Below are positions 1-64,000 of a stretch of DNA of 64,000 nt, in pieces. Position 1 is the stretch's first letter, and each line of letters starts with the position of its first letter. Where the stretch lies: contig NZ_VNHX01000017.1 in assembly GCF_008124885.1 (NCBI RefSeq), forward strand, positions 1 through 64,000, given 5' to 3'. The position numbers and the translations under genes were made by a program. The notes beneath the pieces are model-generated. The model was given only the letters and a program-made list of their open reading frames with translations, searched no databases and was not told the origin of the DNA. The stretch comes from Sphingobacterium allocomposti (GTDB taxonomy: Bacteria; Bacteroidota; Bacteroidia; Sphingobacteriales; Sphingobacteriaceae).

Positions 1-19
1 AAGCCTACATTAAGATACG

Positions 20-60
20 AAAAAAGGAGCAGAAAACTGCTGTTTTCCACTCCTTTTTTT
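20..60. terminator. Rho-independent terminator
   Basis: A long perfect stem (A6GGAG paired with CTCCT6, plus inner GAAAAC/GTTTTC arms around a TGCT loop) is flanked by A and T runs, so it can work in both directions. It lies 87 bases past the stop of the minus-strand acetyltransferase and may end that transcript and also a plus-strand gene left of the window. Confidence 0.8.
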
Positions 61-146
61 AGCCTTTTTTCTAAGGGGACTTTTTCAGTGCCCTTGCTCC
101 CCGCTCCGGATTTTTTATGAACAGACTTGCGTTCTGGCATTCCGCC

Positions 147-572
147 TTATGTGCGACGTATATAGATGGTACTATCCTTGGTTTTGAAACCGAGACTTTC
201 ATACAGCGTCCGGGCGGCAATACGATGGTCTTCCGTGAATAGAAGCACCTCGGTCAGCTGCATGTCCCGAGCGAGCTCGAGCAGCCGTTCGATTAACTTC
301 CTACCGATTCCCTTTCCTCTATATGTGGCGTCGACAACGACGTCTTCTATCCAGCCTTTATGACCGGACACCACTTTATATACCGCCATCGAAGCTATAC
401 CTGTCAGCTTCTCATCTTCAAAGCTGCCTACGACGTATACAGGATTATCCTCGTCCAGGACATGACGAAGGTCCTGCTGTTTTTTCGTCGGACTTAGTTG
501 CCGGTATAACTCGCTAACCCGTTCTGCTATGGCCGCATTGATATCTGAACGACCTAAAACCTTTGTTTCCAT
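147..572 (-). CDS. GNAT family N-acetyltransferase
   Basis: The 141-residue protein is a small single-domain GNAT acetyltransferase, expected to move an acetyl group from acetyl-CoA to an amine in the cytoplasm. The acetyl-CoA pyrophosphate-binding motif A is clear: IEDVVVDATYRGKGIGRKL, with R-G-K-G-I-G at residues 85-90. The C-terminal AARTLYESLGF segment is typical motif B. The length fits a complete one-domain GNAT. The substrate cannot be read from the sequence. It stands alone, with about 250 bases of non-coding DNA before the next gene. Confidence 0.85.
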   Translation of the reverse strand: METKVLGRSDINAAIAERVSELYRQLSPTKKQQDLRHVLDEDNPVYVVGSFEDEKLTGIASMAVYKVVSGHKGWIEDVVVDATYRGKGIGRKLIERLLELARDMQLTEVLLFTEDHRIAARTLYESLGFKTKDSTIYIRRT

Positions 573-822
573 AAAGTTCTTGGTTTAGGTTTCTCAAAAC
601 AAACCGTTATATGCAAATATAACTCATTTGGGGTACAACTAGACTCCTAATTCCGCTTTTCAGCCTTGAACCCCTACAACAAGCGGACTTAGCACCAAGG
701 GTCAAGTACGATGCGACACCGTACATAGCAAAATTGACAAGAGCTGACTGACATCAGTCGTTGCACGCCGGCGAATCTTCCCAATGTGAGTGTTCACAGC
801 ATTGATCCAAGTTTCGCGTCCA

Positions 823-1245
823 TTATACGCCCCACGCCGTGACAACCAACCGCCTGCTTCCGCCACGGTTCCGATGTTCACAGAGGTAAATCCCCTGCCA
901 TGTTCCTAAATTGAACCGTCCATCAGTGATGGGTATGGTGACGGAGCTGCCCAGCAGGGAGCTCTTTAGATGTGCCGGCATATCGTCCGAACCTTCGTAG
1001 TCGTGGAGGTAATCCGGATCGTTCTCGGGCACCGCCTTATTGAAAAAGGTTTCGAAATCCAGCCGCACGGTGTGATCTGCGTTTTCGTTAATGGTTAACG
1101 AAGCGGACGTATGCTGGATAAAAATCTGACATATTCCCTTTTTTATGGCACCCATCTCCGGTAAGGATCGAACGACTTCCGAGGTTATCAGATGAAAGCC
1201 CCGCGACTTCGGCGGCAGCTGAAGTGTTGTCTGAAAAACATGCAT
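823..1245 (-). CDS. YjbQ/UPF0047 family protein (secondary thiamine-phosphate synthase-type)
   Basis: A 140-residue protein of the YjbQ (UPF0047) family. Family hallmarks are all present: HTSASLTINENAD (residues 45-57 from the chosen start), the EGSDDMPAHLKSSLLG stretch (84-99) and GTWQGIYLCEHR (114-125). E. coli YjbQ can weakly replace thiamine-phosphate synthase, but the true role of the family is unsettled. The frame is open 10 codons further upstream (to 1275), but that start gives an atypical extension. The internal ATG at 1245 matches the family length and has a purine-rich AAAAGAAG just ahead of it. No thiamine gene or THI riboswitch is seen nearby. Confidence 0.88.
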   Translation of the reverse strand: MHVFQTTLQLPPKSRGFHLITSEVVRSLPEMGAIKKGICQIFIQHTSASLTINENADHTVRLDFETFFNKAVPENDPDYLHDYEGSDDMPAHLKSSLLGSSVTIPITDGRFNLGTWQGIYLCEHRNRGGSRRLVVTAWGV

Positions 1246-1402
1246 AGATCTTCTTTTAGCAAAACAATATAGCATTTTTTACGGTCGGTTCCACGTTCTG
1301 TCCCCCAGGCCTAGGCTGTTTTCCACAGCGGAATGCAAAATAAGTATCCCTCACGTGAACGGTACGCGCTTCTGTTTGTTGTATTACAATAAGGTAAAAA
1401 AT

Positions 1403-1660
1403 ATGGAAACAATAATCGGAATCGCAGCGGGGATATTAACATCTGTTTCGATGGTACCTCAATTAATTAAGGTACTGAAAGAAAAAGAAGTGGAAAATCT
1501 TTCCCCGCTGATGGTGGGCATTTTGCTAACCGGCGTGTCGATGTGGGTTGTATACGGTGTGATGCTCGGCGACCTGCCCATAATCGTGTCGAACGCCTTT
1601 TCCGTATTCGTGAACGCCACGCTATTGATGTGCTATTTTTTATTCCGGCCGAACACGTAA
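1403..1660 (+). CDS. SemiSWEET-type sugar transporter
   Basis: An 85-residue, three-helix membrane protein of the SemiSWEET/PQ-loop family, whose members dimerise to move small sugars across the inner membrane. The sequence starts METIIGIAAGILTSVSMVPQ, with the characteristic Pro-Gln pair after helix 1, and has two further hydrophobic helices (MVGILLTGVSMWVVYGVML and IIVSNAFSVFVNATLLMCYF). The length is exactly that of a SemiSWEET. A start at 1355 is open but adds 16 polar residues with no parallel in the family, so the ATG at 1403 is preferred. Substrate not determinable. Confidence 0.88.
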   Translation: METIIGIAAGILTSVSMVPQLIKVLKEKEVENLSPLMVGILLTGVSMWVVYGVMLGDLPIIVSNAFSVFVNATLLMCYFLFRPNT

Positions 1661-1910
1661 ATAATAGAAGGTACTGCCAACATGGACAGGATCTGCTATT
1701 CTGTCGTTTATGCGGTTATTCTGGCAGGCGGTGAAACACGCTTGGCAGCGGAATGTCAAAGCGTCGTCATTAACGCAATCAATCTGCTGCAAAAGCAACC
1801 TAATATTGTTAAGAGGTGTTAAAACAGCAGGAAAAGGCGAACGACCGGCATAGAAATTGGTCTGTTTTCAGTACTTCATAATTAGGTTTATAATTGGTTA
1901 GTTAGTTTGA
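1661..1910. other. Non-coding stretch after the SemiSWEET gene
   Basis: No convincing gene. Short open frames here have no recognisable composition or motifs. The stretch ends at the terminator hairpin that starts at 1911. Confidence 0.5.
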
Positions 1911-1942
1911 AATCCTGAGGTTCCCCGCCTCAGGATTTTTTT
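1911..1942 (+). terminator. Rho-independent terminator
   Basis: Perfect 10-bp stem AATCCTGAGG / CCTCAGGATT around a TTCCCCG loop, followed directly by a T run. It most likely ends the SemiSWEET transcript about 250 bases upstream and separates it from the acyltransferase-like gene. Confidence 0.88.
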
Positions 1943-2031
1943 ATCCATGAAGTAGACAGCTTTGTATTTTTTTGTATTTTTAACGCAGTCCACAACGGAC
2001 AACATCCCGTCAAACGGCAGGAGACGAATTA

Positions 2032-2541
2032 TTGACAGATCTTTCGAAGGCCATGATTATTCAACAATTTTTCTACAGTATTTCCATAACCTTTGGTTCT
2101 TGGCTTTTAGGAGCAGCTGTGAACGTCGTATTACAGAAAGGAGCGTTCTACGAAAAGCTTACGGATCTTCAGTTTATAAAAAGCGACACCATCAACAAAA
2201 GAATTGGGCTTGGAGCTTTTAAATGGGTGGTAAAAAACACGTTTTTTAAATACTTCAACCAGAAACTCGTTTTGCGGAACCAAGCTGGATTGCCCGAGCT
2301 ACATGCGTTACGGACAGAAATGACCTTTTCTGAAATAAGTCATTTAATCGCATTTGGACTCGTCGCGGTGTTCGCGCTAGTGAAGGTTGTCCAGGGCAAT
2401 TACGCAGCCGGGACGATAATGATGGCCGTGAATATTCTGATGAATCTATATCCTTCATTATTACAACAGGAAAACAAAAAGCGGATAGACAGGCTAGCGC
2501 GTTCGCTATCCTTTTACCGGAGAACGCCTGTTGCGCCGTGA
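2032..2541 (+). CDS. CrtO-like membrane acyltransferase-family protein
   Basis: A 169-residue membrane protein with a hydrophobic N-terminal helix (about 9-32) and two helices near residues 101-138. The C-terminal pattern (MTFSEISHLIAFGLV, then NLYPSLLQQENKKRIDRL) resembles the glycosyl-diaponeurosporenoate acyltransferase (CrtO) family, where a similar Asn-x-Pro...Gln-x-x-Asn-x-x-Arg block closes the protein. The match is from pattern memory only, and no carotenoid gene lies nearby, so the substrate is open. The start appears to be TTG at 2032, with AGGAG 8 bases upstream. An ATG at 2053 is the alternative and would trim 7 residues. Confidence 0.65.
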   Translation: MTDLSKAMIIQQFFYSISITFGSWLLGAAVNVVLQKGAFYEKLTDLQFIKSDTINKRIGLGAFKWVVKNTFFKYFNQKLVLRNQAGLPELHALRTEMTFSEISHLIAFGLVAVFALVKVVQGNYAAGTIMMAVNILMNLYPSLLQQENKKRIDRLARSLSFYRRTPVAP

Positions 2542-2664
2542 GGCAGGCAATCCTGGCACCTACCTGGCGGGAGGCTTCCGTCTTGCCGGAGGAGGTAAAT
2601 CCCGACAGGTGACGGAAAACACGCCGCCTTTTCACGATTTTTAAAAACAGCGACAATAACTTAC

Positions 2665-3180
2665 ATGAACGTTATAATGAACAATCCCGGGCCTGCTTAC
2701 CGGCGTGCGACGATGGCAGATCTGCCCGCTATGCAGCAGCTGTTTGTCGACAGCATCCTTAGAACGTGCAACAACGATTACGAAGAGGGACAGCTGCTCG
2801 CCTGGGTGTCCGGAGTGGAGGATACACGTCGCTGGGAATCTATAATAAACAGCCAGTATGTAATGGTGTGCGAAGTGGACACGGCGCTCCAGGGTTTCTG
2901 CACGCTGAAGGACGGCACATATCTCGACATGCTGTTTGTCAGTCCGACGGCACAGAGAGGGGGAATAGCAAGGGCATTATATCTCCACATCGAACTGGAG
3001 TCGCGCCGCGCCGGCGCTAAGGAAATCACTGTCGACGCAAGTATTACGGCGCGGCGTTTTTTCGAAAAGATGGGGTTTACTATCCTGCGCGAACAGCTGG
3101 TCGAGCGGAAAGGTGTGCACATTAAAAACTATAAAATGTGTAAGCCGTTCGGCGGCGACACAGCCGCTGGACGACGCTAG
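2665..3180 (+). CDS. GNAT family N-acetyltransferase (YafP-like)
   Basis: A 171-residue GNAT acetyltransferase. The N-terminal YRRATMADLPAMQQLFVDS and the DYEEGQLLAW segment are typical of the YafP-like branch. Motif A is YLDMLFVSPTAQRGGIARAL, with Q-R-G-G-I-A at residues 97-102, and ARRFFEKMGF follows as motif B. The branch is thought to acetylate small amines or toxic amino compounds, but the substrate here is unknown. The last dozen residues are low-complexity Gly/Ala/Arg and probably disordered. No operon partner is evident. Confidence 0.85.
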   Translation: MNVIMNNPGPAYRRATMADLPAMQQLFVDSILRTCNNDYEEGQLLAWVSGVEDTRRWESIINSQYVMVCEVDTALQGFCTLKDGTYLDMLFVSPTAQRGGIARALYLHIELESRRAGAKEITVDASITARRFFEKMGFTILREQLVERKGVHIKNYKMCKPFGGDTAAGRR

Positions 3181-3387
3181 TCATTCTATCGGCCGGATTT
3201 GAAGTTTAGGGCCGCCCTCTGCCCAAACGGCGAAAATCTGTTGCCAGGAGTACACAGCGGTATAGCGGAACGGCGCGCCCTGCCGCAGAAAACTGATGAC
3301 TTTCCCGAATTATTATGAAAGTCCTTGGAAAAAAAGATTGTCATTGTTATCTTGACGGTATATATCCTTCAGAACCCTTTAGCATAC

Positions 3388-3723
3388 ATGACCGTGATAA
3401 AAATTGAAGAACAACAGGCCCTTGAAAAACTTAAACGGTCGGGAAAGGAATTTATCCCTTTGCTCGCCATCAACCAACTTGCTGTCGAAATATATAAACC
3501 GGCTCTGGTCGATAACCAGCAGCCCCATGACAGGGATGAGTTTTATCTGGTGATATCCGGCCATGGGCGGTTCGAGATGAACGGAGAGACAACATCTTTC
3601 AAAGCCGGCGATCTTTTATTCGTCCCGGCCTATGCCGACCATCGGTTTATTGATTTCTCGGCCGACTTCGTCACATGGGTCTTTTTCATTGGACAGGATA
3701 TGAAAGCAGACGCACCCCGCTAA
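3388..3723 (+). CDS. Cupin-domain protein
   Basis: A 111-residue single cupin. The conserved cupin motif 1 region is QPHDRDEFYLVISGHGRFEMNGE, and motif 2 is AGDLLFVPAYADHRF with the usual Pro and His. Such small cupins bind a divalent metal and act as sensors, isomerases or stress proteins; the role here is not known. A TTG 63 bases upstream (3325) would add a hydrophobic 21-residue leader that could look like a signal peptide, but TTG has no good ribosome site and family members start as at 3388. The OsmC gene follows after 59 bases. Confidence 0.75.
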   Translation: MTVIKIEEQQALEKLKRSGKEFIPLLAINQLAVEIYKPALVDNQQPHDRDEFYLVISGHGRFEMNGETTSFKAGDLLFVPAYADHRFIDFSADFVTWVFFIGQDMKADAPR

Positions 3724-3782
3724 ACGGGCTTCGTTGTTCGAGGTGTGAACAAACTGACAGCACAAATAATTACTTTCGTAAC

Positions 3783-4259
3783 ATGAGCAGCGATCATCGT
3801 TATCACGTGACAATAACGTGGACAGGGAACAAAGGAAGAGGCACCGAGAGCTATACAAGCTACGACCGAAGCCATGAAATAAGTATTCAGCATAAGGCCG
3901 TGATTTCCGGATCATCAGATCCAGCCTTCCGCGGAGATGCTACGAGACACAATCCGGAAGATCTTTTACTCGCTTCCTTATCCTCCTGTCACATGCTGTG
4001 GTACTTGCACCTCTGTTCTGCAGCAGGTGTGATCGTCCTCGACTACGTCGACGGGGCTGAGGCAACGATGGTTGAAACTGACGATGGTGGCGGGCGTTTC
4101 GTTGAAGCAAACCTAAACCCCGTCGTAACTGTTGCCGATTCATCTATGGTGGAGCGGGCTTATGATCTTCACAAGAAAGCCAATGAGCTTTGTTTTATTG
4201 CCAACTCCGTAAACTTTCCAGTCAGACATCAACCGGTCGTGCAGCTGCCTGTACCCTGA
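3783..4259 (+). CDS. OsmC family protein (peroxide-reductase type)
   Basis: A 158-residue OsmC/Ohr-fold protein. Both redox cysteines of the family are visible: one in LLASLSSCHMLWYLHLC and one in ANELCFIANSVNFPV, and the RHNPEDLLLASLSSCH block is the standard core motif. Family members reduce organic hydroperoxides as dimers in the cytoplasm. The reading frame is open upstream to 3675 and overlaps the cupin gene, but those residues are unlike OsmC, so the ATG at 3783 is chosen. It may be co-transcribed with the cupin gene. Confidence 0.88.
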   Translation: MSSDHRYHVTITWTGNKGRGTESYTSYDRSHEISIQHKAVISGSSDPAFRGDATRHNPEDLLLASLSSCHMLWYLHLCSAAGVIVLDYVDGAEATMVETDDGGGRFVEANLNPVVTVADSSMVERAYDLHKKANELCFIANSVNFPVRHQPVVQLPVP

Positions 4260-4310
4260 CGAAAAGCACCATTGCTCTGTGGGATGCGGCGATATTGGTT
4301 GTTCTCTCCC

Positions 4311-4592
4311 CTATATATTCGTTGTCGCCGTCGCATCCGCAAAAGGCATCCTGATCTGATCGAGGCTGGCCAAATTTAGCAGTTGATCAGACACGCTGCT
4401 CCCTGCTCTTGTTTCCGGCTTCCGTATACGGTCTACGGCATCCATCCCCCTTCGCCGGTCGCGCACGGCAATAATAACATCCGCGCCGCTTGCATACAGT
4501 GCTTTTGCCATTTCGAAACCGATCCCGGTGTTAGCCGTCGTGATGATAGCCGTCTTACCGGATAGATCGGGCGTGTTTTGTCTTGTCCACAT
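4311..4592 (-). pseudogene. C-terminally truncated SDR remnant
   Basis: The N-terminal third of a short-chain dehydrogenase of the retinol-dehydrogenase/oxidoreductase type. It holds the start MWTRQNTPDLSGKTAIITTA, the TGxxxGIG-type nucleotide-binding loop (TANTGIGFEMAKALYASGAD) and the NLASLDQIR stretch, then stops after about 93 residues. The catalytic Ser-Tyr-Lys part is missing, while working family members have about 250-310 residues. I found no continuation beyond the stop, so this is a deletion remnant rather than a simple frameshift. An in-frame ATG at 4625 is also open. Confidence 0.7.
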
Positions 4593-4625
4593 AGTTTGTC
4601 GTTTTGATAGCGCAAAGTTCTGCAA

Positions 4626-5176
4626 TCGACGTCACCTCTGGTTTGTTATACGGTTCAATTTGTTTAACGGCTGCCAGCCAACCGTCCCCCTGGTCTTTGC
4701 AACGGCATTTTTATCGCCAGAAGGCATGCGGTAACAACGTATTTTTCTTTATAATTATTCCAATTAAACAGGCATTCTGCTCATTTTTAAAAAAAATAAA
4801 AAAAATTTGCTAAAACGTTTTTATGTATTTATATTAGCCTCATAAACAAAATTATCACTCATTTTTAACAAATAAGTAAAAAATTGGGCGTATAAGATTG
4901 CTATTAACCAGAGAAAGTAAACTAATAAAAGACAACAATTTACCGATAGACTTTTGTGTGCAGTAACCAGCGCAAACGTTTTGTTGGAAAAATAGGGAAA
5001 GCGTGTTCTTTCGTACTAACCAGACAAATTATTTATTTAATTGAATTTATAAGATTATGAACCAGAATTTGAAATTCCTGACCTATGTTGATACTTAAAA
5101 AATGGTGGCATCCTTAATCTGCCCCGAAAATTAAGCTATTTGTTAAATCAGACTATCCATTAAACTTTAAACCTAA
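4626..5176 (+). promoter_or_regulatory. Leader/promoter region of the dual-Sus operon
   Basis: About 550 bases without a supported gene, clearly A+T-rich from 4740 on. It must carry the promoter of the 18-kb operon that starts at 5177. A TTTG at about 4806 followed about 20 bases later by TATATTAG is a loose match to the Bacteroidota -33/-7 pattern, but other loose matches exist, so the exact site is open. No sigma factor or regulator gene adjoins. Confidence 0.4.
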
Positions 5177-8149
5177 ATGTATATGAAGGAGAAATTTCCG
5201 TATACATGTAATATCGGTGTACTTGTCGTATCCATATTACTCTCACAAATTCAACTTTTTGGGCATAACAGAACGGGAAATCATGTAGGCGCGTTTGTAA
5301 CAGTTCAAGACACCGTCCCGCAACTTCTGGATTCGGTTTTCGAGCTGAATTTCAAAAATATCCGTCCATCGTCCGTTCACAAGAGCGCGGCAGACATTGC
5401 GCTATACGGCTACGCTACCATCCCGCAGTCATTAAAGGGAGAGGCGGCGGGGCTGTACGTAACGGAGCATAGCGGCGAACCCGGAACACCTAACTACATG
5501 TTTGTCAGAGGCATATCCACGCCTATTTTCAGTCACAAGGATGTTTACCTTAACCAGCCGTTGGTAGTCCTGGACGGGATCCCCCTGATCAGTCCCCATC
5601 CGTTTTCGTATGCTATACAGGCCTACGACATCGATCGGATAGGGCCCGAAAACAACCTACTTAGCAATATAGAGATAGACAATATCGCGTCGATCGAAGT
5701 ACTGAAAGATCCGGCCACCATAGCCGTCTACGGACCTATGGCAGCAAACGGTGTCATTAAAATAACATCCAAAAAAAGTGCTAAAAACGATAAAAAAAGG
5801 ATCGGTGTAAACAGTTTCATCGGCATGTCCCAACGACCGCACGTAAACACAATCAACGGTAGCTTCGAAAATCGCTTCCGCCAGCAGTTTTATGATCTGT
5901 ATACCACAAACGGCCGTTACGATGAGGACGAAAGCTATCCGATTTATCTCAGTGACTCGCTGAACAGCCGGTACTACGGGCCGTCAAACTGGTCGGACAG
6001 CTATTACAACAACGGGATGAATTACGGCATCAACGCTGCCATCTCCGGAGGAGGAAGCCGTTCAAATTTCCAGTTTTCCTTAGGCCACCTACAGAATGCC
6101 GGAATAGCCGAAGACACAAAATTCCGAAAGTACGGCGCCCGCTTTCAGCTTGATCTACAACCGCTAAAATGGCTCTTTTTTCATACCAGTATTAACGGGA
6201 CGCGGTTGGCACGGGACCGCAACAAAAACCTAAGAAACAGGTACGCTATGATGTCGTATATACCGGATCTGAGTGCGCCGCTGGCTCCTAATCGTGAGGC
6301 TTATGACGCCTACCGCAACGAATACAACAAAAGTTTTGACGACAACTATTCGAACATTCTGGAGGGCAACATGATGGTAAACATACAGTTCTCATCGTTC
6401 AAACTCCAGTCTCGATTGATGGTCGACTACAATGAGGGATTTAGGGATCTATTCTATCCCAGCACGCTGATGGAGAACAACAATTTTGCGTCCAATTATT
6501 ATGGATACAACCAGCGGCTAATCTTCGATAACGTAGCCTCGTTTGATTGGCGGCTTAACAAACACAGCAATCTACAGCTGGACGCCGCCAATATACTTCA
6601 GTGGGACCAACATAAGTACAACTACGCTTACGCCTATAAAGGCGTCAATGATTTTATAAAGATCAATCTCCTGGAGTCTGACCCTAATAATGGCAATTAC
6701 CTAAATCCTACCGCCTTTCCCCGCCAGCTTGTTTTCAAATTTCTCGATAGGACACGGCATAACCTGGTGTCGTTCTACGGCCGGGGCACGTACAATCTGC
6801 TCGACAAATACACGGCGAGCGTACTGCTGCGCTATGATGGCTCATCAAACGCGCAGCCCACCAGCAGGTGGCTGTTTACCCCTTCTGTTGCCCTCGGCTG
6901 GAACATCAAGAACGAGTTCCTGCAGGATAATCCACTCTACGAAAGCTTCAAAATACGGGCCAGCGCAGGCCGATTGGGTATTCTGAACATCTATGATCAT
7001 ATCGCGCAAGGACCTAACTATACGGCTCAAATCGGTTATACCGGCAATGTAATTGTTCCGGGATACAACGGCATGGCGGCCCTGGTAAGGCCCTATGCAG
7101 ATGGCTGGATCGGCTACGACATGCCATGGGCGTATACCGATCAGGTCAACGTCGGCCTTGACTTTCAGCTTTCTAAACGGAACATATACTTCTCACTGGA
7201 CGCTTACGTGAAGCATAACAAAAACCAGGCGCTCACCATGCCTGCCTATGCGGAATACGGCTATGAATACACACTGGAACCGGGCATGGACGTCCGGAAT
7301 ACGGGTGTGGAGTTAGCCTTAGGTGGAGACTTCATAAGCGCAGGGCAGTTCCGTTGGAACTCCGGTATCAATGTCGGGTTCAACAACAACAGGTTGACAG
7401 CATTGCCGGGGGGCCGCGAAGAGGTGATCGTCCAAAATCGCATGTTAAAAGTCGGTGAGCGCATCGACGCCTTCTGGATTCTCGAGAACGAAGGCATATA
7501 TCAATCGGACGCCGACATTCCCGAAGTGGACGGGATAAAAATGAACTATAACGGAACAGCTTTCAAAGCGGGCGATCCAATCTGGAGAGATCAAAACGGC
7601 GACAACCGGATCACGGCGCAAGACCGTGTGCTGCGGGGCAATTATATCCCGAAAGTGGCAGGTTCCTGGCAGCACAACTTCTTCTATAGAAATTTCGACC
7701 TCAAGCTGAACTTCTATTTCAACCTGGGTCGGGAGATCATCAACCAGGAAATGTCGAGACGGTTCGACTTCATCAACAACGAGAACTCCGGTAATATCAA
7801 CGCGGTAAAAGAAATAACCTATTGGGAAAAACGCGGCGATTACGCAAAGTACCCGCTATATAATCCATGGAGCACCGTGAATGCCTATCAGGCAAACCAG
7901 GATCTCTTTCTGGAAAACGGATCGTTTTTAAAGCTGAGACAGGTATCACTGGGTTATGATTTCTCCAATATACTGGCATCGTCTCTGGATGGAGGCAAAC
8001 TCTACGCATACGTAACGGCCAACAACCTCTTCACGGTTTCCAACTATTCCGGCCGTGATCCGGAAATTGCCAACTACCTCGGATATGATGAAGGATATAA
8101 TATGCTAATTCCCAGAACATTTTTAATGGGTTTCAAACTAAACTTTTAA
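5177..8149 (+). CDS. SusC-like TonB-dependent outer-membrane transporter without CPD domain
   Basis: A 990-residue SusC/RagA-type transporter, the outer-membrane barrel through which a SusD-bound ligand is taken up at the cost of TonB energy. After a signal segment (about 1-30) comes a plug domain, with VLDGIPL at 131-137 and the IASIEVLKDPATIAVYG signature. A long TonB-dependent beta-barrel follows, ending in the aromatic FKLNF typical of outer-membrane proteins. It lacks the carboxypeptidase-D-like domain and the EVVVxGYG segment seen in the other SusC proteins here, which is unusual. It is the first gene of the operon and is followed after 10 bases by its SusD partner. Confidence 0.93.
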   Translation: MYMKEKFPYTCNIGVLVVSILLSQIQLFGHNRTGNHVGAFVTVQDTVPQLLDSVFELNFKNIRPSSVHKSAADIALYGYATIPQSLKGEAAGLYVTEHSGEPGTPNYMFVRGISTPIFSHKDVYLNQPLVVLDGIPLISPHPFSYAIQAYDIDRIGPENNLLSNIEIDNIASIEVLKDPATIAVYGPMAANGVIKITSKKSAKNDKKRIGVNSFIGMSQRPHVNTINGSFENRFRQQFYDLYTTNGRYDEDESYPIYLSDSLNSRYYGPSNWSDSYYNNGMNYGINAAISGGGSRSNFQFSLGHLQNAGIAEDTKFRKYGARFQLDLQPLKWLFFHTSINGTRLARDRNKNLRNRYAMMSYIPDLSAPLAPNREAYDAYRNEYNKSFDDNYSNILEGNMMVNIQFSSFKLQSRLMVDYNEGFRDLFYPSTLMENNNFASNYYGYNQRLIFDNVASFDWRLNKHSNLQLDAANILQWDQHKYNYAYAYKGVNDFIKINLLESDPNNGNYLNPTAFPRQLVFKFLDRTRHNLVSFYGRGTYNLLDKYTASVLLRYDGSSNAQPTSRWLFTPSVALGWNIKNEFLQDNPLYESFKIRASAGRLGILNIYDHIAQGPNYTAQIGYTGNVIVPGYNGMAALVRPYADGWIGYDMPWAYTDQVNVGLDFQLSKRNIYFSLDAYVKHNKNQALTMPAYAEYGYEYTLEPGMDVRNTGVELALGGDFISAGQFRWNSGINVGFNNNRLTALPGGREEVIVQNRMLKVGERIDAFWILENEGIYQSDADIPEVDGIKMNYNGTAFKAGDPIWRDQNGDNRITAQDRVLRGNYIPKVAGSWQHNFFYRNFDLKLNFYFNLGREIINQEMSRRFDFINNENSGNINAVKEITYWEKRGDYAKYPLYNPWSTVNAYQANQDLFLENGSFLKLRQVSLGYDFSNILASSLDGGKLYAYVTANNLFTVSNYSGRDPEIANYLGYDEGYNMLIPRTFLMGFKLNF

Positions 8150-8159
8150 TAGCTGCCAT

Positions 8160-9665
8160 ATGAAAAAGATATTATACGTTTTTGTTCTTTTCTCGCTTTC
8201 TCTCGTTGGCTGCAGCAAGATGTTGGACATTGATTCCACGAGAGTGGTCTCTGAAGAGCATATGTGGGAGAAAATGGAGGACACACGCGCTGCCTTATTG
8301 GGCGTATACGCATTAACTAAATCGGCCCTCGTCGACCGGAACGCCTTTTGGGTTTATGGTGAAGTGCGGTCGGGCGAGTATTCCGTTCCCGTACGAAGAG
8401 ATTTAATGGCTATTGCAGCTAATCAGCTGACCGCTAATGACGAAACCCTGGAAGCCCTCCGTAACTGGCGCCGGTGGTATGCTGTGATTAACGCAGCTAA
8501 CGTATTTATAGAAAGGGCGCCCGAAGTGCTTGTTAAAGACGACCGGTACAACGAGGCCAATCTCAGGGTTGACGTGGCGCAGGCACGGCTCTTAAGGGCG
8601 TTCGCCTACTTTTACATGACCAGAATATGGGGAGATGTGCCCCTTATAACGGCTTCTTCCGAAAGCACTTTCGCGGCTAAACCGCGGGAAGAGCAAGAGA
8701 AGATTATGGCCTGGGTTGAGCAGGAACTGCTCGCTGCCATCCCCGACCTGCCACTACGGTATAGTGTAAACGAGCCCGAGCAGCTGGGGAACTATTATAA
8801 CGAGGCCCCCTCCCGCTGGGATGGGGCGCTTGCGACAAAGATTGCTGCTTACGCTGTTCTTGCCCATCTTGCGGCCTGGCAGGAAAATTATCCCGATGTA
8901 GCGGCTTATACTGCTTACATCATGGATAACTATGGGCGGGCCAATATAAGTTACGTAGCGACAAATAGCCTCACATCGCCCAACGGCTTCTTCTTTGATA
9001 AGCATAGCAGCCAGATGTTTTCCTTTCCGGGCGTATGGGCACATCTTGAAGGAGCATTCACAGGGCATATTGAAGAGCTGACCTTGGCGGCTCCGGTCGT
9101 CAATAAGAGCGCACCCGACATCTATCTAAACAAGGAAAGGATCATCAACATCTTTAACGAGCCGAAAGATCAACGCTTTAGCATTGACACGCTGGGAAAC
9201 CCGCTAAATGAAGGCTACTTCCGCAACTTCAACGGACGATATCCGATATTCAGTAAGATCAAATGTATACAGGGGGGAAACACCGATCCTTATTTTCAGA
9301 TTTTCTCAAGCGCGCTTGTTTTTTCACGTCTCGAAGATATTACGCTGTTACGCGCAGAGGCACTCGCCGTACTAGGTGAAGAAGCCGGTGCAACAGATCT
9401 GCTAAACAGAATCCGTGAGAACAGGGGGCTTATAGACTATTCGCGCGAGACGAACGGTGATCTGGTGGATGCTATTTTCAGGGAACGCCATCGGGAGCTT
9501 ATGGGCGAAGGACACCGCTGGTACGACCTGGTTCGCTATCATAAGATCAAAAACAACGATCCCACATTTGTGCGGTTGATCCGCGAGGGGGGCATATACT
9601 GGCCGATATCGGAACTGGTGCTGCAAAACAACAACCTCCTGGAACAGAACAACTATTGGAAATAA
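8160..9665 (+). CDS. SusD/RagB family nutrient-binding lipoprotein
   Basis: A 501-residue SusD-like surface lipoprotein, the lid that captures the ligand over the SusC barrel. The signal peptide ends in the lipobox LSLVGC, with Cys18 as the lipidated residue. The TPR-like helical core and C-terminal signature are clear: ARLLRAFAYFYMTRIWGDVPL, RLEDITLLRAEALAVLG, and IFRERHRELMGEGHRWYDLVRY near the end. It pairs with the SusC gene 10 bases upstream, and a fasciclin lipoprotein gene follows after 22 bases. The ligand is unknown. Confidence 0.93.
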   Translation: MKKILYVFVLFSLSLVGCSKMLDIDSTRVVSEEHMWEKMEDTRAALLGVYALTKSALVDRNAFWVYGEVRSGEYSVPVRRDLMAIAANQLTANDETLEALRNWRRWYAVINAANVFIERAPEVLVKDDRYNEANLRVDVAQARLLRAFAYFYMTRIWGDVPLITASSESTFAAKPREEQEKIMAWVEQELLAAIPDLPLRYSVNEPEQLGNYYNEAPSRWDGALATKIAAYAVLAHLAAWQENYPDVAAYTAYIMDNYGRANISYVATNSLTSPNGFFFDKHSSQMFSFPGVWAHLEGAFTGHIEELTLAAPVVNKSAPDIYLNKERIINIFNEPKDQRFSIDTLGNPLNEGYFRNFNGRYPIFSKIKCIQGGNTDPYFQIFSSALVFSRLEDITLLRAEALAVLGEEAGATDLLNRIRENRGLIDYSRETNGDLVDAIFRERHRELMGEGHRWYDLVRYHKIKNNDPTFVRLIREGGIYWPISELVLQNNNLLEQNNYWK

Positions 9666-9687
9666 CCTATTTAAAGCAAGTACGAAG

Positions 9688-10785
9688 ATGAAACTCCGAA
9701 TAATATTTATTTTATGCTGCTTTTTAGCACTCTCGTGCAGCAAAGATGGTGGCTACTACAAACACGAGCTAGACAAACCGCGCTTTGATGGCAGTGTCTA
9801 TGCCTACCTAAAAAGCAAACCGGGTGTCTATGATTCACTGATAAAGGTAATTGACCGCGTGGGCTTAGAGGGCATCATGTCGGATAGCAACATTACGGTG
9901 TTTGCTCCCACTAACGAAAGCTTCAGACTGGCTATCGAAAACCTGAACAATATCCGTCGCCGTGCAGGGCAGGCCACCGAATTTTTGGCCAACGTAGAAT
10001 ACGAACATCTGGACACGATGATGTCGCAGTATATTATACGCGGCCGCTATGCCGGCGACTCACTAACAAACCAGGACGGCTCATTTATATATGACTTCCG
10101 CCACGGCTACCGCATGCATGGCAAGCTAACGCAATCGTATTCTTCCGGATATATAGGGGGTGGCCCATCAGTCATTGAATTCAGCGATACAAAAAACAGT
10201 CCGTTCCTCCGAAATTGGGTAACAACCAGCACCGCATCAATCAACATCGAAGCGGATAACGGCATTGTGCATGTGCTCGCGCCAGATCATGTCTTCGGAT
10301 TTAACGACTTTGTGAAGAGACTGACCTTTATTCCTCCTCCACCGAACTTGTTTTTCACCGTGGGCGGTACGTTTACAGCGTCTCATGAACATAGCGGCGG
10401 CCCGAATGCCGTAGAAGCTTCCAAATATGTATTTGACGGTAACCCACAGACCAAGTTCCTTCTAGGCTTCCCCAACTCATTATGGTTGCAGGCCGAGCTA
10501 AACGAGCCTTCCGTTGCGAACGCCTATACGCTGACATCAGCCAATGATGCGCAGGAAAGGGACCCAATAGACTGGAGGCTGGAAGGTTCGCATGATGGAA
10601 CAAACTGGACACAGCTTGACTCGAGATCATCAGAAGAGTTTGTCGACCGGTTCATGCAACGTGTGTTTAGATTCCGTAACACGACGGCATACACCTTCTA
10701 CAGACTGACAATCACGAGGATACGTAGCGGATCAACCTTTCAGTTGGCTGATTGGTCCGTAAACTACGAAGAGCTAGAACGTTAA
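9688..10785 (+). CDS. Fasciclin + F5/8C-domain lipoprotein
   Basis: A 365-residue lipoprotein with lipobox LALSC (Cys17). Residues about 35-210 form a fasciclin-like (FAS1) domain (GLEGIMSDSNITVFAPTNES, later NGIVHVLAPDHVFGF). Residues about 225-362 form a discoidin-like F5/8C domain with YTLTSANDAQERDPIDW and GSHDGTNWTQLDSR. FAS1 domains mediate adhesion and F5/8C domains often bind carbohydrates, so a surface binding role is likely. Its FAS1 part is paralogous to the protein at 16675, and its F5/8C part to the C termini at 20782 and 22182. Confidence 0.88.
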   Translation: MKLRIIFILCCFLALSCSKDGGYYKHELDKPRFDGSVYAYLKSKPGVYDSLIKVIDRVGLEGIMSDSNITVFAPTNESFRLAIENLNNIRRRAGQATEFLANVEYEHLDTMMSQYIIRGRYAGDSLTNQDGSFIYDFRHGYRMHGKLTQSYSSGYIGGGPSVIEFSDTKNSPFLRNWVTTSTASINIEADNGIVHVLAPDHVFGFNDFVKRLTFIPPPPNLFFTVGGTFTASHEHSGGPNAVEASKYVFDGNPQTKFLLGFPNSLWLQAELNEPSVANAYTLTSANDAQERDPIDWRLEGSHDGTNWTQLDSRSSEEFVDRFMQRVFRFRNTTAYTFYRLTITRIRSGSTFQLADWSVNYEELER

Positions 10786-10817
10786 CAAGTATAATAGAAA
10801 CTTAAGGATAACCCAAC

Positions 10818-11909
10818 ATGATGAGTTATATTAAATATAAAGTTCAGGGAAGTATGGCAGCACTGTCGCTCCTCACTTTATTCTCCTGTGACAACATGTA
10901 TAATTTGCCAACTGATCAAGATTTTATCAGTGAGAATTTAACATATAATACAAAAGTTTTAGAACCAATCCTAGGGCGGACGACTGTGTTCACGCCGCTG
11001 AACGTAGACAACTCTACGCTCCCGCTTCAATTCGAGATTGTAAACGCCCGTTTTGGCGATGGTACGCCGGCGACCGACTTTCTGGAAAACGCCGAAACCT
11101 ATGAATGGATCGATGAATACGACGGCAGAGAGACCTCCCTTCAGGAGATAGAAAGCAAACGCCGGCTGGTCAGTAAACCCATGTTTGAGGTGGATTCGGG
11201 CGGACGGTTTATCTTACATGCTTCGGCTACGAGCGATCGTATCCTGCCCAGACCTACAGACTCGGTACTGAAAACGCAGGACATCCGCTTTTTCGATCTG
11301 AAGCTGAGCAATTCGGGAGGGGTACGGTACGTGAAAGATTTCCAGCTTATCCCCTGGCGCGAAATGGACTACGATCCGACAGACCTGAACCCGTACACGG
11401 GAGAGATTGCACCGGATCCCGCTAATCCGAAGGACCCCAGAAAAAGAGCTTATATTTTGCCCAGCATAATGGTTGGTCTCGTCGGAGATAGCACAGATGT
11501 TAATCTAATAAATAACGATCAGAAGAAAGATCTCGTGGTTTACATCCGGCAATTTCAAGGAGGAAACGGACACAAACTGCGTTTCAAGTTTCTGGATAAA
11601 AAAGGGAACCCCATCAATCCGGCGGAATTTAACGAGACAAGATGGGATAACCTGGTACACGGGTTTAATCGGGAAACCACGTCCGAATATGTACAATATG
11701 ATGTGGCTTATCCCATCCCGCTCACTTCTTTCAATACCGTCTATACAATGGGGGGCCGTGCACGTGCTCTGTTTAGTTATTCCCGTATGGGTTGGGGAGG
11801 CGTACGTCAGCTGGCCACCTTTGGGCTTGACTTCAGAATATTTAAGAAAGGCGATTGGGAAATTGTTTTCCACTTCCAGAACGACAATCCAAAATTTGAT
11901 AACGACTAA
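10818..11909 (+). CDS. DUF5007-like lipoprotein of the Sus operon
   Basis: A 363-residue lipoprotein: the hydrophobic leader ends in LTLFSC (Cys about 25). The body is beta-rich with many aromatic residues and resembles, from memory, the DUF5007 family that is repeatedly found in SusC/SusD/fasciclin operons; this assignment needs a profile search. No catalytic motif is visible. It sits between the two Sus pairs. Its stop codon overlaps the start of the next SusC gene by one base (TAATG), so the two are almost certainly translated together. Confidence 0.7.
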   Translation: MMSYIKYKVQGSMAALSLLTLFSCDNMYNLPTDQDFISENLTYNTKVLEPILGRTTVFTPLNVDNSTLPLQFEIVNARFGDGTPATDFLENAETYEWIDEYDGRETSLQEIESKRRLVSKPMFEVDSGGRFILHASATSDRILPRPTDSVLKTQDIRFFDLKLSNSGGVRYVKDFQLIPWREMDYDPTDLNPYTGEIAPDPANPKDPRKRAYILPSIMVGLVGDSTDVNLINNDQKKDLVVYIRQFQGGNGHKLRFKFLDKKGNPINPAEFNETRWDNLVHGFNRETTSEYVQYDVAYPIPLTSFNTVYTMGGRARALFSYSRMGWGGVRQLATFGLDFRIFKKGDWEIVFHFQNDNPKFDND

Positions 11910-14900
11910 TGTGGCTCTCTATGAAAAATAAAATTATATATAGCGTACTGTTGCTTTGGATAGGTTTCTCTTTCCACGCTACAGCACAAACTTTACGGGG
12001 CAGGGTACTGGATACTGACGGTAAAGGGCTGGGAGGTGTCACGGTAATCAATACGTCGACAGGCCGGGCACTCGTGGCTACCGAACCCAATGGATCTTTT
12101 TCTGTATCTATTACCAGCAACACGACATTGCTCTTTAAGCTGGTAGGGTATACCGACAAACGTGTTAACGTACAGCGTGGCCAGACAAGCCTTACCGTTA
12201 CGTTGGCTGCCTCAGACCAAGGTATTGAAGAAGTCGTCGTAACCCGTGGCTACGCGAAGCGGCCCAAAGAGACCTCGACAGGGGCTTCGAATATCTTAAC
12301 GGCAGACGACATCCGCGACGTACCGGGACCGTTGGAATCGTTGCTGCAGGGAAAGGTGCCCGGCATGAACATCCAAGTAAACACCGGTGCTCCCGGATAC
12401 CGGGGAACCACACAGATCAGGGGACTTTCTACACTGACCATCACAGGATCAGGAAGCGAGTCTATCCTGATGCCGACATCACCTCTGTATGTGATCGATG
12501 GTGTTCCGCTCGACGCCGACCGCGCGTCCGAAATGGGGCTGCAGCAACAAGGCCCCGGTATCAGTCCGTTGTCCATGATCCCTCCGGAAGATGTAGAAAG
12601 CATCGAAATACTCAAAGACGCACAGGCAACCTCATTGTACGGTTCGCTTGCTGCCTACGGGGTGATCATTATCAATACCAAAAGAGGAAACTCGGAAATA
12701 CCGCGCATCAATTATACCAACAATACGTTTATCAAGACGCCGCCCAAACTAAGAGAAACGCTGGGCGGAAACCTGGAAAGAAGACTGAAACTACAGCAGA
12801 TCTACGGCAATGCGCTGACCCAGGAAGATATCGACAGAATACAGCGTACGCCGCACCTGTCGGATAGCTTGAACGCGTACTTTAACAATTCCACAAACTG
12901 GCAGGACCTGTATTTTCAGACAACATTGAACCAGAGCCACAACCTTAGCGTAGACGGCGGTAACAGAATACTCTCGTATAAAGCCAATATCGGTTACTAC
13001 ACCGAGACCGGCATTATACGGAATACGGGCTTTGACCGCTACTCTACCAACCTGCGCATGGATTACAGTCCGGACAGCAAGATACGCTTTACCGGACAGG
13101 TCTTCGCACAGCTAGGCAAAGTAAATAAAGGTGATGGTACGGGGATCCTACAAACAGGCGTGGCCAGAGGAGGGCTCTCTTCTACCCTATTACCGCCGCC
13201 ATCCTTCTATCTGGCATCGTCGGACTATATCTCGTCGATTAGTACGAAAAACACGAATAACGTCCGGGTAATACGTCCTTATATTGAGGGATCATACGAG
13301 ATCTTAACGGGGCTACGTCTGACGTCGGCATTAAGCTACGAATTTTCGTCCAGCACGGAGGACACGTTCACGCCGGCCGCCGCCAGCAACCAGTTCTCAA
13401 AAGTATACTCCTTTGCCGGACGCGAGACGCAGCTTTACAGCCGGAGCTCCCTCAATTACATGAAGTCGTTCAACGAGGAACATAACATCTTCATCAACTT
13501 GTTTAACGAGGTCAGAAACGTCACGCGACAAAACTCGGTCATCCACCAGCACCGCACGCCAAACGATATTTTTCAGGGCCCCCTGGGCTTTGATGGATAT
13601 TTCTCGCGCGGCGGTGGTCTATTGAATAACTTTAAAGACGAGCGGGCCGTGTCTTTCGCTTTGTCGACTTCCTACGACTTTAAACGAACATATGTGGTGG
13701 ATCTATCTTATCGGATGGATGGCTCCTCGGGCAACGGTTTCGGTAACCTATACACGCGGAACCCAGCTATTGGTTTCCGTTGGAATGCCCACCACGAAGA
13801 GTGGATCAAGGAAAGGGCGCCTTGGTTGAATCTAGGCTCCGTACGTGCCAGCTGGGGAATAAACGTGATGCCGAACAGCACACTGGAACGTGTCTACGGA
13901 CGCTATAATATCTGGGGGAACTATAATCAGCAACAGGGTATCGGAATAGATTTCGGTCAGATTCCTAACCCGAACCTGAAGCCGACGACCTCTTCGCAGT
14001 ATAACCTGGGGATCGATCTCGCGTTGTTCAATAACAAGGTGGATCTTGTCTACGACACGTACTACAAGAAAGTAGACAATCTCCTGTTCGATCAATTCCT
14101 GAACAGCTCGGTAGGTTTCCATGTATTGGCCTCCAACGATGCGGCCATAGCAAACTATGGACATGAGCTTGCGTTGAACATCCGCCCGATAAATAGAGGC
14201 GACTTCAACTGGACATTCTCAATAAACGGAGCCCTGAATAGGGACGTACTGCTAAAGCTCCCGGCCCATTATGGTGGACAATTTATCCGGTGGGACGGGG
14301 ACAACAACGGACAGCATGTGGTATTCCGCGTCGGAACATCGACACTGTCTAACTATCTGCTTCTGAACGAAGGGGTCTATAGCCGCGACGAGGACGTGCC
14401 GATTGACCCCGCTACAGGTTTACGGTATCGGGCCAGCAGCGGCGTATTTTTCGAGGCCGGCGACCCCATCTGGGCCGACCGAAACGGCGACTACATCCTG
14501 GACGACCGCGACTATGCGCGAACAGGGAACTCCCAACCGCTTATTACCGGAGGTATGCAGAACACGTTCAACTACAAAAACATTCAGCTGAGCATCTATG
14601 CCTCCTTCACGGCGAAAAGGACAATTTTAAACAACGCGCTTGCAGAACGTATGGCCTTAATGGCTAACCCATTTGGCCAAGGGGGCGACAACAAGGTGGT
14701 TGTTCCACTAGATGGCTATGATATGTGGCGTCAGCCCGGCGACGTTGCCAAGTATCCGTATGCCTACGCCTACACGCGGAGCAATACCATACAGCCGTTC
14801 CGATACGATCAGACGCTCTGGGAAGAAAATGGAACGTATTTCAAGATCAACAACATCATTCTGGCGTACAATTTCAACCGCAGCTTCTTAAGCAGGTACG

Positions 14901-15061
14901 GCCTACAACGTCTGCGCGTCTACGGCTCGCTCGACAACGTGGTCACGTTCTCGGAGTATAGCGGTCCGAACCCTGAAAACGTGACGAGCATGGGCCGCGA
15001 CCTTTCCAATGGATATCCGGTACCGAGGACATATAATTTAGGTTTAAATCTTTCATTTTAA
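11909..15061 (+). CDS. SusC-like TonB-dependent outer-membrane transporter (second)
   Basis: A 1050-residue SusC-type transporter with the full Bacteroidota layout. A signal peptide ends near ATAQ (27), and a carboxypeptidase-D-like regulatory domain follows at about 28-100 (LRGRVLDTDGKGLGGVTV). Then come the TonB-box-like EEVVVTRGYA (107-116), a plug with PLYVIDGVPLD and ESIEILKDAQATSLYG, and a barrel closing with LGLNLSF. It has no STN domain, so it is not expected to signal through a FecR protein. The start overlaps the preceding stop; an ATG four codons later is an alternative. SusD follows after 7 bases. Confidence 0.94.
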   Translation: MWLSMKNKIIYSVLLLWIGFSFHATAQTLRGRVLDTDGKGLGGVTVINTSTGRALVATEPNGSFSVSITSNTTLLFKLVGYTDKRVNVQRGQTSLTVTLAASDQGIEEVVVTRGYAKRPKETSTGASNILTADDIRDVPGPLESLLQGKVPGMNIQVNTGAPGYRGTTQIRGLSTLTITGSGSESILMPTSPLYVIDGVPLDADRASEMGLQQQGPGISPLSMIPPEDVESIEILKDAQATSLYGSLAAYGVIIINTKRGNSEIPRINYTNNTFIKTPPKLRETLGGNLERRLKLQQIYGNALTQEDIDRIQRTPHLSDSLNAYFNNSTNWQDLYFQTTLNQSHNLSVDGGNRILSYKANIGYYTETGIIRNTGFDRYSTNLRMDYSPDSKIRFTGQVFAQLGKVNKGDGTGILQTGVARGGLSSTLLPPPSFYLASSDYISSISTKNTNNVRVIRPYIEGSYEILTGLRLTSALSYEFSSSTEDTFTPAAASNQFSKVYSFAGRETQLYSRSSLNYMKSFNEEHNIFINLFNEVRNVTRQNSVIHQHRTPNDIFQGPLGFDGYFSRGGGLLNNFKDERAVSFALSTSYDFKRTYVVDLSYRMDGSSGNGFGNLYTRNPAIGFRWNAHHEEWIKERAPWLNLGSVRASWGINVMPNSTLERVYGRYNIWGNYNQQQGIGIDFGQIPNPNLKPTTSSQYNLGIDLALFNNKVDLVYDTYYKKVDNLLFDQFLNSSVGFHVLASNDAAIANYGHELALNIRPINRGDFNWTFSINGALNRDVLLKLPAHYGGQFIRWDGDNNGQHVVFRVGTSTLSNYLLLNEGVYSRDEDVPIDPATGLRYRASSGVFFEAGDPIWADRNGDYILDDRDYARTGNSQPLITGGMQNTFNYKNIQLSIYASFTAKRTILNNALAERMALMANPFGQGGDNKVVVPLDGYDMWRQPGDVAKYPYAYAYTRSNTIQPFRYDQTLWEENGTYFKINNIILAYNFNRSFLSRYGLQRLRVYGSLDNVVTFSEYSGPNPENVTSMGRDLSNGYPVPRTYNLGLNLSF

Positions 15062-15068
15062 TCAAGTC

Positions 15069-16673
15069 ATGGAGCAAAAGCATCACATACAAACCTATAA
15101 ACTAGTCAGAACGCTGCTGATTACTGCCCTCCTATTAACAGGCACGGGCTGCCAAAAATATCTAACTATCGATCCGATAGACCGCCTGACGGGGAACAAT
15201 TTTTACCTATCAAAGGCCGACGTCGAATCTAATTTAGCTTTTATCTACTCTAGGTTTTTCCAGAAGATTCAGGAAAGCTGGGTAATGGGAGCCATCGGCG
15301 AAGCAAGATCAGGGGAGATTTTTCCGTCTCCACAGTCGGGCGATGCCCGTACGCGGCCGATAGATCCAGACGAACGACAAGTAGTCCAGGTGCTGGGCCG
15401 TAACAACCTGCTCGACGCCATCTACAATCCCCGATTCTTAGACTATAAATTCGAAAACATCACTCGCTGGGATGGCTACTACCAGGTCATTCAAAGCGTC
15501 AATATTCTGCTTTCGAAGCTTGAGGAAGGTATTCCCGGCGTGAGCGGAGCAGACAAAGACCGGTATGTAGCGGAAGCAAAATTCATCCGTAGCTTTACCT
15601 ATTTTTGGATGGTACGGTTATACGGCGATGTGGTGTATTACACAGAACCGTATTTTTCCTCCTCTCTGCCACGGGAAGATATGGTGTCTGTATTAAACAA
15701 GTGTATTGCAGACTTGGAACCGGAGAAAGACAAGATCGTCTGGACGTTGACCGACCCGGCGCAACGCGGCGCGCGTCCAGCGAGAGGAGCCATCGTTGCC
15801 CTGCTAATGCATATGAACGCCTGGAACGCATCCTTTGATCGGGCGAACAGCCAAAGCTACCATAATAAAGTGGCCGCACTCGGCAAAGAGCTGATCGATA
15901 GCAAAGCCCATCGCCTATACGAAATGACCGAGGAATCCTGGGCTCAGGTGGCCAAAGGAAGAACGGAAGAATCCTTATTCGAATTTTATCGGAGTGTAAA
16001 CTATGGCGATGTTACCCTATTTCCGGAGACGTGGGACAACTTCGATGTAAGAAACCATTACCAGTTTTGGAGTCATTTTTTACGGTGGCCCTATCTTTTT
16101 CCGCGTCATGATAAGTCTATCAGCCCTTGTTACTTTATCTCGGATTATATGAACAAAATCTATCCCGAGGGCGATGCCGATAGGCGGCGTGACTTGTGGA
16201 TCGAAGATATTACGGCGGATAACGGTCAATTTGTATTGAAAAAGTTTGCAACAAACGTGTATACTTCCGGCAACGAACAAGGGTATCCAGACAATTCCAT
16301 TATCATCTTCCGATACTCGGACGCCATCTTGCTGTACGCCGAGTCCCTCGCAGAGTTAGATCGAACAACGGAGGCTATAACGGCTTTGAATATGGTCCGC
16401 CGCCGGGCGCACGCCACACCATATTCCGGAGATGGCGGCGGCCCGCTTAAGAATTTCATTTTCTCCGAAAGATGCCGTGAGCTTATCGGTGAAGCGCATC
16501 GCTACTTCGACCTGATACGTACGCGGAGGATTATGAATTCAGAGTGGACCAGAACCCCTATGAATATCGATCAATATAACCGGCGAGCCTGGACATGGCC
16601 TTTGCACGAAAGTGCGCGGATTTATAATCCACAGATTGTATTAAATGAGTACTGGACTACAATAGGGAGATAA
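15069..16673 (+). CDS. SusD/RagB family nutrient-binding lipoprotein (second)
   Basis: A 534-residue SusD-like lipoprotein. The signal peptide ends in LLTGTGC, followed by QKYLTIDPIDRLTG, the usual SusD N terminus. Core SusD features follow: FIRSFTYFWMVRLYGDVVYYT, YSDAILLYAESLAEL, and FSERCRELIGEAHRYFDLIRTRR near the C terminus. It is the partner of the SusC gene directly upstream and is followed after one base by a fasciclin lipoprotein gene, so translation is probably coupled. The ligand is not known. Confidence 0.93.
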   Translation: MEQKHHIQTYKLVRTLLITALLLTGTGCQKYLTIDPIDRLTGNNFYLSKADVESNLAFIYSRFFQKIQESWVMGAIGEARSGEIFPSPQSGDARTRPIDPDERQVVQVLGRNNLLDAIYNPRFLDYKFENITRWDGYYQVIQSVNILLSKLEEGIPGVSGADKDRYVAEAKFIRSFTYFWMVRLYGDVVYYTEPYFSSSLPREDMVSVLNKCIADLEPEKDKIVWTLTDPAQRGARPARGAIVALLMHMNAWNASFDRANSQSYHNKVAALGKELIDSKAHRLYEMTEESWAQVAKGRTEESLFEFYRSVNYGDVTLFPETWDNFDVRNHYQFWSHFLRWPYLFPRHDKSISPCYFISDYMNKIYPEGDADRRRDLWIEDITADNGQFVLKKFATNVYTSGNEQGYPDNSIIIFRYSDAILLYAESLAELDRTTEAITALNMVRRRAHATPYSGDGGGPLKNFIFSERCRELIGEAHRYFDLIRTRRIMNSEWTRTPMNIDQYNRRAWTWPLHESARIYNPQIVLNEYWTTIGR

Positions 16674-16674
16674 T

Positions 16675-17418
16675 ATGAAAGTGATGACAAAATCGACACT
16701 AAGGAGCGCGGCGCTACTATTAATGGCGGCCCTTTGCCTTTGGTCTTGTGCCAAGGACGACTACTATACCGACGGGGGACGGGCACAGGCCGAGTTTGAC
16801 GGTTCTATTATGGATTACCTGGATTCCAAACCAAGAGAGTTCGATACCATCGCGCAAATTGTGCGGCTGGCGGGGCTGGAGGATAAGTTCAAAAACGAGG
16901 AATTCACATTTTTTGCACCACGCGACGAAGATATCAAAAGCCTGATTGGTTCGTTGACAGTAGGTGGCTTGAATAGGCAACTCTACCTTTTAGGATTGGA
17001 TACCGTACAAGTATTGAGCGACGTAGATCCTGCCATCTGGAACTTCTATCTGCACCGGCATATATTTAACGGGAAAAATAAACTAGCCGACTACCCGCAG
17101 GTAGATTATGGTCTCATGAACGTTTACGGAGGGCAGAACTATTACTCGCAAGGAGACGGCATCTTTAATATCGGTGTGGTATACCACGATGCCGTGAGCT
17201 CCGACGGCACCTCGGTATTACGGTATATGGGTTACAGACAGCTGCACATAGGTTACATCGCTGACCTCGCCACCCCGAATACATTCAATGCGGTGCCGGT
17301 TGCTTCTTCCGACATTCAGCCCCGCAACGGCGTTGTACATGTGCTGGATTATACACAAGGGGTCTTTGGATTCCGCGATGGAGATATACAGACAGATATT
17401 ATTCAAAGTAAAAGGTAA
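16675..17418 (+). CDS. Fasciclin-domain lipoprotein
   Basis: A 247-residue lipoprotein (leader ends LWSC, followed by AKDDYYTDGG) with a single FAS1-like domain over most of its length. LAGLEDKFKNEEFTFFAPRD and the C-terminal NGVVHVLDYTQGVFGFRDGD are the FAS1 H1- and H2-like regions. It is a paralogue of the N-terminal half of the protein at 9688, with the same CxKD-aromatic start and DSKPREFDT stretch, but lacks the F5/8C tail. It probably contributes to adhesion or ligand binding on the surface beside the second Sus pair. Confidence 0.85.
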   Translation: MKVMTKSTLRSAALLLMAALCLWSCAKDDYYTDGGRAQAEFDGSIMDYLDSKPREFDTIAQIVRLAGLEDKFKNEEFTFFAPRDEDIKSLIGSLTVGGLNRQLYLLGLDTVQVLSDVDPAIWNFYLHRHIFNGKNKLADYPQVDYGLMNVYGGQNYYSQGDGIFNIGVVYHDAVSSDGTSVLRYMGYRQLHIGYIADLATPNTFNAVPVASSDIQPRNGVVHVLDYTQGVFGFRDGDIQTDIIQSKR

Positions 17419-17423
17419 AACCG

Positions 17424-19037
17424 ATGAAAACAACTACAACATATAAGCTCCTGGTGCTATTCTTGTGCGTCCTGATAGCAGGATGCGCGAAAGAAGCGAC
17501 GTTTTTCTCTGAGCCATACGAAGAAGGCCGGCCTCCCCTGCCGGTGACGTATGACAGGTCGCAGACGCTATCTCCTGCCAGTGGCGGGGTCGGTACCGTC
17601 GTCAAGGCAAAAATCGTAGGACTTGCTGAATTCCGGGACAAAGCTGTTTTTAAATTTAACGGTCAAGACGCCGAAATTATCAATATATCCGGCGACCAAG
17701 TAGAAGTACGCGTCCCACCCTATGCCAGTACAGGCGTCACCTCGGTGACCATTGACGATATTATCGTCTTCGGGCCCGAGTTTGAGGTCGAAGGAAAGAT
17801 AAAAATCGACCCGACCTGGGAAGCGAGGCAAGGGACAAACAACTACGTTAATGACCGCTTTGTGATGCCCGACGGTAAAGTAATATACGTTGGTAACTTT
17901 ACCGATTACAACCGCAGGGGGCTCGTCCGTCCGATCAACCGGCTGGTGCGGACGTACGCCAACGGCGTATACGATGTGAGCTGGAGAACCGGAACGGGAG
18001 CCAATGGATCGGTAAACAGTATCGTCCAGATTAACGACCGCTACTATATAGCAGGTGCTTTTTCGGGCTATAATCAGAAAAACGAGAACATTTCCAACAT
18101 CACTAGTCTACATCTAACCGGTGGATTGGATTCGGTAGGTGTAAAACCCTTTAGGAGACCCGATCAGTCGGACACCACCAAATATGTACCGCGGTTCAAC
18201 GGCGGGTTTAACGCTGCTGTTGCGAAGCTATATGCGCAAGGCGACAAGCTGATCGCTGCAGGTAACTTCAGGTACTATGTAAGCCGGAGATATGACCAGC
18301 CTAACGAGCGGGAAACACGGGATACCACCATTGTCGATAGTATCGAAATACGGCAGATCGCCCGTTTAAATCTCGATGGCTCCCTGGACAAAAGCTTCCG
18401 ATTTAATGGCAATACCCCTTTGCCGGGCGGAAACGGTAATATCGCTACCTTGCGGCATGAATCGGGCCCTCTACAGGGCAAAATATTGGTCTACGGTAGC
18501 TTTACACGGTTCGACAACAGACCCACGGGTTACGTTACGAGGTTAAACGCAGACGGCACCGTCGACGAGACATTCAATCCGGGAGGTACCGGCGCCGACT
18601 TTGTTATTGCCAATGCTACATTCAACGAACAAACGCAGAAATATGTGCTGGTCGGCCAGTTTAGGTCGTATAACGGCCAGCCCGCAGCAAATGTTGCGTT
18701 GCTGAATGCCGACGGCACATTAGACGAGAACTTCCGGGCGAGGGCATTTGTAGGAGGATTCCCGAACTATGCCAAGCAGCTCAGCGACGGCCTGATCGTC
18801 GTGTCGGGGACCTTCATGACTTATGATGGCGTTACACGGAATCGTTTTATGATACTGAATCCCAACGGCGCCCTGGCAGATCCGGCCTTTAACGCTACCG
18901 GCCAGTTCTCGGGCACCCTATTCCACGTCGTGGAGACCACTTCTGAGGACGGAAAACGGGCCTTATTGCTGATGGGTAGCTTCTCTAAATTTAATAATGA
19001 AGACGTTTCTAACCTGATTAGAGTGACTATTGAATAA
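17424..19037 (+). CDS. IPT/TIG + delta-60 repeat lipoprotein (DUF5008-like)
   Basis: A 537-residue lipoprotein with lipobox LIAGC (about Cys21). Residues about 45-120 look like an IPT/TIG immunoglobulin-like domain (LSPASGGVGTVVKAKIVGL, ending in VRVPPYASTG). The rest carries repeats of the delta-60 beta-propeller type, seen as LNLDGSLDKSF, LNADGTVDETF, LNADGTLDENF and LNPNGALADPAF, each followed by GSF/GQF/GTF strands. It probably folds as a binding propeller on the surface. It may belong to the DUF5008 group known from such operons, but that is recalled, not tested. No enzyme motif is seen. Confidence 0.8.
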   Translation: MKTTTTYKLLVLFLCVLIAGCAKEATFFSEPYEEGRPPLPVTYDRSQTLSPASGGVGTVVKAKIVGLAEFRDKAVFKFNGQDAEIINISGDQVEVRVPPYASTGVTSVTIDDIIVFGPEFEVEGKIKIDPTWEARQGTNNYVNDRFVMPDGKVIYVGNFTDYNRRGLVRPINRLVRTYANGVYDVSWRTGTGANGSVNSIVQINDRYYIAGAFSGYNQKNENISNITSLHLTGGLDSVGVKPFRRPDQSDTTKYVPRFNGGFNAAVAKLYAQGDKLIAAGNFRYYVSRRYDQPNERETRDTTIVDSIEIRQIARLNLDGSLDKSFRFNGNTPLPGGNGNIATLRHESGPLQGKILVYGSFTRFDNRPTGYVTRLNADGTVDETFNPGGTGADFVIANATFNEQTQKYVLVGQFRSYNGQPAANVALLNADGTLDENFRARAFVGGFPNYAKQLSDGLIVVSGTFMTYDGVTRNRFMILNPNGALADPAFNATGQFSGTLFHVVETTSEDGKRALLLMGSFSKFNNEDVSNLIRVTIE

Positions 19038-19044
19038 TAAAGCC

Positions 19045-20769
19045 ATGAAAAAGATTAATTTAAATACACTCAAACACCTGCTCATGTCGTTCTTGGTGCT
19101 GAGCCTCTTCAGCGACTGTAAAGAAGACTTTAGCAAAGTGATTCCCGTGTCGGAAGATGAAGAAATTGACGTCGCCTACGGCGCCAGAAAAGTTTTGCTG
19201 CTTGTCGTGGATGGGGCGCGCGGACAGTCTGTGCGGGACTCTAAATCGCCCACCATAAGCGGATTGTTGCCCAATGCAATACATACGTGGGTTGGGCTTA
19301 GTGAGGAAAATGCACAGGGTATCGCTGCCAACTGGACGGGCATCTTTACAGGGGTAGGAATCGCTAAACACGGCGTCGTCGATAACGATTTCTCAACGAA
19401 CAAACTCGACATATACCCGTCGGTTTTCGAAAGAATTGTCGATTTCGATCCGGGGGCAAAAATAGAACTTATCAGTGCAAACCAGCAGTTTATCGACCAT
19501 TATGGAGAGCGCGCGACAACAAGACTGGCAAGCAGCGACGAAGATGTCAAAAACAAGGTTATAGCCAGTCTAGGCGCGGAAGATCAAACCCTAATAACCG
19601 CTCATTTTGAGGACGTACAGCGGGCCGGGCTGGAAAGTGGGTTTGATATCTCCTTTAGTAAATATAAGGAAGCCATAGACGGCTTCGATAGCCGTGTCGG
19701 CGAAATCTTAGCAGCACTCGAAAAACGGGAAAAATACCAGCGGGAAGACTGGTTGGTCATCATCACATCGAGTCAGGGCGGATATTTCGAAATTCCGCAG
19801 GAGGAAAACGACAATACCGTGTTTAGTAATCCTTCTGTAAACACGTTCACGATCATGTATTCGCCGCGGTACAATTCTAAATTCATCGGTAAGCCCTACA
19901 TCGGCAATAGGCTATCCGGCGAGTTTATGCGTTTCAATGACGTTAAGTATGCCGAACTGCAGAGCGAGAACGATTTATTCGACCTGGGTGACGGCGACTT
20001 CACCATAGAGATAAAAATCAAAAAGAATAGAGGCCCCAACAACAACTATCGGTTTAGCCATCCCTCCATCATCGGCAAGCGGGAGACATGGCAGGGAGGA
20101 TGGGACAGAGAACAGATGTTCGGGTGGGTGATCCATCTCTCGGACGACTTCTGGGTGTTTAATGGGCGGGGCGACAAGGGGTATGGCGAGGTTAAATCCG
20201 ATCAAAACCAACGCTTAAACAACGCAACCTGGAATACCATAACACTTGTCGGTGTACGTCGGGATGGCGAGCGGTTTGTCCGGCTGTATACCAATGGGGT
20301 ATTCAACCGCGAGGGTAACATTACCGGATGGGGTAACCTGGACACCAGGTGGCCGCTGCGAATCGGCTTCTTGCCCACGCGGGAAAATTGGCGATCAGAC
20401 GCCTACTTAGCCGATGTTAAGATCTGGAAGACGGCAATGCCGGACGATATGGTCAGACAGTACAGCTGCGACATTGGTGTCGATCCGAACCATCCTTATT
20501 ATAACTACCTGGCCGGTTACTGGCCCATTATGGGGACAAATACAGAAGGAATGATCTTCGACGAAGGGCCTTACGGCGCCCACCTAAAATTGGGGGATCC
20601 CGCCTATCCTACCACCATGCTCAACGATTTCATTTGCTCACCCTCTACAGAACAGCTTGGACTGCTCGTTCCACGTACATACGATGTTTCCGCGCAAATC
20701 ATCAGCTGGTTGAAGGTGCCCCGTCAACTTAGTTGGCAAATGGATGGTCGGGTTTGGTTAGACAAATAA
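19045..20769 (+). CDS. Degenerate phosphodiesterase-fold + LamG lipoprotein (DUF4983-like)
   Basis: A 574-residue lipoprotein (leader ends LFSDC). The N-terminal half has the alkaline-phosphatase/type I phosphodiesterase layout: KVLLLVVDGARG, then NWTGIFTGVGIAKHGVVDN, then WLVIITSSQGGYF. Key residues are lost. The usual S-D-H-G-G metal site reads S-S-Q-G-G, and the expected nucleophile Thr before the NW is replaced (QGIAANW). The C-terminal half is a concanavalin-like LamG domain (YAELQSENDLFDLGDGDFTI ... VRLYTNG ... YLADVKIWKTAMPDD). It is thus probably a binding protein and not an enzyme. ATG 19045 is preferred over the TTG at 19030, which overlaps the previous gene. Confidence 0.8.
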   Translation: MKKINLNTLKHLLMSFLVLSLFSDCKEDFSKVIPVSEDEEIDVAYGARKVLLLVVDGARGQSVRDSKSPTISGLLPNAIHTWVGLSEENAQGIAANWTGIFTGVGIAKHGVVDNDFSTNKLDIYPSVFERIVDFDPGAKIELISANQQFIDHYGERATTRLASSDEDVKNKVIASLGAEDQTLITAHFEDVQRAGLESGFDISFSKYKEAIDGFDSRVGEILAALEKREKYQREDWLVIITSSQGGYFEIPQEENDNTVFSNPSVNTFTIMYSPRYNSKFIGKPYIGNRLSGEFMRFNDVKYAELQSENDLFDLGDGDFTIEIKIKKNRGPNNNYRFSHPSIIGKRETWQGGWDREQMFGWVIHLSDDFWVFNGRGDKGYGEVKSDQNQRLNNATWNTITLVGVRRDGERFVRLYTNGVFNREGNITGWGNLDTRWPLRIGFLPTRENWRSDAYLADVKIWKTAMPDDMVRQYSCDIGVDPNHPYYNYLAGYWPIMGTNTEGMIFDEGPYGAHLKLGDPAYPTTMLNDFICSPSTEQLGLLVPRTYDVSAQIISWLKVPRQLSWQMDGRVWLDK

Positions 20770-20781
20770 ATCTATAAGACT

Positions 20782-22155
20782 ATGAAGACAGTAAAAAATA
20801 TCGGCTTTATCATAACGCTACTCTGCGCCTTTGCTGCGTGTCGGGAAACGGCGCTGGAAGACTTTAGACCCGTGGAAACATCGGCCGTGCAGGTCTCAGC
20901 GGGCACCACTATAAAAAATGTAACAAAAACCAACGAGTCGCTGACGGTTACCGTAGGACTAACATTGAGCGGCCACGCTTCGAAAGCCTTCGAAGTGGGG
21001 CTGCGTGTCAACCAGGACACCGTGTTAAAGCAGCTGGAGGCGGGAACACTAAAAGACGTCTCCGCGGTATCGGCTGCAGCTGTACAGATCGATAACGTGG
21101 CGAAAGTAAGCTATGGGTCCGATGTTGCAGAGTTCCGTATAGCGATCACACGGACGGAAGTCGAGCGGCACTTTGGCAAAAAAATAGCGATTGGCTATTC
21201 GCTCAATGACGCCAGCAAGGAAAATAATATTGACGAGAAAAACAGTGTTGGTATTATTATCCTTAACACGGCAGAGCTGTTAACGGTGGAGGATATTCAT
21301 TATCTTTCCTTCCAAACCGGCGGAGATATTGTAACCGCGCGCGACCGACAAAACTATAACAGCTCTTCGGGCGGTATTTCCATCCCGTTAACCGTCAATT
21401 TGGCCAGCTTTCCGGGAAACGCTTTTTCTATCGACATTGTCACCGATCTGGACACAGTACAGCGCATGGTTACGGCCGGAACGCTGCCCCCGAATACGGT
21501 AGCGCTGCCGGAGGACCGGTTCACAGTGGATGACAAACTCAGTTTCCGGAGCAACGCAAGCCAGGCAACATTTGCCGTGGATGTCCCTTGGTCTACAATC
21601 AATGAAAACGAAGGGAAGCTGCTGGCGGTCGTTGTCCGTCTCAGAAACCCAAGCCTGCATATTGTCGACCCGGCCAAAAGCTTTACCACCATCTTAATCG
21701 ACTGCGACAACGTGCTCGAGGAGGATGTAACCAACCTCGGCGTCTTCTCCGTTAATAGAGACAACGGCGGAGGGCCTGATGCTGCAGAAGGGTCTAAAAA
21801 AATGGTTGATAATAATTTCACGTCGAAGTTCCTCCAACCGGACTTCACGGGAGACCTTGTATGTATGTTGGTGTTCCCCGAACCTCAAAAGATCGGAGCT
21901 TATACGCTGACATCGGGGAACGACGCCCAGCAGCGGGATCCAAATGAATGGGAACTACAGGCTTCCAACGATGGCGTAAACTGGACTACGATTGACAGCC
22001 GCAGAAATGAAACATTTGCCAACCGGTTAATGACGAGACGGTTTAATATCGCCTACCCTGTCGCTTATACCCACTACAGGCTAAATATCACGTCTATCGT
22101 AGGCGGCACGAACCTGTTCCAGATTACCGAATGGAGGATGATTAAAGTACGTTAA
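20782..22155 (+). CDS. DUF1735-like + F5/8C-domain lipoprotein
   Basis: A 457-residue lipoprotein (leader ends FAAC, followed by RETALEDF). It has two DUF1735-like beta-sandwich units in tandem, about 40-165 and 175-310. Each ends in a segment on the calcium-free 'valid response' pattern (KKIAIGYSLNDASKENN and GKLLAVVVRLRNPSLH). An F5/8C domain follows at about 320-457, with YTLTSGNDAQQRDPNEW and SNDGVNWTTIDSR. DUF1735 proteins usually sit beside SusD as surface glycan-binding proteins, which is the likely role here. The last domain is a paralogue of those at 9688 and 22182. Confidence 0.82.
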   Translation: MKTVKNIGFIITLLCAFAACRETALEDFRPVETSAVQVSAGTTIKNVTKTNESLTVTVGLTLSGHASKAFEVGLRVNQDTVLKQLEAGTLKDVSAVSAAAVQIDNVAKVSYGSDVAEFRIAITRTEVERHFGKKIAIGYSLNDASKENNIDEKNSVGIIILNTAELLTVEDIHYLSFQTGGDIVTARDRQNYNSSSGGISIPLTVNLASFPGNAFSIDIVTDLDTVQRMVTAGTLPPNTVALPEDRFTVDDKLSFRSNASQATFAVDVPWSTINENEGKLLAVVVRLRNPSLHIVDPAKSFTTILIDCDNVLEEDVTNLGVFSVNRDNGGGPDAAEGSKKMVDNNFTSKFLQPDFTGDLVCMLVFPEPQKIGAYTLTSGNDAQQRDPNEWELQASNDGVNWTTIDSRRNETFANRLMTRRFNIAYPVAYTHYRLNITSIVGGTNLFQITEWRMIKVR

Positions 22156-22181
22156 TTTTCAGACCCTAAAAAGCAACAAAT

Positions 22182-23222
22182 ATGACCAGAAATCCTTTAT
22201 ATTTTATGATAGCCCTCCTAATAGCACTGACGTCCTGTTCAGATAAGGAAGACCCTATCATCGACGATGAGCCATTACTGCCGAAGCCCACAGCGTCCTT
22301 CACCTATGAGGTAGTCGATCCGAAGGATCCGTTTACTATCAAGTTCACCAACACTTCGACCAACTACGGAGCTACGCGTTGGTCGTTTGATGATGACAGC
22401 ACGTCGTCTGAGGCCTCTCCTACCCATACGTTTCTCAAAACAGGCAGCTTTGTGGTAAAGCTCGTAACCGTGAACGACGAGGGTTTTTGGGCGCAACGGG
22501 AAGAGACGGTGAGGATAGTGCCTTCGGAGTTGATGCAGCTCGTCGCGTCCCCCTCTGCTGACGGTCTCCGTATGAGCTATGAAACGGACGTGAACGTCGC
22601 GAAAACGCAATGGTTTATCCGTGAAAACGAACAGACCTCACACCTGGAGTCGGAAGAGCCTGACATGAAATTAGACATACCTGATGGACAGTTTGTAAAT
22701 GCTTACGTCGTGCTAACCACGCCAAAAGGTTCCGTCATGTCAATGAACATGCTTTTGGCGAGCCTGGGAATAGTGAGAGATCTCACGACACTGGACAATG
22801 AGTTTACGGTATCTCATGAAAACGGCGGCGGCAGAGACGCCGGCGAGGGTTCGTCCAAACTGATCGATAATAACATTACCACGAAATGGTTTGTAGGCGG
22901 CATAAACGATTCGTATTTCTATTGGCAGTTCGAATACTACCAACCGCAGGTGGTCAACGGCTATTCGATGACTTCAGGAAACGACGCGGACGACCGCGAC
23001 CCTAGAGATTGGGATATTTTGGGATCCAACGACGGACAAAATTGGACTGTGCTCGATTCAAGAACGAATGAAAACTTTAGTTCGCGCCGGTTGACCAGAA
23101 TATTCTCGTTTGATAACGCTACGCCTTACACGTTCTATCGCATTCACATCAAAGCAAGGAAGTCCAGCAGTGCGTTCCAGATGTCTGAATTCCGCATGTT
23201 GAAACTGCCTACCGCGCAATAA
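22182..23222 (+). CDS. PKD + F5/8C-domain lipoprotein
   Basis: A 346-residue lipoprotein with lipobox ALTSC (about Cys19). Residues about 35-110 are a PKD domain: PTASFTYEV, TRWSFDDDSTSSEASPTHTF and SFVVKLVTVNDEG. A beta-rich linker follows, then an F5/8C domain at about 205-340 with YSMTSGNDADDRDPRDW and GSNDGQNWTVLDSRTNE. This is the last gene of the long operon; a terminator hairpin starts 19 bases after the stop. A surface carbohydrate- or matrix-binding role is inferred from both domain types. Confidence 0.86.
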   Translation: MTRNPLYFMIALLIALTSCSDKEDPIIDDEPLLPKPTASFTYEVVDPKDPFTIKFTNTSTNYGATRWSFDDDSTSSEASPTHTFLKTGSFVVKLVTVNDEGFWAQREETVRIVPSELMQLVASPSADGLRMSYETDVNVAKTQWFIRENEQTSHLESEEPDMKLDIPDGQFVNAYVVLTTPKGSVMSMNMLLASLGIVRDLTTLDNEFTVSHENGGGRDAGEGSSKLIDNNITTKWFVGGINDSYFYWQFEYYQPQVVNGYSMTSGNDADDRDPRDWDILGSNDGQNWTVLDSRTNENFSSRRLTRIFSFDNATPYTFYRIHIKARKSSSAFQMSEFRMLKLPTAQ

Positions 23223-23241
23223 GGCAATAAATTCCGCGGCT

Positions 23242-23288
23242 ATTCCAGCTATATGGCGCTACTACGTTCCATATAGCTGGAATTTTAG
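23242..23288 (+). terminator. Terminator of the dual-Sus operon
   Basis: A perfect 15-bp stem, ATTCCAGCTATATGG paired with CCATATAGCTGGAAT (23242-23256 / 23269-23283), followed by TTTTAG. It lies just behind the last gene of the operon and marks its 3' end. Confidence 0.88.
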
Positions 23289-23522
23289 CTGTTACGGTAA
23301 TCACAGCTGATATGTTTAATTACCGGAATCAAACGTTTGGAGGAAATACATCTTTATCCGGTCAAAGTAGGAGTCACATTTATTTCGTACCTCACAATTG
23401 TGGTTTCCGTAATCAACTATTTCTTCACCGGCTAAAAAAAATAAAAAGTGGGTTCAAACTTGCCTTTCACGAGCCGGAAAAGCAACTCACGACCACTACA
23501 ACGCTTACCGTATATAGATATC

Positions 23523-23732
23523 ATGAAAATCTTAAAACACTTTTCTATTTTTCTTACTTTTCTGATTCTCCAGGGATATTCAATCTTTTTAAAAGCGCAG
23601 GTAAAGGTCGACTTTAAGAACGAAGAGTTAGAAAGTTCTATCCATGAAATTTTTAATTCTCATCAAGATATTGACTCTATTCGAATACCATTTTTAAATG
23701 GCGTCCCTATGTCGGGTAAGATTACAAAGTGA
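23523..23732 (+). pseudogene. Secreted-protein N-terminal fragment
   Basis: A 69-residue open frame starting with a good signal peptide (MKILKHFSIFLTFLILQGYS...LKAQ) and about 45 more residues that I do not recognise. It stops at 23730-23732 inside the start of the WG-repeat fragment (GTGA overlap). The paralogue at 24295 has leader and repeats in one frame, so this piece is best read as the leader of a broken, rearranged gene. An intact small secreted protein is possible but less likely. Confidence 0.5.
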
Positions 23733-24211
23733 GCGAGGGACTCTTTCGTATCCTCGACGAGGACGGATTGATCGGATTTGCCAATATGAATGGTAAAGTG
23801 ATTGTTTCCCAAAGATTTACACAAGTAAACTCATTTAGAGATGGAAGGGCCATTTTTTGCCAAGGTTGCAAAGTTGGATCTTACCTTAAGTTCCATGATG
23901 AAAATGCACGAGGGGAGCTACTCCAAATAATTGGGAGACTACAGGATACAGTCATTATACAACGGAAAGTAAGATATGGGATGATTAACACTAAAGGCGA
24001 CACCGTATTACAACCTATCTACGATAGGATTGATGATTTTAAGGATAGTATAGCATTGGTATACAAAGATGGCAGAGCTTTTTACATCGACCGTCAAGGC
24101 AATGAGGTGGCATATGACCCGAAAAAACATCCGAACCAAAAACCGTTGGATCCGCATATCAGCAAACGGATAAAATACATTGATAGTTGGGAAAGCCTAT
24201 TGAAGGATTGA
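23729..24211 (+). pseudogene. WG-repeat protein, N-terminally truncated
   Basis: A 160-residue frame starting at a GTG with no leader. It is collinear with the C-terminal 160 or so residues of the intact WG-repeat lipoprotein at 24295: SEGLFRILDEDGLIGFANMN matches EEGLFRIVDEQGLIGFANMD, and both have IxRKxxYGxINxxGDTVLQ. The upstream half of the repeats is missing, and a stop codon (TAA 23717) precedes the homologous part by two codons. It is a broken tandem duplicate, unless the overlapping leader fragment is joined to it by frameshifting. Confidence 0.6.
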
Positions 24212-24294
24212 GATTCAATTTCGTCATATCCGGAAACTGTATCAGTTATATTGCGTAACAATATACTTTGTAAGAACAAATTAAATAGAACGCC

Positions 24295-25071
24295 ATGTTA
24301 TTCAGATTTATATTATTGTTGGGTACTTTACTCTTTCTTAGCTGTTCCCAACCGAAGCATTTTTCCTCTGAGTATTATTTGTATCTTAAAGTAGATACTT
24401 CTGACAAATCAGAAAAATACGGATATGCAGATTCAAAGGGAAAAATAGTCATTCCGTTTGGCAAATATCCCAGAGTTTTTACCGACACCATCAAAACGAT
24501 CGGCTTCGTCGCTGTAAGACATCAAGGCTTGTCGCAGGTTAAAGGTTACTATGCTATCAACAGAAATGACGAAATACTGTTTCAGGTTTATCCTTTTGAC
24601 AATGGTGTAGATATAGTGGAGGAGGGATTGTTCAGAATCGTGGACGAACAAGGGCTAATCGGATTTGCCAATATGGATGGTGAGATAGTGATTCAGCCGA
24701 GATATGCATATGTCGACAGGTTTATGGATGGATTGGCCTCTTTCTGTGCAGGCTGTCCTCAGAGGACCTATATCAACGACAAGGAAGAAACCGCTCGGAA
24801 AAAGGGAGATGAATATCAGTGGGAAGGCAATGAGATTATCATCAACCGCAAACAGGCATATGGATATATAAACCGCAGTGGAGACACGGTATTACAAGCT
24901 GTCTATGATCGTGCCGGCCCTTTTGTGGATGGCACCGCTGTCGTTTTCAAAGACGGATCGGCTTATTGTATTGATAAGAAAGGCAACCAGGTTACTCCTG
25001 ACATTCAAAAACATCCTTCGTTCAACCCTAATTGGATTCGAGCGTATGATCGAGTAAAATATATAGATTGA
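24295..25071 (+). CDS. WG-repeat lipoprotein
   Basis: A 258-residue lipoprotein (leader ends LLFLSC, about Cys17). The body has about four WG-type repeats, each with an aromatic-Gly-aromatic core followed by a short strand pair: KYGYADSKGKIVIPF, LIGFANMDGEIVIQPRYAYV, AYGYINRSGDTVLQAVYD and AYCIDKKGNQV. WG-repeat proteins are assumed to be binding scaffolds; no enzymatic role is known. It lies in an A+T-rich stretch beside a broken copy of itself, which suggests a recently expanded and now eroding accessory family. Confidence 0.8.
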   Translation: MLFRFILLLGTLLFLSCSQPKHFSSEYYLYLKVDTSDKSEKYGYADSKGKIVIPFGKYPRVFTDTIKTIGFVAVRHQGLSQVKGYYAINRNDEILFQVYPFDNGVDIVEEGLFRIVDEQGLIGFANMDGEIVIQPRYAYVDRFMDGLASFCAGCPQRTYINDKEETARKKGDEYQWEGNEIIINRKQAYGYINRSGDTVLQAVYDRAGPFVDGTAVVFKDGSAYCIDKKGNQVTPDIQKHPSFNPNWIRAYDRVKYID

Positions 25072-25289
25072 CACAAAAAACACAATTAGGATGGTATGGA
25101 AAAGAGGATCGTAAATAAAAGACAAATACATTTAAAAGAGGCGAAGCGCCAGCTGGTACACCGGATTTTACCCTGGAACTGTGAAATATTATAAACTAAA
25201 GTAACTATGTTCAAAACATTTGTAAGCAGATTCCTCCATTTTATAAAAAAACCGAATAAGTTTATTTCTCACAATAACTATGTATATCA

Positions 25290-25757
25290 ATGCCGGAAAT
25301 CCAAGAACGTCATCTCTACAGTACGGTGATATTTACAGATTCAATTGTATATAGATTTGCAAAGGACAATTTTTTTCTGGCCGATACACAACAAAAGACT
25401 TTGGGATGGCCGGCATCATATAGGGGAGAAATAAAAGATCTGGAGAATCATATTCGCTTAAGGTATGAAAAAGAAAAAGACACGAAAGAAAAGACAGATT
25501 CTATTTATGTGTTCAAGTGCATGGTGCTACGTAATGACAGCTTGGCCGATATTGAGCAAATTGTTGGTAAACCATCATTATTGTCGGATATCATTACTCA
25601 AGAGTTTCGAAAAAACAGCAGATCATGGCAAGCGGCGGTATTGGAAACTTCTGGATTGAGACACGATACATTTATCCGTGTATTGGCACGTTTAAACGAT
25701 GATGGCAGTGTAACTATCAAAACACCTATGGGACTTCATACTTTTGCAGGATATTAA
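25290..25757 (+). pseudogene. TonB-C-like secreted family member, leaderless
   Basis: A 155-residue frame that aligns with the C-terminal two thirds of the proteins at 25800 and 27060. The shared features are the GWPASYRGEIKDLE block (GLPAKFNGDF and GVPAKYLGDL in the paralogues), the SIYVFKCMVLRNDSLADIEQ strand and the closing LNDDGSVTIKTPM. The signal peptide and first third are absent. A separate 40-codon frame at 25207-25329 just upstream may be their remains. It is probably a decayed copy, though a functional cytoplasmic version cannot be excluded. The tail resembles a TonB C-terminal domain. Confidence 0.5.
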
Positions 25758-25799
25758 AAAAATAAAATAATAGGGCAAAAAAATAGTTTCTTTGATTCT

Positions 25800-26624
25800 A
25801 TGAGACAAATATTTTTGATTTTTTTATTGCTATGGATATCTGGTAATGCATCAGCTCAACCTAAAACCGAATTAATATCCGTTCAGGATAAAGGGAGAAT
25901 TAGCGTTGTCGTTCCAAATACTTGTCCAGTTTTTCTTGGTGAAAATATAAAATATATTGGTTTTTATTATCGCAATAGTAAACTGACTGATATTGTTTTT
26001 AATTTTGAGAAACCGATACAGGATTTGAATTTTGACCCGGATACTAATACCGTGGCTCTCAACAGAGGTTTTGATTTAACCATCAAAGGAGACGTTATGC
26101 TGATGTACAATCAATTTCCTGATTTGGTCATTCCTCAAATGCCGAGAGCAATGAATCAAACATACCTTGGTGCCCAAGACACTACAATGAAGTTCAGTAT
26201 GTACAGAATAGATATGCATCGAGATAGCACAATTTATACCTACTTTAGAGGAACGGAAATAGGACATGGTTTCAGTTCTGGGCTACCTGCCAAGTTTAAT
26301 GGCGATTTTCAAGGATTTAGAGATGGCTTGAAAAAATCTACAAAAAGAATAGAACCTATTAAAGACTTAGACTCTGCACTGGTGTATGAGACGGTGGTAT
26401 CAAAAAAAGGAGAACTGGATGATATAAAACTTATCATTGGACGCTCTTCAAAATTTTCCAAATTAGTAGAGGAGAGTTTAAAAAAGGCAAGGTGGGTGCC
26501 AGCCTTTCAAAGCTCAACGGGAGCACTGATGAGGGTGAAAATGAGAATCTATGTAGAATTATGTCAAGATGGAGAAATTGTCGTGAAATTGCCAAATAAG
26601 CTATACAACCATACAGGTGACTGA
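25800..26624 (+). CDS. Secreted protein with TonB-C-like C-terminal domain
   Basis: A 274-residue protein with a cleavable-type signal peptide (MRQIFLIFLLLWISGNASAQ). Residues about 20-165 are a beta-rich domain that I do not recognise. The last 90 residues (ALVYETVVSKKGELDDIKLI ... ARWVPAFQSSTGALMRVKMR ... GEIVVKLP) follow the pattern of the TonB/TolA C-terminal fold: a strand, a helix, then a W-x-P-A turn and two strands. There is no transmembrane anchor or proline-rich spacer, so it is not a true TonB. It is a member of a local family of three plus one fragment. Function unknown. Confidence 0.65.
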   Translation: MRQIFLIFLLLWISGNASAQPKTELISVQDKGRISVVVPNTCPVFLGENIKYIGFYYRNSKLTDIVFNFEKPIQDLNFDPDTNTVALNRGFDLTIKGDVMLMYNQFPDLVIPQMPRAMNQTYLGAQDTTMKFSMYRIDMHRDSTIYTYFRGTEIGHGFSSGLPAKFNGDFQGFRDGLKKSTKRIEPIKDLDSALVYETVVSKKGELDDIKLIIGRSSKFSKLVEESLKKARWVPAFQSSTGALMRVKMRIYVELCQDGEIVVKLPNKLYNHTGD

Positions 26625-26799
26625 TATTGTCATTAGCTTGTCTTTTATGTTGTAAGAATCTAGATGTTAGGATGGAATGACGTTTGTTGGGGCAGTTCAA
26701 TTCGTAAGTGGCGTTATCTACCTCGGCATACCGAATATCTTCTTCTTTGGCCACGTGATTCGTAAAACGCAAATCAGATTTATGAAAACCTTCTAATTA

Positions 26800-27039
26800 T
26801 GTGGATGTTCAAAGGAAGAATCCAGTATGGTAGTAATCTACGGTGGCACTACATATACGTCAGATATTGCCCATGCTGGAATTATCAATGCCGATGGTAC
26901 TTACAGTGCTAAAGGTGGTGGGGGCGATTTCTATATTAGAACTGGAATGTCTGAGGCTGAGTTTTATAAACCCTACCCTCCGGACTCTGGCGGAAAACAA
27001 TTGGATTATACACCTACTAACCCTGGTCAAATCGTATAG
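26800..27039 (+). pseudogene. Orphan C-terminal fragment, possibly of a papain-like or toxin domain
   Basis: A frame open from about 26797 to the stop at 27039, with one ATG at 26827 (70 residues). The text IYGGTTYTSDIAHAGIINADG, then SAKGGGGDFYIRTGM and FYKPYP, looks like the His-bearing end of an NlpC/papain-like or polymorphic-toxin domain. The catalytic Cys part is missing and no leader is seen. The identification is weak. It lies between two paralogues of the TonB-C-like family. Read as a fragment left by a deletion; a genuine small protein is the alternative. Confidence 0.35.
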
Positions 27040-27059
27040 TATAAAAGATCGTAGTCATT

Positions 27060-27863
27060 ATGAAGCAATATATCATAGGAATAATTTTTCTTTGTTCGTT
27101 GAACATACTTCAAGGGCAACATAAAGAAGATAATGGGAATACTGATTTAAAACATCGGTTATTAGTAACTCTTCCTTCCAAGAACTACTTTAACAACAAA
27201 TATGTGGAAAGAATTGCTTTCGCAATAGACGGCGATACTATTTCTTCCGTTTCTATACAACCTATAGCAGATACATCTTATCTAAAAGTGACCTTTTTGG
27301 AAGGAGCCTTTAAACAGAAATTCTTTTTCTTTGACTTTGGGTTTATAGCGGATAGGATTATTTTTAAACAAAAATATCCGCACATGCAGTTGTCGGCTTT
27401 TCCAGGTGTTAGAATTGTATACACTAACATGTCCGAACAAAGCAACAAAAAATCTTATTTCGGAGTTCCAGCAAAATATCTGGGAGATTTGAAAGAGATA
27501 GAAACTCGAATTAGTAGAGATGTTATGTCTACAAACTTGAAAACCTCCATTGATTCCGTCCTCATCTATGAAGCCATTGTCTCCTACTCTCCTCTTGGTT
27601 TTAGTAATACACAACCTGCAAAATTTGAATTGCAACGCTTACTTTACGGGCAGACTTCAGTTTTTTCTGATATAGCCGAAAAAAACCTGCGGGCAAACGA
27701 AACAAATTTTTATAAAGATGGCAAACCGAAGTGGAGTCCTGCGATACAGGGTAGCAGCGGGAGGCCTATGGAGACTAAAATCAAAGTGTATGTGCGTTTA
27801 AATACAGATGGGAGTGTGACCCTCAAACTTCCAAGAATGTTAGGTAATTTCACCGGTGATTGA
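27060..27863 (+). CDS. Secreted protein with TonB-C-like C-terminal domain (paralogue)
   Basis: A 267-residue paralogue of the protein at 25800, with signal peptide MKQYIIGIIFLCSLNILQGQ. It has the same GVPAKYLGDLKEIE block in the middle, and a C-terminal tail with VLIYEAIVS, KPKWSPAIQGSSGRPMETKI and LNTDGSVTLKLP, the TonB-C-like pattern. Compared with its paralogue it has an insertion of about 20 residues in the tail. All members end in a short Phe/His-Ala/Thr-Gly-Asp/Tyr motif. Function unknown; the location is probably the periplasm. It is followed by a hairpin at 27910. Confidence 0.65.
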   Translation: MKQYIIGIIFLCSLNILQGQHKEDNGNTDLKHRLLVTLPSKNYFNNKYVERIAFAIDGDTISSVSIQPIADTSYLKVTFLEGAFKQKFFFFDFGFIADRIIFKQKYPHMQLSAFPGVRIVYTNMSEQSNKKSYFGVPAKYLGDLKEIETRISRDVMSTNLKTSIDSVLIYEAIVSYSPLGFSNTQPAKFELQRLLYGQTSVFSDIAEKNLRANETNFYKDGKPKWSPAIQGSSGRPMETKIKVYVRLNTDGSVTLKLPRMLGNFTGD

Positions 27864-27909
27864 TTTTAAAACTTAGTCCCTTCCTGCCCGAAGGGTTGGC
27901 TCAAGATGG

Positions 27910-27940
27910 GCAGGCGCTCGTCTGCGAGCACCTGCATTTT
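27910..27940 (+). terminator. Hairpin terminator candidate with overlapping alternative stem
   Basis: The arms GCAGGCGCTCG and CGAGCACCTGC (one mismatch) around TCTG are followed by ATTTTAT. An upstream CCTGCCC (27883-27889) can pair instead with GGGCAGG (27908-27914), which would break the first stem. Confidence 0.45.
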
Positions 27941-28206
27941 ATGAAACAACGCTATTCTGCTTCCACCCGTTTTCACTAAAACGAAAAGAACATGGTACCA
28001 CAACTGATACATCAAATTGTCGGCAGGAACCGTCTAGACTTGCGCAGATTTGCCTAAAGTCCTCGTAGGCTTTTGGAGAACCGCGCCTTTGATATTGGAA
28101 CGATGACATGCTGAAGGAGTATCGCAGAGCATTATCCCTTTTCCTTGCCGGCATTACTAAAAAATTAGAATTAGCAAAAGAAAGTTAAAAGAGTCAAGCT
28201 GGCTAT

Positions 28207-28264
28207 CAGCTTTTCAAAGCTCAACAGAAGCACTGATGAGGGTAAAAAGAGGATCTACGTAGAA
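28207..28264 (+). repeat. Duplicated fragment of the TonB-C-like gene
   Basis: This stretch matches 26500-26558 closely (core TTTCAAAGCTCAAC, then GCACTGATGAGGGT), with a few substitutions and one deleted base. It is the remains of a fourth copy of the local paralogue family, in the same orientation. Confidence 0.75.
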
Positions 28265-28443
28265 CATCATTATGTTTTTATATTATCTCTATCGTTAGCC
28301 TGCGCTTCAAACAATGCACGGGACACGATCAACGAACAGAAAATAACGCCCGCGCTGGATGAGGTGTTCAACGGGACAACAAAGGCCGGCATTTCGAATT
28401 GGTGGAAAGCCAATAATAGATAAACATACTAGCCAACTAAGCC

Positions 28444-28593
28444 ATGAGAAGAAAGAACCAAGGAATCGTTCCGAAAGACGGCACGGAGAAAGTTACCGAT
28501 ATTATCGAACGCATGCCCAACACATTGCCGAACGTATCATTCTGTCTGTTTTATTGTCACGTTGATCTTGTTCTTCGGCATGTCGTGAAGTAG
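28444..28593 (+). pseudogene. HlyD-type secretion adaptor, N-terminal remnant
   Basis: A 49-codon frame that begins MRRKNQGIVPKDGTEKVTDI and continues IERMPNT, the cytoplasmic start typical of Bacteroidota HlyD-family adaptors. The membrane helix expected next is readable only after changing frame (IAERIILSVLLS, then LILFFGMS), so at least two frameshifts are present. The rest of the gene, normally about 400 residues, is gone. The call rests on recalled family pattern and is tentative. Such adaptors usually work with a peptidase-containing ABC exporter, of which no trace is seen. Confidence 0.4.
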
Positions 28594-28866
28594 TCCAGAT
28601 AGTGAATGCTTGTGGGTTTGTTACAGCAAAAGCAGCTTTACCACTATTACGCTCAAAACTAATACGGTCCGAATCTTTCAACGAGATCGGGAAGCCGCCG
28701 CTTTAAAGTGCCCTGCATAATATCGGGGAGTTTTTAAATCGCTTATCTACTATTAACATAAAATGGCTAACTTGCTTATGAAAACCGGGAGCATTGTATA
28801 TCGATTTGCAATGCCCTATCAACAGGAATCTTCTAATTTCGCCCTAGTTGGCAACAGTTGTAGACG

Positions 28867-29754
28867 ATGGAAAATCAGTACCAGCGGACAGTTACGTTCG
28901 AAAATTATGAGTGGACCGACATATGCAAGCCGGACAAGACCGAGCTTGAAAAAATAGCAGCCTTATACCAGTTGGATTATTTCCAGATCCGCGACAGCGT
29001 ACAGCCCGGCCACCTGCCCAAAATCGAAAAGCAGGACAATTATACATTTATCGTTTTAAGAGCTTTCACTGCCGATTTAACGATGGGGGCAACGACAGTT
29101 CCCGAGCTTTCCAACAAAATAGCGTTCTTTTTTAACAATAAGAAGCTTATCACAATACATGCCACGCCATTCGATTTCCTGGAGCTGGGCAACAAAAAAT
29201 TTAAGCATGCGGAGGAGCTCCTGCTCCATATCATCTACAAAATGGTAGACACCTATCAGGAACCGTTCGATGAACTGGATAAAAAAATAGGAGATTTTGA
29301 GAAAACGATCTTTCTTAAAGACTATTCCAAGGTTTCGGTAGAGAACCTTTACTTTCTGAAAGCACAGGCCAGAATCACGAAGAAGCTTCTTCAGTTTTTT
29401 CAGAATGTCATCAACCAGATGGAAGTAAAACCGCAACAGAAAACGGCCCTGCAGAATATAAAAGATCATCTGCTTAGCATGATTCTGAACTACGACGAAG
29501 TTCTGGAGGATGCCAATAACCTGCTCAATTCGTACCATTCTGTCAACGCCCAGAAAAACAACGACGTGATGAAACTGCTTACGATCTTTTCGGCCTTCTT
29601 CCTTCCGTTGACGTTTATCGCCGGTATATATGGCATGAACTTCGAAAATATGCCGGAACTCGAGTGGCATTGGGGTTATTTTCTCACCTTGGCCCTGATG
29701 CTGCTGGTGTCCGTGATCATCTTTATCTGGTTTAAACGGAAAAAAATCATATAA
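28867..29754 (+). CDS. corA: CorA family magnesium/cobalt transporter
   Basis: A 295-residue CorA-type inner-membrane channel for Mg2+ (also Co2+, Ni2+). The long N-terminal cytoplasmic domain and coiled stalk helix lead to two C-terminal helices. The first ends in the signature Y-G-M-N (GMN at 256-258, in FIAGIYGMNFENMPELEW), and the second (YFLTLALMLLVSVIIFIWF) is followed by a basic KRKK tail. Length and motif fit a functional family member. It stands alone and converges on the minus-strand SusD gene, sharing a terminator with it. Confidence 0.93.
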   Translation: MENQYQRTVTFENYEWTDICKPDKTELEKIAALYQLDYFQIRDSVQPGHLPKIEKQDNYTFIVLRAFTADLTMGATTVPELSNKIAFFFNNKKLITIHATPFDFLELGNKKFKHAEELLLHIIYKMVDTYQEPFDELDKKIGDFEKTIFLKDYSKVSVENLYFLKAQARITKKLLQFFQNVINQMEVKPQQKTALQNIKDHLLSMILNYDEVLEDANNLLNSYHSVNAQKNNDVMKLLTIFSAFFLPLTFIAGIYGMNFENMPELEWHWGYFLTLALMLLVSVIIFIWFKRKKII

Positions 29755-29849
29755 CCACATTTCCGCCAAATAATAAGTTTGACCTTAAGGCGAACGGCTA
29801 AGCCAGGAGACGCAAAAACAATGAAATATATAAGAAGTACGTGCATAAA

Positions 29850-29900
29850 AACGTATTCGCCGTAGAGGCCTACTCAGGCCATCTTACGGCGAATACGGCT
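29850..29900. terminator. Bidirectional terminator between corA and susD
   Basis: A 13-bp perfect stem CGTATTCGCCGTA / TACGGCGAATACG (29852-29864 / 29885-29897), with an inner GAGGCC/GGCC pairing. It lies between convergent genes and is followed by TT-rich sequence on both sides, although the T runs are short. Confidence 0.7.
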
Positions 29901-29902
29901 TA

Positions 29903-31576
29903 TTACCAGCCTGGGTTCTGTCCTAGGGCAGGATTCCTTTCGCGTTGGACCTCCGGTACAGGCCAAAGATAGTTCTTAGGATCCTCAAATGCTCTATTCC
30001 ATTGCACCGAAAGGTACCCGTCAGGACTTTTCCGATAAGTCGCTGAACTAAGCTGAGGGAACCAGGATGCTTTCACGCCTTCAATGTCGCGTCCCAGTCT
30101 TTCTCCTTCTTTCCAACGTCTCACGTCAAAATATCGATGTCCCTCAAGCGCCAATTCTATCCTCCGCTCCCGACGGATTTCCGTCCTGACATCCATACCG
30201 TGCTGCGCAAGGAAATTAAGATCCATACGCTTCATGCCCACACGATCTCTCAGAAGATTGATGGAGATATCCAGATCGGCCTGCGTCAGTTTGTTCTGTT
30301 CTAGACGCGCTTCGGCGTAGTTCAGGAGCACTTCTGCATAACGGATATGATGAATATCATTGTCGTCGCGGTTATAGTTGGGCACAGCCGTGGGCTCGAC
30401 ATACTTTTTATAGTAATATCCGGTTGTCGTCACTGATCCCCGGCCGTCCTGACTGAATTTAGGCACCATAAAAATGGAAGGGTCTGGATTTTCGTTAGTC
30501 GGCCGTCCATCATAGCGTCCCCCCCATGTATCTCCCGGAACTAAAATGGTCTGTGTCATGCGGGGATCTCTGTTCTTAAAGACGTCTTCATAGCTTTGAT
30601 CACTGTATAGGGGCGATTTATCTATAGGTAGCCCATCCGAACAGAGGTACGACTCTACGAGGGAGCGCGTGGGAACAAATCGGGCAAACTGGTCGGGTAC
30701 CTGTATTTCCCGACTAAGGTTATGCATGATAACATCTGTCAGATGCAGACGGGCGAAGATGGTTTCTTTGTTTCGGCCTCCCGCCAACTTTCCAGCCCGC
30801 GTAAAAAGCTCCCAATAGGAAGTACTGGGATCCCCGTTACTATATAGTTCGTATACCCCGAGATCCATAACCGCTTTAGCCGCGGCTTCGGCGACCTCGT
30901 AGCGCCCATAAGCCAGGGCGATACGCGACTTTAATGCCAAGGCGGTACCCTTGCTCACCCTTCCGAGGTTCTCGCCGGAGGGAATGGCTGCAGGCAACAC
31001 TTCTGCGGCTTCATCCAACTCCTTCAACAGAAAATCCACCACCTCGCTTTGCGGATCCCGACCCGCATACACCTCGGGGTCGTCCGGATTGAGCGTCTTC
31101 GTGATTAAGGGTATATCCCCATAAAAAGATGTTAAGAAGCTATACCCCAGGGCCCGTATTACACGCACTTCGGCAGCCAGTCTTTCTTTCGCCCCGGGCT
31201 GATCTTCCTGAGCTTTTCCATAATTTTCCAAAAACGCGTTGCATTCCCGGATGTCGCGGTACATGTTTCTCCATTCGTCATTGACGGTTGGCTGTGTCGT
31301 CGGAAATACGCCCGACCCAATATCTTTATATTGGTTGGTACTCGGCCACATCGTATTTTCGCCCAGGTTTTCCATATCGACGAAATTTTTAGCCTTTACC
31401 CGTGAATAGATCGCAGTTACGGCCATTTCCAATTGTTCCTGCGTCTGCCAATAGGTTTCATCACTAATCTGATCTTGCGGAAACCTATCCAAAAAGTCGC
31501 TGCACGACGAGAAAATCAAGGCACCTAAAAGCACACTTGCATACAGCTTATTTTTATGCTTATATCGAAATTTCAT
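29903..31576 (-). CDS. SusD/RagB family nutrient-binding lipoprotein
   Basis: A SusD-like lipoprotein of 557 residues from the ATG at 31576: MKFRYKHKNKLYASVLLGAL, then IFSSC as lipobox and SDFLDRFPQD, the classic SusD start. Further signatures are VRVIRALGYSFLTSFYGDIPLI, RYAEVLLNYAEARLE and REIRRERRIELALEGHRYFDVRRWKEGE-type text near the C terminus. A GTG at 31585 overlaps the SusC stop (GTGA) and would add three residues. It is the last gene of the sigma/FecR/SusC/SusD set and is probably translationally coupled to SusC. Confidence 0.93.
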   Translation of the reverse strand: MKFRYKHKNKLYASVLLGALIFSSCSDFLDRFPQDQISDETYWQTQEQLEMAVTAIYSRVKAKNFVDMENLGENTMWPSTNQYKDIGSGVFPTTQPTVNDEWRNMYRDIRECNAFLENYGKAQEDQPGAKERLAAEVRVIRALGYSFLTSFYGDIPLITKTLNPDDPEVYAGRDPQSEVVDFLLKELDEAAEVLPAAIPSGENLGRVSKGTALALKSRIALAYGRYEVAEAAAKAVMDLGVYELYSNGDPSTSYWELFTRAGKLAGGRNKETIFARLHLTDVIMHNLSREIQVPDQFARFVPTRSLVESYLCSDGLPIDKSPLYSDQSYEDVFKNRDPRMTQTILVPGDTWGGRYDGRPTNENPDPSIFMVPKFSQDGRGSVTTTGYYYKKYVEPTAVPNYNRDDNDIHHIRYAEVLLNYAEARLEQNKLTQADLDISINLLRDRVGMKRMDLNFLAQHGMDVRTEIRRERRIELALEGHRYFDVRRWKEGERLGRDIEGVKASWFPQLSSATYRKSPDGYLSVQWNRAFEDPKNYLWPVPEVQRERNPALGQNPGW

Positions 31577-31581
31577 TACAA

Positions 31582-34500
31582 TCACTTTAAATTTAAGTTC
31601 AAACCAACAACAAAAGTCTTTACCTGCGGATAGTATCCCCCGGAGTTTCCAGACGGCACCTCTGGATCATACCCATAGAAGAAATCCGTCTTTGTAAACA
31701 GGTTATCTGCAGAGGCGTAGATTCTTAACCGATCGATGTGCAATCCCCGTGTCCATGTAGGCGAAAATGTATAGCCGACCTGAATATTTTTCAGTCTCAG
31801 GTAGGAAGCATCTTCGATCCATTTAGAAGACATTCTGGTGTTGTGCGTTCTCATGTAGACAAAACGGGGGTACGATGCGTCGGTATTTTCGGGCGTCCAC
31901 CGGTCTAAATGTACTTCTTGCGGCATGGCACTATTGTTAATAAACGGGTGTCTGGCGTTTCCGGCCAAAAAGCCGTCAGCTTTGCCTACGCCTTGTAAAA
32001 AGAAGCTAAAATCTATTCTTTTATAAGAGAAATCTCCACGGAATCCGTACGTGTATCGAGGGATATCACTGCCTAGAATATGACGGTCTGCCCCTACGGT
32101 GATTTCTGTAGCATTCGGATCAGTAGGAACGTAAATCAAATCGCCCGGGGCCACCAGGTCGCCGCGTTGGAATGGGAATTTGGGCACATATTCGCCATTC
32201 ACAATGTCGAAGTCACTTTCCTGCGCTATTCGATCGACTATAAAACCGTAGTACGCATCTAGGGGGTGCCCTTCAAGACGGACGCGATCTCCTAAGTTCA
32301 TTGCGTGGTTTTCTAAACGTGTAATCTTGTTGCGCACATCAGAAAGATTGAAGTTGGCCCGGTAGCTGAAATCTCCGATATTGTCCTGCCAACCGAGAAC
32401 CACCTCCCAGCCTTTGTTTTGTACAGATCCTAGGTTACGCGGCGGGTAGCCTGTTCCAACTCCTATGACATCCGGCAAGGGCGGATTAAGTAAGATATCA
32501 TTGGTGTTGTTCACAAAATACTCCCCTGTAACATTTAATCGCCGTGACAGAAAGGATAGATCCACGCCTATATTCATCTTTTCAGACGATTCCCACGTTA
32601 CCCCTTGGTTAGGAATAAAGGTTTGCCTAAAACCTACTCTTCCGACATTACCGATGGGATTGTTGCCGGTTACCTGCACGGGGCTCAGCAACGGTAGATA
32701 ACCGAAATCCATCACCGAATTGGCACCTGTATCCCAGACTTTATCATTTCCTTGGGTTCCATACGAGAAGCGCAGTTTACCGAAGTTCCAGAACCCCTTA
32801 AGATTCTCGAAGAATTGCTCTTCACTGAACACCCAGCCCGCTGAGAATGATCCAAACCAGTCCCAACGTATATCCGGATGGAACCGCGATGACCCGTCCC
32901 GACGGAAGTTACCTTCCAGAAGATACTTGTCATTAAAGTCATAATTCACCCGTCCAAAAAACGACATTAAAGCATTCTGACGGCTTGCGCTACTATTAAG
33001 CTGGTTATCTGTTCCTATGGCCAACGAAGGGAGATATACCGGCAGGTGCGTACGCGACGCACCAAAGTCGCTACCGACATTTTCTTCCAAAGAGTAGCCT
33101 AGCAAGGCCTTGATGTGGTGCTTATCCTGAATAGTCGTGGTATAATTGGCTGTACCTATAAAAGTTTGGTAAGTACCCGAATAATGATCCATCTCTATCC
33201 GGTTGGGATTGTTTGTTTGATAAATCAATGCATTATCGTCGGGGCTATAGTAGTTGATCGTTTTCAGCAATGTCGTTCTTTTCGAATTGTATTTGACCAG
33301 CCCGTACTGTCCTTTTAAATCCAATCCCTTAGCCAACGTTAAAGTAGCCGCCACATTTGCCGTAATTTCCTGCGACGTAAAGCTGTTGGTTCCGCCGTCG
33401 GTTGCGATCGCAACGGGGTTGCTTTGCCCCCCATGATAACCCCAGCTACCATTCGTAAAACGAACAGGTACCAATGGACGGATACTGGTTGCTGCCGACA
33501 AGGCTCCAGTGCCCGAAGCACTCCCGTCGTATGATCGGTCTACATAGCCCAGGTTGCCATCTACCTTGAGCCGGTCAAGTATTTGCGTGTTCAGGCGTAG
33601 ACGGGCATTGTGCCGGTGTGCCTTAAAGTTGTCGCCGACAACCAGTCCGCCTTCGTTTAAGTAGCCGTACGACGCGTAATACTGTGTCTTGTCGTTTCCT
33701 CCGTTTAAACTCAGGTTATGGTTTTGCTGCGGAGCACTTTTCCGGTACACTTCTTCAATCCAATCGGTATTCGCAAAATAATTGGGGTCGCTCCCGTTTC
33801 GGGCAATCTCAATCTGTTCGTCGGTATAAGTTGGGTTTTGTCCAGCGTTGACATTAGCCTCATTTTGTAGCATCATGTAGTCGGCCGAGCCTAAAAACTT
33901 CGGCAACGCCGTAGGCGTCTGGAATCCGACGTAGCTATTAAGGCTAACATTCGTTTGGCCCGATTTTCCTGTTTTTGTCGTGACCATGATGACGCCGTTG
34001 GCTCCACGCACACCGTAGATAGAGGACGAAGCCGCATCCTTTAAAACGGAAATGCTTTCTATATCATCTGGATTCAGAATATTTAAGTTTCCGCCTGGAA
34101 TACCGTCTATTACGATTAGCGGATTTGCGTCGCCCCACGTCCCTACGCCCCGGATCCGAATCTGCGGCGCACGGTTTCCGGGAGCCGTATTGCCCGTGCT
34201 ACGTACGGTCAACCCCGGCAGTTGCCCCTGTAGTCCCTGCCCGATATTGGCAATAGGCCTATTTTCCAATTCCTTACCGGAAATAGCGCTGACGGCGCCC
34301 GTAAGATTGGCCTTCCTTTGCGTGCCATAGCCCACGACGACAACTTCTTCTATATCGTCGGTTTTAGCTTGTAATACGACGTTTAGATTAGGCTGCCCGT
34401 TGACATCAATCTCTTTACTCACATAGCCAAGATGCTCAAAGACGAGCTTGGCGACAGGTCGGTCGAGCGCCAGGCTGAAGACACCCTCTGTGTTGGTAAT

Positions 34501-34980
34501 CGTGCGTTTTTCGGGCGCTCCCTTCACGGAAACCGTTACCGCCTCGATGGCCTGCCCCGACTCGTCGCGTACCGTGCCCCTCACAGAGACTTGAAGAGGC
34601 TTCAACGGTGCTGCTATAGACGTATTACTCCGGCGGACAACGATGTATCCGTCAAAAATCTTGTAGTCGAGACCTTGTTTGCGTAAGACAAGATCCAGCC
34701 CCTCCTCGAGAGGAGCGTCGTTCAGGTAGGCATCTTTAACATAGATGTCCCCGATTTCGGACTTATCATATACGAACCGATAGGGTATCTGACGTTCAAT
34801 TTTCTTCATTAAAGTCGTTAATTCGGCGATTGGCTCATGAAGTGAGAACCGTTGTCCGTAGGTAGATGCACTTACGGTGGTAAGTGACAGTAGAAGAATG
34901 GCTACCGTGAATTTCATAATTCCTAGTAATCGATAAAGTTTATTTCGTTTTCCTCCATAAACTTTTAAATCAAAATGCAT
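31582..34980 (-). CDS. STN-domain SusC-like TonB-dependent transporter (signal-transducing)
   Basis: A 1132-residue SusC-type transporter with an added signalling domain. A leader (helix about 22-40) is followed by a secretin/TonB N-terminal (STN) domain at about 45-117 (IERQIPYRFVYDKSEI ... LDYKIFDGYIVVRR). Then come a carboxypeptidase-D-like domain at about 131-205, the EEVVVVGYGT segment (211-220), a plug with ESISVLKDAASSSIYGVRG, and a barrel ending FVVGLNLNLK. STN-containing transporters touch the periplasmic part of a FecR anti-sigma protein when loaded. The fecR and sigma genes directly upstream fit this loop. Confidence 0.95.
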   Translation of the reverse strand: MHFDLKVYGGKRNKLYRLLGIMKFTVAILLLSLTTVSASTYGQRFSLHEPIAELTTLMKKIERQIPYRFVYDKSEIGDIYVKDAYLNDAPLEEGLDLVLRKQGLDYKIFDGYIVVRRSNTSIAAPLKPLQVSVRGTVRDESGQAIEAVTVSVKGAPEKRTITNTEGVFSLALDRPVAKLVFEHLGYVSKEIDVNGQPNLNVVLQAKTDDIEEVVVVGYGTQRKANLTGAVSAISGKELENRPIANIGQGLQGQLPGLTVRSTGNTAPGNRAPQIRIRGVGTWGDANPLIVIDGIPGGNLNILNPDDIESISVLKDAASSSIYGVRGANGVIMVTTKTGKSGQTNVSLNSYVGFQTPTALPKFLGSADYMMLQNEANVNAGQNPTYTDEQIEIARNGSDPNYFANTDWIEEVYRKSAPQQNHNLSLNGGNDKTQYYASYGYLNEGGLVVGDNFKAHRHNARLRLNTQILDRLKVDGNLGYVDRSYDGSASGTGALSAATSIRPLVPVRFTNGSWGYHGGQSNPVAIATDGGTNSFTSQEITANVAATLTLAKGLDLKGQYGLVKYNSKRTTLLKTINYYSPDDNALIYQTNNPNRIEMDHYSGTYQTFIGTANYTTTIQDKHHIKALLGYSLEENVGSDFGASRTHLPVYLPSLAIGTDNQLNSSASRQNALMSFFGRVNYDFNDKYLLEGNFRRDGSSRFHPDIRWDWFGSFSAGWVFSEEQFFENLKGFWNFGKLRFSYGTQGNDKVWDTGANSVMDFGYLPLLSPVQVTGNNPIGNVGRVGFRQTFIPNQGVTWESSEKMNIGVDLSFLSRRLNVTGEYFVNNTNDILLNPPLPDVIGVGTGYPPRNLGSVQNKGWEVVLGWQDNIGDFSYRANFNLSDVRNKITRLENHAMNLGDRVRLEGHPLDAYYGFIVDRIAQESDFDIVNGEYVPKFPFQRGDLVAPGDLIYVPTDPNATEITVGADRHILGSDIPRYTYGFRGDFSYKRIDFSFFLQGVGKADGFLAGNARHPFINNSAMPQEVHLDRWTPENTDASYPRFVYMRTHNTRMSSKWIEDASYLRLKNIQVGYTFSPTWTRGLHIDRLRIYASADNLFTKTDFFYGYDPEVPSGNSGGYYPQVKTFVVGLNLNLK

Positions 34981-35120
34981 AATTTTAAACTGATTTTAGT
35001 TCGTTAAATGATTGATGAATCTACAATGTTTGAATGAACAGATCGCATTTGTCAGGGAGTGTTCCCGCACTTCCTGACTTTACAGTCTGTCTTCTCCGTT
35101 TTTTTCTAGACAGTTTTATA

Positions 35121-36329
35121 TCATAGGCTCTTCCTCCCGTTTTTAATTATTAGTTTATTGTTGGAAAATTCACAGGTTAACCCCAGGTAAGCAAGCATGT
35201 CTATCATCTTTGACAGCTTGACGTCCCGCGAGATTGTACCGTTGATCTCGTTACGGCGTTTATTCCCTATAATCTCGACATCGATGTTATACCATCGCGA
35301 CAACTGATCCGCTACTGTTTGAATATCAGCATCCTCAAAGAAAAACAGTCCGTCTTTCCAGCCGATCAGATCCTTCAGATTTGTCTTCACCGACGTTTTT
35401 AACGATCCATCCCCTGCTATTGTAGTTAACTGATTAGGACGCATCTTTACAGTAGCTGCTCCTGTTCTCAGCCGTATACTCCCCTCAACCAGAGCCGCAT
35501 AGCTCCGCCGCCTATCATATGTGTTTACATTGAACTTCGTGCCGAGCACGTCAATTTCGCCAAAGTTGCCTTTTACAATGAATGCCCGCCCACGGTCTCT
35601 GGCTACCTCGAAATAAATCTCGCCCGTCATATCGACAAGCCTTTCATCATCCGCCAGATTTGAAGAGAAAGTCAGGGAAGACGCTGCATTTAGCCACACC
35701 TTTGTGCCGTCCGGCAAAATGAAATTAATCTGTCCTCCGCGTGGGGTGCGCACCGTATGGCGGGTTGCGGGGTGTCCTTCGATATGTTGATACTTGATTT
35801 CCCCTGTATGAAGTCTGACAATCCGGAAATTGTTTCCCGAATCTATGGTGCCGACAAACTCCCTGTCTAAGGTCACCTCTTTTCCGTCCTCCGTAGCAAA
35901 GACAGCCCTTTCTTTTCCGGGGTCTACGTCTGCTACCTGGGCGATCTTACCTGGTGAAGGTAAATCGGGCTGTACTTTTGTTTCTCTTCTTAAAAAAAAG
36001 ATTGCCGTGACGGAAATAATTACAAGGACGACGGCCGCAGACAGCGAAGCCTGTATGCCAAAGCGACGGGGACGCGATGGCGGTATATGATCTGCCGTGC
36101 TTCCTTCCAGAACGCGGCTCAGCACCGCTTCCCTTTCCTCTTCGGAAAACGGATGTTGCAACCCTTCGTCCTCGACGGTTTCCAACCATATATTGTTAAA
36201 AATATCCTCCTGTTCCTCGGTAGACATCCGGGATAACAGGTCGTGTAATCTCCTGCCTTCCTCAGCGGACAGCTGGCCATCGATCTGCTTTTTCAGCAGG
36301 AGAATAAGTTGTTCTTTTTCGTCTTGCAT
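35121..36329 (-). CDS. FecR family anti-sigma factor
   Basis: A 402-residue FecR-type protein from ATG 36329 (10 more codons are open upstream to 36359). The N-terminal cytoplasmic part (about 1-90) should hold the sigma factor, and one membrane helix follows (SAAVVLVIISVTAIFFL). The periplasmic part contains the FecR domain (HTVRTPRGGQINFILPDGTK ... WLNAASSLTFSSNL ... GEIYFEVA) and a C-terminal DUF4974/STN-like domain (LSRWYNIDVEIIGN ... LTCEFSNNKLIIKNG). It relays ligand binding at the STN-SusC transporter to the sigma factor encoded just upstream. Confidence 0.94.
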   Translation of the reverse strand: MQDEKEQLILLLKKQIDGQLSAEEGRRLHDLLSRMSTEEQEDIFNNIWLETVEDEGLQHPFSEEEREAVLSRVLEGSTADHIPPSRPRRFGIQASLSAAVVLVIISVTAIFFLRRETKVQPDLPSPGKIAQVADVDPGKERAVFATEDGKEVTLDREFVGTIDSGNNFRIVRLHTGEIKYQHIEGHPATRHTVRTPRGGQINFILPDGTKVWLNAASSLTFSSNLADDERLVDMTGEIYFEVARDRGRAFIVKGNFGEIDVLGTKFNVNTYDRRRSYAALVEGSIRLRTGAATVKMRPNQLTTIAGDGSLKTSVKTNLKDLIGWKDGLFFFEDADIQTVADQLSRWYNIDVEIIGNKRRNEINGTISRDVKLSKMIDMLAYLGLTCEFSNNKLIIKNGRKSL

Positions 36330-36386
36330 TCTGATATAGCAACGTTGCTTTATATACAAGACACGTTATGGAAAAAAAAGGGGGTA

Positions 36387-36974
36387 TTAAAAAACTGAAA
36401 AAATCAAAAAGAGTGAAACAATCGAATCCTTATGTGCAGTGAGGTACCTTTTTATGGAATCGTTTGCCAGACGGAGGTATTTTTTTACCGATTCCCTGGA
36501 GATATTCATTTCTTCCGCAATTTCAAGGTATTTCTTTCGTCTGACGCGGCTAAGGATATAAACATTTTTCTGCTGTGGGGGCAACAGCTCGACCGCCCGG
36601 TCTACCCAAACGTAATAGTCAGGCTCAGAGGGGCCCTGTTCAACATACACCTCCCGGGGTTCCTCCCGGAAGCTGCTTTCCAGCTGTTTCCGTCTCACAT
36701 TAGACCTTAGGTAATTTAAAGATTTATTTTTGGCAAGCACAAATAGATAAGCGTCCACGTTGCCAATTGATTGAATCTCCGAACGGCGGTCCCAAATAGT
36801 ATGGAATGCGTCCTGGATAACTTCCTCTGCCTGTTGTTTGTCTTTCAGTATATAATAAACCGTTGCTGCCAGCCGGTCAAACCGTGATCTGTAGAATTCG
36901 GCAAACGCCTTTTGATCACCGCGGGCGATGGCCTTATAAAGCATCGTCTGTTTATATTCACTCAAGTACGTCAT
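36387..36974 (-). CDS. ECF RNA polymerase sigma-70 factor
   Basis: A 195-residue ECF sigma factor. Region 2 (about 24-90) includes LKDKQQAEEVIQDAFHTIW and NVDAYLFVLAKNKSLNYLR. Region 4 (about 126-175) includes AVELLPPQQKNVYILSRV and the helix-turn-helix YLEIAEEMNISRESVKKYL. This is the Bacteroidetes family 1 type that works with FecR and STN-SusC, which follow downstream on the same strand. The last 15 residues (VSLFLIFSVF) are unusually hydrophobic, as is common in this group. It likely controls the susCD genes behind it. Confidence 0.94.
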   Translation of the reverse strand: MTYLSEYKQTMLYKAIARGDQKAFAEFYRSRFDRLAATVYYILKDKQQAEEVIQDAFHTIWDRRSEIQSIGNVDAYLFVLAKNKSLNYLRSNVRRKQLESSFREEPREVYVEQGPSEPDYYVWVDRAVELLPPQQKNVYILSRVRRKKYLEIAEEMNISRESVKKYLRLANDSIKRYLTAHKDSIVSLFLIFSVF

Positions 36975-36994
36975 CGTCAGTATATCGGGCGTTG

Positions 36995-37025
36995 CAAAAC
37001 TAGTATTATCCTTTTTTTTAAAGCG
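36995..37025 (-). promoter_or_regulatory. Bacteroidota-type promoter candidate of the sigma-factor gene
   Basis: On the minus strand TAGTTTTG (36995-37002) fits the TAnnTTTG -7 box exactly and lies 20 bases before the sigma-factor start. The expected TTTG -33 box about 20 bases further up is only weakly matched (CTTTAAA), so the site is a candidate. Confidence 0.45.
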
Positions 37026-37238
37026 GGCCCGAAGATTAAGTTTTCGTTAACATTCGATAAACGGTCAGCAACGTAAATTCCCAACGGCGCTACGGCACAA
37101 CAAGTCGTCTTAAGTTACAACAGAAGGACCATAGGACGCATGAGGTAACGTGGTTTTTACAAAATAAGACATACGGTATAGTTCCATCATCTCCCCACTG
37201 ACGGAGCCCCGCGTCCGCTGGTTTCCGGATCGGCGGCA

Positions 37239-38270
37239 TCACCGATAATACCGGTTCTTCAGCCACAAGCTAGCTCTTACCAATAGAATAAGTACAGGTA
37301 CTTCAACAAGCGGTCCAATTACGCCGACGAATGCCTGTGGCGAGTGAATACCAAACACGGCTATGGCAACAGCTATCGCCAGCTCGAAATTGTTGCCCGT
37401 AGCGGTAAATGCTATCGAAGTGTTTTTATCATAAGGCAATCCAACATATTTTCCAATAAAAAAGCTCAGGAAAAACATGCACGTAAAATAAATAACCAAG
37501 GGCGCAGCCACCTTCAGCACATCCATCGGTAGCTCCACGATTTTATCTCCCTTTAGGCTGAACATCAGGACAATGGTAAATAACAAGGCATACAGTGTCC
37601 ACGGAGAGATCTTGGGTATGAATTTCCGCGTATACCACATCTCACCCCTGCGCTTTATTAAAAAGTACCGGCTTAAGAAGCCTGCTAAAAAAGGAATTCC
37701 CAAATAGACGAGCACGCTCTGCGTCACCTCAGCCACAGACACCTGTACATCGAACGCCGCAAGACCGAGCTTCGCTGGCAATACGTTGATAAACAGCCAG
37801 ACTAAAAAGCTATAGGTAAACACCTGAAAGACGCTATTCAGTGCGACCAATAACGCAGCGTATTCTCTATTCCCACGCGCCAGGTCGTTCCAGACGATCA
37901 CCATGGCAATACAACGGGCAAGGCCGATTAAGATTAGCCCTATCATGTAATCCGGCTCATCGCGCAAGAGGAGGATGGCAAGCAGAAACATCAGCACGGG
38001 ACCAATAATCCAGTTCAACAGCAGGGACAGGCTAATAGCCTTTTTGTCCTTTACAGCCAGCGGCAGCAACGAATAGTCGACTTTAGCCAGCGGCGGATAC
38101 ATCATGACAATCAGACCGACAGCCAGCAGCATGTTGGTCGTGCCCCACGTAAATGCGTCCATCCATGTCGACACAGGAAGCAGATATCCCAACACGATGC
38201 CCACGGCCATCGCCAGGAATATCCATACGGTTAAATAGCTATCCAGAAATTTTAGTTTTGGCTGCATCAT
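37239..38270 (-). CDS. Arsenite efflux permease, ACR3 family
   Basis: A 343-residue polytopic inner-membrane protein with about ten helices, the size of ACR3. ACR3 exports arsenite (and often antimonite) using the proton gradient. The family signature GLARCIAMVIVWNDLARGN is present, with the conserved Cys at residue 120. The C-terminal helix with the TGNNFELAIAVAIAVFG signature is intact too. It is the last gene of the ars operon; its start overlaps the stop of the arsenate-reductase-like gene by four bases (ATGA), so the two are coupled. Confidence 0.95.
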   Translation of the reverse strand: MMQPKLKFLDSYLTVWIFLAMAVGIVLGYLLPVSTWMDAFTWGTTNMLLAVGLIVMMYPPLAKVDYSLLPLAVKDKKAISLSLLLNWIIGPVLMFLLAILLLRDEPDYMIGLILIGLARCIAMVIVWNDLARGNREYAALLVALNSVFQVFTYSFLVWLFINVLPAKLGLAAFDVQVSVAEVTQSVLVYLGIPFLAGFLSRYFLIKRRGEMWYTRKFIPKISPWTLYALLFTIVLMFSLKGDKIVELPMDVLKVAAPLVIYFTCMFFLSFFIGKYVGLPYDKNTSIAFTATGNNFELAIAVAIAVFGIHSPQAFVGVIGPLVEVPVLILLVRASLWLKNRYYR

Positions 38271-38884
38271 ATAAGGTTAACCTTTGAAAAAACGAAAAGC
38301 ATCTCGGCTGCTATCTGTATGCTTCGCTCCGTATAAACCCGTCCTTGGTCGGGCGTGCCATCAGACACCTTGGGGTCTTCAAACGTGAGCGGTATACGCC
38401 TGTCTGCGCCGGCAATAAAGGGACATCCGCTGTCTGCCTGAGAACAGGTCATGACGGCCGCGAAAGCCGACGACGGATTAAAAGGGCTATCGTATGTTTT
38501 TGAAAAACCTATCAGCGGCTGCGCGTTGACATCATATTTTATGGCGTAGACGGGGTTCTGTCCATGACTAATGTTAAAGACATGAAATCCGTGTGCGAGC
38601 AACGTCTCGGCTACGGCAGGGAACAAGGCTGTCTCTTCCGTTCCACCGGAATAGCAGTACACTTCCGGGATATTGAAGTAAGCCGCGGCACATTGCGCCC
38701 AGACCTGCGAAAAGTGGCTACGGCGCGAATTATGCGTACAGATGAACGTTAAGCTCACAGGTTCCCGACGCGCGACTCTTTCCTGCACATAATCGATCAA
38801 CGGCTGCAGAACCGTCTGTCGTTCGTTGGAAACAGAGACAGTCTCGACTATCCCTTGAATCGTCTTTAATAGTTGTGGGTTCAT
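38267..38884 (-). CDS. Arsenate reductase-like LMW protein-tyrosine-phosphatase
   Basis: A 205-residue member of the low-molecular-weight phosphatase/arsenate reductase fold. The P-loop is FICTHNSRRSHFSQVW with C-X5-R at Cys49-Arg55. The later MTCSQADSGCPFIAGADRRI carries two more Cys, and DPKVSDGTPDQ holds the catalytic Asp-Pro. Family members reduce arsenate to arsenite, or act as phosphatases. An N-terminal extension of about 40 residues before the P-loop strand is seen in the Bacteroidota versions. It lies between the DUF6428 and ACR3 genes under likely ArsR control. Confidence 0.9.
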   Translation of the reverse strand: MNPQLLKTIQGIVETVSVSNERQTVLQPLIDYVQERVARREPVSLTFICTHNSRRSHFSQVWAQCAAAYFNIPEVYCYSGGTEETALFPAVAETLLAHGFHVFNISHGQNPVYAIKYDVNAQPLIGFSKTYDSPFNPSSAFAAVMTCSQADSGCPFIAGADRRIPLTFEDPKVSDGTPDQGRVYTERSIQIAAEMLFVFSKVNLI

Positions 38885-38900
38885 AGGCGTATCTTCTTAT

Positions 38901-39368
38901 TTAACAACAACCTGATCCCGGAGAACAGGACGGATTTACCGGTAATGCGGAGAGATTGACTTTCGGCTTTTCATCGGCTACACAACAGGCGCCCGGAGCC
39001 AGACAGGCCGTTGCTTTATTTTTCAATAGAAAACGCTGTCCGTCAAACGCCAGATCATACCGGCCTATGGTATCGCTTTGGTACTCCACCTCTACCTCCC
39101 CATCCTCGATTCCTAACTTTTCTTCTGAAAGTGCGATGATACGCAGCAGCTTCTCCGGTTTAAGACGATGTGCATAATCGTCTGCGTTCCAAAGCTGTAA
39201 GCTGACGATGCGCTCCTGACGGATAACGCCGCCACAATCGATAAAGCTCTTGGTCACCTGCCCCACTTCCGTCACATGAAAGTGTTCAGGAACAGGGGTA
39301 CCGTTTTCCAGTTGGAATTCTACCGTCTGTAACGTGCGGAGAATCTCCTTGATGGCTGATAGTTTCAT
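38901..39368 (-). CDS. DUF6428-like protein with Cys-rich tail
   Basis: A 155-residue protein of the type named DUF6428 (recalled assignment), which travels with arsR and arsenate reductase in Bacteroidota. The start MKLSAIKEILRTLQTVEFQL, then PEHFHVTEVG and SLQLWNADDYAHRLKPEKLL, are its recognisable parts. The C terminus has two cysteine clusters, CLAPGACC and CSPGSGCC, seven Cys in the last 35 residues, which suggests that it binds arsenite or a metal. It is expressed from its own ArsR-type operator as well as from the arsR promoter. The biochemical role is not known. Confidence 0.75.
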   Translation of the reverse strand: MKLSAIKEILRTLQTVEFQLENGTPVPEHFHVTEVGQVTKSFIDCGGVIRQERIVSLQLWNADDYAHRLKPEKLLRIIALSEEKLGIEDGEVEVEYQSDTIGRYDLAFDGQRFLLKNKATACLAPGACCVADEKPKVNLSALPVNPSCSPGSGCC

Positions 39369-39388
39369 AGTATATATTGATTAACTGT

Positions 39389-39408
39389 ATATTGCTATAT
39401 TACGATAT
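39389..39408 (-). promoter_or_regulatory. ArsR-type operator, second copy
   Basis: A 20-base imperfect palindrome identical at 18 of 20 positions to the site ahead of arsR (39765-39784) and in the same orientation. It lies 20 bases before the start of the DUF6428 gene, inside the arsR-DUF6428 gap. It suggests a second repressed promoter for the resistance genes. Confidence 0.65.
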
Positions 39409-39423
39409 TAAACATAAAAAAAT

Positions 39424-39753
39424 TTAACAGCAATCCGTTACTGTCACCTCCTGATTAAAGAAAGCATTAATATCTTGTTGATACTGCCGCCACACCTGCT
39501 CGTCTATACAATAGCAAACAGACTTTCCTTCAATTGATCCCTTGATAATCCCAATATTCTTCAATTCTTTGAGATGCTGCGAAATGGTTGCTTGGGCTAA
39601 TCCGAGCTCCTCCACAAGATCATTACAGATACATGCTTTTTGGTTTATAATATATTGAAGAATCGCAATTCTCGCCGGATGCCCCAATACTTTCAAAATT
39701 GTGCCGAGCCTGTTGTGCTCCGTGCTATATATTTCTGTCTTCGTGATTCCCAT
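39424..39753 (-). CDS. arsR: ArsR/SmtB family metalloregulator
   Basis: A 109-residue winged-helix repressor of the ArsR family. The metal site in the recognition-helix region is C-I-C (41-43, in KACICNDLVEELGLAQATIS), equivalent to the ELCVCDL box of known arsenite-sensing ArsR proteins. The helix-turn-helix is residues 45-64 and KGSIEGKSVCYCID is the wing. Extra Cys at 80, 82, 108 and 109 could give a third arsenite ligand. It is the first gene of the ars operon and probably binds the palindromes at 39765 and 39389. Confidence 0.93.
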   Translation of the reverse strand: MGITKTEIYSTEHNRLGTILKVLGHPARIAILQYIINQKACICNDLVEELGLAQATISQHLKELKNIGIIKGSIEGKSVCYCIDEQVWRQYQQDINAFFNQEVTVTDCC

Positions 39754-39764
39754 GTGCTTTTTAT

Positions 39765-39784
39765 ATATCGCAATATTACGATAT
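39765..39784 (-). promoter_or_regulatory. ArsR-type operator upstream of arsR
   Basis: A 20-base near-palindrome with outer half-sites ATATCG and CGATAT, 11 bases before the arsR start codon. The near-identical copy in front of the next gene (39389-39408) strongly supports it as a binding site of the regulator. Confidence 0.7.
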
Positions 39785-40008
39785 TAAAAATAACGATGCA
39801 AATTTATTTTGTCCTTTCCGGATTCTTTGGACACACCATCGTCAGAGAGGGCTGTCGGTTATCTTGCGGAGTGCTTAACGAACCCCTGTCAGCGGACGCT
39901 CAATGTTTCCTGTGATGGATATCAAACCATTACCTGTTGGCATTGTTCTCTAACAACGTCGGTACCGCATGAGCTGTCATTTTCTTAGTAATTTAAAGAT
40001 AAAAAATC

Positions 40009-40401
40009 GTGACACAAAACAGGATGGGGCTTCACGCTAAGCTCCGAGATGCCAAAAGGGCTGAAAAGGATGGAAAGTTCGAAGAGGCCATTCAATGTTA
40101 TAGAAGCGCGCTTAAACAGGATCCGCTGAACATACAGGCATATTCCCGTCTGATGGTCATTTTTCGAAAACAAAAAGATTACCGCTCTGAGTTAAAGATC
40201 ATCAACAGAGCAATCGAGAATTATCAGTATGTTCAGACACACCACCCTGGCAACCGAGATCCTTCCTCACTAAAATCGGCGACAAAAGAATTGGCTCAAA
40301 AGCTGGGTCTCCTCGATGAAAAGGGCGCACCGGTTTTTCAAGCCGATCACCTTTCCAAATGGATCAAAAGAGCAGGTACGGTCCAAAAAAAAATGTCTTA
40401 A
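40009..40401 (+). CDS. TPR-repeat protein
   Basis: A 130-residue soluble protein with one to two tetratricopeptide repeats at the N terminus (AKLRDAKRAEKDGKFEEAIQ, CYRSALKQDPLNIQAYSRLM, then KDYRSELKIINRAIENYQ). The C-terminal part (LAQKLGLLDEKGAPVFQADH ... WIKRAGTVQKKM) is helical and charged. TPRs are protein-binding scaffolds. The start is GTG at 40009, or ATG at 40024 with five residues fewer. It converges on the FRG-domain gene with a gap of 28 bases; no operon partner is seen. Confidence 0.7.
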   Translation: MTQNRMGLHAKLRDAKRAEKDGKFEEAIQCYRSALKQDPLNIQAYSRLMVIFRKQKDYRSELKIINRAIENYQYVQTHHPGNRDPSSLKSATKELAQKLGLLDEKGAPVFQADHLSKWIKRAGTVQKKMS

Positions 40402-40429
40402 CAGTTACCGTCTGGGGCCGCTTCGGTCT

Positions 40430-41176
40430 TCAGAAAGGCGACGTATGATCTTTCTCGAAGCCGCTGGTATACTTCCACTCGAGGTATGCGCACAGTCCGT
40501 CGAGTTCAGGGAATATGCTGAACGCATGGATGCCGAGCGTATGAAGTTGTGCAAGCAACTGTTTATGCGCCTTGTTGGGGATGCTGACTTTGATGAGGTT
40601 GGCATTAAACTGAGGCATCTCGTCCAGTCTTACGCCGTTCAGCAAATCTTCGTCGCACAGTACACTGAAAACGCCCGACTGATTATTGATACGCTGTTTT
40701 AAAATTCGCGGACGGAAGAACATGCTCCGTTCGAGCTCAAAGGGGCTTTTCCCGGTCAGTTCTTCCACATAATGCTCCCTTTTTGTCCGAAGGATCCACA
40801 CAATCGCGTCATCGGCCGTGTCGCCGCGCTGCTTCAGTGCAAACCATAGCGCGGTGAGCGCGTTTGTCGACCAGTCGAGAAACCGTGTCGGCAACCCGTA
40901 GTGCTGGCCAAGCGTCAGGCAATCCCAATCATCCAACAGCTGATACGGATACAGCAACAACGGATTCGCCCGTTTGAATTCAGCTAAAATCTGTGCTTCC
41001 CGCTCAAGTATTTCCTGCTTTATATGCCTACACAATTTCGGGATTAAGGGGTAATCTGCCGATTGTCCACGAAACAGATATGCCTCCAACGGCGCATCGC
41101 CCATATCGTTACGTCGCTGATCTTCCTCAATAATAGACAGATAAGTGGTAAGATGATCAATACAATAGTGTTTCAT
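40430..41176 (-). CDS. FRG-domain protein
   Basis: A 248-residue protein with a complete FRG domain. The name-giving F-R-G is at residues 35-37 (EAYLFRGQSADYPLIPKLCR), and the second signature is LTLGQHYGLPTRFLDWS (87-103), followed by NALTALWFA. The catalytic role of FRG is unproven. FRG-domain proteins are frequent in defence islands and next to toxin- or phage-related genes, but this one has no such neighbour. It ends 28 bases from the convergent TPR gene. Length and motifs suggest an intact gene. Confidence 0.88.
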   Translation of the reverse strand: MKHYCIDHLTTYLSIIEEDQRRNDMGDAPLEAYLFRGQSADYPLIPKLCRHIKQEILEREAQILAEFKRANPLLLYPYQLLDDWDCLTLGQHYGLPTRFLDWSTNALTALWFALKQRGDTADDAIVWILRTKREHYVEELTGKSPFELERSMFFRPRILKQRINNQSGVFSVLCDEDLLNGVRLDEMPQFNANLIKVSIPNKAHKQLLAQLHTLGIHAFSIFPELDGLCAYLEWKYTSGFEKDHTSPF

Positions 41177-41510
41177 AGTCTGTTTCTACAAAGTGATATG
41201 CATCAACGCAGTCCACGATGGCGGGTAAAACCCGAGAGGCTATTCCCGCTTGTTCTGCCCCCGCCGCAGTAGAACCGGCTTTACACATGGTTGGTTCAGC
41301 GGACAGATGATTACCGTACTTTTTCCAGTACAGCAGGTATTCCTAATGTACCCGTATACGTTCGAAACCGTCCCATCGGGGCGGCTGTCAAGTAGAGTAC
41401 CTTTTACGTAGCAACAACAGCGTACGACAACATGAAGATTATGTAAAGTCTTGACCAGGCAGCGCTTTACACAGAAAAAATATATTATATTGCTGCCCCG
41501 ACTTTACCAC
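41177..41510. other. Non-coding gap between FRG and AraC genes
   Basis: About 330 bases between divergent genes. It should carry both promoters, but I see no clear box or hairpin. A TTG at 41451 is in frame with the AraC gene, but the added residues look non-coding. Confidence 0.4.
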
Positions 41511-42314
41511 ATGAAAAAAGATATAGAAGTAAAAGACAAGAGCGATAGCGGCAGGCTGATCGCTGTATCCACTTTTAAAAAAGAAATAAGAGAGACCTCC
41601 CCCCACCGCCACCACGGCTATTGCGAGATGATTTATTTAACGCAGGGGGCAGGTGTGCACGTCATAGACGATGTGAAGTATCCCATTTCACCGGCTAGCC
41701 TTTTTATCATCAGAAGAGAGCAGGTGCATCATTGGTCAATAACGGAGGTTCCGGAGGGCTACGTTCTACTTTTGAAAAAGGAACTGATCGAGAACAGCTT
41801 AGACACCGAACTGGTCCGCCTGTTCGAAACACTTTGTTCGCATAGTTATTACCCCCTGCAGGCTGATCACACGTTAGACATCATTCTCGACTTATTGATG
41901 CATGAAAACAATATGGCAGCTGTAGAATCGTTGTTCAAAATATTTTTGATCAAGGTCAACGAGCGGTACGTTACGAATAAAATGAAGCCCGCCGTAGAGG
42001 GAGAGAATATCTACAACCGATATTGCGCACTGTTGAACCGGCAGGAACAGCTGACAAATAATGTGGCCCACTACGCCGATCTTTTGCATACTACGCCACA
42101 AAACCTTAATACCGTCTGCAGAAAGGCCGCAGACAAAACTGCCGCGCAGGTACTAGCCATACATATAATACGTGAAGCAAAGCGGCTATTGTATTATACA
42201 TCTGCCACGGTGTCCGAGATCGGTTTAGCGCTGGGGTTCAAAGACAGTTCGCACTTTGTAAAATATTTCAAACGCCATACAGGTTCAACGCCCCTGAGCT
42301 TTCGCCGATCCTGA
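41511..42314 (+). CDS. AraC family transcriptional regulator
   Basis: A 267-residue regulator. The N-terminal half is a cupin-like ligand-sensing domain (TSPHRHHGYCEMIYLTQGAG, with PASLFIIRREQVHHW). The C-terminal 100 residues are a double helix-turn-helix (YADLLHTTPQNLNTVCRKAA, then VSEIGLALGFKDSSHFVKYF and RHTGSTPLSFRR). ATG 41511 follows a C-rich stretch and gives the normal family length. The gene ends 6 bases before the end of the convergent TonB-dependent receptor gene, so the two could interfere with each other's transcription, and a regulatory link is possible. Confidence 0.9.
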   Translation: MKKDIEVKDKSDSGRLIAVSTFKKEIRETSPHRHHGYCEMIYLTQGAGVHVIDDVKYPISPASLFIIRREQVHHWSITEVPEGYVLLLKKELIENSLDTELVRLFETLCSHSYYPLQADHTLDIILDLLMHENNMAAVESLFKIFLIKVNERYVTNKMKPAVEGENIYNRYCALLNRQEQLTNNVAHYADLLHTTPQNLNTVCRKAADKTAAQVLAIHIIREAKRLLYYTSATVSEIGLALGFKDSSHFVKYFKRHTGSTPLSFRRS

Positions 42315-42320
42315 CGGGGT

Positions 42321-44756
42321 CTAAAACTCTTTTTCGCCGAATTCGCTCTTGGGCAGCTTCAGCAGCTGATTTATCCGGTTAAGATTGAAGTTGACGTTTA
42401 AGAGCAATATATTCTTCTCGTATACGTAGTTCGTTGTCGTGAAAAAGTCGCTGCCGGACGTCGTAATACGCTGCTCGTTGACACCCCAGTTTCCCAATTC
42501 GAGGTTTTGCCATTGCAGTAGAACATACACCGCATTCTTGTAAAATGACTTCTTCAGCGCCAGATGAGGTGTCACAAAGCGGGAGTCCCATCCCTGAACG
42601 GTCGGGCGGTTGGACAAATAGTTGATATTTGCTGAGAGGTTCCATGTAGGCAAAAACGCCAGCTGTGCTCCCGCGTTGAAAGAAAAAACCAGATCGGCAT
42701 TGCCGCTTTCATTCTGATTTCCGAAAGACAGCCCCGAGACGGCATATCGGTAGAGGTTCCCCCCCAGGTTCAGCTGTAGCCATGTCAGCGGCTTGGCCTG
42801 TCCACCCAACTCAAGTCCCCACCTCGTGGCACGCTCCGCGTTGGTGAACAATCGGTTCAGAATCGTATCGTTATACACGCTATTGGTCCGTTGGATCGGG
42901 TTCTTTACGTGCTGAAAGTATATATTGGCAAACAGGCTCATATTCGCCATATTTTTTACCAACCCCGTCTCTGCTGTGCTTATAAATTCAGGCAGCAGGT
43001 TAGGATCTCCCTGCTCAAGCGTTTCGGAGTGTTCGCGCTCGGGAATCGGATTAAGTTCGAAATTATTCGTCCGCTGTACACGGCGGCCGGCCGACGCCTT
43101 CCATGCCCAGTCGTTACCCATATCGTACATAAGTGATAGCGACGGATATATCTGATGCGTCTGATAGCGGTGGTGCGTGTCTATGTCCCTGAGATATAAC
43201 AGCCGACGATAGTACTCGTAGCGGGCGCCGATACTCGCTGTCAGCGCCCTTCTGGTAAATTCATACTGCGCATACACGCCCTGGACATGGTTCGATGCAT
43301 TCAGTCTGCCGCTGAATGCCGGGATAATCACAGAAGTGCCTCCCTCCTGCTCTTTGTAGAGGAATGTGCCGCGCTGCTCGTCCGTCCGGAACTGATACCC
43401 GTACGTCAGTTTTCCGCCATCCAACGAAACCTCGTCAGAGACATCAACACGAAGGCCATTTAAGGGGTTTCTATAGGTATTTTTAACGTATTGTATAGTG
43501 TCCGTCTGAAAGATATTTAAGTTGTCCGTGCCACCGTGAATATTCGCGTACTCATAGACAACACCGAGGCCCAGGTTATGCATCCCCACGTTCAGTTTAT
43601 ATGCTAGGTCGATTAGATAAAACTCACCTTGCTTATTTTGTAGGTTTGAGTTGAAATACGACATGCCCCCTATCTGGCTGCCCGACGTCAGATCTATCGT
43701 CCGGTTATCATAGTAAATATCCGCCAACCGATCTTGGTAACGTCGGTTAGCTAAGACGCCTATGCTTATATTTTGGTTAGCGGCAAGCTTATAGGCCGTA
43801 TTCATGCGTAATCCGTAGTTATATTTGTCGAAGCTCCGTTCGCCCGCCGACGGAAAGAAAGTCTGCCGGTTGTCAATGATCGTGTTTACGTCGCCGTCGC
43901 GGAATCCAGCGTTATCGTTTCGCAGGTAGTTCAACGCCACACTAAAATCGACCTTGTCCCTTTGGTAAAATACAGAAAGGTCACCACCGTAACGTTGTTG
44001 GGCCTCTTTATTCCCGTAATCGTGTATACTTGGAAGTCCGCCCTGAACGTTAACGATCCATGAAACCCCAGCTTGGCTGGCCTTCTTTGTTTTTATATTC
44101 AGTATTCCCCCTTTTCCGTCGGGATCATAACGGGCGGATGGGTTGGTAATAAATTCAACCTCCAGGATATCGTTGGCTGCAATCTGCGAAAGAAAAGTAA
44201 CAGGGTCCAGGACGACGGGCTTATCGTTGATTAGCACCAGCACGCCGGAAGCCCCTCTTAAACTGATCTGCCCCTGGCCATCCACGGAAATTGCAGGTAA
44301 GTTTTTTACGACGTCCAGCGCCGTTCCGCCGACAGTCTGCTGAAACTGGGCGGCGTTGTAAGTCTGTCTATCCAAACGATGTTCCTGCGGTGCCCGCCTC
44401 CCCGTAACTTCGACCGTATCCAAAAACTGATCGGCAGCACGTAAAAACACGGTGCCTACGTCAACGACTTTAGCGCCTACCACAACGCTGTCCGTATAAG
44501 CATGGTCGTAGCCAAGAAATTTGAACGAAACCGTGTACACGCCGGCGCGGATGCGGCTGAACAAAAACGTTCCCAAGGAGTCCGTCAACTGTCCTTCGAT
44601 AACGTTGCCTCCCTCTGCTATTAAGGAGACACTTGCATAGCGCATGGGCTGACTATCCGCAGCGTCTTTTACTGTTCCTTTTACAGCGCCTTGCTGGGCG
44701 ACAGCGATTGAGATACCATACCACAGTAGAAGCGAGATTAAAATTGTCTTCAGCAT
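42321..44756 (-). CDS. Outer-membrane beta-barrel receptor (OMP_b-brl_3-type TonB-dependent)
   Basis: An 811-residue outer-membrane protein. Signal peptide (to about 21, SIAVAQ) is followed by a carboxypeptidase-D-like domain at about 22-105 (GAVKGTVKDAADSQPMRYAS). A plug-like domain at about 125-225 has VVKNLPAISVDGQGQISLRG and ILEVEFITNPSARYDPDGKG, which is typical of the outer-membrane beta-barrel 3 family. A barrel up to the C terminus follows. This family is distinct from SusC and comes without a SusD partner; its ligands (metals, peptides or others) are mostly unknown. It has no operon neighbour. Confidence 0.92.
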   Translation of the reverse strand: MLKTILISLLLWYGISIAVAQQGAVKGTVKDAADSQPMRYASVSLIAEGGNVIEGQLTDSLGTFLFSRIRAGVYTVSFKFLGYDHAYTDSVVVGAKVVDVGTVFLRAADQFLDTVEVTGRRAPQEHRLDRQTYNAAQFQQTVGGTALDVVKNLPAISVDGQGQISLRGASGVLVLINDKPVVLDPVTFLSQIAANDILEVEFITNPSARYDPDGKGGILNIKTKKASQAGVSWIVNVQGGLPSIHDYGNKEAQQRYGGDLSVFYQRDKVDFSVALNYLRNDNAGFRDGDVNTIIDNRQTFFPSAGERSFDKYNYGLRMNTAYKLAANQNISIGVLANRRYQDRLADIYYDNRTIDLTSGSQIGGMSYFNSNLQNKQGEFYLIDLAYKLNVGMHNLGLGVVYEYANIHGGTDNLNIFQTDTIQYVKNTYRNPLNGLRVDVSDEVSLDGGKLTYGYQFRTDEQRGTFLYKEQEGGTSVIIPAFSGRLNASNHVQGVYAQYEFTRRALTASIGARYEYYRRLLYLRDIDTHHRYQTHQIYPSLSLMYDMGNDWAWKASAGRRVQRTNNFELNPIPEREHSETLEQGDPNLLPEFISTAETGLVKNMANMSLFANIYFQHVKNPIQRTNSVYNDTILNRLFTNAERATRWGLELGGQAKPLTWLQLNLGGNLYRYAVSGLSFGNQNESGNADLVFSFNAGAQLAFLPTWNLSANINYLSNRPTVQGWDSRFVTPHLALKKSFYKNAVYVLLQWQNLELGNWGVNEQRITTSGSDFFTTTNYVYEKNILLLNVNFNLNRINQLLKLPKSEFGEKEF

Positions 44757-44917
44757 AATTGTAATAAATCACGCCGAAATTAGGTAGAAAAAAGAGTTAT
44801 CAATGGTCCTTTGTGAATTATACCATTATTTTTTCAAATATACCATGCATAGCGGAAGGTTGTCCAGACGTGTACCGACAGGCGACGGCACACATAGCGG
44901 ACTGTAACGATAGGCAC

Positions 44918-45250
44918 CTATTTCTCAAGACTAATCAGAAATTCCTCCTTGTCCGCATTATAGCCGTAATAAGAAATATGCCAATCGAGGTACTCAAATT
45001 TATCAAAGTACTCGCTGACTATCAGGGCGTCAAAAAGACGTCTGTTATCAAACGGAAAAGCTTCTCCCAAAATATTGACGATATCGTGTTTGTCAAACCT
45101 GACTATCCACTTTTGAACGCTATCGATAGACGAGGTTTCACTAGTCCCTTTTTTATATAGATCAATTAGCTTATTGGCCTCTTCATCTGAAACTTCTGGT
45201 CTCGGCAGAATCAGCTCCCGATATTCTCTTACGGTCAACGACATACCCAA
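44918..45250 (-). CDS. Hypothetical protein
   Basis: A 110-residue protein with no motif that I recognise. It is soluble, acidic and probably helical in its first half (EVSDEEANKLIDLYKKGTSE), then has aromatic-rich strands (FEYLDWHISYYGYN). The composition is that of real coding sequence. There are two in-frame starts, ATG 45250 and ATG 45244. It lies alone between the outer-membrane receptor gene and the non-coding stretch before the ATPase. An immunity-protein-like size and composition is noted without further support. Confidence 0.6.
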   Translation of the reverse strand: MGMSLTVREYRELILPRPEVSDEEANKLIDLYKKGTSETSSIDSVQKWIVRFDKHDIVNILGEAFPFDNRRLFDALIVSEYFDKFEYLDWHISYYGYNADKEEFLISLEK

Positions 45251-45704
45251 ACTTACGTAAAAAATGCTTTGTATTTGTGAATCGCAATATAAAAATCATC
45301 TGAACTAAAACCGATGTATCTTCCCCTTCATTGGCCATAAGCGCTCCTCAGGTTGCGGTCTGCTACCGTGAAGAGGCTATCATTTTTTACCAAAAAGAAG
45401 GGAAACCCAGGGGACGGGTTTCCCTTAATTGACGGCCTGTTAGCCTATAAATTTAACCACAGTAAACTTCGTTAAATATCGATAAAGAAAAAATGATCGG
45501 GATCACATACACAAAAAATCAGCCGGCAATGACTTATGGAGCTTCGCCCGTTACAACGGATGCCGCTTTGTATGCAGCTTTCCCACACACAAAATATATC
45601 AAATTATATTGGGATAATATCCATCCGGCCGGAAACACTATTTTCTATCAAAATATCATCTAGAACAAAGATATTGCGTAACTTAGTATAACAAACAGCT
45701 ACCG
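45251..45704. other. Non-coding stretch ahead of the GHKL ATPase gene
   Basis: About 450 bases without a gene. A hairpin is at 45398-45426 (see separate entry). The last 200 bases are A+T-rich and should carry the promoter of the ATPase gene, but no box can be fixed. Confidence 0.4.
45398..45426 (-). terminator. Hairpin, possible terminator on the minus strand
   Basis: Perfect 11-bp stem AAGGGAAACCC / GGGTTTCCCTT. Read on the minus strand it is followed by TCTTTTTGG, a poor-to-fair T run; on the plus strand no T run follows. No minus-strand gene ends close to it, so its role is open. Confidence 0.4.
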
Positions 45705-46973
45705 ATGAAAAACAGCGCCCATATTACCAATACGAGCATAGATGCTGTCGGCCTGCCTAAAGATCCGAAGTATGCTATTGCCGAATACATCTGGAACGGG
45801 TTCGATGCGAAGGCCAGCAAGATTGCCATCAGCTACGAAAGCAACGAACTGGGCTATATTGACAGCATCAGTATTGAAGATAATGGTGAAGGCATCGACC
45901 ACCGCAGCCTGAACATGTCCTTTGGAAATTTCCTCGATTCCATGAAAAAAGTCTCCTTGAGACGGACGTCTTACGTCAGGGGGAGAAAAGGAAAGGGACG
46001 GTTCTCTTTTTCGCTTTTCGCCGCACGGGCGACATGGAAGACACGCTATAGAGAAGGAGATGTCATCCAGGAATATGACATCATCATCGACGGAGACCAG
46101 AAACATATCTACGAAGACTCCTTTAAAATAGCCTCTCTGAAAACGGACACCGGGACGACCGTATTGTTGGAAGGGATATTCGGTCTGAATGCCGGGTTTC
46201 TGGAATCTGCAGCATTTTTCGACTTTCTTGCTCTTGAGTTCGGATGGTTCCTGTTTCTGAACAGGGATCAACAATATGAGATAACCATTAACGGCAGACG
46301 TCTCCGCTATGAGCATCTTATTCTGGAAAATGAAACGGTTCATTGGGATATTGCGGGGACCTCCGATAGCGCCTATAATTTCAAAGTGACGTTCGTCCGG
46401 TGGCGCGAGGCCATTGGCGACCGGTATTATTACTATTTCCTAAATACGGAGAAGATAGAAGTCGCAAAAGAGCTCACCAGCTTCAATAACAACGCTATAA
46501 ATTTCCACCACAGCGTATATGTGGAATCGGCTTTCTTTAATGTATTCGAACAGGCATCCTTAGCAGGCGGGCAGGAGAACAACCTATTTAGTGAGCATCA
46601 GCATCACGTTATATTCAGAAAGCTTTCAGCAGAGCTTCGTAATCTACTGGAACGCAAGCAGAAACGATACGTGCGGGAGCATGTAGCCGAGAGCACCGTA
46701 TTGCATATCCAGAACCGCAACATTTTGCCCCACTATGGCGAGGAGGAAGAGGAACAGCTAAGAAAAAAACAGGTGATCAGTTTACTTCGGGAACTTTGTA
46801 TTGCGGAGCCTCGGGTATTTGTCAGCATGAAGCTCGATTATCTCAAAGCATATCTCGGTTTTATTGACCTTCTGCTTCAGACCAACAAGCGGGGAGAGAT
46901 CCTTGCTGTAATTGATCAAACCCTGCCTCTCGGTGATACGGAGAAGGAGAATATCAGAAACATTTTAAGCTGA
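45705..46973 (+). CDS. Stand-alone GHKL (Hsp90/MutL/MORC-type) ATPase
   Basis: A 422-residue protein with an N-terminal GHKL ATP-binding domain. The N box is AIAEYIWNGFDAKASKI (Glu27, Asn31), the G1 box is IEDNGEGID (58-65), and the G2-like loop is VRGRKGKGRFSFSLFA (91-106), with a Gly-rich lid. A beta-rich transducer-like domain follows (to about 270), then a charged helical C terminus (about 295-422). Such ATPases dimerise on ATP like MORC, MutL or Hsp90. Stand-alone forms turn up in anti-phage loci, but the client here is unknown. There is no operon partner; a large repeat region follows. Confidence 0.8.
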   Translation: MKNSAHITNTSIDAVGLPKDPKYAIAEYIWNGFDAKASKIAISYESNELGYIDSISIEDNGEGIDHRSLNMSFGNFLDSMKKVSLRRTSYVRGRKGKGRFSFSLFAARATWKTRYREGDVIQEYDIIIDGDQKHIYEDSFKIASLKTDTGTTVLLEGIFGLNAGFLESAAFFDFLALEFGWFLFLNRDQQYEITINGRRLRYEHLILENETVHWDIAGTSDSAYNFKVTFVRWREAIGDRYYYYFLNTEKIEVAKELTSFNNNAINFHHSVYVESAFFNVFEQASLAGGQENNLFSEHQHHVIFRKLSAELRNLLERKQKRYVREHVAESTVLHIQNRNILPHYGEEEEEQLRKKQVISLLRELCIAEPRVFVSMKLDYLKAYLGFIDLLLQTNKRGEILAVIDQTLPLGDTEKENIRNILS

Positions 46974-46984
46974 AAACACACTTA

Positions 46985-47577
46985 GTTAGAAGTCAGAAGT
47001 TAGAAGTGAGATCTGAGAGTGTAGGTTTATAGCTGTTAGCCTATAGGTTAGCTGCCATCTGCCGCTTGCTATCTGCTATCTGCCATCTGCCATTAGCCAT
47101 TAGCCTCTCAATTTACATCTTCACGACTTAACGGCTATTATTAGGAGTTAGAGTAGTTAGATGGGTTAGAATGGTTAGATGACGCTCGTTGTTATCAAAA
47201 ACCACTTCACGATTTATAGCCATCTGCTATCTGCCATTAGCCTTTAGCCATTAGCCTCTCGCTTTACGACTTTACAAATTAACACCTGTACAGCTTATAG
47301 CCATCTGCCATCTGTATAACGAAGTGAGAAGTCAGAAGTGAGATTTGAGATTTGAGAGTGTAGGTTTATAGCTGTTAGCCTATAGGTTAGCTGTCATATG
47401 CCGCTTGCCATCTGCTATCTGCTATCTGCTATCTGCCATTAGCCTTTAGCCATTAGCCTCTCGTTTTACGACTTTACAAATTAACACCTTTACAGCTTAT
47501 AGCCATCCGCTATCTGCTATTTGCTATCTGCCATCTGCCATCTGCCATTAGCTATTACAACTTTAGGCCCCACTATA
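46985..47577. repeat. Intergenic repeat region (short-unit and longer direct repeats)
   Basis: About 590 bases built almost wholly from short related words (CATCTGC, TATCTGC, CATTAGCC, GTTAGATG, AGAAGTNAGA). Two larger direct repeats are embedded: an exact 41-base pair at 47014-47054 and 47353-47393, and an 84-base pair at 47222-47305 and 47424-47507 with two mismatches. The copies are unevenly spaced with no unique spacers, and no open frame is supported. Similar TAGAAGT/CATCTGC-rich spacers are known between genes of Bacteroidota; their function is not known. Confidence 0.85.
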
Positions 47578-49437
47578 TTATCTTCCCAAACTTATAACAA
47601 GACGTCTGTTCAATTCCGTGCTGACGGAAACCAATTTCCCGTCCACCCAGATACATAATCTACTTTGGTTGCCGTCCCGGCCCACGTCCCAATCCCGCTT
47701 CCAGATGATATCAATATCATGTCCGTGGTAACGTAAGTTTCCCAGGTAGAAGTACTCCCACGTATCGTCAGGCAGTAAAGGATCGAGTATAAATATATCA
47801 TCATGAGACGGAATAAAGCCCAACAGGTCCTGTATGATGATATCTGGAAAGGTGGAATGAAAGTAATCTTTTTCGCCTCCAAAGCGCTCCCCATCACTCG
47901 GAATATACCATTCGCCGATATTAGGTTCAGCAAAGTCGTGCATCACGGCCAACTTTTCGATATAGTCGTACAGCAGCGAACGGTCGGCGTGTGTCACTTG
48001 TTCCTTATAGTCACGGAGATAGTTTGCATATGCCTTATAAACAACAGAATTCTGGAACGGCCAGCCGCGTCCGTTCCACGCATAGGCCTGCTCGTTATAG
48101 TAGGGATGCAGGCGTTCGGCAGTGGTCATTCCCTTATGGTTATAGAAACCATCTTTGCTGCCAAACATGTCCCAGGCCGACGCATAGGGACGGCGGCCAT
48201 CCCGCGGTATCAGACCGAAATACCAGGGCGTATATCCAACAGATTCGCGCACGCGCGCTTCATAATCCCGAACACCAAATTCATTATCCCCCGCACTATA
48301 CGTATTAAAAAAGACGTCGTCGTTGTTCCAGAGTACGCCCAGCACCTTATTCCGCAGTTCGTCGGCCCTTTTCTGGTACAGGGCGGCTTTTGTCCGGCTT
48401 GCCGGCGATGCGCTGTTACTGCGTCCATAGAGCGTTGCAAGAGCCTGCAGGTTCCCATAGGCATAGCTGTTTACGGACGGGCGGACCAGGTAAAAATCCG
48501 GATACCCCTTTCGATAAGCCGTTGGATAAGCGGAAGCCTGAACCGACGCCGCAGCACGTTCGGTTGTGCCCCACCCGAGGTAGAGATCCCGCCAGCTGTC
48601 CTCCGTATAGTTGGCGTATGCCCCGTCGCTCGCTATCAACCCTAGCACCGCGGAAAGACTAAACTCCATTCCGTCATACAAATCCAGAATTTTATACATC
48701 CCGTCTGTTTTTGCTCCTGTCCTTTTGACGGTAAAGAGGCTGTCCCAAACCTGCTGGTGCTGCTCCAGATAAGGCAGGATGTCTTCCCGCCAAGCTTCGT
48801 CGGGGTGAACCCTTAAAAACGCGTCTACGCCGTCGATCATCCAACTTGAAAAATGATGGCTTTCGGGGCGGCTCATGTATGTAAGGAAATTTTCATTCTC
48901 GCGTTGCTGCAATCTGGAAGCAGAACCGCGCATAAAATAATCGGCATAAGAGCGCAGGTACTGGCTGTCGCGGAGCCACCGAACATCGTAAAACTGGTGC
49001 CCGGCGGGACAAGTTATAGCGCCGCTCAGCGAAGCCCAGGGTTTTACACCGAAAAACTCCGTGACTACCCAATACGATTTTTTGTCCAACGGGTCATTAT
49101 AATGCTTAAGGTGCTTACTGATCATCCACCAGCGGTAGTTGTAGATTTTGTCAATTGTATCGTTAGAGCTGATAAAGAAGGGAATATTGGCCCGCAAAAA
49201 ACCGAGGTTATTCGACCCGTCAAACGGGCCATCTGATGGTGGCCGATCGTCATAGCTATTAAACTCTTCCACGTGCGAGGCCAGCCGCTGTTCGGCTAAG
49301 CTCTTCATCCGGATTCGTTCCGACTGGTATGATTGTAAAAGCTTTTTCCCCGAGCAGGAACCGCATCCGATTATACACACGAGCAAAGCCATGTATCGTG
49401 CCACTACCCTCTTCTTCCGCCTATAGTTAATTATCAT
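47578..49437 (-). CDS. MGH1-like glycoside hydrolase lipoprotein (GH63-related)
   Basis: A 619-residue protein with a lipoprotein-type leader (ALLVCIIGCGSCSG) and an (alpha/alpha)6-type glycosidase domain of the mannosylglycerate-hydrolase-like MGH1 group, related to GH63. Supporting segments are ITCPAGHQFYDVRWLRDSQY, YKILDLYDGMEFSLSAVLGL, YNEQAYAWNGRGWPFQNSVV and EPNIGEWYIPSDG, whose Asp/Glu are candidates for catalysis. The C terminus is a beta-sandwich-like tail. It probably cleaves alpha-linked sugars in the periplasm or at the surface. It ends at the repeat region and has no Sus partner. Confidence 0.8.
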   Translation of the reverse strand: MIINYRRKKRVVARYMALLVCIIGCGSCSGKKLLQSYQSERIRMKSLAEQRLASHVEEFNSYDDRPPSDGPFDGSNNLGFLRANIPFFISSNDTIDKIYNYRWWMISKHLKHYNDPLDKKSYWVVTEFFGVKPWASLSGAITCPAGHQFYDVRWLRDSQYLRSYADYFMRGSASRLQQRENENFLTYMSRPESHHFSSWMIDGVDAFLRVHPDEAWREDILPYLEQHQQVWDSLFTVKRTGAKTDGMYKILDLYDGMEFSLSAVLGLIASDGAYANYTEDSWRDLYLGWGTTERAAASVQASAYPTAYRKGYPDFYLVRPSVNSYAYGNLQALATLYGRSNSASPASRTKAALYQKRADELRNKVLGVLWNNDDVFFNTYSAGDNEFGVRDYEARVRESVGYTPWYFGLIPRDGRRPYASAWDMFGSKDGFYNHKGMTTAERLHPYYNEQAYAWNGRGWPFQNSVVYKAYANYLRDYKEQVTHADRSLLYDYIEKLAVMHDFAEPNIGEWYIPSDGERFGGEKDYFHSTFPDIIIQDLLGFIPSHDDIFILDPLLPDDTWEYFYLGNLRYHGHDIDIIWKRDWDVGRDGNQSRLCIWVDGKLVSVSTELNRRLVISLGR

Positions 49438-49576
49438 CGTTTACAAATGGTTGATCAATCAGCGGTATAAAGATAGCATCCACACAGCAGAATACCAAGA
49501 CGTCTACCTGCTAAAACGGCTGCTAAATCCATTATGCGTAGCGACGACAGACATGTCGGCTGCCCGGCTTGTAAGC

Positions 49577-50260
49577 TCAGCTTACACGTCGTACATTCAT
49601 CGCTTTCGTCCATTTATCGCGCCGGCATCGTGCGCACTTTGCCCTCCGGTCGGACAGATGCGTTTCCACCCTCCCACAATACATACAGGCGAACGGCCCC
49701 TGCTCCTTCTCGGATTCAATTTCCTTATAAGCAGTCGGAAATAGCGGAAGGCCATACCGTACATCTTCATCGCGATAATACAATAAGCTCAGTGTCCCGT
49801 CAACCTCGAGCACTCCAAGCCTCACCTGCCCGAGATGTTCGACAGACTGATTACGCAGCTCTGCGAAAAACTCCATTTTCGAGTAGTTGTTATCGTTCTC
49901 ATGTTTAACATCGAAGACACCATCTTTCACTACAACCATAGCCTTTCCCTCCAACAGGTGGGACACGGCGACAGATCGCGATGCCCACAAGGTAACCAGC
50001 TTGTACACGATAATGATGCTTATTAAGACGACCAAGGAATAGACCACGGGAATATCTTCCTGAAACATAGGGTCCCCGGCCGCAGATCCGGAGGCAATAA
50101 TGATTGCCACCTCAAAAAGCGTCAGTTGCCGGACGCCACGTCGCCCCGAGAGGCGCAATATCAAGAGAATTATCAAAAACATAACGAACGTCCGTCCGAC
50201 AATCTCCATGACGAACGCCCACTCTGCGCCATGTATAAATATTTTTTCGAAATCTATCAT
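49577..50260 (-). CDS. DUF421 (YetF/YcaP-type) membrane protein with zinc ribbon
   Basis: A 227-residue protein with three N-terminal helices (about 15-95) and the DUF421 signature RLSGRRGVRQLTLFEVAIII. A soluble cytoplasmic part with KMEFFAELRNQSVEHLGQVR follows, as in YetF/YcaP. The C-terminal extension carries four Cys in two CxxC pairs (192, 195, 209, 212), which look like a small zinc ribbon not present in the textbook family members. The function of the family is unclear (spore-related or envelope roles in some bacteria). A short gap separates it from the glycosidase gene. Confidence 0.85.
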   Translation of the reverse strand: MIDFEKIFIHGAEWAFVMEIVGRTFVMFLIILLILRLSGRRGVRQLTLFEVAIIIASGSAAGDPMFQEDIPVVYSLVVLISIIIVYKLVTLWASRSVAVSHLLEGKAMVVVKDGVFDVKHENDNNYSKMEFFAELRNQSVEHLGQVRLGVLEVDGTLSLLYYRDEDVRYGLPLFPTAYKEIESEKEQGPFACMYCGRVETHLSDRRAKCARCRRDKWTKAMNVRRVS

Positions 50261-50466
50261 ATCGATAAGCTTAGATCATTATTTATCTGATAACAAAAAG
50301 CGGGATTGTTTGTTTAAGACGGACGCCGGGGCTTCTGCCACGAAGGCAGGTCAGATTAAGGTTGCTTTATGAAAACATTTTTGATGATACTTTGTTCAGG
50401 TTGAGCTAGAGCAATCGTTTTTGGGCATGGATAATTCAAAAGTTATATCCACCAGCGCAGTAAATT

Positions 50467-50859
50467 ATGAAAAAGCTTGTGCTTATCGACCATATCGAAT
50501 TAGGAGGATTCGATTTTAGGGCATATCTGGTTGAAACGCCCGACGGAGACGTCAGCTCTGGTATCTTTGTAGAAAGCCTGAAGCCCCCTCTCCTATGGTT
50601 TGCCCGAGATGCAGGAAAGACCATCCGGCTCCATATTGATAAAGATTTAGTAGCTTATATTTCCAAGAAGAGCGAGCTGCCTTCAGACGACCGGGAAATT
50701 TACCTTCAAACCTTTATGGAGTTTGTTATTGAAAGCGAGAAAAAAGCCTCCTATATGGCTTTTAAGGGAAAAAAAGTGGAATACCTCGCCGATAGCAAAC
50801 ACCTGATATGGATACAGAAGATGTATCTCGGCCGCCGGTCGGCAAACCCCACACGATGA
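50467..50859 (+). CDS. Hypothetical protein
   Basis: A 130-residue soluble protein that I cannot assign. It begins MKKLVLIDHIELGGFDFRAY and has alternating strands, then a helix (REIYLQTFMEFVIESEKKAS) and a basic end. There is no signal peptide or membrane helix. Codon and residue use look genuine, and the nearest upstream gene is divergent 200 bases away. It is followed after 37 bases by the convergent SMP-30-like gene. Confidence 0.6.
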   Translation: MKKLVLIDHIELGGFDFRAYLVETPDGDVSSGIFVESLKPPLLWFARDAGKTIRLHIDKDLVAYISKKSELPSDDREIYLQTFMEFVIESEKKASYMAFKGKKVEYLADSKHLIWIQKMYLGRRSANPTR

Positions 50860-50896
50860 CTATTTCCATCCACCTTTAAAACTGCGTTGTAATCCG

Positions 50897-51745
50897 CTAC
50901 CAGTCCGGATATATTTTAAATATCTTCTCCGATGCCGTGATAAATAGATATTCGCTCTCTTTACCGCCAAAGCAGACGTTCGCGGTCCATTTTACGGGAA
51001 CCTTGATATGGCGAAGCAATGCGCCCTGAGGCGTATAGACAAAGACACCATCCCCTGTTAGATACACGTTTCCCTTCTTATCCGTTGTCATCCCGTCAGA
51101 GCCGCGGTCACAAAACAAACGTTTGTTGTGAAGAGCGCCATTTTCTGCAATATCGTAAACGTATGTCTTGTTGTCCCCGATGTCGGCAACGTACAGCTTC
51201 CTTTCATCAGGAGATGCCGCAATACCATTGGGCCGGACGAAATTGCTATCCACTTGTAGCAGTTTCCCCTGCTGATACATATATAAAGCTTCGGGCAGCT
51301 CGGCAGAAGTCCTCGACCAATAGGAACGTTGATAGTAGGGGTCCGTGATGTAGTAGTTCCCCGAAGAGGAAATCCATAAATCGTTTGGCCCGTTAAGAGG
51401 CTTTCCCGCGTATGTTCCAACGAGCACTTCTATCTCCCGTGTTTCCGGATGGATACGCCAGATTTCGTTGTTCTCGTCGGCGCAGGCTACCAGCCAGCCA
51501 TCGTTATCCATGGCCAGACCATTAGCGCGTCCCGAGGGTTCCAGAAAGCGTATCAGCTCGCCCGATGCCGAGTATTTCCATATCCGGTTGTTTGGCTGGT
51601 CCGTAAAATAAATATCTCCACGGGCATCTGCTACCGGCCCTTCCGTAAAACTAAAGTGGTCTGCGATCTCTACCAGTTCTCCTTTCTTTTGTGCTTCCAC
51701 GGCTACTGCAAATTGTAAAGTCAGAATAAGTAATATATATTTCAT
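50897..51745 (-). CDS. SMP-30/gluconolactonase/LRE-type periplasmic protein
   Basis: A 282-residue six-bladed beta-propeller protein with a signal peptide (MKYILLILTLQFAVAVEAQ). Metal ligands expected for the SMP-30 fold are present: Glu in FTEGPVADARGDIYFTD, Asn in LNGPNDLWISSSGN, Asn in FVRPNGIAASPDE and Asp in DRGSDGMTTDKKGN. Members hydrolyse lactones such as gluconolactone, usually in sugar oxidation. Here it is exported, so the substrate is probably a periplasmic lactone. It stands divergent from the MBL-fold gene. Confidence 0.9.
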   Translation of the reverse strand: MKYILLILTLQFAVAVEAQKKGELVEIADHFSFTEGPVADARGDIYFTDQPNNRIWKYSASGELIRFLEPSGRANGLAMDNDGWLVACADENNEIWRIHPETREIEVLVGTYAGKPLNGPNDLWISSSGNYYITDPYYQRSYWSRTSAELPEALYMYQQGKLLQVDSNFVRPNGIAASPDERKLYVADIGDNKTYVYDIAENGALHNKRLFCDRGSDGMTTDKKGNVYLTGDGVFVYTPQGALLRHIKVPVKWTANVCFGGKESEYLFITASEKIFKIYPDW

Positions 51746-52076
51746 CTATTATCGTTTTTCGAAAAGTGGCCGGTCTCTCCTTCCGCCGACCTGAAGATAC
51801 ACTGTTTCCTGAAAAATAAAAATCTGACACGAAACAGAAATTTCCTTTCCACATTTATACCTACTTTTAGCCGTTAAAAATCGACTTACAGAGACAACAC
51901 CATATAGTGATTATTGTTCAGATTAATTTAAAAACAAAACGTCCCGCATGGCTTTCACTGCGGTACATGGCGCTACACGTAAGGCCGTACTGTCATGACA
52001 ACAAGGAATACGTGTCGGCCGGTGCACAACGCCGCTATCTGTTTTAGATGTCGGGCGCATATAGAAAGATAAATAG
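51746..52076. other. Divergent non-coding region
   Basis: About 330 bases between divergent genes (SMP-30-like and MBL-fold). It has an A+T-rich middle, 51890-51935. It must hold both promoters; no clear operator or hairpin is seen. Confidence 0.4.
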
Positions 52077-53198
52077 ATGAAATTAAAAACAAAAAGAATC
52101 CTAAAAACTATGATATGGTTCCTTCTGGCGGTATTTGCACTGTCGGCAATAGGCATTGCCATTTTTTTAAATAGTCCATCTTTTGGCAAACTGCCCAGTG
52201 GAGCACGACTAGAACGCATAAAACAATCACCAAACTACCGCGACGGGAAGTTTCAGAATCAGGAGCCTACCACGCTGCTGACCAACGGCAAGTCCCGGAT
52301 GCAGAGCCTCTGGGAGTTCTTCTTTCTAAAGGTGAACGACTTAGTGCCGTCGCAGGACGTCTCCGCGGTGAAAACCGATCTGAAGGCACTTTCCTTAAAT
52401 GAGGACTTGATCGTCTGGATGGGCCACTCCTCGCTGTACATACAGCTGGGAGGAAAACGTATACTTGTCGACCCGGTCCTTGTGTCTGCTTCGCCCGTTT
52501 CCTTTATAAACAAGCCTTTTCGAGGCACCTCCATTTACAGGCCGGACGATATGCCCCCCGTAGATATTCTACTCATCACGCACGACCACTGGGATCATCT
52601 GGACTACGCCACCGTGCTGGCGCTAAAGAACAATATCGGTCAGATTGTATGCCCTTTAGGTGTTGGAGAGCATTTCGCCTATTGGGGCTTTTCCCCGGAG
52701 ATAATCCATGAGCTCGACTGGTATGAATCCGCAAACCTGACGGAAGAAATCCTGTTGACCTCGGTTCCGGCGAGACACTTTTCCGGGCGGGGCCTTACCT
52801 CAAACCAAACACTATGGACAGGATATATGCTGCAGCACTCCGCCGGCAATATATTGTTGTCAGGAGACACAGGATACGGAAAGCATATCAAAGCAATCAA
52901 AGAGAAATTTGGAACGATTGATTTTGCTATCTTAGAGAACGGGCAATACAACGAAGATTGGCGGTACATACATATGGTACCCGACGACTTGATCCAAGCA
53001 ATCAACGAGTTGGGCCCCCGACGGCTGATGACCGTACACCACAGCAAGTATGCGCTGGCGCGGCATGCCTGGAACGAACCGATGGAAAAGATAGCGTCGG
53101 CCGCGGAAAACCTAGGCTTCCCTCTGGTTACGCCTAAAATCGGTGATGTCGTCCGGTTACGCGACACCGTACAGACGTTTCGACCGTGGTGGAACTGA
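52077..53198 (+). CDS. Membrane-anchored MBL-fold metal-dependent hydrolase
   Basis: A 373-residue protein with an N-terminal helix (about 12-31, a signal anchor) and a metallo-beta-lactamase-fold domain. The zinc signature is LLITHDHWDHLDY with H169-D-H-W-D-H174. Further metal ligands lie in VPARHFSGRG and SGDTGYGKHI, and a late His is in MTVHHSKYAL. The closest recalled group is NAPE-PLD/RomA-like MBL hydrolases, which cleave phosphodiester lipids or act on the outer-membrane phenotype. The substrate is not known. An AraC regulator gene follows after 37 bases. Confidence 0.9.
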   Translation: MKLKTKRILKTMIWFLLAVFALSAIGIAIFLNSPSFGKLPSGARLERIKQSPNYRDGKFQNQEPTTLLTNGKSRMQSLWEFFFLKVNDLVPSQDVSAVKTDLKALSLNEDLIVWMGHSSLYIQLGGKRILVDPVLVSASPVSFINKPFRGTSIYRPDDMPPVDILLITHDHWDHLDYATVLALKNNIGQIVCPLGVGEHFAYWGFSPEIIHELDWYESANLTEEILLTSVPARHFSGRGLTSNQTLWTGYMLQHSAGNILLSGDTGYGKHIKAIKEKFGTIDFAILENGQYNEDWRYIHMVPDDLIQAINELGPRRLMTVHHSKYALARHAWNEPMEKIASAAENLGFPLVTPKIGDVVRLRDTVQTFRPWWN

Positions 53199-53235
53199 TA
53201 CATATATTAAGGAGACATCCTCAGCAAAAAAACAT

Positions 53236-54174
53236 ATGAATAAACTGAAGCCCACCTCACTGCACACCTTCTATCAGGAAGCTTCGTCTGCGCGCGGACG
53301 GGAGGTGCAAGACCTGCTGCCTCCCGATATACAGCGAGAAATCGGCCATTTTAATGTATTCGACATCTTCGAGACCATCCGTAAGCACAACGAGACCAAG
53401 ACAATGCCCTATAACCGACGGGCATACTATAAAATAAGCCTTATACAAGGCAGAAACCGGGCGGAGTATGCGGACAAAGTTATTGAAGTGGAACGCCAGG
53501 CATTACTCTTCGCAACCCCTAAAATCCCCTATCGATGGGTTCCCCTCGACGAGAAACAGAGCGGAACGTTCTGTATTTTCACGAGCGACTTTATGGGAAG
53601 AAACAAAACAGCCGTAGATCTGGACGAGCTCCCTCTTTTTAAGAGCGGACAGGTACCCGTTTTCGAAGTTTGCGACAACGACGCGGACGAATTGACCACG
53701 CTCTTTGGAAAAATAAAAAAAGAGATCACGTCCGACTATCCATTTAAATACGACCTTATCCGCGCTTACGTTCTTGAGCTGATCCATTACGGACAAAAAC
53801 TACAGCCGGCATCCTCGCTCCTACACACAAGCAGCAGCGCTTCCCGCATTTCCTCTTTTTTTGCCGAATTGTTAGAACGTCAGTTTCCGATCGAGTCGCT
53901 ACAACAGCGTCTGGAACTACGCACACCCAAAGAGTATGCAGACCGGTTATCGGTTCATGTGAACCACCTCAACAAAGTACTAAAGGAGACAACGGGGTCG
54001 ACCACCACGCAGATTATTAGCCAACGTATTGTACAAGAGGCTAAGATACTCCTCAGACAGACCGATTGGGCTATTTCAGACATTGCGTTCGTACTCGGGT
54101 TCGAGGAAAGTGCACATTTCTCGAATTTCTTCAAAAAACATACTTCATCGTCGCCGCACCTGTTTAGACGCTAA
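53236..54174 (+). CDS. AraC family transcriptional regulator
   Basis: A 312-residue regulator from the ATG at 53236; an upstream frame to 53143 overlaps the MBL gene and is not used. The N-terminal 200 residues form a cupin-like effector domain (RRAYYKISLIQGRNRAEYAD, then VERQALLFATPKIPYRW). The last 100 residues hold the two helix-turn-helix units (YADRLSVHVNHLNKVLKETT; WAISDIAFVLGFEESAHFSN) and close with KKHTSSSPHLFRR. It lies between the MBL hydrolase and SDR genes, on the same strand and tightly spaced, so it may regulate them. Confidence 0.9.
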   Translation: MNKLKPTSLHTFYQEASSARGREVQDLLPPDIQREIGHFNVFDIFETIRKHNETKTMPYNRRAYYKISLIQGRNRAEYADKVIEVERQALLFATPKIPYRWVPLDEKQSGTFCIFTSDFMGRNKTAVDLDELPLFKSGQVPVFEVCDNDADELTTLFGKIKKEITSDYPFKYDLIRAYVLELIHYGQKLQPASSLLHTSSSASRISSFFAELLERQFPIESLQQRLELRTPKEYADRLSVHVNHLNKVLKETTGSTTTQIISQRIVQEAKILLRQTDWAISDIAFVLGFEESAHFSNFFKKHTSSSPHLFRR

Positions 54175-54263
54175 ACTATTTGAAATTTACAATTTTTGGA
54201 TTGATTCCTGTAATAAATCGTCCGCCTTTCCGGCCATCTTTGTTACATAAAAAAGATAGCGTA

Positions 54264-55025
54264 ATGAATACAGGAAAAATTGCATTAGTTACCGGCGGAA
54301 GCCGGGGTATTGGCAAAGACATCGTCGAAAGTCTTGCCAAAAAAGGCGTTAACATCGTCTTCACCTATCATACCAACAAAGACAAAGCTGAAGAAGTCCT
54401 GGATTTGGTCAGACAAAGCGGTGTCCAGGCTTGGGCCATTCCTTTAGACGTTGTCGACCTGCGTAGTTTCGACAGCTTTATCCAACGTGTTATAGCGACC
54501 TTAAAGAACGACCTCGGAGTCGATCGCATCGATTATCTGGTTAACAATGCTGGAACAGCTATGTACCAACCGCTCCATGATGCGACCGAGGAGCAGGCCG
54601 ACGAAGCGTTGACCATACACTATAAGGCTGTATTGTTTCTTACACAGAAGCTACTTCCCTATTTACAGGATGGGGCAGGTATTGTGAATATCTCGTCGGG
54701 ACTCACACGCATGACATTTGCCGGATCGGCTCTTTATGCATCCGCTAAGGCTGCCGTGGAAGTCCTTACCCGATATATGGCCAGAGAATTCAGTGATCGG
54801 AAGATCCGCGCCAATGTCGTCGCACCCGGAGCTATTGAGACCGATTTTGGCGGCGGAAGAACGCGGGACAACAAGGAGATTAACGCCCACATCGCTAGTG
54901 TGACGGCTTTGGGGCGCGCCGGACTTCCGTCAGACATCGGCGGCGTTGTGGCCTTCTTATGCTCGCCGGAAGCTTCATGGATTAACGGACAGCGTATAGA
55001 GGTGTCCGGAGGCATGATGTTATAG
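54264..55025 (+). CDS. SDR family oxidoreductase
   Basis: A 253-residue classical short-chain dehydrogenase. The Rossmann nucleotide motif TGGSRGIG is at 10-17, the NNAG motif at 94-97, the catalytic Ser in NISSG (143-147) and Tyr158-x3-Lys162 in YASAKAA. The C-terminal INGQRIEVSGG is the usual SDR closing motif. It uses NAD(P)H; Arg14 in the glycine-rich loop favours NADPH, which is inference. The substrate is unknown. An upstream in-frame ATG at 54180 gives an atypical tail and is rejected. It follows the AraC gene. Confidence 0.92.
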   Translation: MNTGKIALVTGGSRGIGKDIVESLAKKGVNIVFTYHTNKDKAEEVLDLVRQSGVQAWAIPLDVVDLRSFDSFIQRVIATLKNDLGVDRIDYLVNNAGTAMYQPLHDATEEQADEALTIHYKAVLFLTQKLLPYLQDGAGIVNISSGLTRMTFAGSALYASAKAAVEVLTRYMAREFSDRKIRANVVAPGAIETDFGGGRTRDNKEINAHIASVTALGRAGLPSDIGGVVAFLCSPEASWINGQRIEVSGGMML

Positions 55026-55150
55026 CCACATTGCTTCTGCAGGCCCAGCGCGGTCCATGGAAATGGGGGCAATCTCCTGGACAGCGCCGGGCTTTTTAAA
55101 ATGCTTACGTTTCGGTATGATCGCCTGCTCAGACGCCTCCAGTATAACGT

Positions 55151-55756
55151 CTACTTCCCCTTCCCGTTTGCATGATACCAGTCCAGCGCTTTACTTTCTT
55201 CCACCTTTAAAAAAGCATCCTTCGCGGCGTTGTAATCATTACCATCTTCCCATGGCAACTTCACCAGCTTTTCCTTCAGGGCCTGATAAGCTTTTACAAC
55301 CTCGGGATTTGCACGTAAATAATCGCGGAAAGCGATATGCCGCAGCCAGTGCACGGAACTGATGGGGATCACATGGATATGGGCCTGCCGCCAGACATAA
55401 TCGTGCAGCCGCGCCGGAATTTCGTCAGTGGGACCAATGTAAGAAGGTAGTCCCAGTTTATCAGGTCGATCACGAAGCAATAAGAAAAAGCGGCGGTACG
55501 GCATTTCTGTATTATATTTTTCATAGTACACGTAGTGATCGCCGCTAAGTAGAACGGGCACCCTATCCAAACTGCTCTGATCGCGCACACCTACCAGAAC
55601 GTCGATGATGGGCTTAGCCGAAAGCCCCTCTACGGCAGTACTACCGATATGATCAATGCGGGGCTCCAGCGGCGACAAAAGCCTGCTAAGCTGATCTTTA
55701 ATGTCCTCGAATGCCAATTTCCAGGCCGGATCATACGTCTCGAATGGTAAAATCAT
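55151..55756 (-). CDS. GrpB family (UPF0157) protein
   Basis: A 201-residue GrpB/UPF0157 member, a nucleotidyltransferase-like fold. Its signature is IDHIGSTAVEGLSAKPIIDVLVGVRD, where G-S-T followed by D-x-L forms the metal-binding core. Other supporting parts are WLRHIAFRDYLRANPEVVKAYQ and YNAAKDAFLKV. The biochemical function is unknown; in some species it is linked to dephospho-CoA kinase. The gene is intact and stands alone. Confidence 0.9.
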   Translation of the reverse strand: MILPFETYDPAWKLAFEDIKDQLSRLLSPLEPRIDHIGSTAVEGLSAKPIIDVLVGVRDQSSLDRVPVLLSGDHYVYYEKYNTEMPYRRFFLLLRDRPDKLGLPSYIGPTDEIPARLHDYVWRQAHIHVIPISSVHWLRHIAFRDYLRANPEVVKAYQALKEKLVKLPWEDGNDYNAAKDAFLKVEESKALDWYHANGKGK

Positions 55757-55798
55757 ATGTAATTATTGGGACGAATACTTGACGCTTCCCCATCAATG

Positions 55799-56089
55799 TT
55801 ATTTTAGAAAATCGTCTTTATACCCCCCAATGTGCCTTTCGTTCTCCAAAATCATCCGGCGGTTTTTAAAGAAATTCAACACACCATACCCACAAAGCGC
55901 AAAAGCTAAACCGAAAAAAATCCACATGACGAGTAATGTTTTGCTAAATGCGAAAAAGCTCTCTATCGACAAACCGGCGACAAAAAAATACATCGAAGTA
56001 CGCAGAAAGGACAAGAATGTCGTTTGATTTGCCAGGTGCGTACGTTGCACGGCCAGTTTCTCTCGCAGGATTAAGTCCTTATTCATCAT
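55799..56089 (-). CDS. DUF202 (YidH-type) membrane protein
   Basis: A 96-residue protein. The DUF202 motif LAVQRTHLANQTTFLSFLRT is followed by two hydrophobic helices (SMYFFVAGLSIESFFAF and LLVMWIFFGLAFALCGYGVL) and a basic C terminus. DUF202 proteins are small inner-membrane proteins of unknown role; in E. coli YidH/YidG are examples. It is 42 bases from the GrpB gene and may share its transcript. Confidence 0.85.
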   Translation of the reverse strand: MMNKDLILREKLAVQRTHLANQTTFLSFLRTSMYFFVAGLSIESFFAFSKTLLVMWIFFGLAFALCGYGVLNFFKNRRMILENERHIGGYKDDFLK

Positions 56090-56162
56090 TACATGTTTTA
56101 GCTGGGTGACACAAAGATAACCAATGCCTGCCGGATAAGTTTAGTGGCTACCGACCAAAAAT

Positions 56163-56194
56163 ATAAAAGGAATAGAAACCTCTATTCCTTTTAT
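56163..56194. terminator. Terminator of the edge Sus operon
   Basis: Perfect 14-bp stem ATAAAAGGAATAGA / TCTATTCCTTTTAT with an AACC loop. Placed 23 bases behind the last SusD gene on the minus strand, it ends the SusC-SusD-SusC-SusD transcript. The TTTTAT tail on each arm makes it usable in both directions. Confidence 0.85.
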
Positions 56195-56217
56195 ACTTAA
56201 GCCGATCAATCTCCTGG

Positions 56218-57906
56218 CTAATAGCCGGGGTTTTGAGTCAAGTTGTTATTACCTGCAATGGCCTCATTTGGCACGGGAAACCTATTCAGATGATCGGAGT
56301 TACTCGGTGTATGATCCCACCACTCTTCTGTGGTGAACGCTTTCCAACGTATTAGATCCGTACGTCGTCGTCCTTCGCCCAGAAACTCAATACTCCATTC
56401 GTCCAAGAAGCGGTATTTATCAAGATTTTGTGCTGTCACGGGGTTAGGGTCTGCTCCGTTGGAGAAATTACGTTTTCTTACGCTATTAATGAGCTCTGCA
56501 GCGCCCGCAGCGTCCCCATCCCTGAAACGACATTCTGCGGCCATATAGTAAAGCTCTGCAAGCCGTATGACTGGCATATCGGCGCCCCAACGTAACGTAT
56601 TATCATTTAAGTTTGGTATAGGAACTTTCACCAACCTCACACCTGTGTTTTCTTCGCCCTCTGACATCTTGGACGGCAACTGGTTGACAGAGCTGTACTT
56701 CTTTCCCGGACCAACCTCGGAGAATCGACCTACCTGGTCAACAAAGTTAAGGGGCAAATCTTTATATTCTTCGCCTCCCAATATCGGCGCACCGGATGGC
56801 GTACGATGCGGCCCAACAATGAACATCCCCTCATATCGGCCACTTCCATGATAGACATAAGGAGCTTTTCTGTAGTCTCCCTGCGTAAATTTTTCATAAG
56901 GTGACCCCAACTTAAATTCATCTTTATAAAGTGTCCCGTCCGGTTTACGGGAAGGAGTCAAATGGGCGCCGTTGTTTGCTCCCATATCTTGGTTAAAATA
57001 CTGTCTGGTATTGTAGTGATAAAAATCCGCGTAAAACCAGTTGTACTCCAACATTTTGAATTCCGAAGGCATAGACCAGATAATTTCAGGCGAAGCATTA
57101 TTTGTAAATCCATGGACACCGTTCCAAGTCGCGTCCAGTGTGTAATCGCCGTATTCTTTATTGATGATAGCTTCGGCAATTTCTCGAGCTTCGGCATACA
57201 TGGGCTTCTTGATATAGGCTTCGGCATTGAAATATAACTGCGCTAACATCGCTGCTGCGGCTGCTTTTCTAATCGCTCCTTCTTCTCGGTCACCAGCGGC
57301 TTTCACTGGCAATCGCTCAATGGATTCTTTTAACAGCCGCTCGATATGATTAAAAAGCTCTACATCAGTGTTGCGGGGAAGCGCTTCTTCCTCCAAAGAC
57401 TCAAATACGGGCATTCCGCCAAAGTAGTCCAGCCCCCGTAGATAAAAATACGCAATGAGGGCATCCAGTTGCGCGAGATGCGCATCTTGGTCGTCCTGCG
57501 TCAATGCAAACCTAGCGTAGTCCAGCTTAGATAGATCGCTTTTAGCATCCAATGCCAAGGCAACTCCCATCAAAGTACCACGCCAGCTACCCCAAATCCA
57601 TCCATCATCAGCAGTCCACCGATGATAATGATACCGCTCGTTTTCACCTCCATTGTACCAATGCCTACCTTTGGTCGTTATAGCAAAGTTGTCTGCGGTA
57701 TATTCCTGCAGACGCCATCGATCCTCGCCCATGTACCATTTCGCATGAGTAAACGGACGATATAACGCCGCCATAATATCTTTTTCACTTTTAAAAAAGG
57801 TCTCTGGCGTCACCGAGCTATAAAACTCTTGATCTAACTTTGTACATCCCTGCAAAAGCAATCCAAAAGAAATTGAAAGTACTGCTATATATTTTCTCGT
57901 CTTCAT
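56218..57906 (-). CDS. SusD/RagB family nutrient-binding lipoprotein (edge operon, distal)
   Basis: A 562-residue SusD-like lipoprotein. The leader ends GLLLQGC, followed by TKLDQEFYSSVTPETFF. Core segments are ALIAYFYLRGLDYFGGMPVF, MPVIRLAELYYMAAECRFRD and DEWSIEFLGEGRRRTDLIRWK. It contains the usual helical SusD core and is the partner of the SusC gene four bases upstream. It is the last gene before the terminator at 56163. Confidence 0.93.
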   Translation of the reverse strand: MKTRKYIAVLSISFGLLLQGCTKLDQEFYSSVTPETFFKSEKDIMAALYRPFTHAKWYMGEDRWRLQEYTADNFAITTKGRHWYNGGENERYHYHRWTADDGWIWGSWRGTLMGVALALDAKSDLSKLDYARFALTQDDQDAHLAQLDALIAYFYLRGLDYFGGMPVFESLEEEALPRNTDVELFNHIERLLKESIERLPVKAAGDREEGAIRKAAAAAMLAQLYFNAEAYIKKPMYAEAREIAEAIINKEYGDYTLDATWNGVHGFTNNASPEIIWSMPSEFKMLEYNWFYADFYHYNTRQYFNQDMGANNGAHLTPSRKPDGTLYKDEFKLGSPYEKFTQGDYRKAPYVYHGSGRYEGMFIVGPHRTPSGAPILGGEEYKDLPLNFVDQVGRFSEVGPGKKYSSVNQLPSKMSEGEENTGVRLVKVPIPNLNDNTLRWGADMPVIRLAELYYMAAECRFRDGDAAGAAELINSVRKRNFSNGADPNPVTAQNLDKYRFLDEWSIEFLGEGRRRTDLIRWKAFTTEEWWDHTPSNSDHLNRFPVPNEAIAGNNNLTQNPGY

Positions 57907-57909
57907 TTC

Positions 57910-60891
57910 TTAAAAATTAAGTTGTAAACCAAACATAAATGTCCTTGTTTTCGGATATACGTTCCGTTCTTCGAAACCGGGTTCTAAGCCGTTAATATTG
58001 ACCTCGGGATCAAGTCCGGTATATTTTGTAAATACGAAAAGATCACGCCCAGTAGCATATAAGCGTAGGCTCTTAAACGGCTTAATTGCACGTTGATTGA
58101 AAGTATATCCAATATTAACCGCATCGACTTTTAAAAAGGTACCTTTCTCGAGCCAATAATCACTAAGTTCCTTCTCTCCACGAATATTTTGATGTTTATC
58201 AAATGCGTCAGCTAAAACGTTCTGCCCACTTACGTTTGGTAAGCTATAATACATATTTATCATATTAAATACGTCATGTCCGATCCAGCTTCGCATATAT
58301 ATACTCGCGTCCCAATTCCGATATGAAAATTGGTTATTCCAGGACAGCTGCAAGACAGGAATTGCATTGCCGATAAACGCTTTGTCAGCGACGGTCTTAC
58401 TTCGTTCCCGTACGTCAAATGCATTCCCTTCCTGATCGTACAACATCCAATACCCGTCATCCGTAAAGCCTGCAAAACGCCAAATAAAAAACCTACCTAT
58501 ATCTTGCCCTGGGTAGAGTCGCACGGCCGATCCCGGGGATCCGGGAGCAGGAAACCCTTTTCGGTCGCTGAAGGTTTGGCTTCCCCACAACGAATTTAAG
58601 CGGCTTCTATTATGCGAAGCTATTAAACTGGTACTGTAGGAGAATTTCTCGTTTTCAACAGCGTGGTAGTTTAGCTCGATTTCAAAACCTGTATTCTGCA
58701 TACTCCCTACGTTCATCGTCGTCTTATCGTGAATTGCCGGAGGCTGCGACACGCTGATATCATAGATAAGGTCGTCAATAACACGTTTATATACATCAAA
58801 CCGGCCTCCGATTTTGTTATTTAAAATCGAGAAGTCCAACCCCAGATTATACTCCTTTTTTACTTCCCATTTAATCCCCGCATTTTGGTTGTGTTGAACT
58901 CCGTAGGTACGGAACCATTGACCATTTTGAAGAAACCAGGTGTCGGCACTGTACATTCTCGTCGAAACCCGTGCGTCAAACCCTTCATTTCCTGTTTCGC
59001 CATACGCTGCACGAAGCTTCAGATCGTTGATAAAAGACTGATTTCGAAGGAAAGGTTCATTTGAGATCCGCCAGCCGAGTGATACACCAGGGAAGAGACC
59101 CCAGCGGTTCTCCGGCGCAAACTTAGAAGACCCCTCGTAGCGGGCTGTAACGGCCAATAGATACCGGTCGAGATAAGAATAGTTTGCACGTCCGAAGAAT
59201 GCTGCCAATTTGACCCACGGATTTTTCCAAGAACCGATGCCGGCTCTACCCTCAACCAAGAAGCCTCCGGTTCCCATATCGTGCTCTCTGATACCATCTA
59301 CAGGAAAATCGGAGTTGTTCGCGGAGAACCCCTGTCCGTTAAAATCTTGGTAGCTGTATCCTCCCACCGCGTTGAGTGAATGGTCGTCCCACCGATTATT
59401 ATAGTTAACGGTCCATTCGAAAATCCTGTCATTATAGCGATTGTAGTACTGATTCGCATAGCCATCAATTCCGTCCTGCCTTGACAACCGATGTTGAGCA
59501 GAACGGTAATAGCTCCCATGTACCGAGTTATTTTTTACGCCTACTGTTGCACTGGTTGACAGATGCTCCGTCAGATTAAGCTTTAACGTACTGTTCGCAA
59601 GGAGGTATTTATATTGTCTTTCATCGCTTCGTAGCATTGCTTCTGCAACGGGGTTCCAATAGTCGTATCCACCAACTAAAACGTTGTATCCGGTCACGTC
59701 GTCCGGGTCGTACGGCGTCTCCGTGGGATTAAGCACCATTGCCATGTTAAAGATATCATTGTTGTTGAAGATATCTCCATTGGAAGAGAACGCCCGAACC
59801 TCGTTATAACTTACGTTGCTTAATAGCTCAGCGAAGCCGTCGAAAAACCGGAATGAAGAATTAACACGGCCTCCTATCTCCTTCCGCTTTGAAGTTATAG
59901 CCATCCCTGTCGCATCACGTTTTGTAAATGTGGCATACACATTAGCATTTTCGGATCCGCCACTGACATTCAGGACCTGGCGATGGCTGAACGGATTGTT
60001 GTTGGTCACTTCATCATACCAGTCTGTCCGGTGTCCGAGGTCCTCACCCAAACCATATGTTACGAACTGTTCGGCGGACAATAACTTTGGTCGACGACGT
60101 ATAGACTCCATAAAATATTCCGATGTAAAGGTCACGGCTGGTTTTCCCACCTGGGGCCGCTTCGTCGTAATCAAAATCACACCGCCGGAAGCACGAGTTC
60201 CATAAATGGCCGCTGCTGAGGCGTCGCGTAGTACACTAATCGACTCTACATCTTCTTTAGCTACCGAATTGATATCGCCCCCTGGCACACCGTCAATAAC
60301 AACCAGTGGTCCTTGCGATGCGTTTACCGAGTTTACACCGCGAAGCTGCAATGATACGCCTGCATTCGGGTCGGTACCGTTGGACGACGACACGTTAAGC
60401 CCGGGAACTTTTCCCTGTATAGCCATCAACGGCGACACCGTACCTGCCACAAGATCCTTTTCCCGAAGCGTAGTTACCGCGCTAGTCAGCTCCCTCTTCT
60501 CTATCGACCCGTAACCGACAACAACGACCTCCCCCAGGTTTTCAGTATCGAGGGGCAAGCGGACCGTAAGACTTGCTTGTCCTGTATACACGATCTCTGT
60601 TGTCGAATACCCGATCATACTTACCACAAGTGTAGTGCCGCTCGGTACATTGTTGAGCGAAAAATTTCCTGATTCATCGGTCGACGTACTGTTTGCGGTC
60701 CCCTTGGCAACTATCGTCGCTCCGGGCACAGGACTTCCATTTTGATCCAAGACTTTCCCCCGAACAACATGCTGAAAATGTCGTTCTAATGCCATCGGAG
60801 TTCCCAACACGTCTCCCATTTGTACGTACGTACAGCTTCCGAACAGCAACAGTTTTGTCGCTATCCGAAAACATCTCAATTTTCCCTTCAT
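57910..60891 (-). CDS. SusC-like TonB-dependent outer-membrane transporter (edge operon, distal)
   Basis: A 993-residue SusC-type transporter. After a leader (about 1-35), a carboxypeptidase-D-like domain covers about 43-115 (VVRGKVLDQNGSPVPGATIV), followed by the LGEVVVVGYGS segment and a plug with LVVIDGVPGGDINS and ESISVLRDASAAAIYGTRAS. The barrel ends FMFGLQLNF. It has no STN domain. It pairs with the SusD gene directly downstream, four bases apart. Upstream, 36 bases away, ends a second SusD gene, so the operon has tandem pairs. Confidence 0.94.
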   Translation of the reverse strand: MKGKLRCFRIATKLLLFGSCTYVQMGDVLGTPMALERHFQHVVRGKVLDQNGSPVPGATIVAKGTANSTSTDESGNFSLNNVPSGTTLVVSMIGYSTTEIVYTGQASLTVRLPLDTENLGEVVVVGYGSIEKRELTSAVTTLREKDLVAGTVSPLMAIQGKVPGLNVSSSNGTDPNAGVSLQLRGVNSVNASQGPLVVIDGVPGGDINSVAKEDVESISVLRDASAAAIYGTRASGGVILITTKRPQVGKPAVTFTSEYFMESIRRRPKLLSAEQFVTYGLGEDLGHRTDWYDEVTNNNPFSHRQVLNVSGGSENANVYATFTKRDATGMAITSKRKEIGGRVNSSFRFFDGFAELLSNVSYNEVRAFSSNGDIFNNNDIFNMAMVLNPTETPYDPDDVTGYNVLVGGYDYWNPVAEAMLRSDERQYKYLLANSTLKLNLTEHLSTSATVGVKNNSVHGSYYRSAQHRLSRQDGIDGYANQYYNRYNDRIFEWTVNYNNRWDDHSLNAVGGYSYQDFNGQGFSANNSDFPVDGIREHDMGTGGFLVEGRAGIGSWKNPWVKLAAFFGRANYSYLDRYLLAVTARYEGSSKFAPENRWGLFPGVSLGWRISNEPFLRNQSFINDLKLRAAYGETGNEGFDARVSTRMYSADTWFLQNGQWFRTYGVQHNQNAGIKWEVKKEYNLGLDFSILNNKIGGRFDVYKRVIDDLIYDISVSQPPAIHDKTTMNVGSMQNTGFEIELNYHAVENEKFSYSTSLIASHNRSRLNSLWGSQTFSDRKGFPAPGSPGSAVRLYPGQDIGRFFIWRFAGFTDDGYWMLYDQEGNAFDVRERSKTVADKAFIGNAIPVLQLSWNNQFSYRNWDASIYMRSWIGHDVFNMINMYYSLPNVSGQNVLADAFDKHQNIRGEKELSDYWLEKGTFLKVDAVNIGYTFNQRAIKPFKSLRLYATGRDLFVFTKYTGLDPEVNINGLEPGFEERNVYPKTRTFMFGLQLNF

Positions 60892-60927
60892 AAATACACA
60901 GATAGTTTTAAGTTTAACATGTTTATA

Positions 60928-62805
60928 TTAGTCCCAAAAAGGATTCTGAACCAAATTTGGATTTTTATCGATCTCTGATTGTGGAACCGGAAACCAATAG
61001 TTCTTGGCCGTGAACGCCCGTCGTTGATACACCATCCGTCTAAAGAAAGCATTAGGGTTTGATTCATTGTCATCCCGCTCGGTGCCCGAAAAGTTCATCC
61101 CATAAAAATTTCCGTTTAGGGTTTGTTCTCCTATTTTCCACCGACGGATATCCCGGTAACGGATCCCTTCGTTGTTTAGCTCTACCCGACGTTCGCGCCG
61201 GATAGCATTGCGCATGGCTTCCTGAGAGGTTGGAACCGGTAAGGCATTAGGTCCCTTACCGTATTGCGGAATACCTGCCCGTTCGCGAATCAGATTAAGG
61301 TATTTAAGTATATCTGTATGCGTCGGATCGCTTTCATTCAGAGCTTCAGCATAATTTAGATAGGCTTCACCCAGACGATAGACGATTCCCGGTCTGTATG
61401 GATTCGTACCATTTCGCGGGTCGTGGTCGGGATGCACCTTTTTCCTGAGCAAATAACCGTTCTGAGGCGCATCATGCGTAGGACCACCATCCCAGTGCCC
61501 ACTGTAAAACTGTGTTGTCCTATTCTCTCTTCGGAACCACGATCCGTTGTATAAAACAGAAATATAAAACCTAGGCTCCCGATGTGTATACATATTGTAC
61601 GTTCCTGCCAATGTCACCTTTCCATTTCCTTGCGATTCTATCCATTTCGTATTTCGGACTTCATCCGCCGTAGAGAATCCTTTTTCGACATAGCCCGAGG
61701 CAGGATCGTCTATTGCACGTCCATTTTCCATGAAAAAGGCGTCAACAAGCGACTGTGTAATGCCGAGTCCTCCATTACCACCCGTACCTCTAGGCTGGGC
61801 GTGCTTGTCGTATTCCCATATATCCGACTGAGGTCTGGCAAAGAGAATTTCATTGTTCCCGTCCTGCGGCCTCCGGAACATCATATTCTGATAGGACATA
61901 AAGGCATCTATAGTACCGTCCGAATTATACTCATAATATAGTCGGTGTCCGGCTTTTTCCGCCTCCTCTATTAACAGCTTCGAAGCATCAGCTGCCCTTG
62001 TCCATTTGTTTTCATTGAACGTGGGGTTATATATTTCTTCTCCTTTATTGTTTACAAACCCGGCATAGTCGGGATTTCCGTTGACCAAAGGGCTTGCTGC
62101 AAAGAGCAACAAACGCGCACGCACGGCTAAAGACATGATGGACGTCGCCCGTCCGTACTTTTGAGCAGCGCTGTAACTTGCCGGAAGGAGTCTAGACACT
62201 TCCAACAGCTCTTGATCTATCCAGTCGACGACCTGATCAAAAGGGCTCTGCCCCAACATAAGCTCTTCCTCACTAGCAGATGGATCTGCCAATCCCAATT
62301 GAAATGGAATAGCACCGTATGTTTCTACCAATAAAGAGTAATAGTAAGCGATCATGAAGCGAGCTTCGGCCTTCATCAGGTTCACCTCCTCTTCCGTAAC
62401 CAGTTGTGCTGGATTCGGCTTAACATTGTCAAGAAAAATATACGCCGACCGTATACGTTTTGGCAATTCTACCCAATAGTTTGGTTCCCACTCACTACTT
62501 GGGTTCCAGTTTCCCGTCTGCTTTCCGATTACAGTCCAACCAAACTGCTCCCAGCCTGTGGAAGGAGCCATATCGTCGGAAAGCGGATCCCATCCGAGAT
62601 GTCTCGCATACCCCCAATATGGGTCAGGTATATTGCTATAGACACCAGCCAACCAATCTTCGGTTCTTGTCTTGTCGTTAAAAACCATCTCTAGCGTTAA
62701 CTGGTCATCGGGCATTCTATCTAAAAACTTCGTGCACGAAGCAAAGAGAATTCCCCCCAAGGCCATCATGACCTTCATTATTCTTCTTGTAGTCGTCATA
62801 ACCAT
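60928..62805 (-). CDS. SusD/RagB family nutrient-binding lipoprotein (edge operon, proximal)
   Basis: A 625-residue SusD-like lipoprotein with leader ending LFASC, then TKFLDRMPDDQLT, the classic SusD start. Recognisable parts are EARFMIAYYYSLLVETYGAI, YRLGEAYLNYAEALNESDPT and RNAIRRERRVELNNEGIRYR with DIRRW. It is longer than the other SusD proteins here by about 60 residues. It pairs with the SusC gene that runs off the window, 13 bases upstream. Confidence 0.93.
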   Translation of the reverse strand: MVMTTTRRIMKVMMALGGILFASCTKFLDRMPDDQLTLEMVFNDKTRTEDWLAGVYSNIPDPYWGYARHLGWDPLSDDMAPSTGWEQFGWTVIGKQTGNWNPSSEWEPNYWVELPKRIRSAYIFLDNVKPNPAQLVTEEEVNLMKAEARFMIAYYYSLLVETYGAIPFQLGLADPSASEEELMLGQSPFDQVVDWIDQELLEVSRLLPASYSAAQKYGRATSIMSLAVRARLLLFAASPLVNGNPDYAGFVNNKGEEIYNPTFNENKWTRAADASKLLIEEAEKAGHRLYYEYNSDGTIDAFMSYQNMMFRRPQDGNNEILFARPQSDIWEYDKHAQPRGTGGNGGLGITQSLVDAFFMENGRAIDDPASGYVEKGFSTADEVRNTKWIESQGNGKVTLAGTYNMYTHREPRFYISVLYNGSWFRRENRTTQFYSGHWDGGPTHDAPQNGYLLRKKVHPDHDPRNGTNPYRPGIVYRLGEAYLNYAEALNESDPTHTDILKYLNLIRERAGIPQYGKGPNALPVPTSQEAMRNAIRRERRVELNNEGIRYRDIRRWKIGEQTLNGNFYGMNFSGTERDDNESNPNAFFRRMVYQRRAFTAKNYWFPVPQSEIDKNPNLVQNPFWD

Positions 62806-62818
62806 TTCATGTAGTACA

Positions 62819-64000
62819 TTATTTAAAACTTAATTCCAATCCCAGAGAGAGTGATTTCATAATCGGATAACGCATACCGTTATTCACCCCCAACTCTGGA
62901 TCCCACAGTTTAAAGTCGGAGATCGTCAACAAGTTATTTCCGCGTACGAAAACCCTGAAATTACGAACCTGAACTCGATCGATCCAACGGGACGGCAAAC
63001 TGAATCCGAGCTCAACATTACGTAACCGGATAAAGCTCATATCACGCAACCACCACGTAGAAGCCATGTTGTTATTCGCACTTTGATAGTCCGAAAGACG
63101 AGGATAGAAAACGTCTTGTCGAGGGTTATCGACTGTCCAGCGATCATCTACATTACTGAAGATGTTGCCCATTGAGCCATTAGCACTTCCTGGGATGAAA
63201 TTAGCTCCCCCGATAATACGGTACGTGTTAGACAGTCCCTGAAAAAAGAAACCAAAATCCAGCAGCTTATACCGCAGGTTCGTTCCGAATCCGAACACGA
63301 TCTGTGGATCTTCGGTGCCGCCGATAGCAGTGCGGTCTAGCGCGTCGATCACACCATCGTTATTCAAGTCGCGATATTTGATATCTCCTGGACGAACGGG
63401 GCCAAAAGTATGTCTCGGAACATCGGGACGAAGAACACCTTCTTCCAAATCGGAGAAATCGTCCGCTGTAAATAGCCCATCGTCGATAAAACCAAAAAGC
63501 TGGCCTACAGGTTTACCTGTTGAGGAGCGGGAAGTTCCGATGATCGCACCTGGTTCGTCCTGTTCCAGAATCTTATTTTTGGCGTACGTGAACGTTCCGC
63601 GAGCGGACAAAAAGAGCTCGTCACTGAGCGCCTTGTTTACTTCGAGAGACATATCGACGCCCTTGTTGCTAACCTTGCCATAGTTGGCCCACGGCGCTGT
63701 GGTAAAGCCACTAGATCCCGGAATGGAACGCCGCTGCATGAAAATATTGCTGCGCGTTTCCGTGAAAATATCTACCTGAAAATCTAGAGCATTCCACAGT
63801 CCAAGTTCAAGGCCTATGTTCCCTTTGGCCACGGTTTCCCAAGTCAGATCCATATTTCCTTGATCTCCCTCAAAACGTCCAGTGCGCGTAAAATCATTAT
63901 TTAAGCCCCACGAGTACCCACCTGTCTCGTTAATGGTGGTGATGTAAGCAAACCGCCGTCCGTCTAATCTGTCATTCCCTACGAGTCCGTATGAACCCCG
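62819..64000 (-). CDS. SusC-like TonB-dependent transporter, C-terminal part (cut by window edge)
   Basis: The frame is open from the stop at 62819 to the last base of the window, about 393 codons, all of it barrel sequence of a SusC protein. Near the window edge it reads GSYGLVGNDRLDGRRFAYIT, and further on WENVARGN-like text, GRFEGDQGNM and KGVDMSLEVNKALSDELFLS. The C terminus KSLSLGLELSFK is a normal barrel end. The N-terminal domains lie outside the window, so signalling (STN) cannot be judged. It is first of the four genes seen in the edge operon. Confidence 0.92.
   Translation of the reverse strand, partial: RGSYGLVGNDRLDGRRFAYITTINETGGYSWGLNNDFTRTGRFEGDQGNMDLTWETVAKGNIGLELGLWNALDFQVDIFTETRSNIFMQRRSIPGSSGFTTAPWANYGKVSNKGVDMSLEVNKALSDELFLSARGTFTYAKNKILEQDEPGAIIGTSRSSTGKPVGQLFGFIDDGLFTADDFSDLEEGVLRPDVPRHTFGPVRPGDIKYRDLNNDGVIDALDRTAIGGTEDPQIVFGFGTNLRYKLLDFGFFFQGLSNTYRIIGGANFIPGSANGSMGNIFSNVDDRWTVDNPRQDVFYPRLSDYQSANNNMASTWWLRDMSFIRLRNVELGFSLPSRWIDRVQVRNFRVFVRGNNLLTISDFKLWDPELGVNNGMRYPIMKSLSLGLELSFK

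Follow-up and report, generated by a model that had tools for sequence, protein, structure and literature searches.

Conserved enzyme-free operon with two SusC/SusD pairs as a candidate capture-and-import half of a split alpha-mannoside system in Sphingobacterium allocomposti

Introduction

Finders of polysaccharide utilization loci (PULs) infer substrates from linked enzymes, so that an enzyme-free operon is given no substrate. What ligand might then be served by an operon that combines two SusC/SusD pairs with seven further lipoproteins and no recognizable working enzyme? Such an operon lies on the forward strand at 5177-23222 of the window analyzed here (64,000 nucleotides of contig NZ_VNHX01000017.1), which stems from a soil bacterium. 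No description of the locus was found in the literature searched. Comparison across genera can indicate which unlinked enzymes probably belong to the operon and thereby suggest its ligand.

Operon layout and gene content

The ORF listing of the window contains eleven large ORFs on one strand, separated in operon order by 10, 22, 32, -1, 7, 1, 5, -8, 12 and 26 bases. A first-pass annotation had correctly placed all gaps at 32 bases or less, while miscounting the genes as ten and the surface proteins as six, although its own list held two Sus pairs and seven accessory proteins. The features are as follows.

4798-4837, +, putative promoter-like block AATTTGCTAAAACGTTTTTATGTATTTATATTAG with AAAACGTTTT palindrome (consensus match only)
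5177-8149, +, SusC1, atypical (TIGR04056, E 5e-132, plug only; without PF13715 and VDEVVV-type TonB box)
8160-9665, +, SusD1 (PF07980/PF14322; homolog of solved 3hdx, E 4e-135)
9688-10785, +, FAS1 (fasciclin) lipoprotein; CBM32-like F5/8C module at its C-terminus, about 10348-10782 (Pfam)
10818-11909, +, DUF5007 lipoprotein, all-beta (PF16398, E 1.6e-55; AlphaFold2 mean pLDDT 89.7)
11909-15061, +, SusC2, canonical (TIGR04056, E 1e-185, PF13715; extension, EVVV TonB box, plug, barrel)
15069-16673, +, SusD2 (PF07980, E 5e-25)
16675-17418, +, fasciclin (FAS1) lipoprotein (PF02469, E 2.7e-7)
17424-19037, +, DUF5008/TIG and DUF5122 (delta-60) beta-propeller lipoprotein (PF17164, E 1.6e-36, TIGR02608; PF16400, E 1e-4, below cut-off)
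19030-20769, +, pseudo-phosphodiesterase, LamG and DUF4983 lipoprotein (PF01663, PF13385, PF16356)
20782-22155, +, DUF1735 (BT_3987-like_N) lipoprotein; CBM32-like F5/8C module, about 21736-22152 (PF08522, PF00754, just below cut-offs)
22182-23222, +, PKD lipoprotein; CBM32-like F5/8C module, about 22782-23219 (PF18911, PF00754)
23242-23286, +, intrinsic terminator (15-bp arms in perfect inverted repeat, loop of 12 bases, T run)

The strong terminator previously noted at 23242 was confirmed: its arms, ATTCCAGCTATATGG (23242-23256) and CCATATAGCTGGAAT (23269-23283), are perfectly complementary and followed by T's. The folding energy of the segment is -32.5 kcal/mol (z = -8.2); a consensus scanner had overlooked it because of its 12-base loop. 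At the other end, a leader of ~340 bases separates the operon from the promoter-like block, which the two closest relatives share with few or no changes. No sensor or regulator was found beside the operon, its neighbors being OsmC and GNAT genes upstream and a WG-repeat protein downstream.

Pfam bore out the earlier domain assignments, the DUF1735 and F5/8C protein falling just under the cut-offs, whereas NCBIfam assigned the accessory proteins to no specific family, the delta-60 repeat excepted. No carbohydrate-active enzyme was found by Pfam alongside the SusC/SusD pairs in the operon, and no surface-located endo-enzyme, GH18/GH85 endoglycosidase or PNGase among its proteins. The profile search suggested in the first-pass annotation yielded no active hydrolase or lyase domain among the accessory proteins, the sole hydrolase-like hit over the operon being the degenerate phosphodiesterase. 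This protein was compared with the reference sites of Xac NPP (2gsn), a Thr nucleophile and six metal ligands; among the sites aligned (the sixth ligand was left out), only the first Asp is kept. A role as a working type I phosphodiesterase/NPP was rejected on the loss of the nucleophile and most metal ligands, which upholds the earlier view that the operon encodes no working enzyme. For the DUF5007 protein, the modeled fold had no PDB match at E<=0.001, its profile retrieved nothing from PDB sequences, and phylum-wide sampling gave few matches beyond the genus.

Conservation and an M60-carrying sister locus

The neighborhood survey, also proposed at first pass, recovered the same enzyme-free gene order in 80 of the 80 best relatives from at least eight genera, which argues against a chance arrangement; carriers include Sphingobacterium, Pedobacter, Mucilaginibacter, Olivibacter, Parapedobacter and two Chitinophagaceae. 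The only fragmented copy, L050, seems to owe its state to a sequencing problem or a recent one.

These enzyme-free (type A) operons form one clade, sister to a paralogous type B locus of Sphingobacterium and Pedobacter (L061-L074, L191-L194), the closest paralogous system found. Its first nine genes follow the same order, but it ends in an M60 and F5/8C protein and a second pseudo-phosphodiesterase, whereas the operon ends in the DUF1735 and PKD proteins with their F5/8C modules. In type B, the M60 gene sits between two pseudo-phosphodiesterase-LamG genes, and the phosphodiesterase active-site constellation is gone in homologs from both kinds of locus (105 of type A, 26 of type B). M60 (PF13402) is absent from the operon and from the window's genome, as it is from 15 of 24 carriers outside Sphingobacterium and 4 of 27 within it; an M60 acting in trans as the missing enzyme was rejected because the window's genome and most other carriers outside the genus lack one. 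Four-gene SusC-SusD-FAS1-DUF5007-like modules also exist without a nearby enzyme, and a sequence search for BT2262/BT2261-like structures for their FAS1 and DUF5007-like proteins gave nothing convincing.

F5/8C modules share a mannose-contact signature

A profile built from the operon's three F5/8C modules matched a single PDB chain at E<=1e-4, namely both CBM32s of 7nsn (E 1e-59), the GH92 alpha-1,2-mannosidase NnGH92. In 7nsn, Glu105, Asp148 and Arg152 hold a mannose analogue, although mannan binding by the CBM32s was not demonstrable in solution (PMC10167667). Among 106 FAS1 and F5/8C sequences, Glu105 (NnGH92 numbering) is kept in 105 and both Asp148 and Arg152 in all 106. The same triad is kept in 54 of 55 PKD and F5/8C sequences, the operon's own PKD protein having Glu222, Asp268 and Arg272 at the respective NnGH92 positions, and the predicted mannose-site residues are also conserved in the DUF1735 protein. 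Judged by these aligned contacts, the modules belong with the NnGH92-type, predicted mannose-binding CBM32s. Only one of 19 type B M60 proteins matches the F5/8C profile, and it does so without the Glu/Asp/Arg mannose residues.

A GH92-BSP cassette linked in some genomes and in trans in others

In nine Sphingobacterium genomes, GH92, BSP peptidase and GH92 genes lie directly upstream of the operon on the same strand, and in several of these loci another GH92 lies 0.2-0.3 kb past the final operon gene. Bacterium A37T11 instead has an HExGH protein, a BSP and a GH92 downstream, the latter 71% identical to the second GH92 of the cassette, and Desertivirga, Pedobacter sp. MR2016-24 and P. steynii likewise have GH92s after the operon. 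Outside Sphingobacterium, 4 of 22 loci have a GH92 in the scanned stretch against 0.76 expected (P 0.008), although chance linkage is likelier than this random-genome estimate because GH92 genes are common (1-16 in each examined genome) and PULs attract glycosidases. Some neighbors differ, with a GtaA-like gene in about eight loci.

The cassette is unlinked in most genomes examined, including that of the window, where its ortholog lies on another contig (G000:C10:15663-21198) next to an HK/RR pair and is about 75, 50-55 and 70% identical to the linked copies. Its GH92 alpha-mannosidases and BSP-family metallopeptidase have Sec-type signal peptides. Comparison revealed no promoter motif common to the operon and the unlinked cassette. 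Within Sphingobacterium, BSP was found in 24 of 27 genomes with the operon and 30 of 53 without it (p 0.005, uncorrected for kinship), a weak association confounded by kinship; S. alimentarium (G071) has the operon and no BSP was found in it. GH76 linked to SusC/SusD, by which yeast alpha-mannan PULs are recognized, does not occur in the operon, and none of the four GH76-family genes in the window's genome is on contig C17. A GH76 survey did not separate yeast mannan from N-glycan, GH76 being present in most carrier genomes.

A split system for alpha-mannose-bearing ligands and its alternatives

From these comparisons, the predicted enzymes of the operon are unlinked rather than absent, and we consider it probable (about 0.65) that the operon supplies capture and import, one half of a split PUL-type system for alpha-mannose-bearing ligands, with mannosylated glycopeptides, N-glycans or mannoprotein fragments as candidates. 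The seven surface lipoproteins, three of them with the CBM32-like signature, would trap the ligand, the two SusC/SusD pairs would carry it through the outer membrane, and the GH92s and BSP metallopeptidase from the other contig would degrade it in the periplasm; here we infer the ligand, the division of labor, the periplasmic location of the enzymes and that a single ligand is served by both barrels. The first-pass suggestion of a pre-processed ligand remains plausible. We do not regard the system as enzyme-less: orthologous copies in other species adjoin GH92 and BSP genes, and the window's genome has the cassette on another contig.

Precedents that support the split alpha-mannoside reading come from the high-mannose N-glycan loci of B. 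theta, where PUL72 (BT3983-3994) has periplasmic GH92s and a mannose-binding surface protein and its sister PUL16 (BT1278-1285) is mannosidase-free (PMC11180146). Common elements are SusC/SusD, a mannose-binding surface protein, a DUF1735-type domain and periplasmic GH92s (PMC11180146), but PUL72/PUL16 include genes for a GH18 endoglycosidase at the surface and for ECF sigma/anti-sigma factors, whereas the operon has no linked enzyme or regulator and adds a second SusC/SusD pair and FAS1, DUF5007 and propeller proteins. The Gpd complex of Capnocytophaga canimorsus (GpdCDGEF), which acts on N-glycoproteins, shares SusC/SusD and ConA-like and galactose-binding-like surface lipoproteins (PMC3128124); unlike the operon, it includes an endoglycosidase (GpdG) and a single SusC/SusD pair.

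The SusCD proteins also resemble the peptide-associated importers RagAB and BT2263-64, and peptide binding or import is known for some SusCD systems (PMC11992087, PMC7782687). A general importer of peptides or protein fragments of this kind, without sugar specificity and with lectin modules that only dock glycoproteins, would suit the BSP metallopeptidase of the linked cassette and the enzyme-free four-gene modules; it is nevertheless improbable, given that operon-linked genes are mostly alpha-mannosidases and that the mannose-contact signature is common to all three F5/8C modules. Neither mannose-signature lectin modules nor GH92 linkage is known for RagAB or BT2263-64. Less probable still is an importer of mucin-type O-glycopeptides relying on M60-like O-glycopeptidases encoded elsewhere. 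The sister locus, which combines M60 with the shared first nine genes, speaks for it, as does the mucin O-glycopeptide PUL BT4240-50, which couples M60 (BT4244), an SGBP (BT4245), a DUF1735 and CBM32 surface protein and SusC/SusD, and whose proposed import substrate is a glycopeptide (PMC11992087). The operon and the window's genome, however, lack M60, as do the 15 and 4 carriers counted above, and the mannose signature is missing from the F5/8C domains of M60 proteins.

FAS1, F5/8C, PKD and Ig-like domains are frequent in adhesion proteins, and an adhesion complex had been considered at first pass. The gene content, with two SusC/SusD importers in every copy tightly coupled to the lipoproteins, supports neither such a complex nor one of the extracellular matrix in place of a nutrient system, and the linkage to catabolic enzymes recurs, making this reading very unlikely. 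A relic left by the decay of an M60-type locus could account for the replacement of M60 and the second pseudo-phosphodiesterase gene relative to type B, but is hardly credible, being already contradicted by the conservation of eleven intact, monophyletic genes over several genera.

Two unlike SusC proteins

Pfam and NCBIfam profiles identified tandem SusC/SusD, by which PULs are recognized, twice in the operon. The PF13715 extension and VDEVVV-type TonB box are present in SusC2 and in no SusC1 copy, being absent from all 106 type A and all 14 type B sequences compared, and no conserved box precedes the plug in 60 non-redundant SusC1 sequences. SusC1 lacks both parts that matter in Bt1763, and because this holds for every copy the two barrels may be non-equivalent. 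That both form one hetero-assembly, with TonB energizing only SusC2 and SusC1 playing a passive part, either as a receptor or as a partner that loads substrate, is a speculative and rather unlikely extension; if true, the second barrel of this outer-membrane importer would be unpowered. Since the operon conserves two dissimilar SusC proteins, of which one has no TonB-connecting parts, it makes work-sharing in twin SusCD systems directly testable. The SusC1 start is more likely at 5183 than at 5177, because ATGAAGGAGAAA is the part kept in relatives.

Composition of the twin SusC/SusD operon

5177-23222, + strand: the enzyme-free operon (type A)
5177-8149, + strand: SusC1
11909-15061, + strand: SusC2

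The operon is made up of eleven co-directional ORFs and closes at a perfect 15-bp hairpin terminator. In Pfam and NCBIfam searches, four of the products form two SusC/SusD pairs and the other seven are accessory lipoproteins. They are arranged as two modules (SusC-SusD-FAS1-DUF5007, then SusC-SusD-FAS1-propeller), after which come a pseudo-phosphodiesterase-LamG protein and two lectin-like proteins. The first-pass annotation had described this operon and its strong terminator, both confirmed here, with ten genes and six surface proteins, which are corrected to the above counts. Most accessory proteins begin with a lipobox and acidic residues (regular expression, some missed); a lipobox followed by acidic residues is the usual surface-export signal in Bacteroidota.

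No enzyme domain scored above cut-off in the operon proteins except a degenerate phosphodiesterase match. When this protein was compared with Xac NPP and 131 homologs, the catalytic threonine, together with all but one of the metal ligands aligned, was not retained as a set; loss of the active-site set marks it, by alignment, as a pseudo-enzyme. The earlier claim of no working enzyme is thus true for the operon and false for the system, as GH92 and BSP genes are linked to it in relatives and unlinked here.

Conservation and a sister locus with a peptidase

Relatives were found by searching with a DUF5007 alignment, and the best 80 loci were taken. The neighbourhood survey proposed in the first-pass annotation found gene order identical in 80/80 as far as each retrieved stretch extends: the 10-kb flank stops short of the last gene (observed in additional stretches), one locus stops at SusD2, one is truncated within the pseudo-phosphodiesterase gene and two have one ORF each assigned to the wrong strand. 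These loci come from Sphingobacterium, Pedobacter, Mucilaginibacter, Olivibacter, Parapedobacter, Anseongella, Desertivirga, Flavitalea and a second Chitinophagaceae genome. Median intergenic gaps across operon copies are 2-21 bases, and 27 of about 90 Sphingobacterium species carry the operon. In the SusC2 tree, S. shayense lies nearest to the window's genome (Sphingobacterium, 4.39 Mb). One copy in a single-contig genome (L050, G039) has most genes split into several frames, as a result of either misassembly or recent decay.

A paralogous locus, type B, shares its first nine genes with type A and, unlike type A, ends with an M60 peptidase bearing an F5/8C domain and a second pseudo-phosphodiesterase. 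The two types fall on opposite sides of one well supported branch of the SusC2 tree (quick method; the midpoint root serves drawing only). M60 was not found in the window's genome, in 15 of 24 other carriers outside Sphingobacterium or in three carriers within it (G049, G051, G057). Given this absence and the clean split, the enzyme-free form represents a long-established and stable lineage, not the product of recent loss, and the type A operon is independent of M60. A conserved, enzyme-free, split locus with twin SusC/SusD pairs is a variation on an already known theme.

A lone four-gene SusC-SusD-FAS1-DUF5007-like module lies amid housekeeping genes in three Sphingobacterium genomes (L077-L079; 4473-11036 in L077), and a similar module followed by M60 occurs at L081; the twin operon may have arisen from such a module. 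Pedobacter steynii has an eight-gene version (L195) ending at the propeller gene, past which there is no pseudo-phosphodiesterase, M60 or F5/8C protein.

Unequal SusC proteins

SusC2 has an N-terminal extension and an EVVV TonB box; SusC1 lacks both in 106/106 type A and 14/14 type B sequences, and a QDT triplet alone is conserved in its pre-plug stretch (60 non-redundant sequences). The SusC1 ORF opens with the earliest start codon that follows a stop and therefore hides no in-frame upstream extension. In Bt1763, TonB box mutants resembled the SusD deletion and loss of the N-terminal extension strongly affected growth (PMC7782687). SusC1 may use a divergent TonB box or rely on SusC2.

Linked mannosidases and peptidases

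Operon flanks were examined in relatives for linked enzymes. Nine Sphingobacterium genomes carry a cassette of two GH92 alpha-mannosidases around a BSP metallopeptidase ~0.6 kb upstream on the same strand, several with an additional GH92 0.2-0.3 kb downstream. Downstream neighbours elsewhere include an HExGH-motif protein, BSP and GH92 in bacterium A37T11 (the latter two 54% and 71% identical to their cassette counterparts), two GH92s in Desertivirga (one 70% identical to the first cassette GH92), one GH92 in Pedobacter sp. MR2016-24, and GH95, GH92 and GH20 in P. steynii. GH92 occurred in the scanned stretch of 4/22 loci outside Sphingobacterium, where 0.76 were expected by an estimate that takes no account of how glycosidases generally cluster with SusC genes; the stronger argument is that the repeatedly linked genes are orthologous. 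A GtaA-like six-hairpin protein (PF16335, PF17168, PF16334), possibly part of the pathway, adjoins the operon in about eight other loci.

Loci with a GtaA-like neighbour (Pedobacter, Mucilaginibacter, Desertivirga)
L132, L154, L178, L182, L187, L189, L196, L199

In the window's genome the orthologous cassette lies apart from the operon, on contig C10, next to a histidine kinase and a response regulator. Its BSP retains the HExxH motif, and all three proteins start with apparent Sec signal peptides without a lipobox, which suggests a periplasmic location. In Parapedobacter tibetensis (G819, C78:140734-143475), one 998-aa open frame holds BSP and GH92 domains, an apparent fusion in favour of BSP/GH92 coupling.

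Lectin-like modules and the probable ligand

The three F5/8C domains of the operon share 42-44% pairwise identity, as against 17-24% with the F5/8C domains of two M60 proteins from type B loci. At E<=1e-4 the profile of the three operon domains matched one solved chain only: the GH92 alpha-1,2-mannosidase 7nsn (E 1e-59, covering both CBM32s). In its CBM32, Glu105, Asp148 and Arg152 hold the mannose analogue mannoimidazole and Phe122 stacks (PMC10167667). Nearly every operon copy has equivalents of the first three, and the Phe122 position is variable, in a tally that counts some genomes' copies twice and includes many DUF1735-module sequences truncated by locus ends.

We infer a mannosylated ligand as substrate. 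Such ligands would probably be trapped by the surface lipoproteins and imported through the SusC/SusD pairs, after which GH92s and BSP would trim the glycan and the peptide in the periplasm. In B. theta, PUL72 operates along the same lines, and PUL16 itself encodes no mannosidases (PMC11180146). The main rival is peptide import without sugar specificity. Mannan binding in solution by the 7nsn CBM32 modules could not be demonstrated (PMC10167667).

Other features of the window

24295-25071: WG-repeat protein downstream of the operon
25800-26624: 274-aa ORF near the WG-repeat gene, with no Pfam match
29903-36974, - strand: a distinct SusC/SusD pair with STN domain, FecR anti-sigma factor and ECF sigma factor
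4806-4824: palindrome AAAACGTTTT within a conserved promoter-like block 5' of SusC1

The distinct pair is an ordinary regulated nutrient locus. The palindrome resembles the operators of LacI-type regulators.
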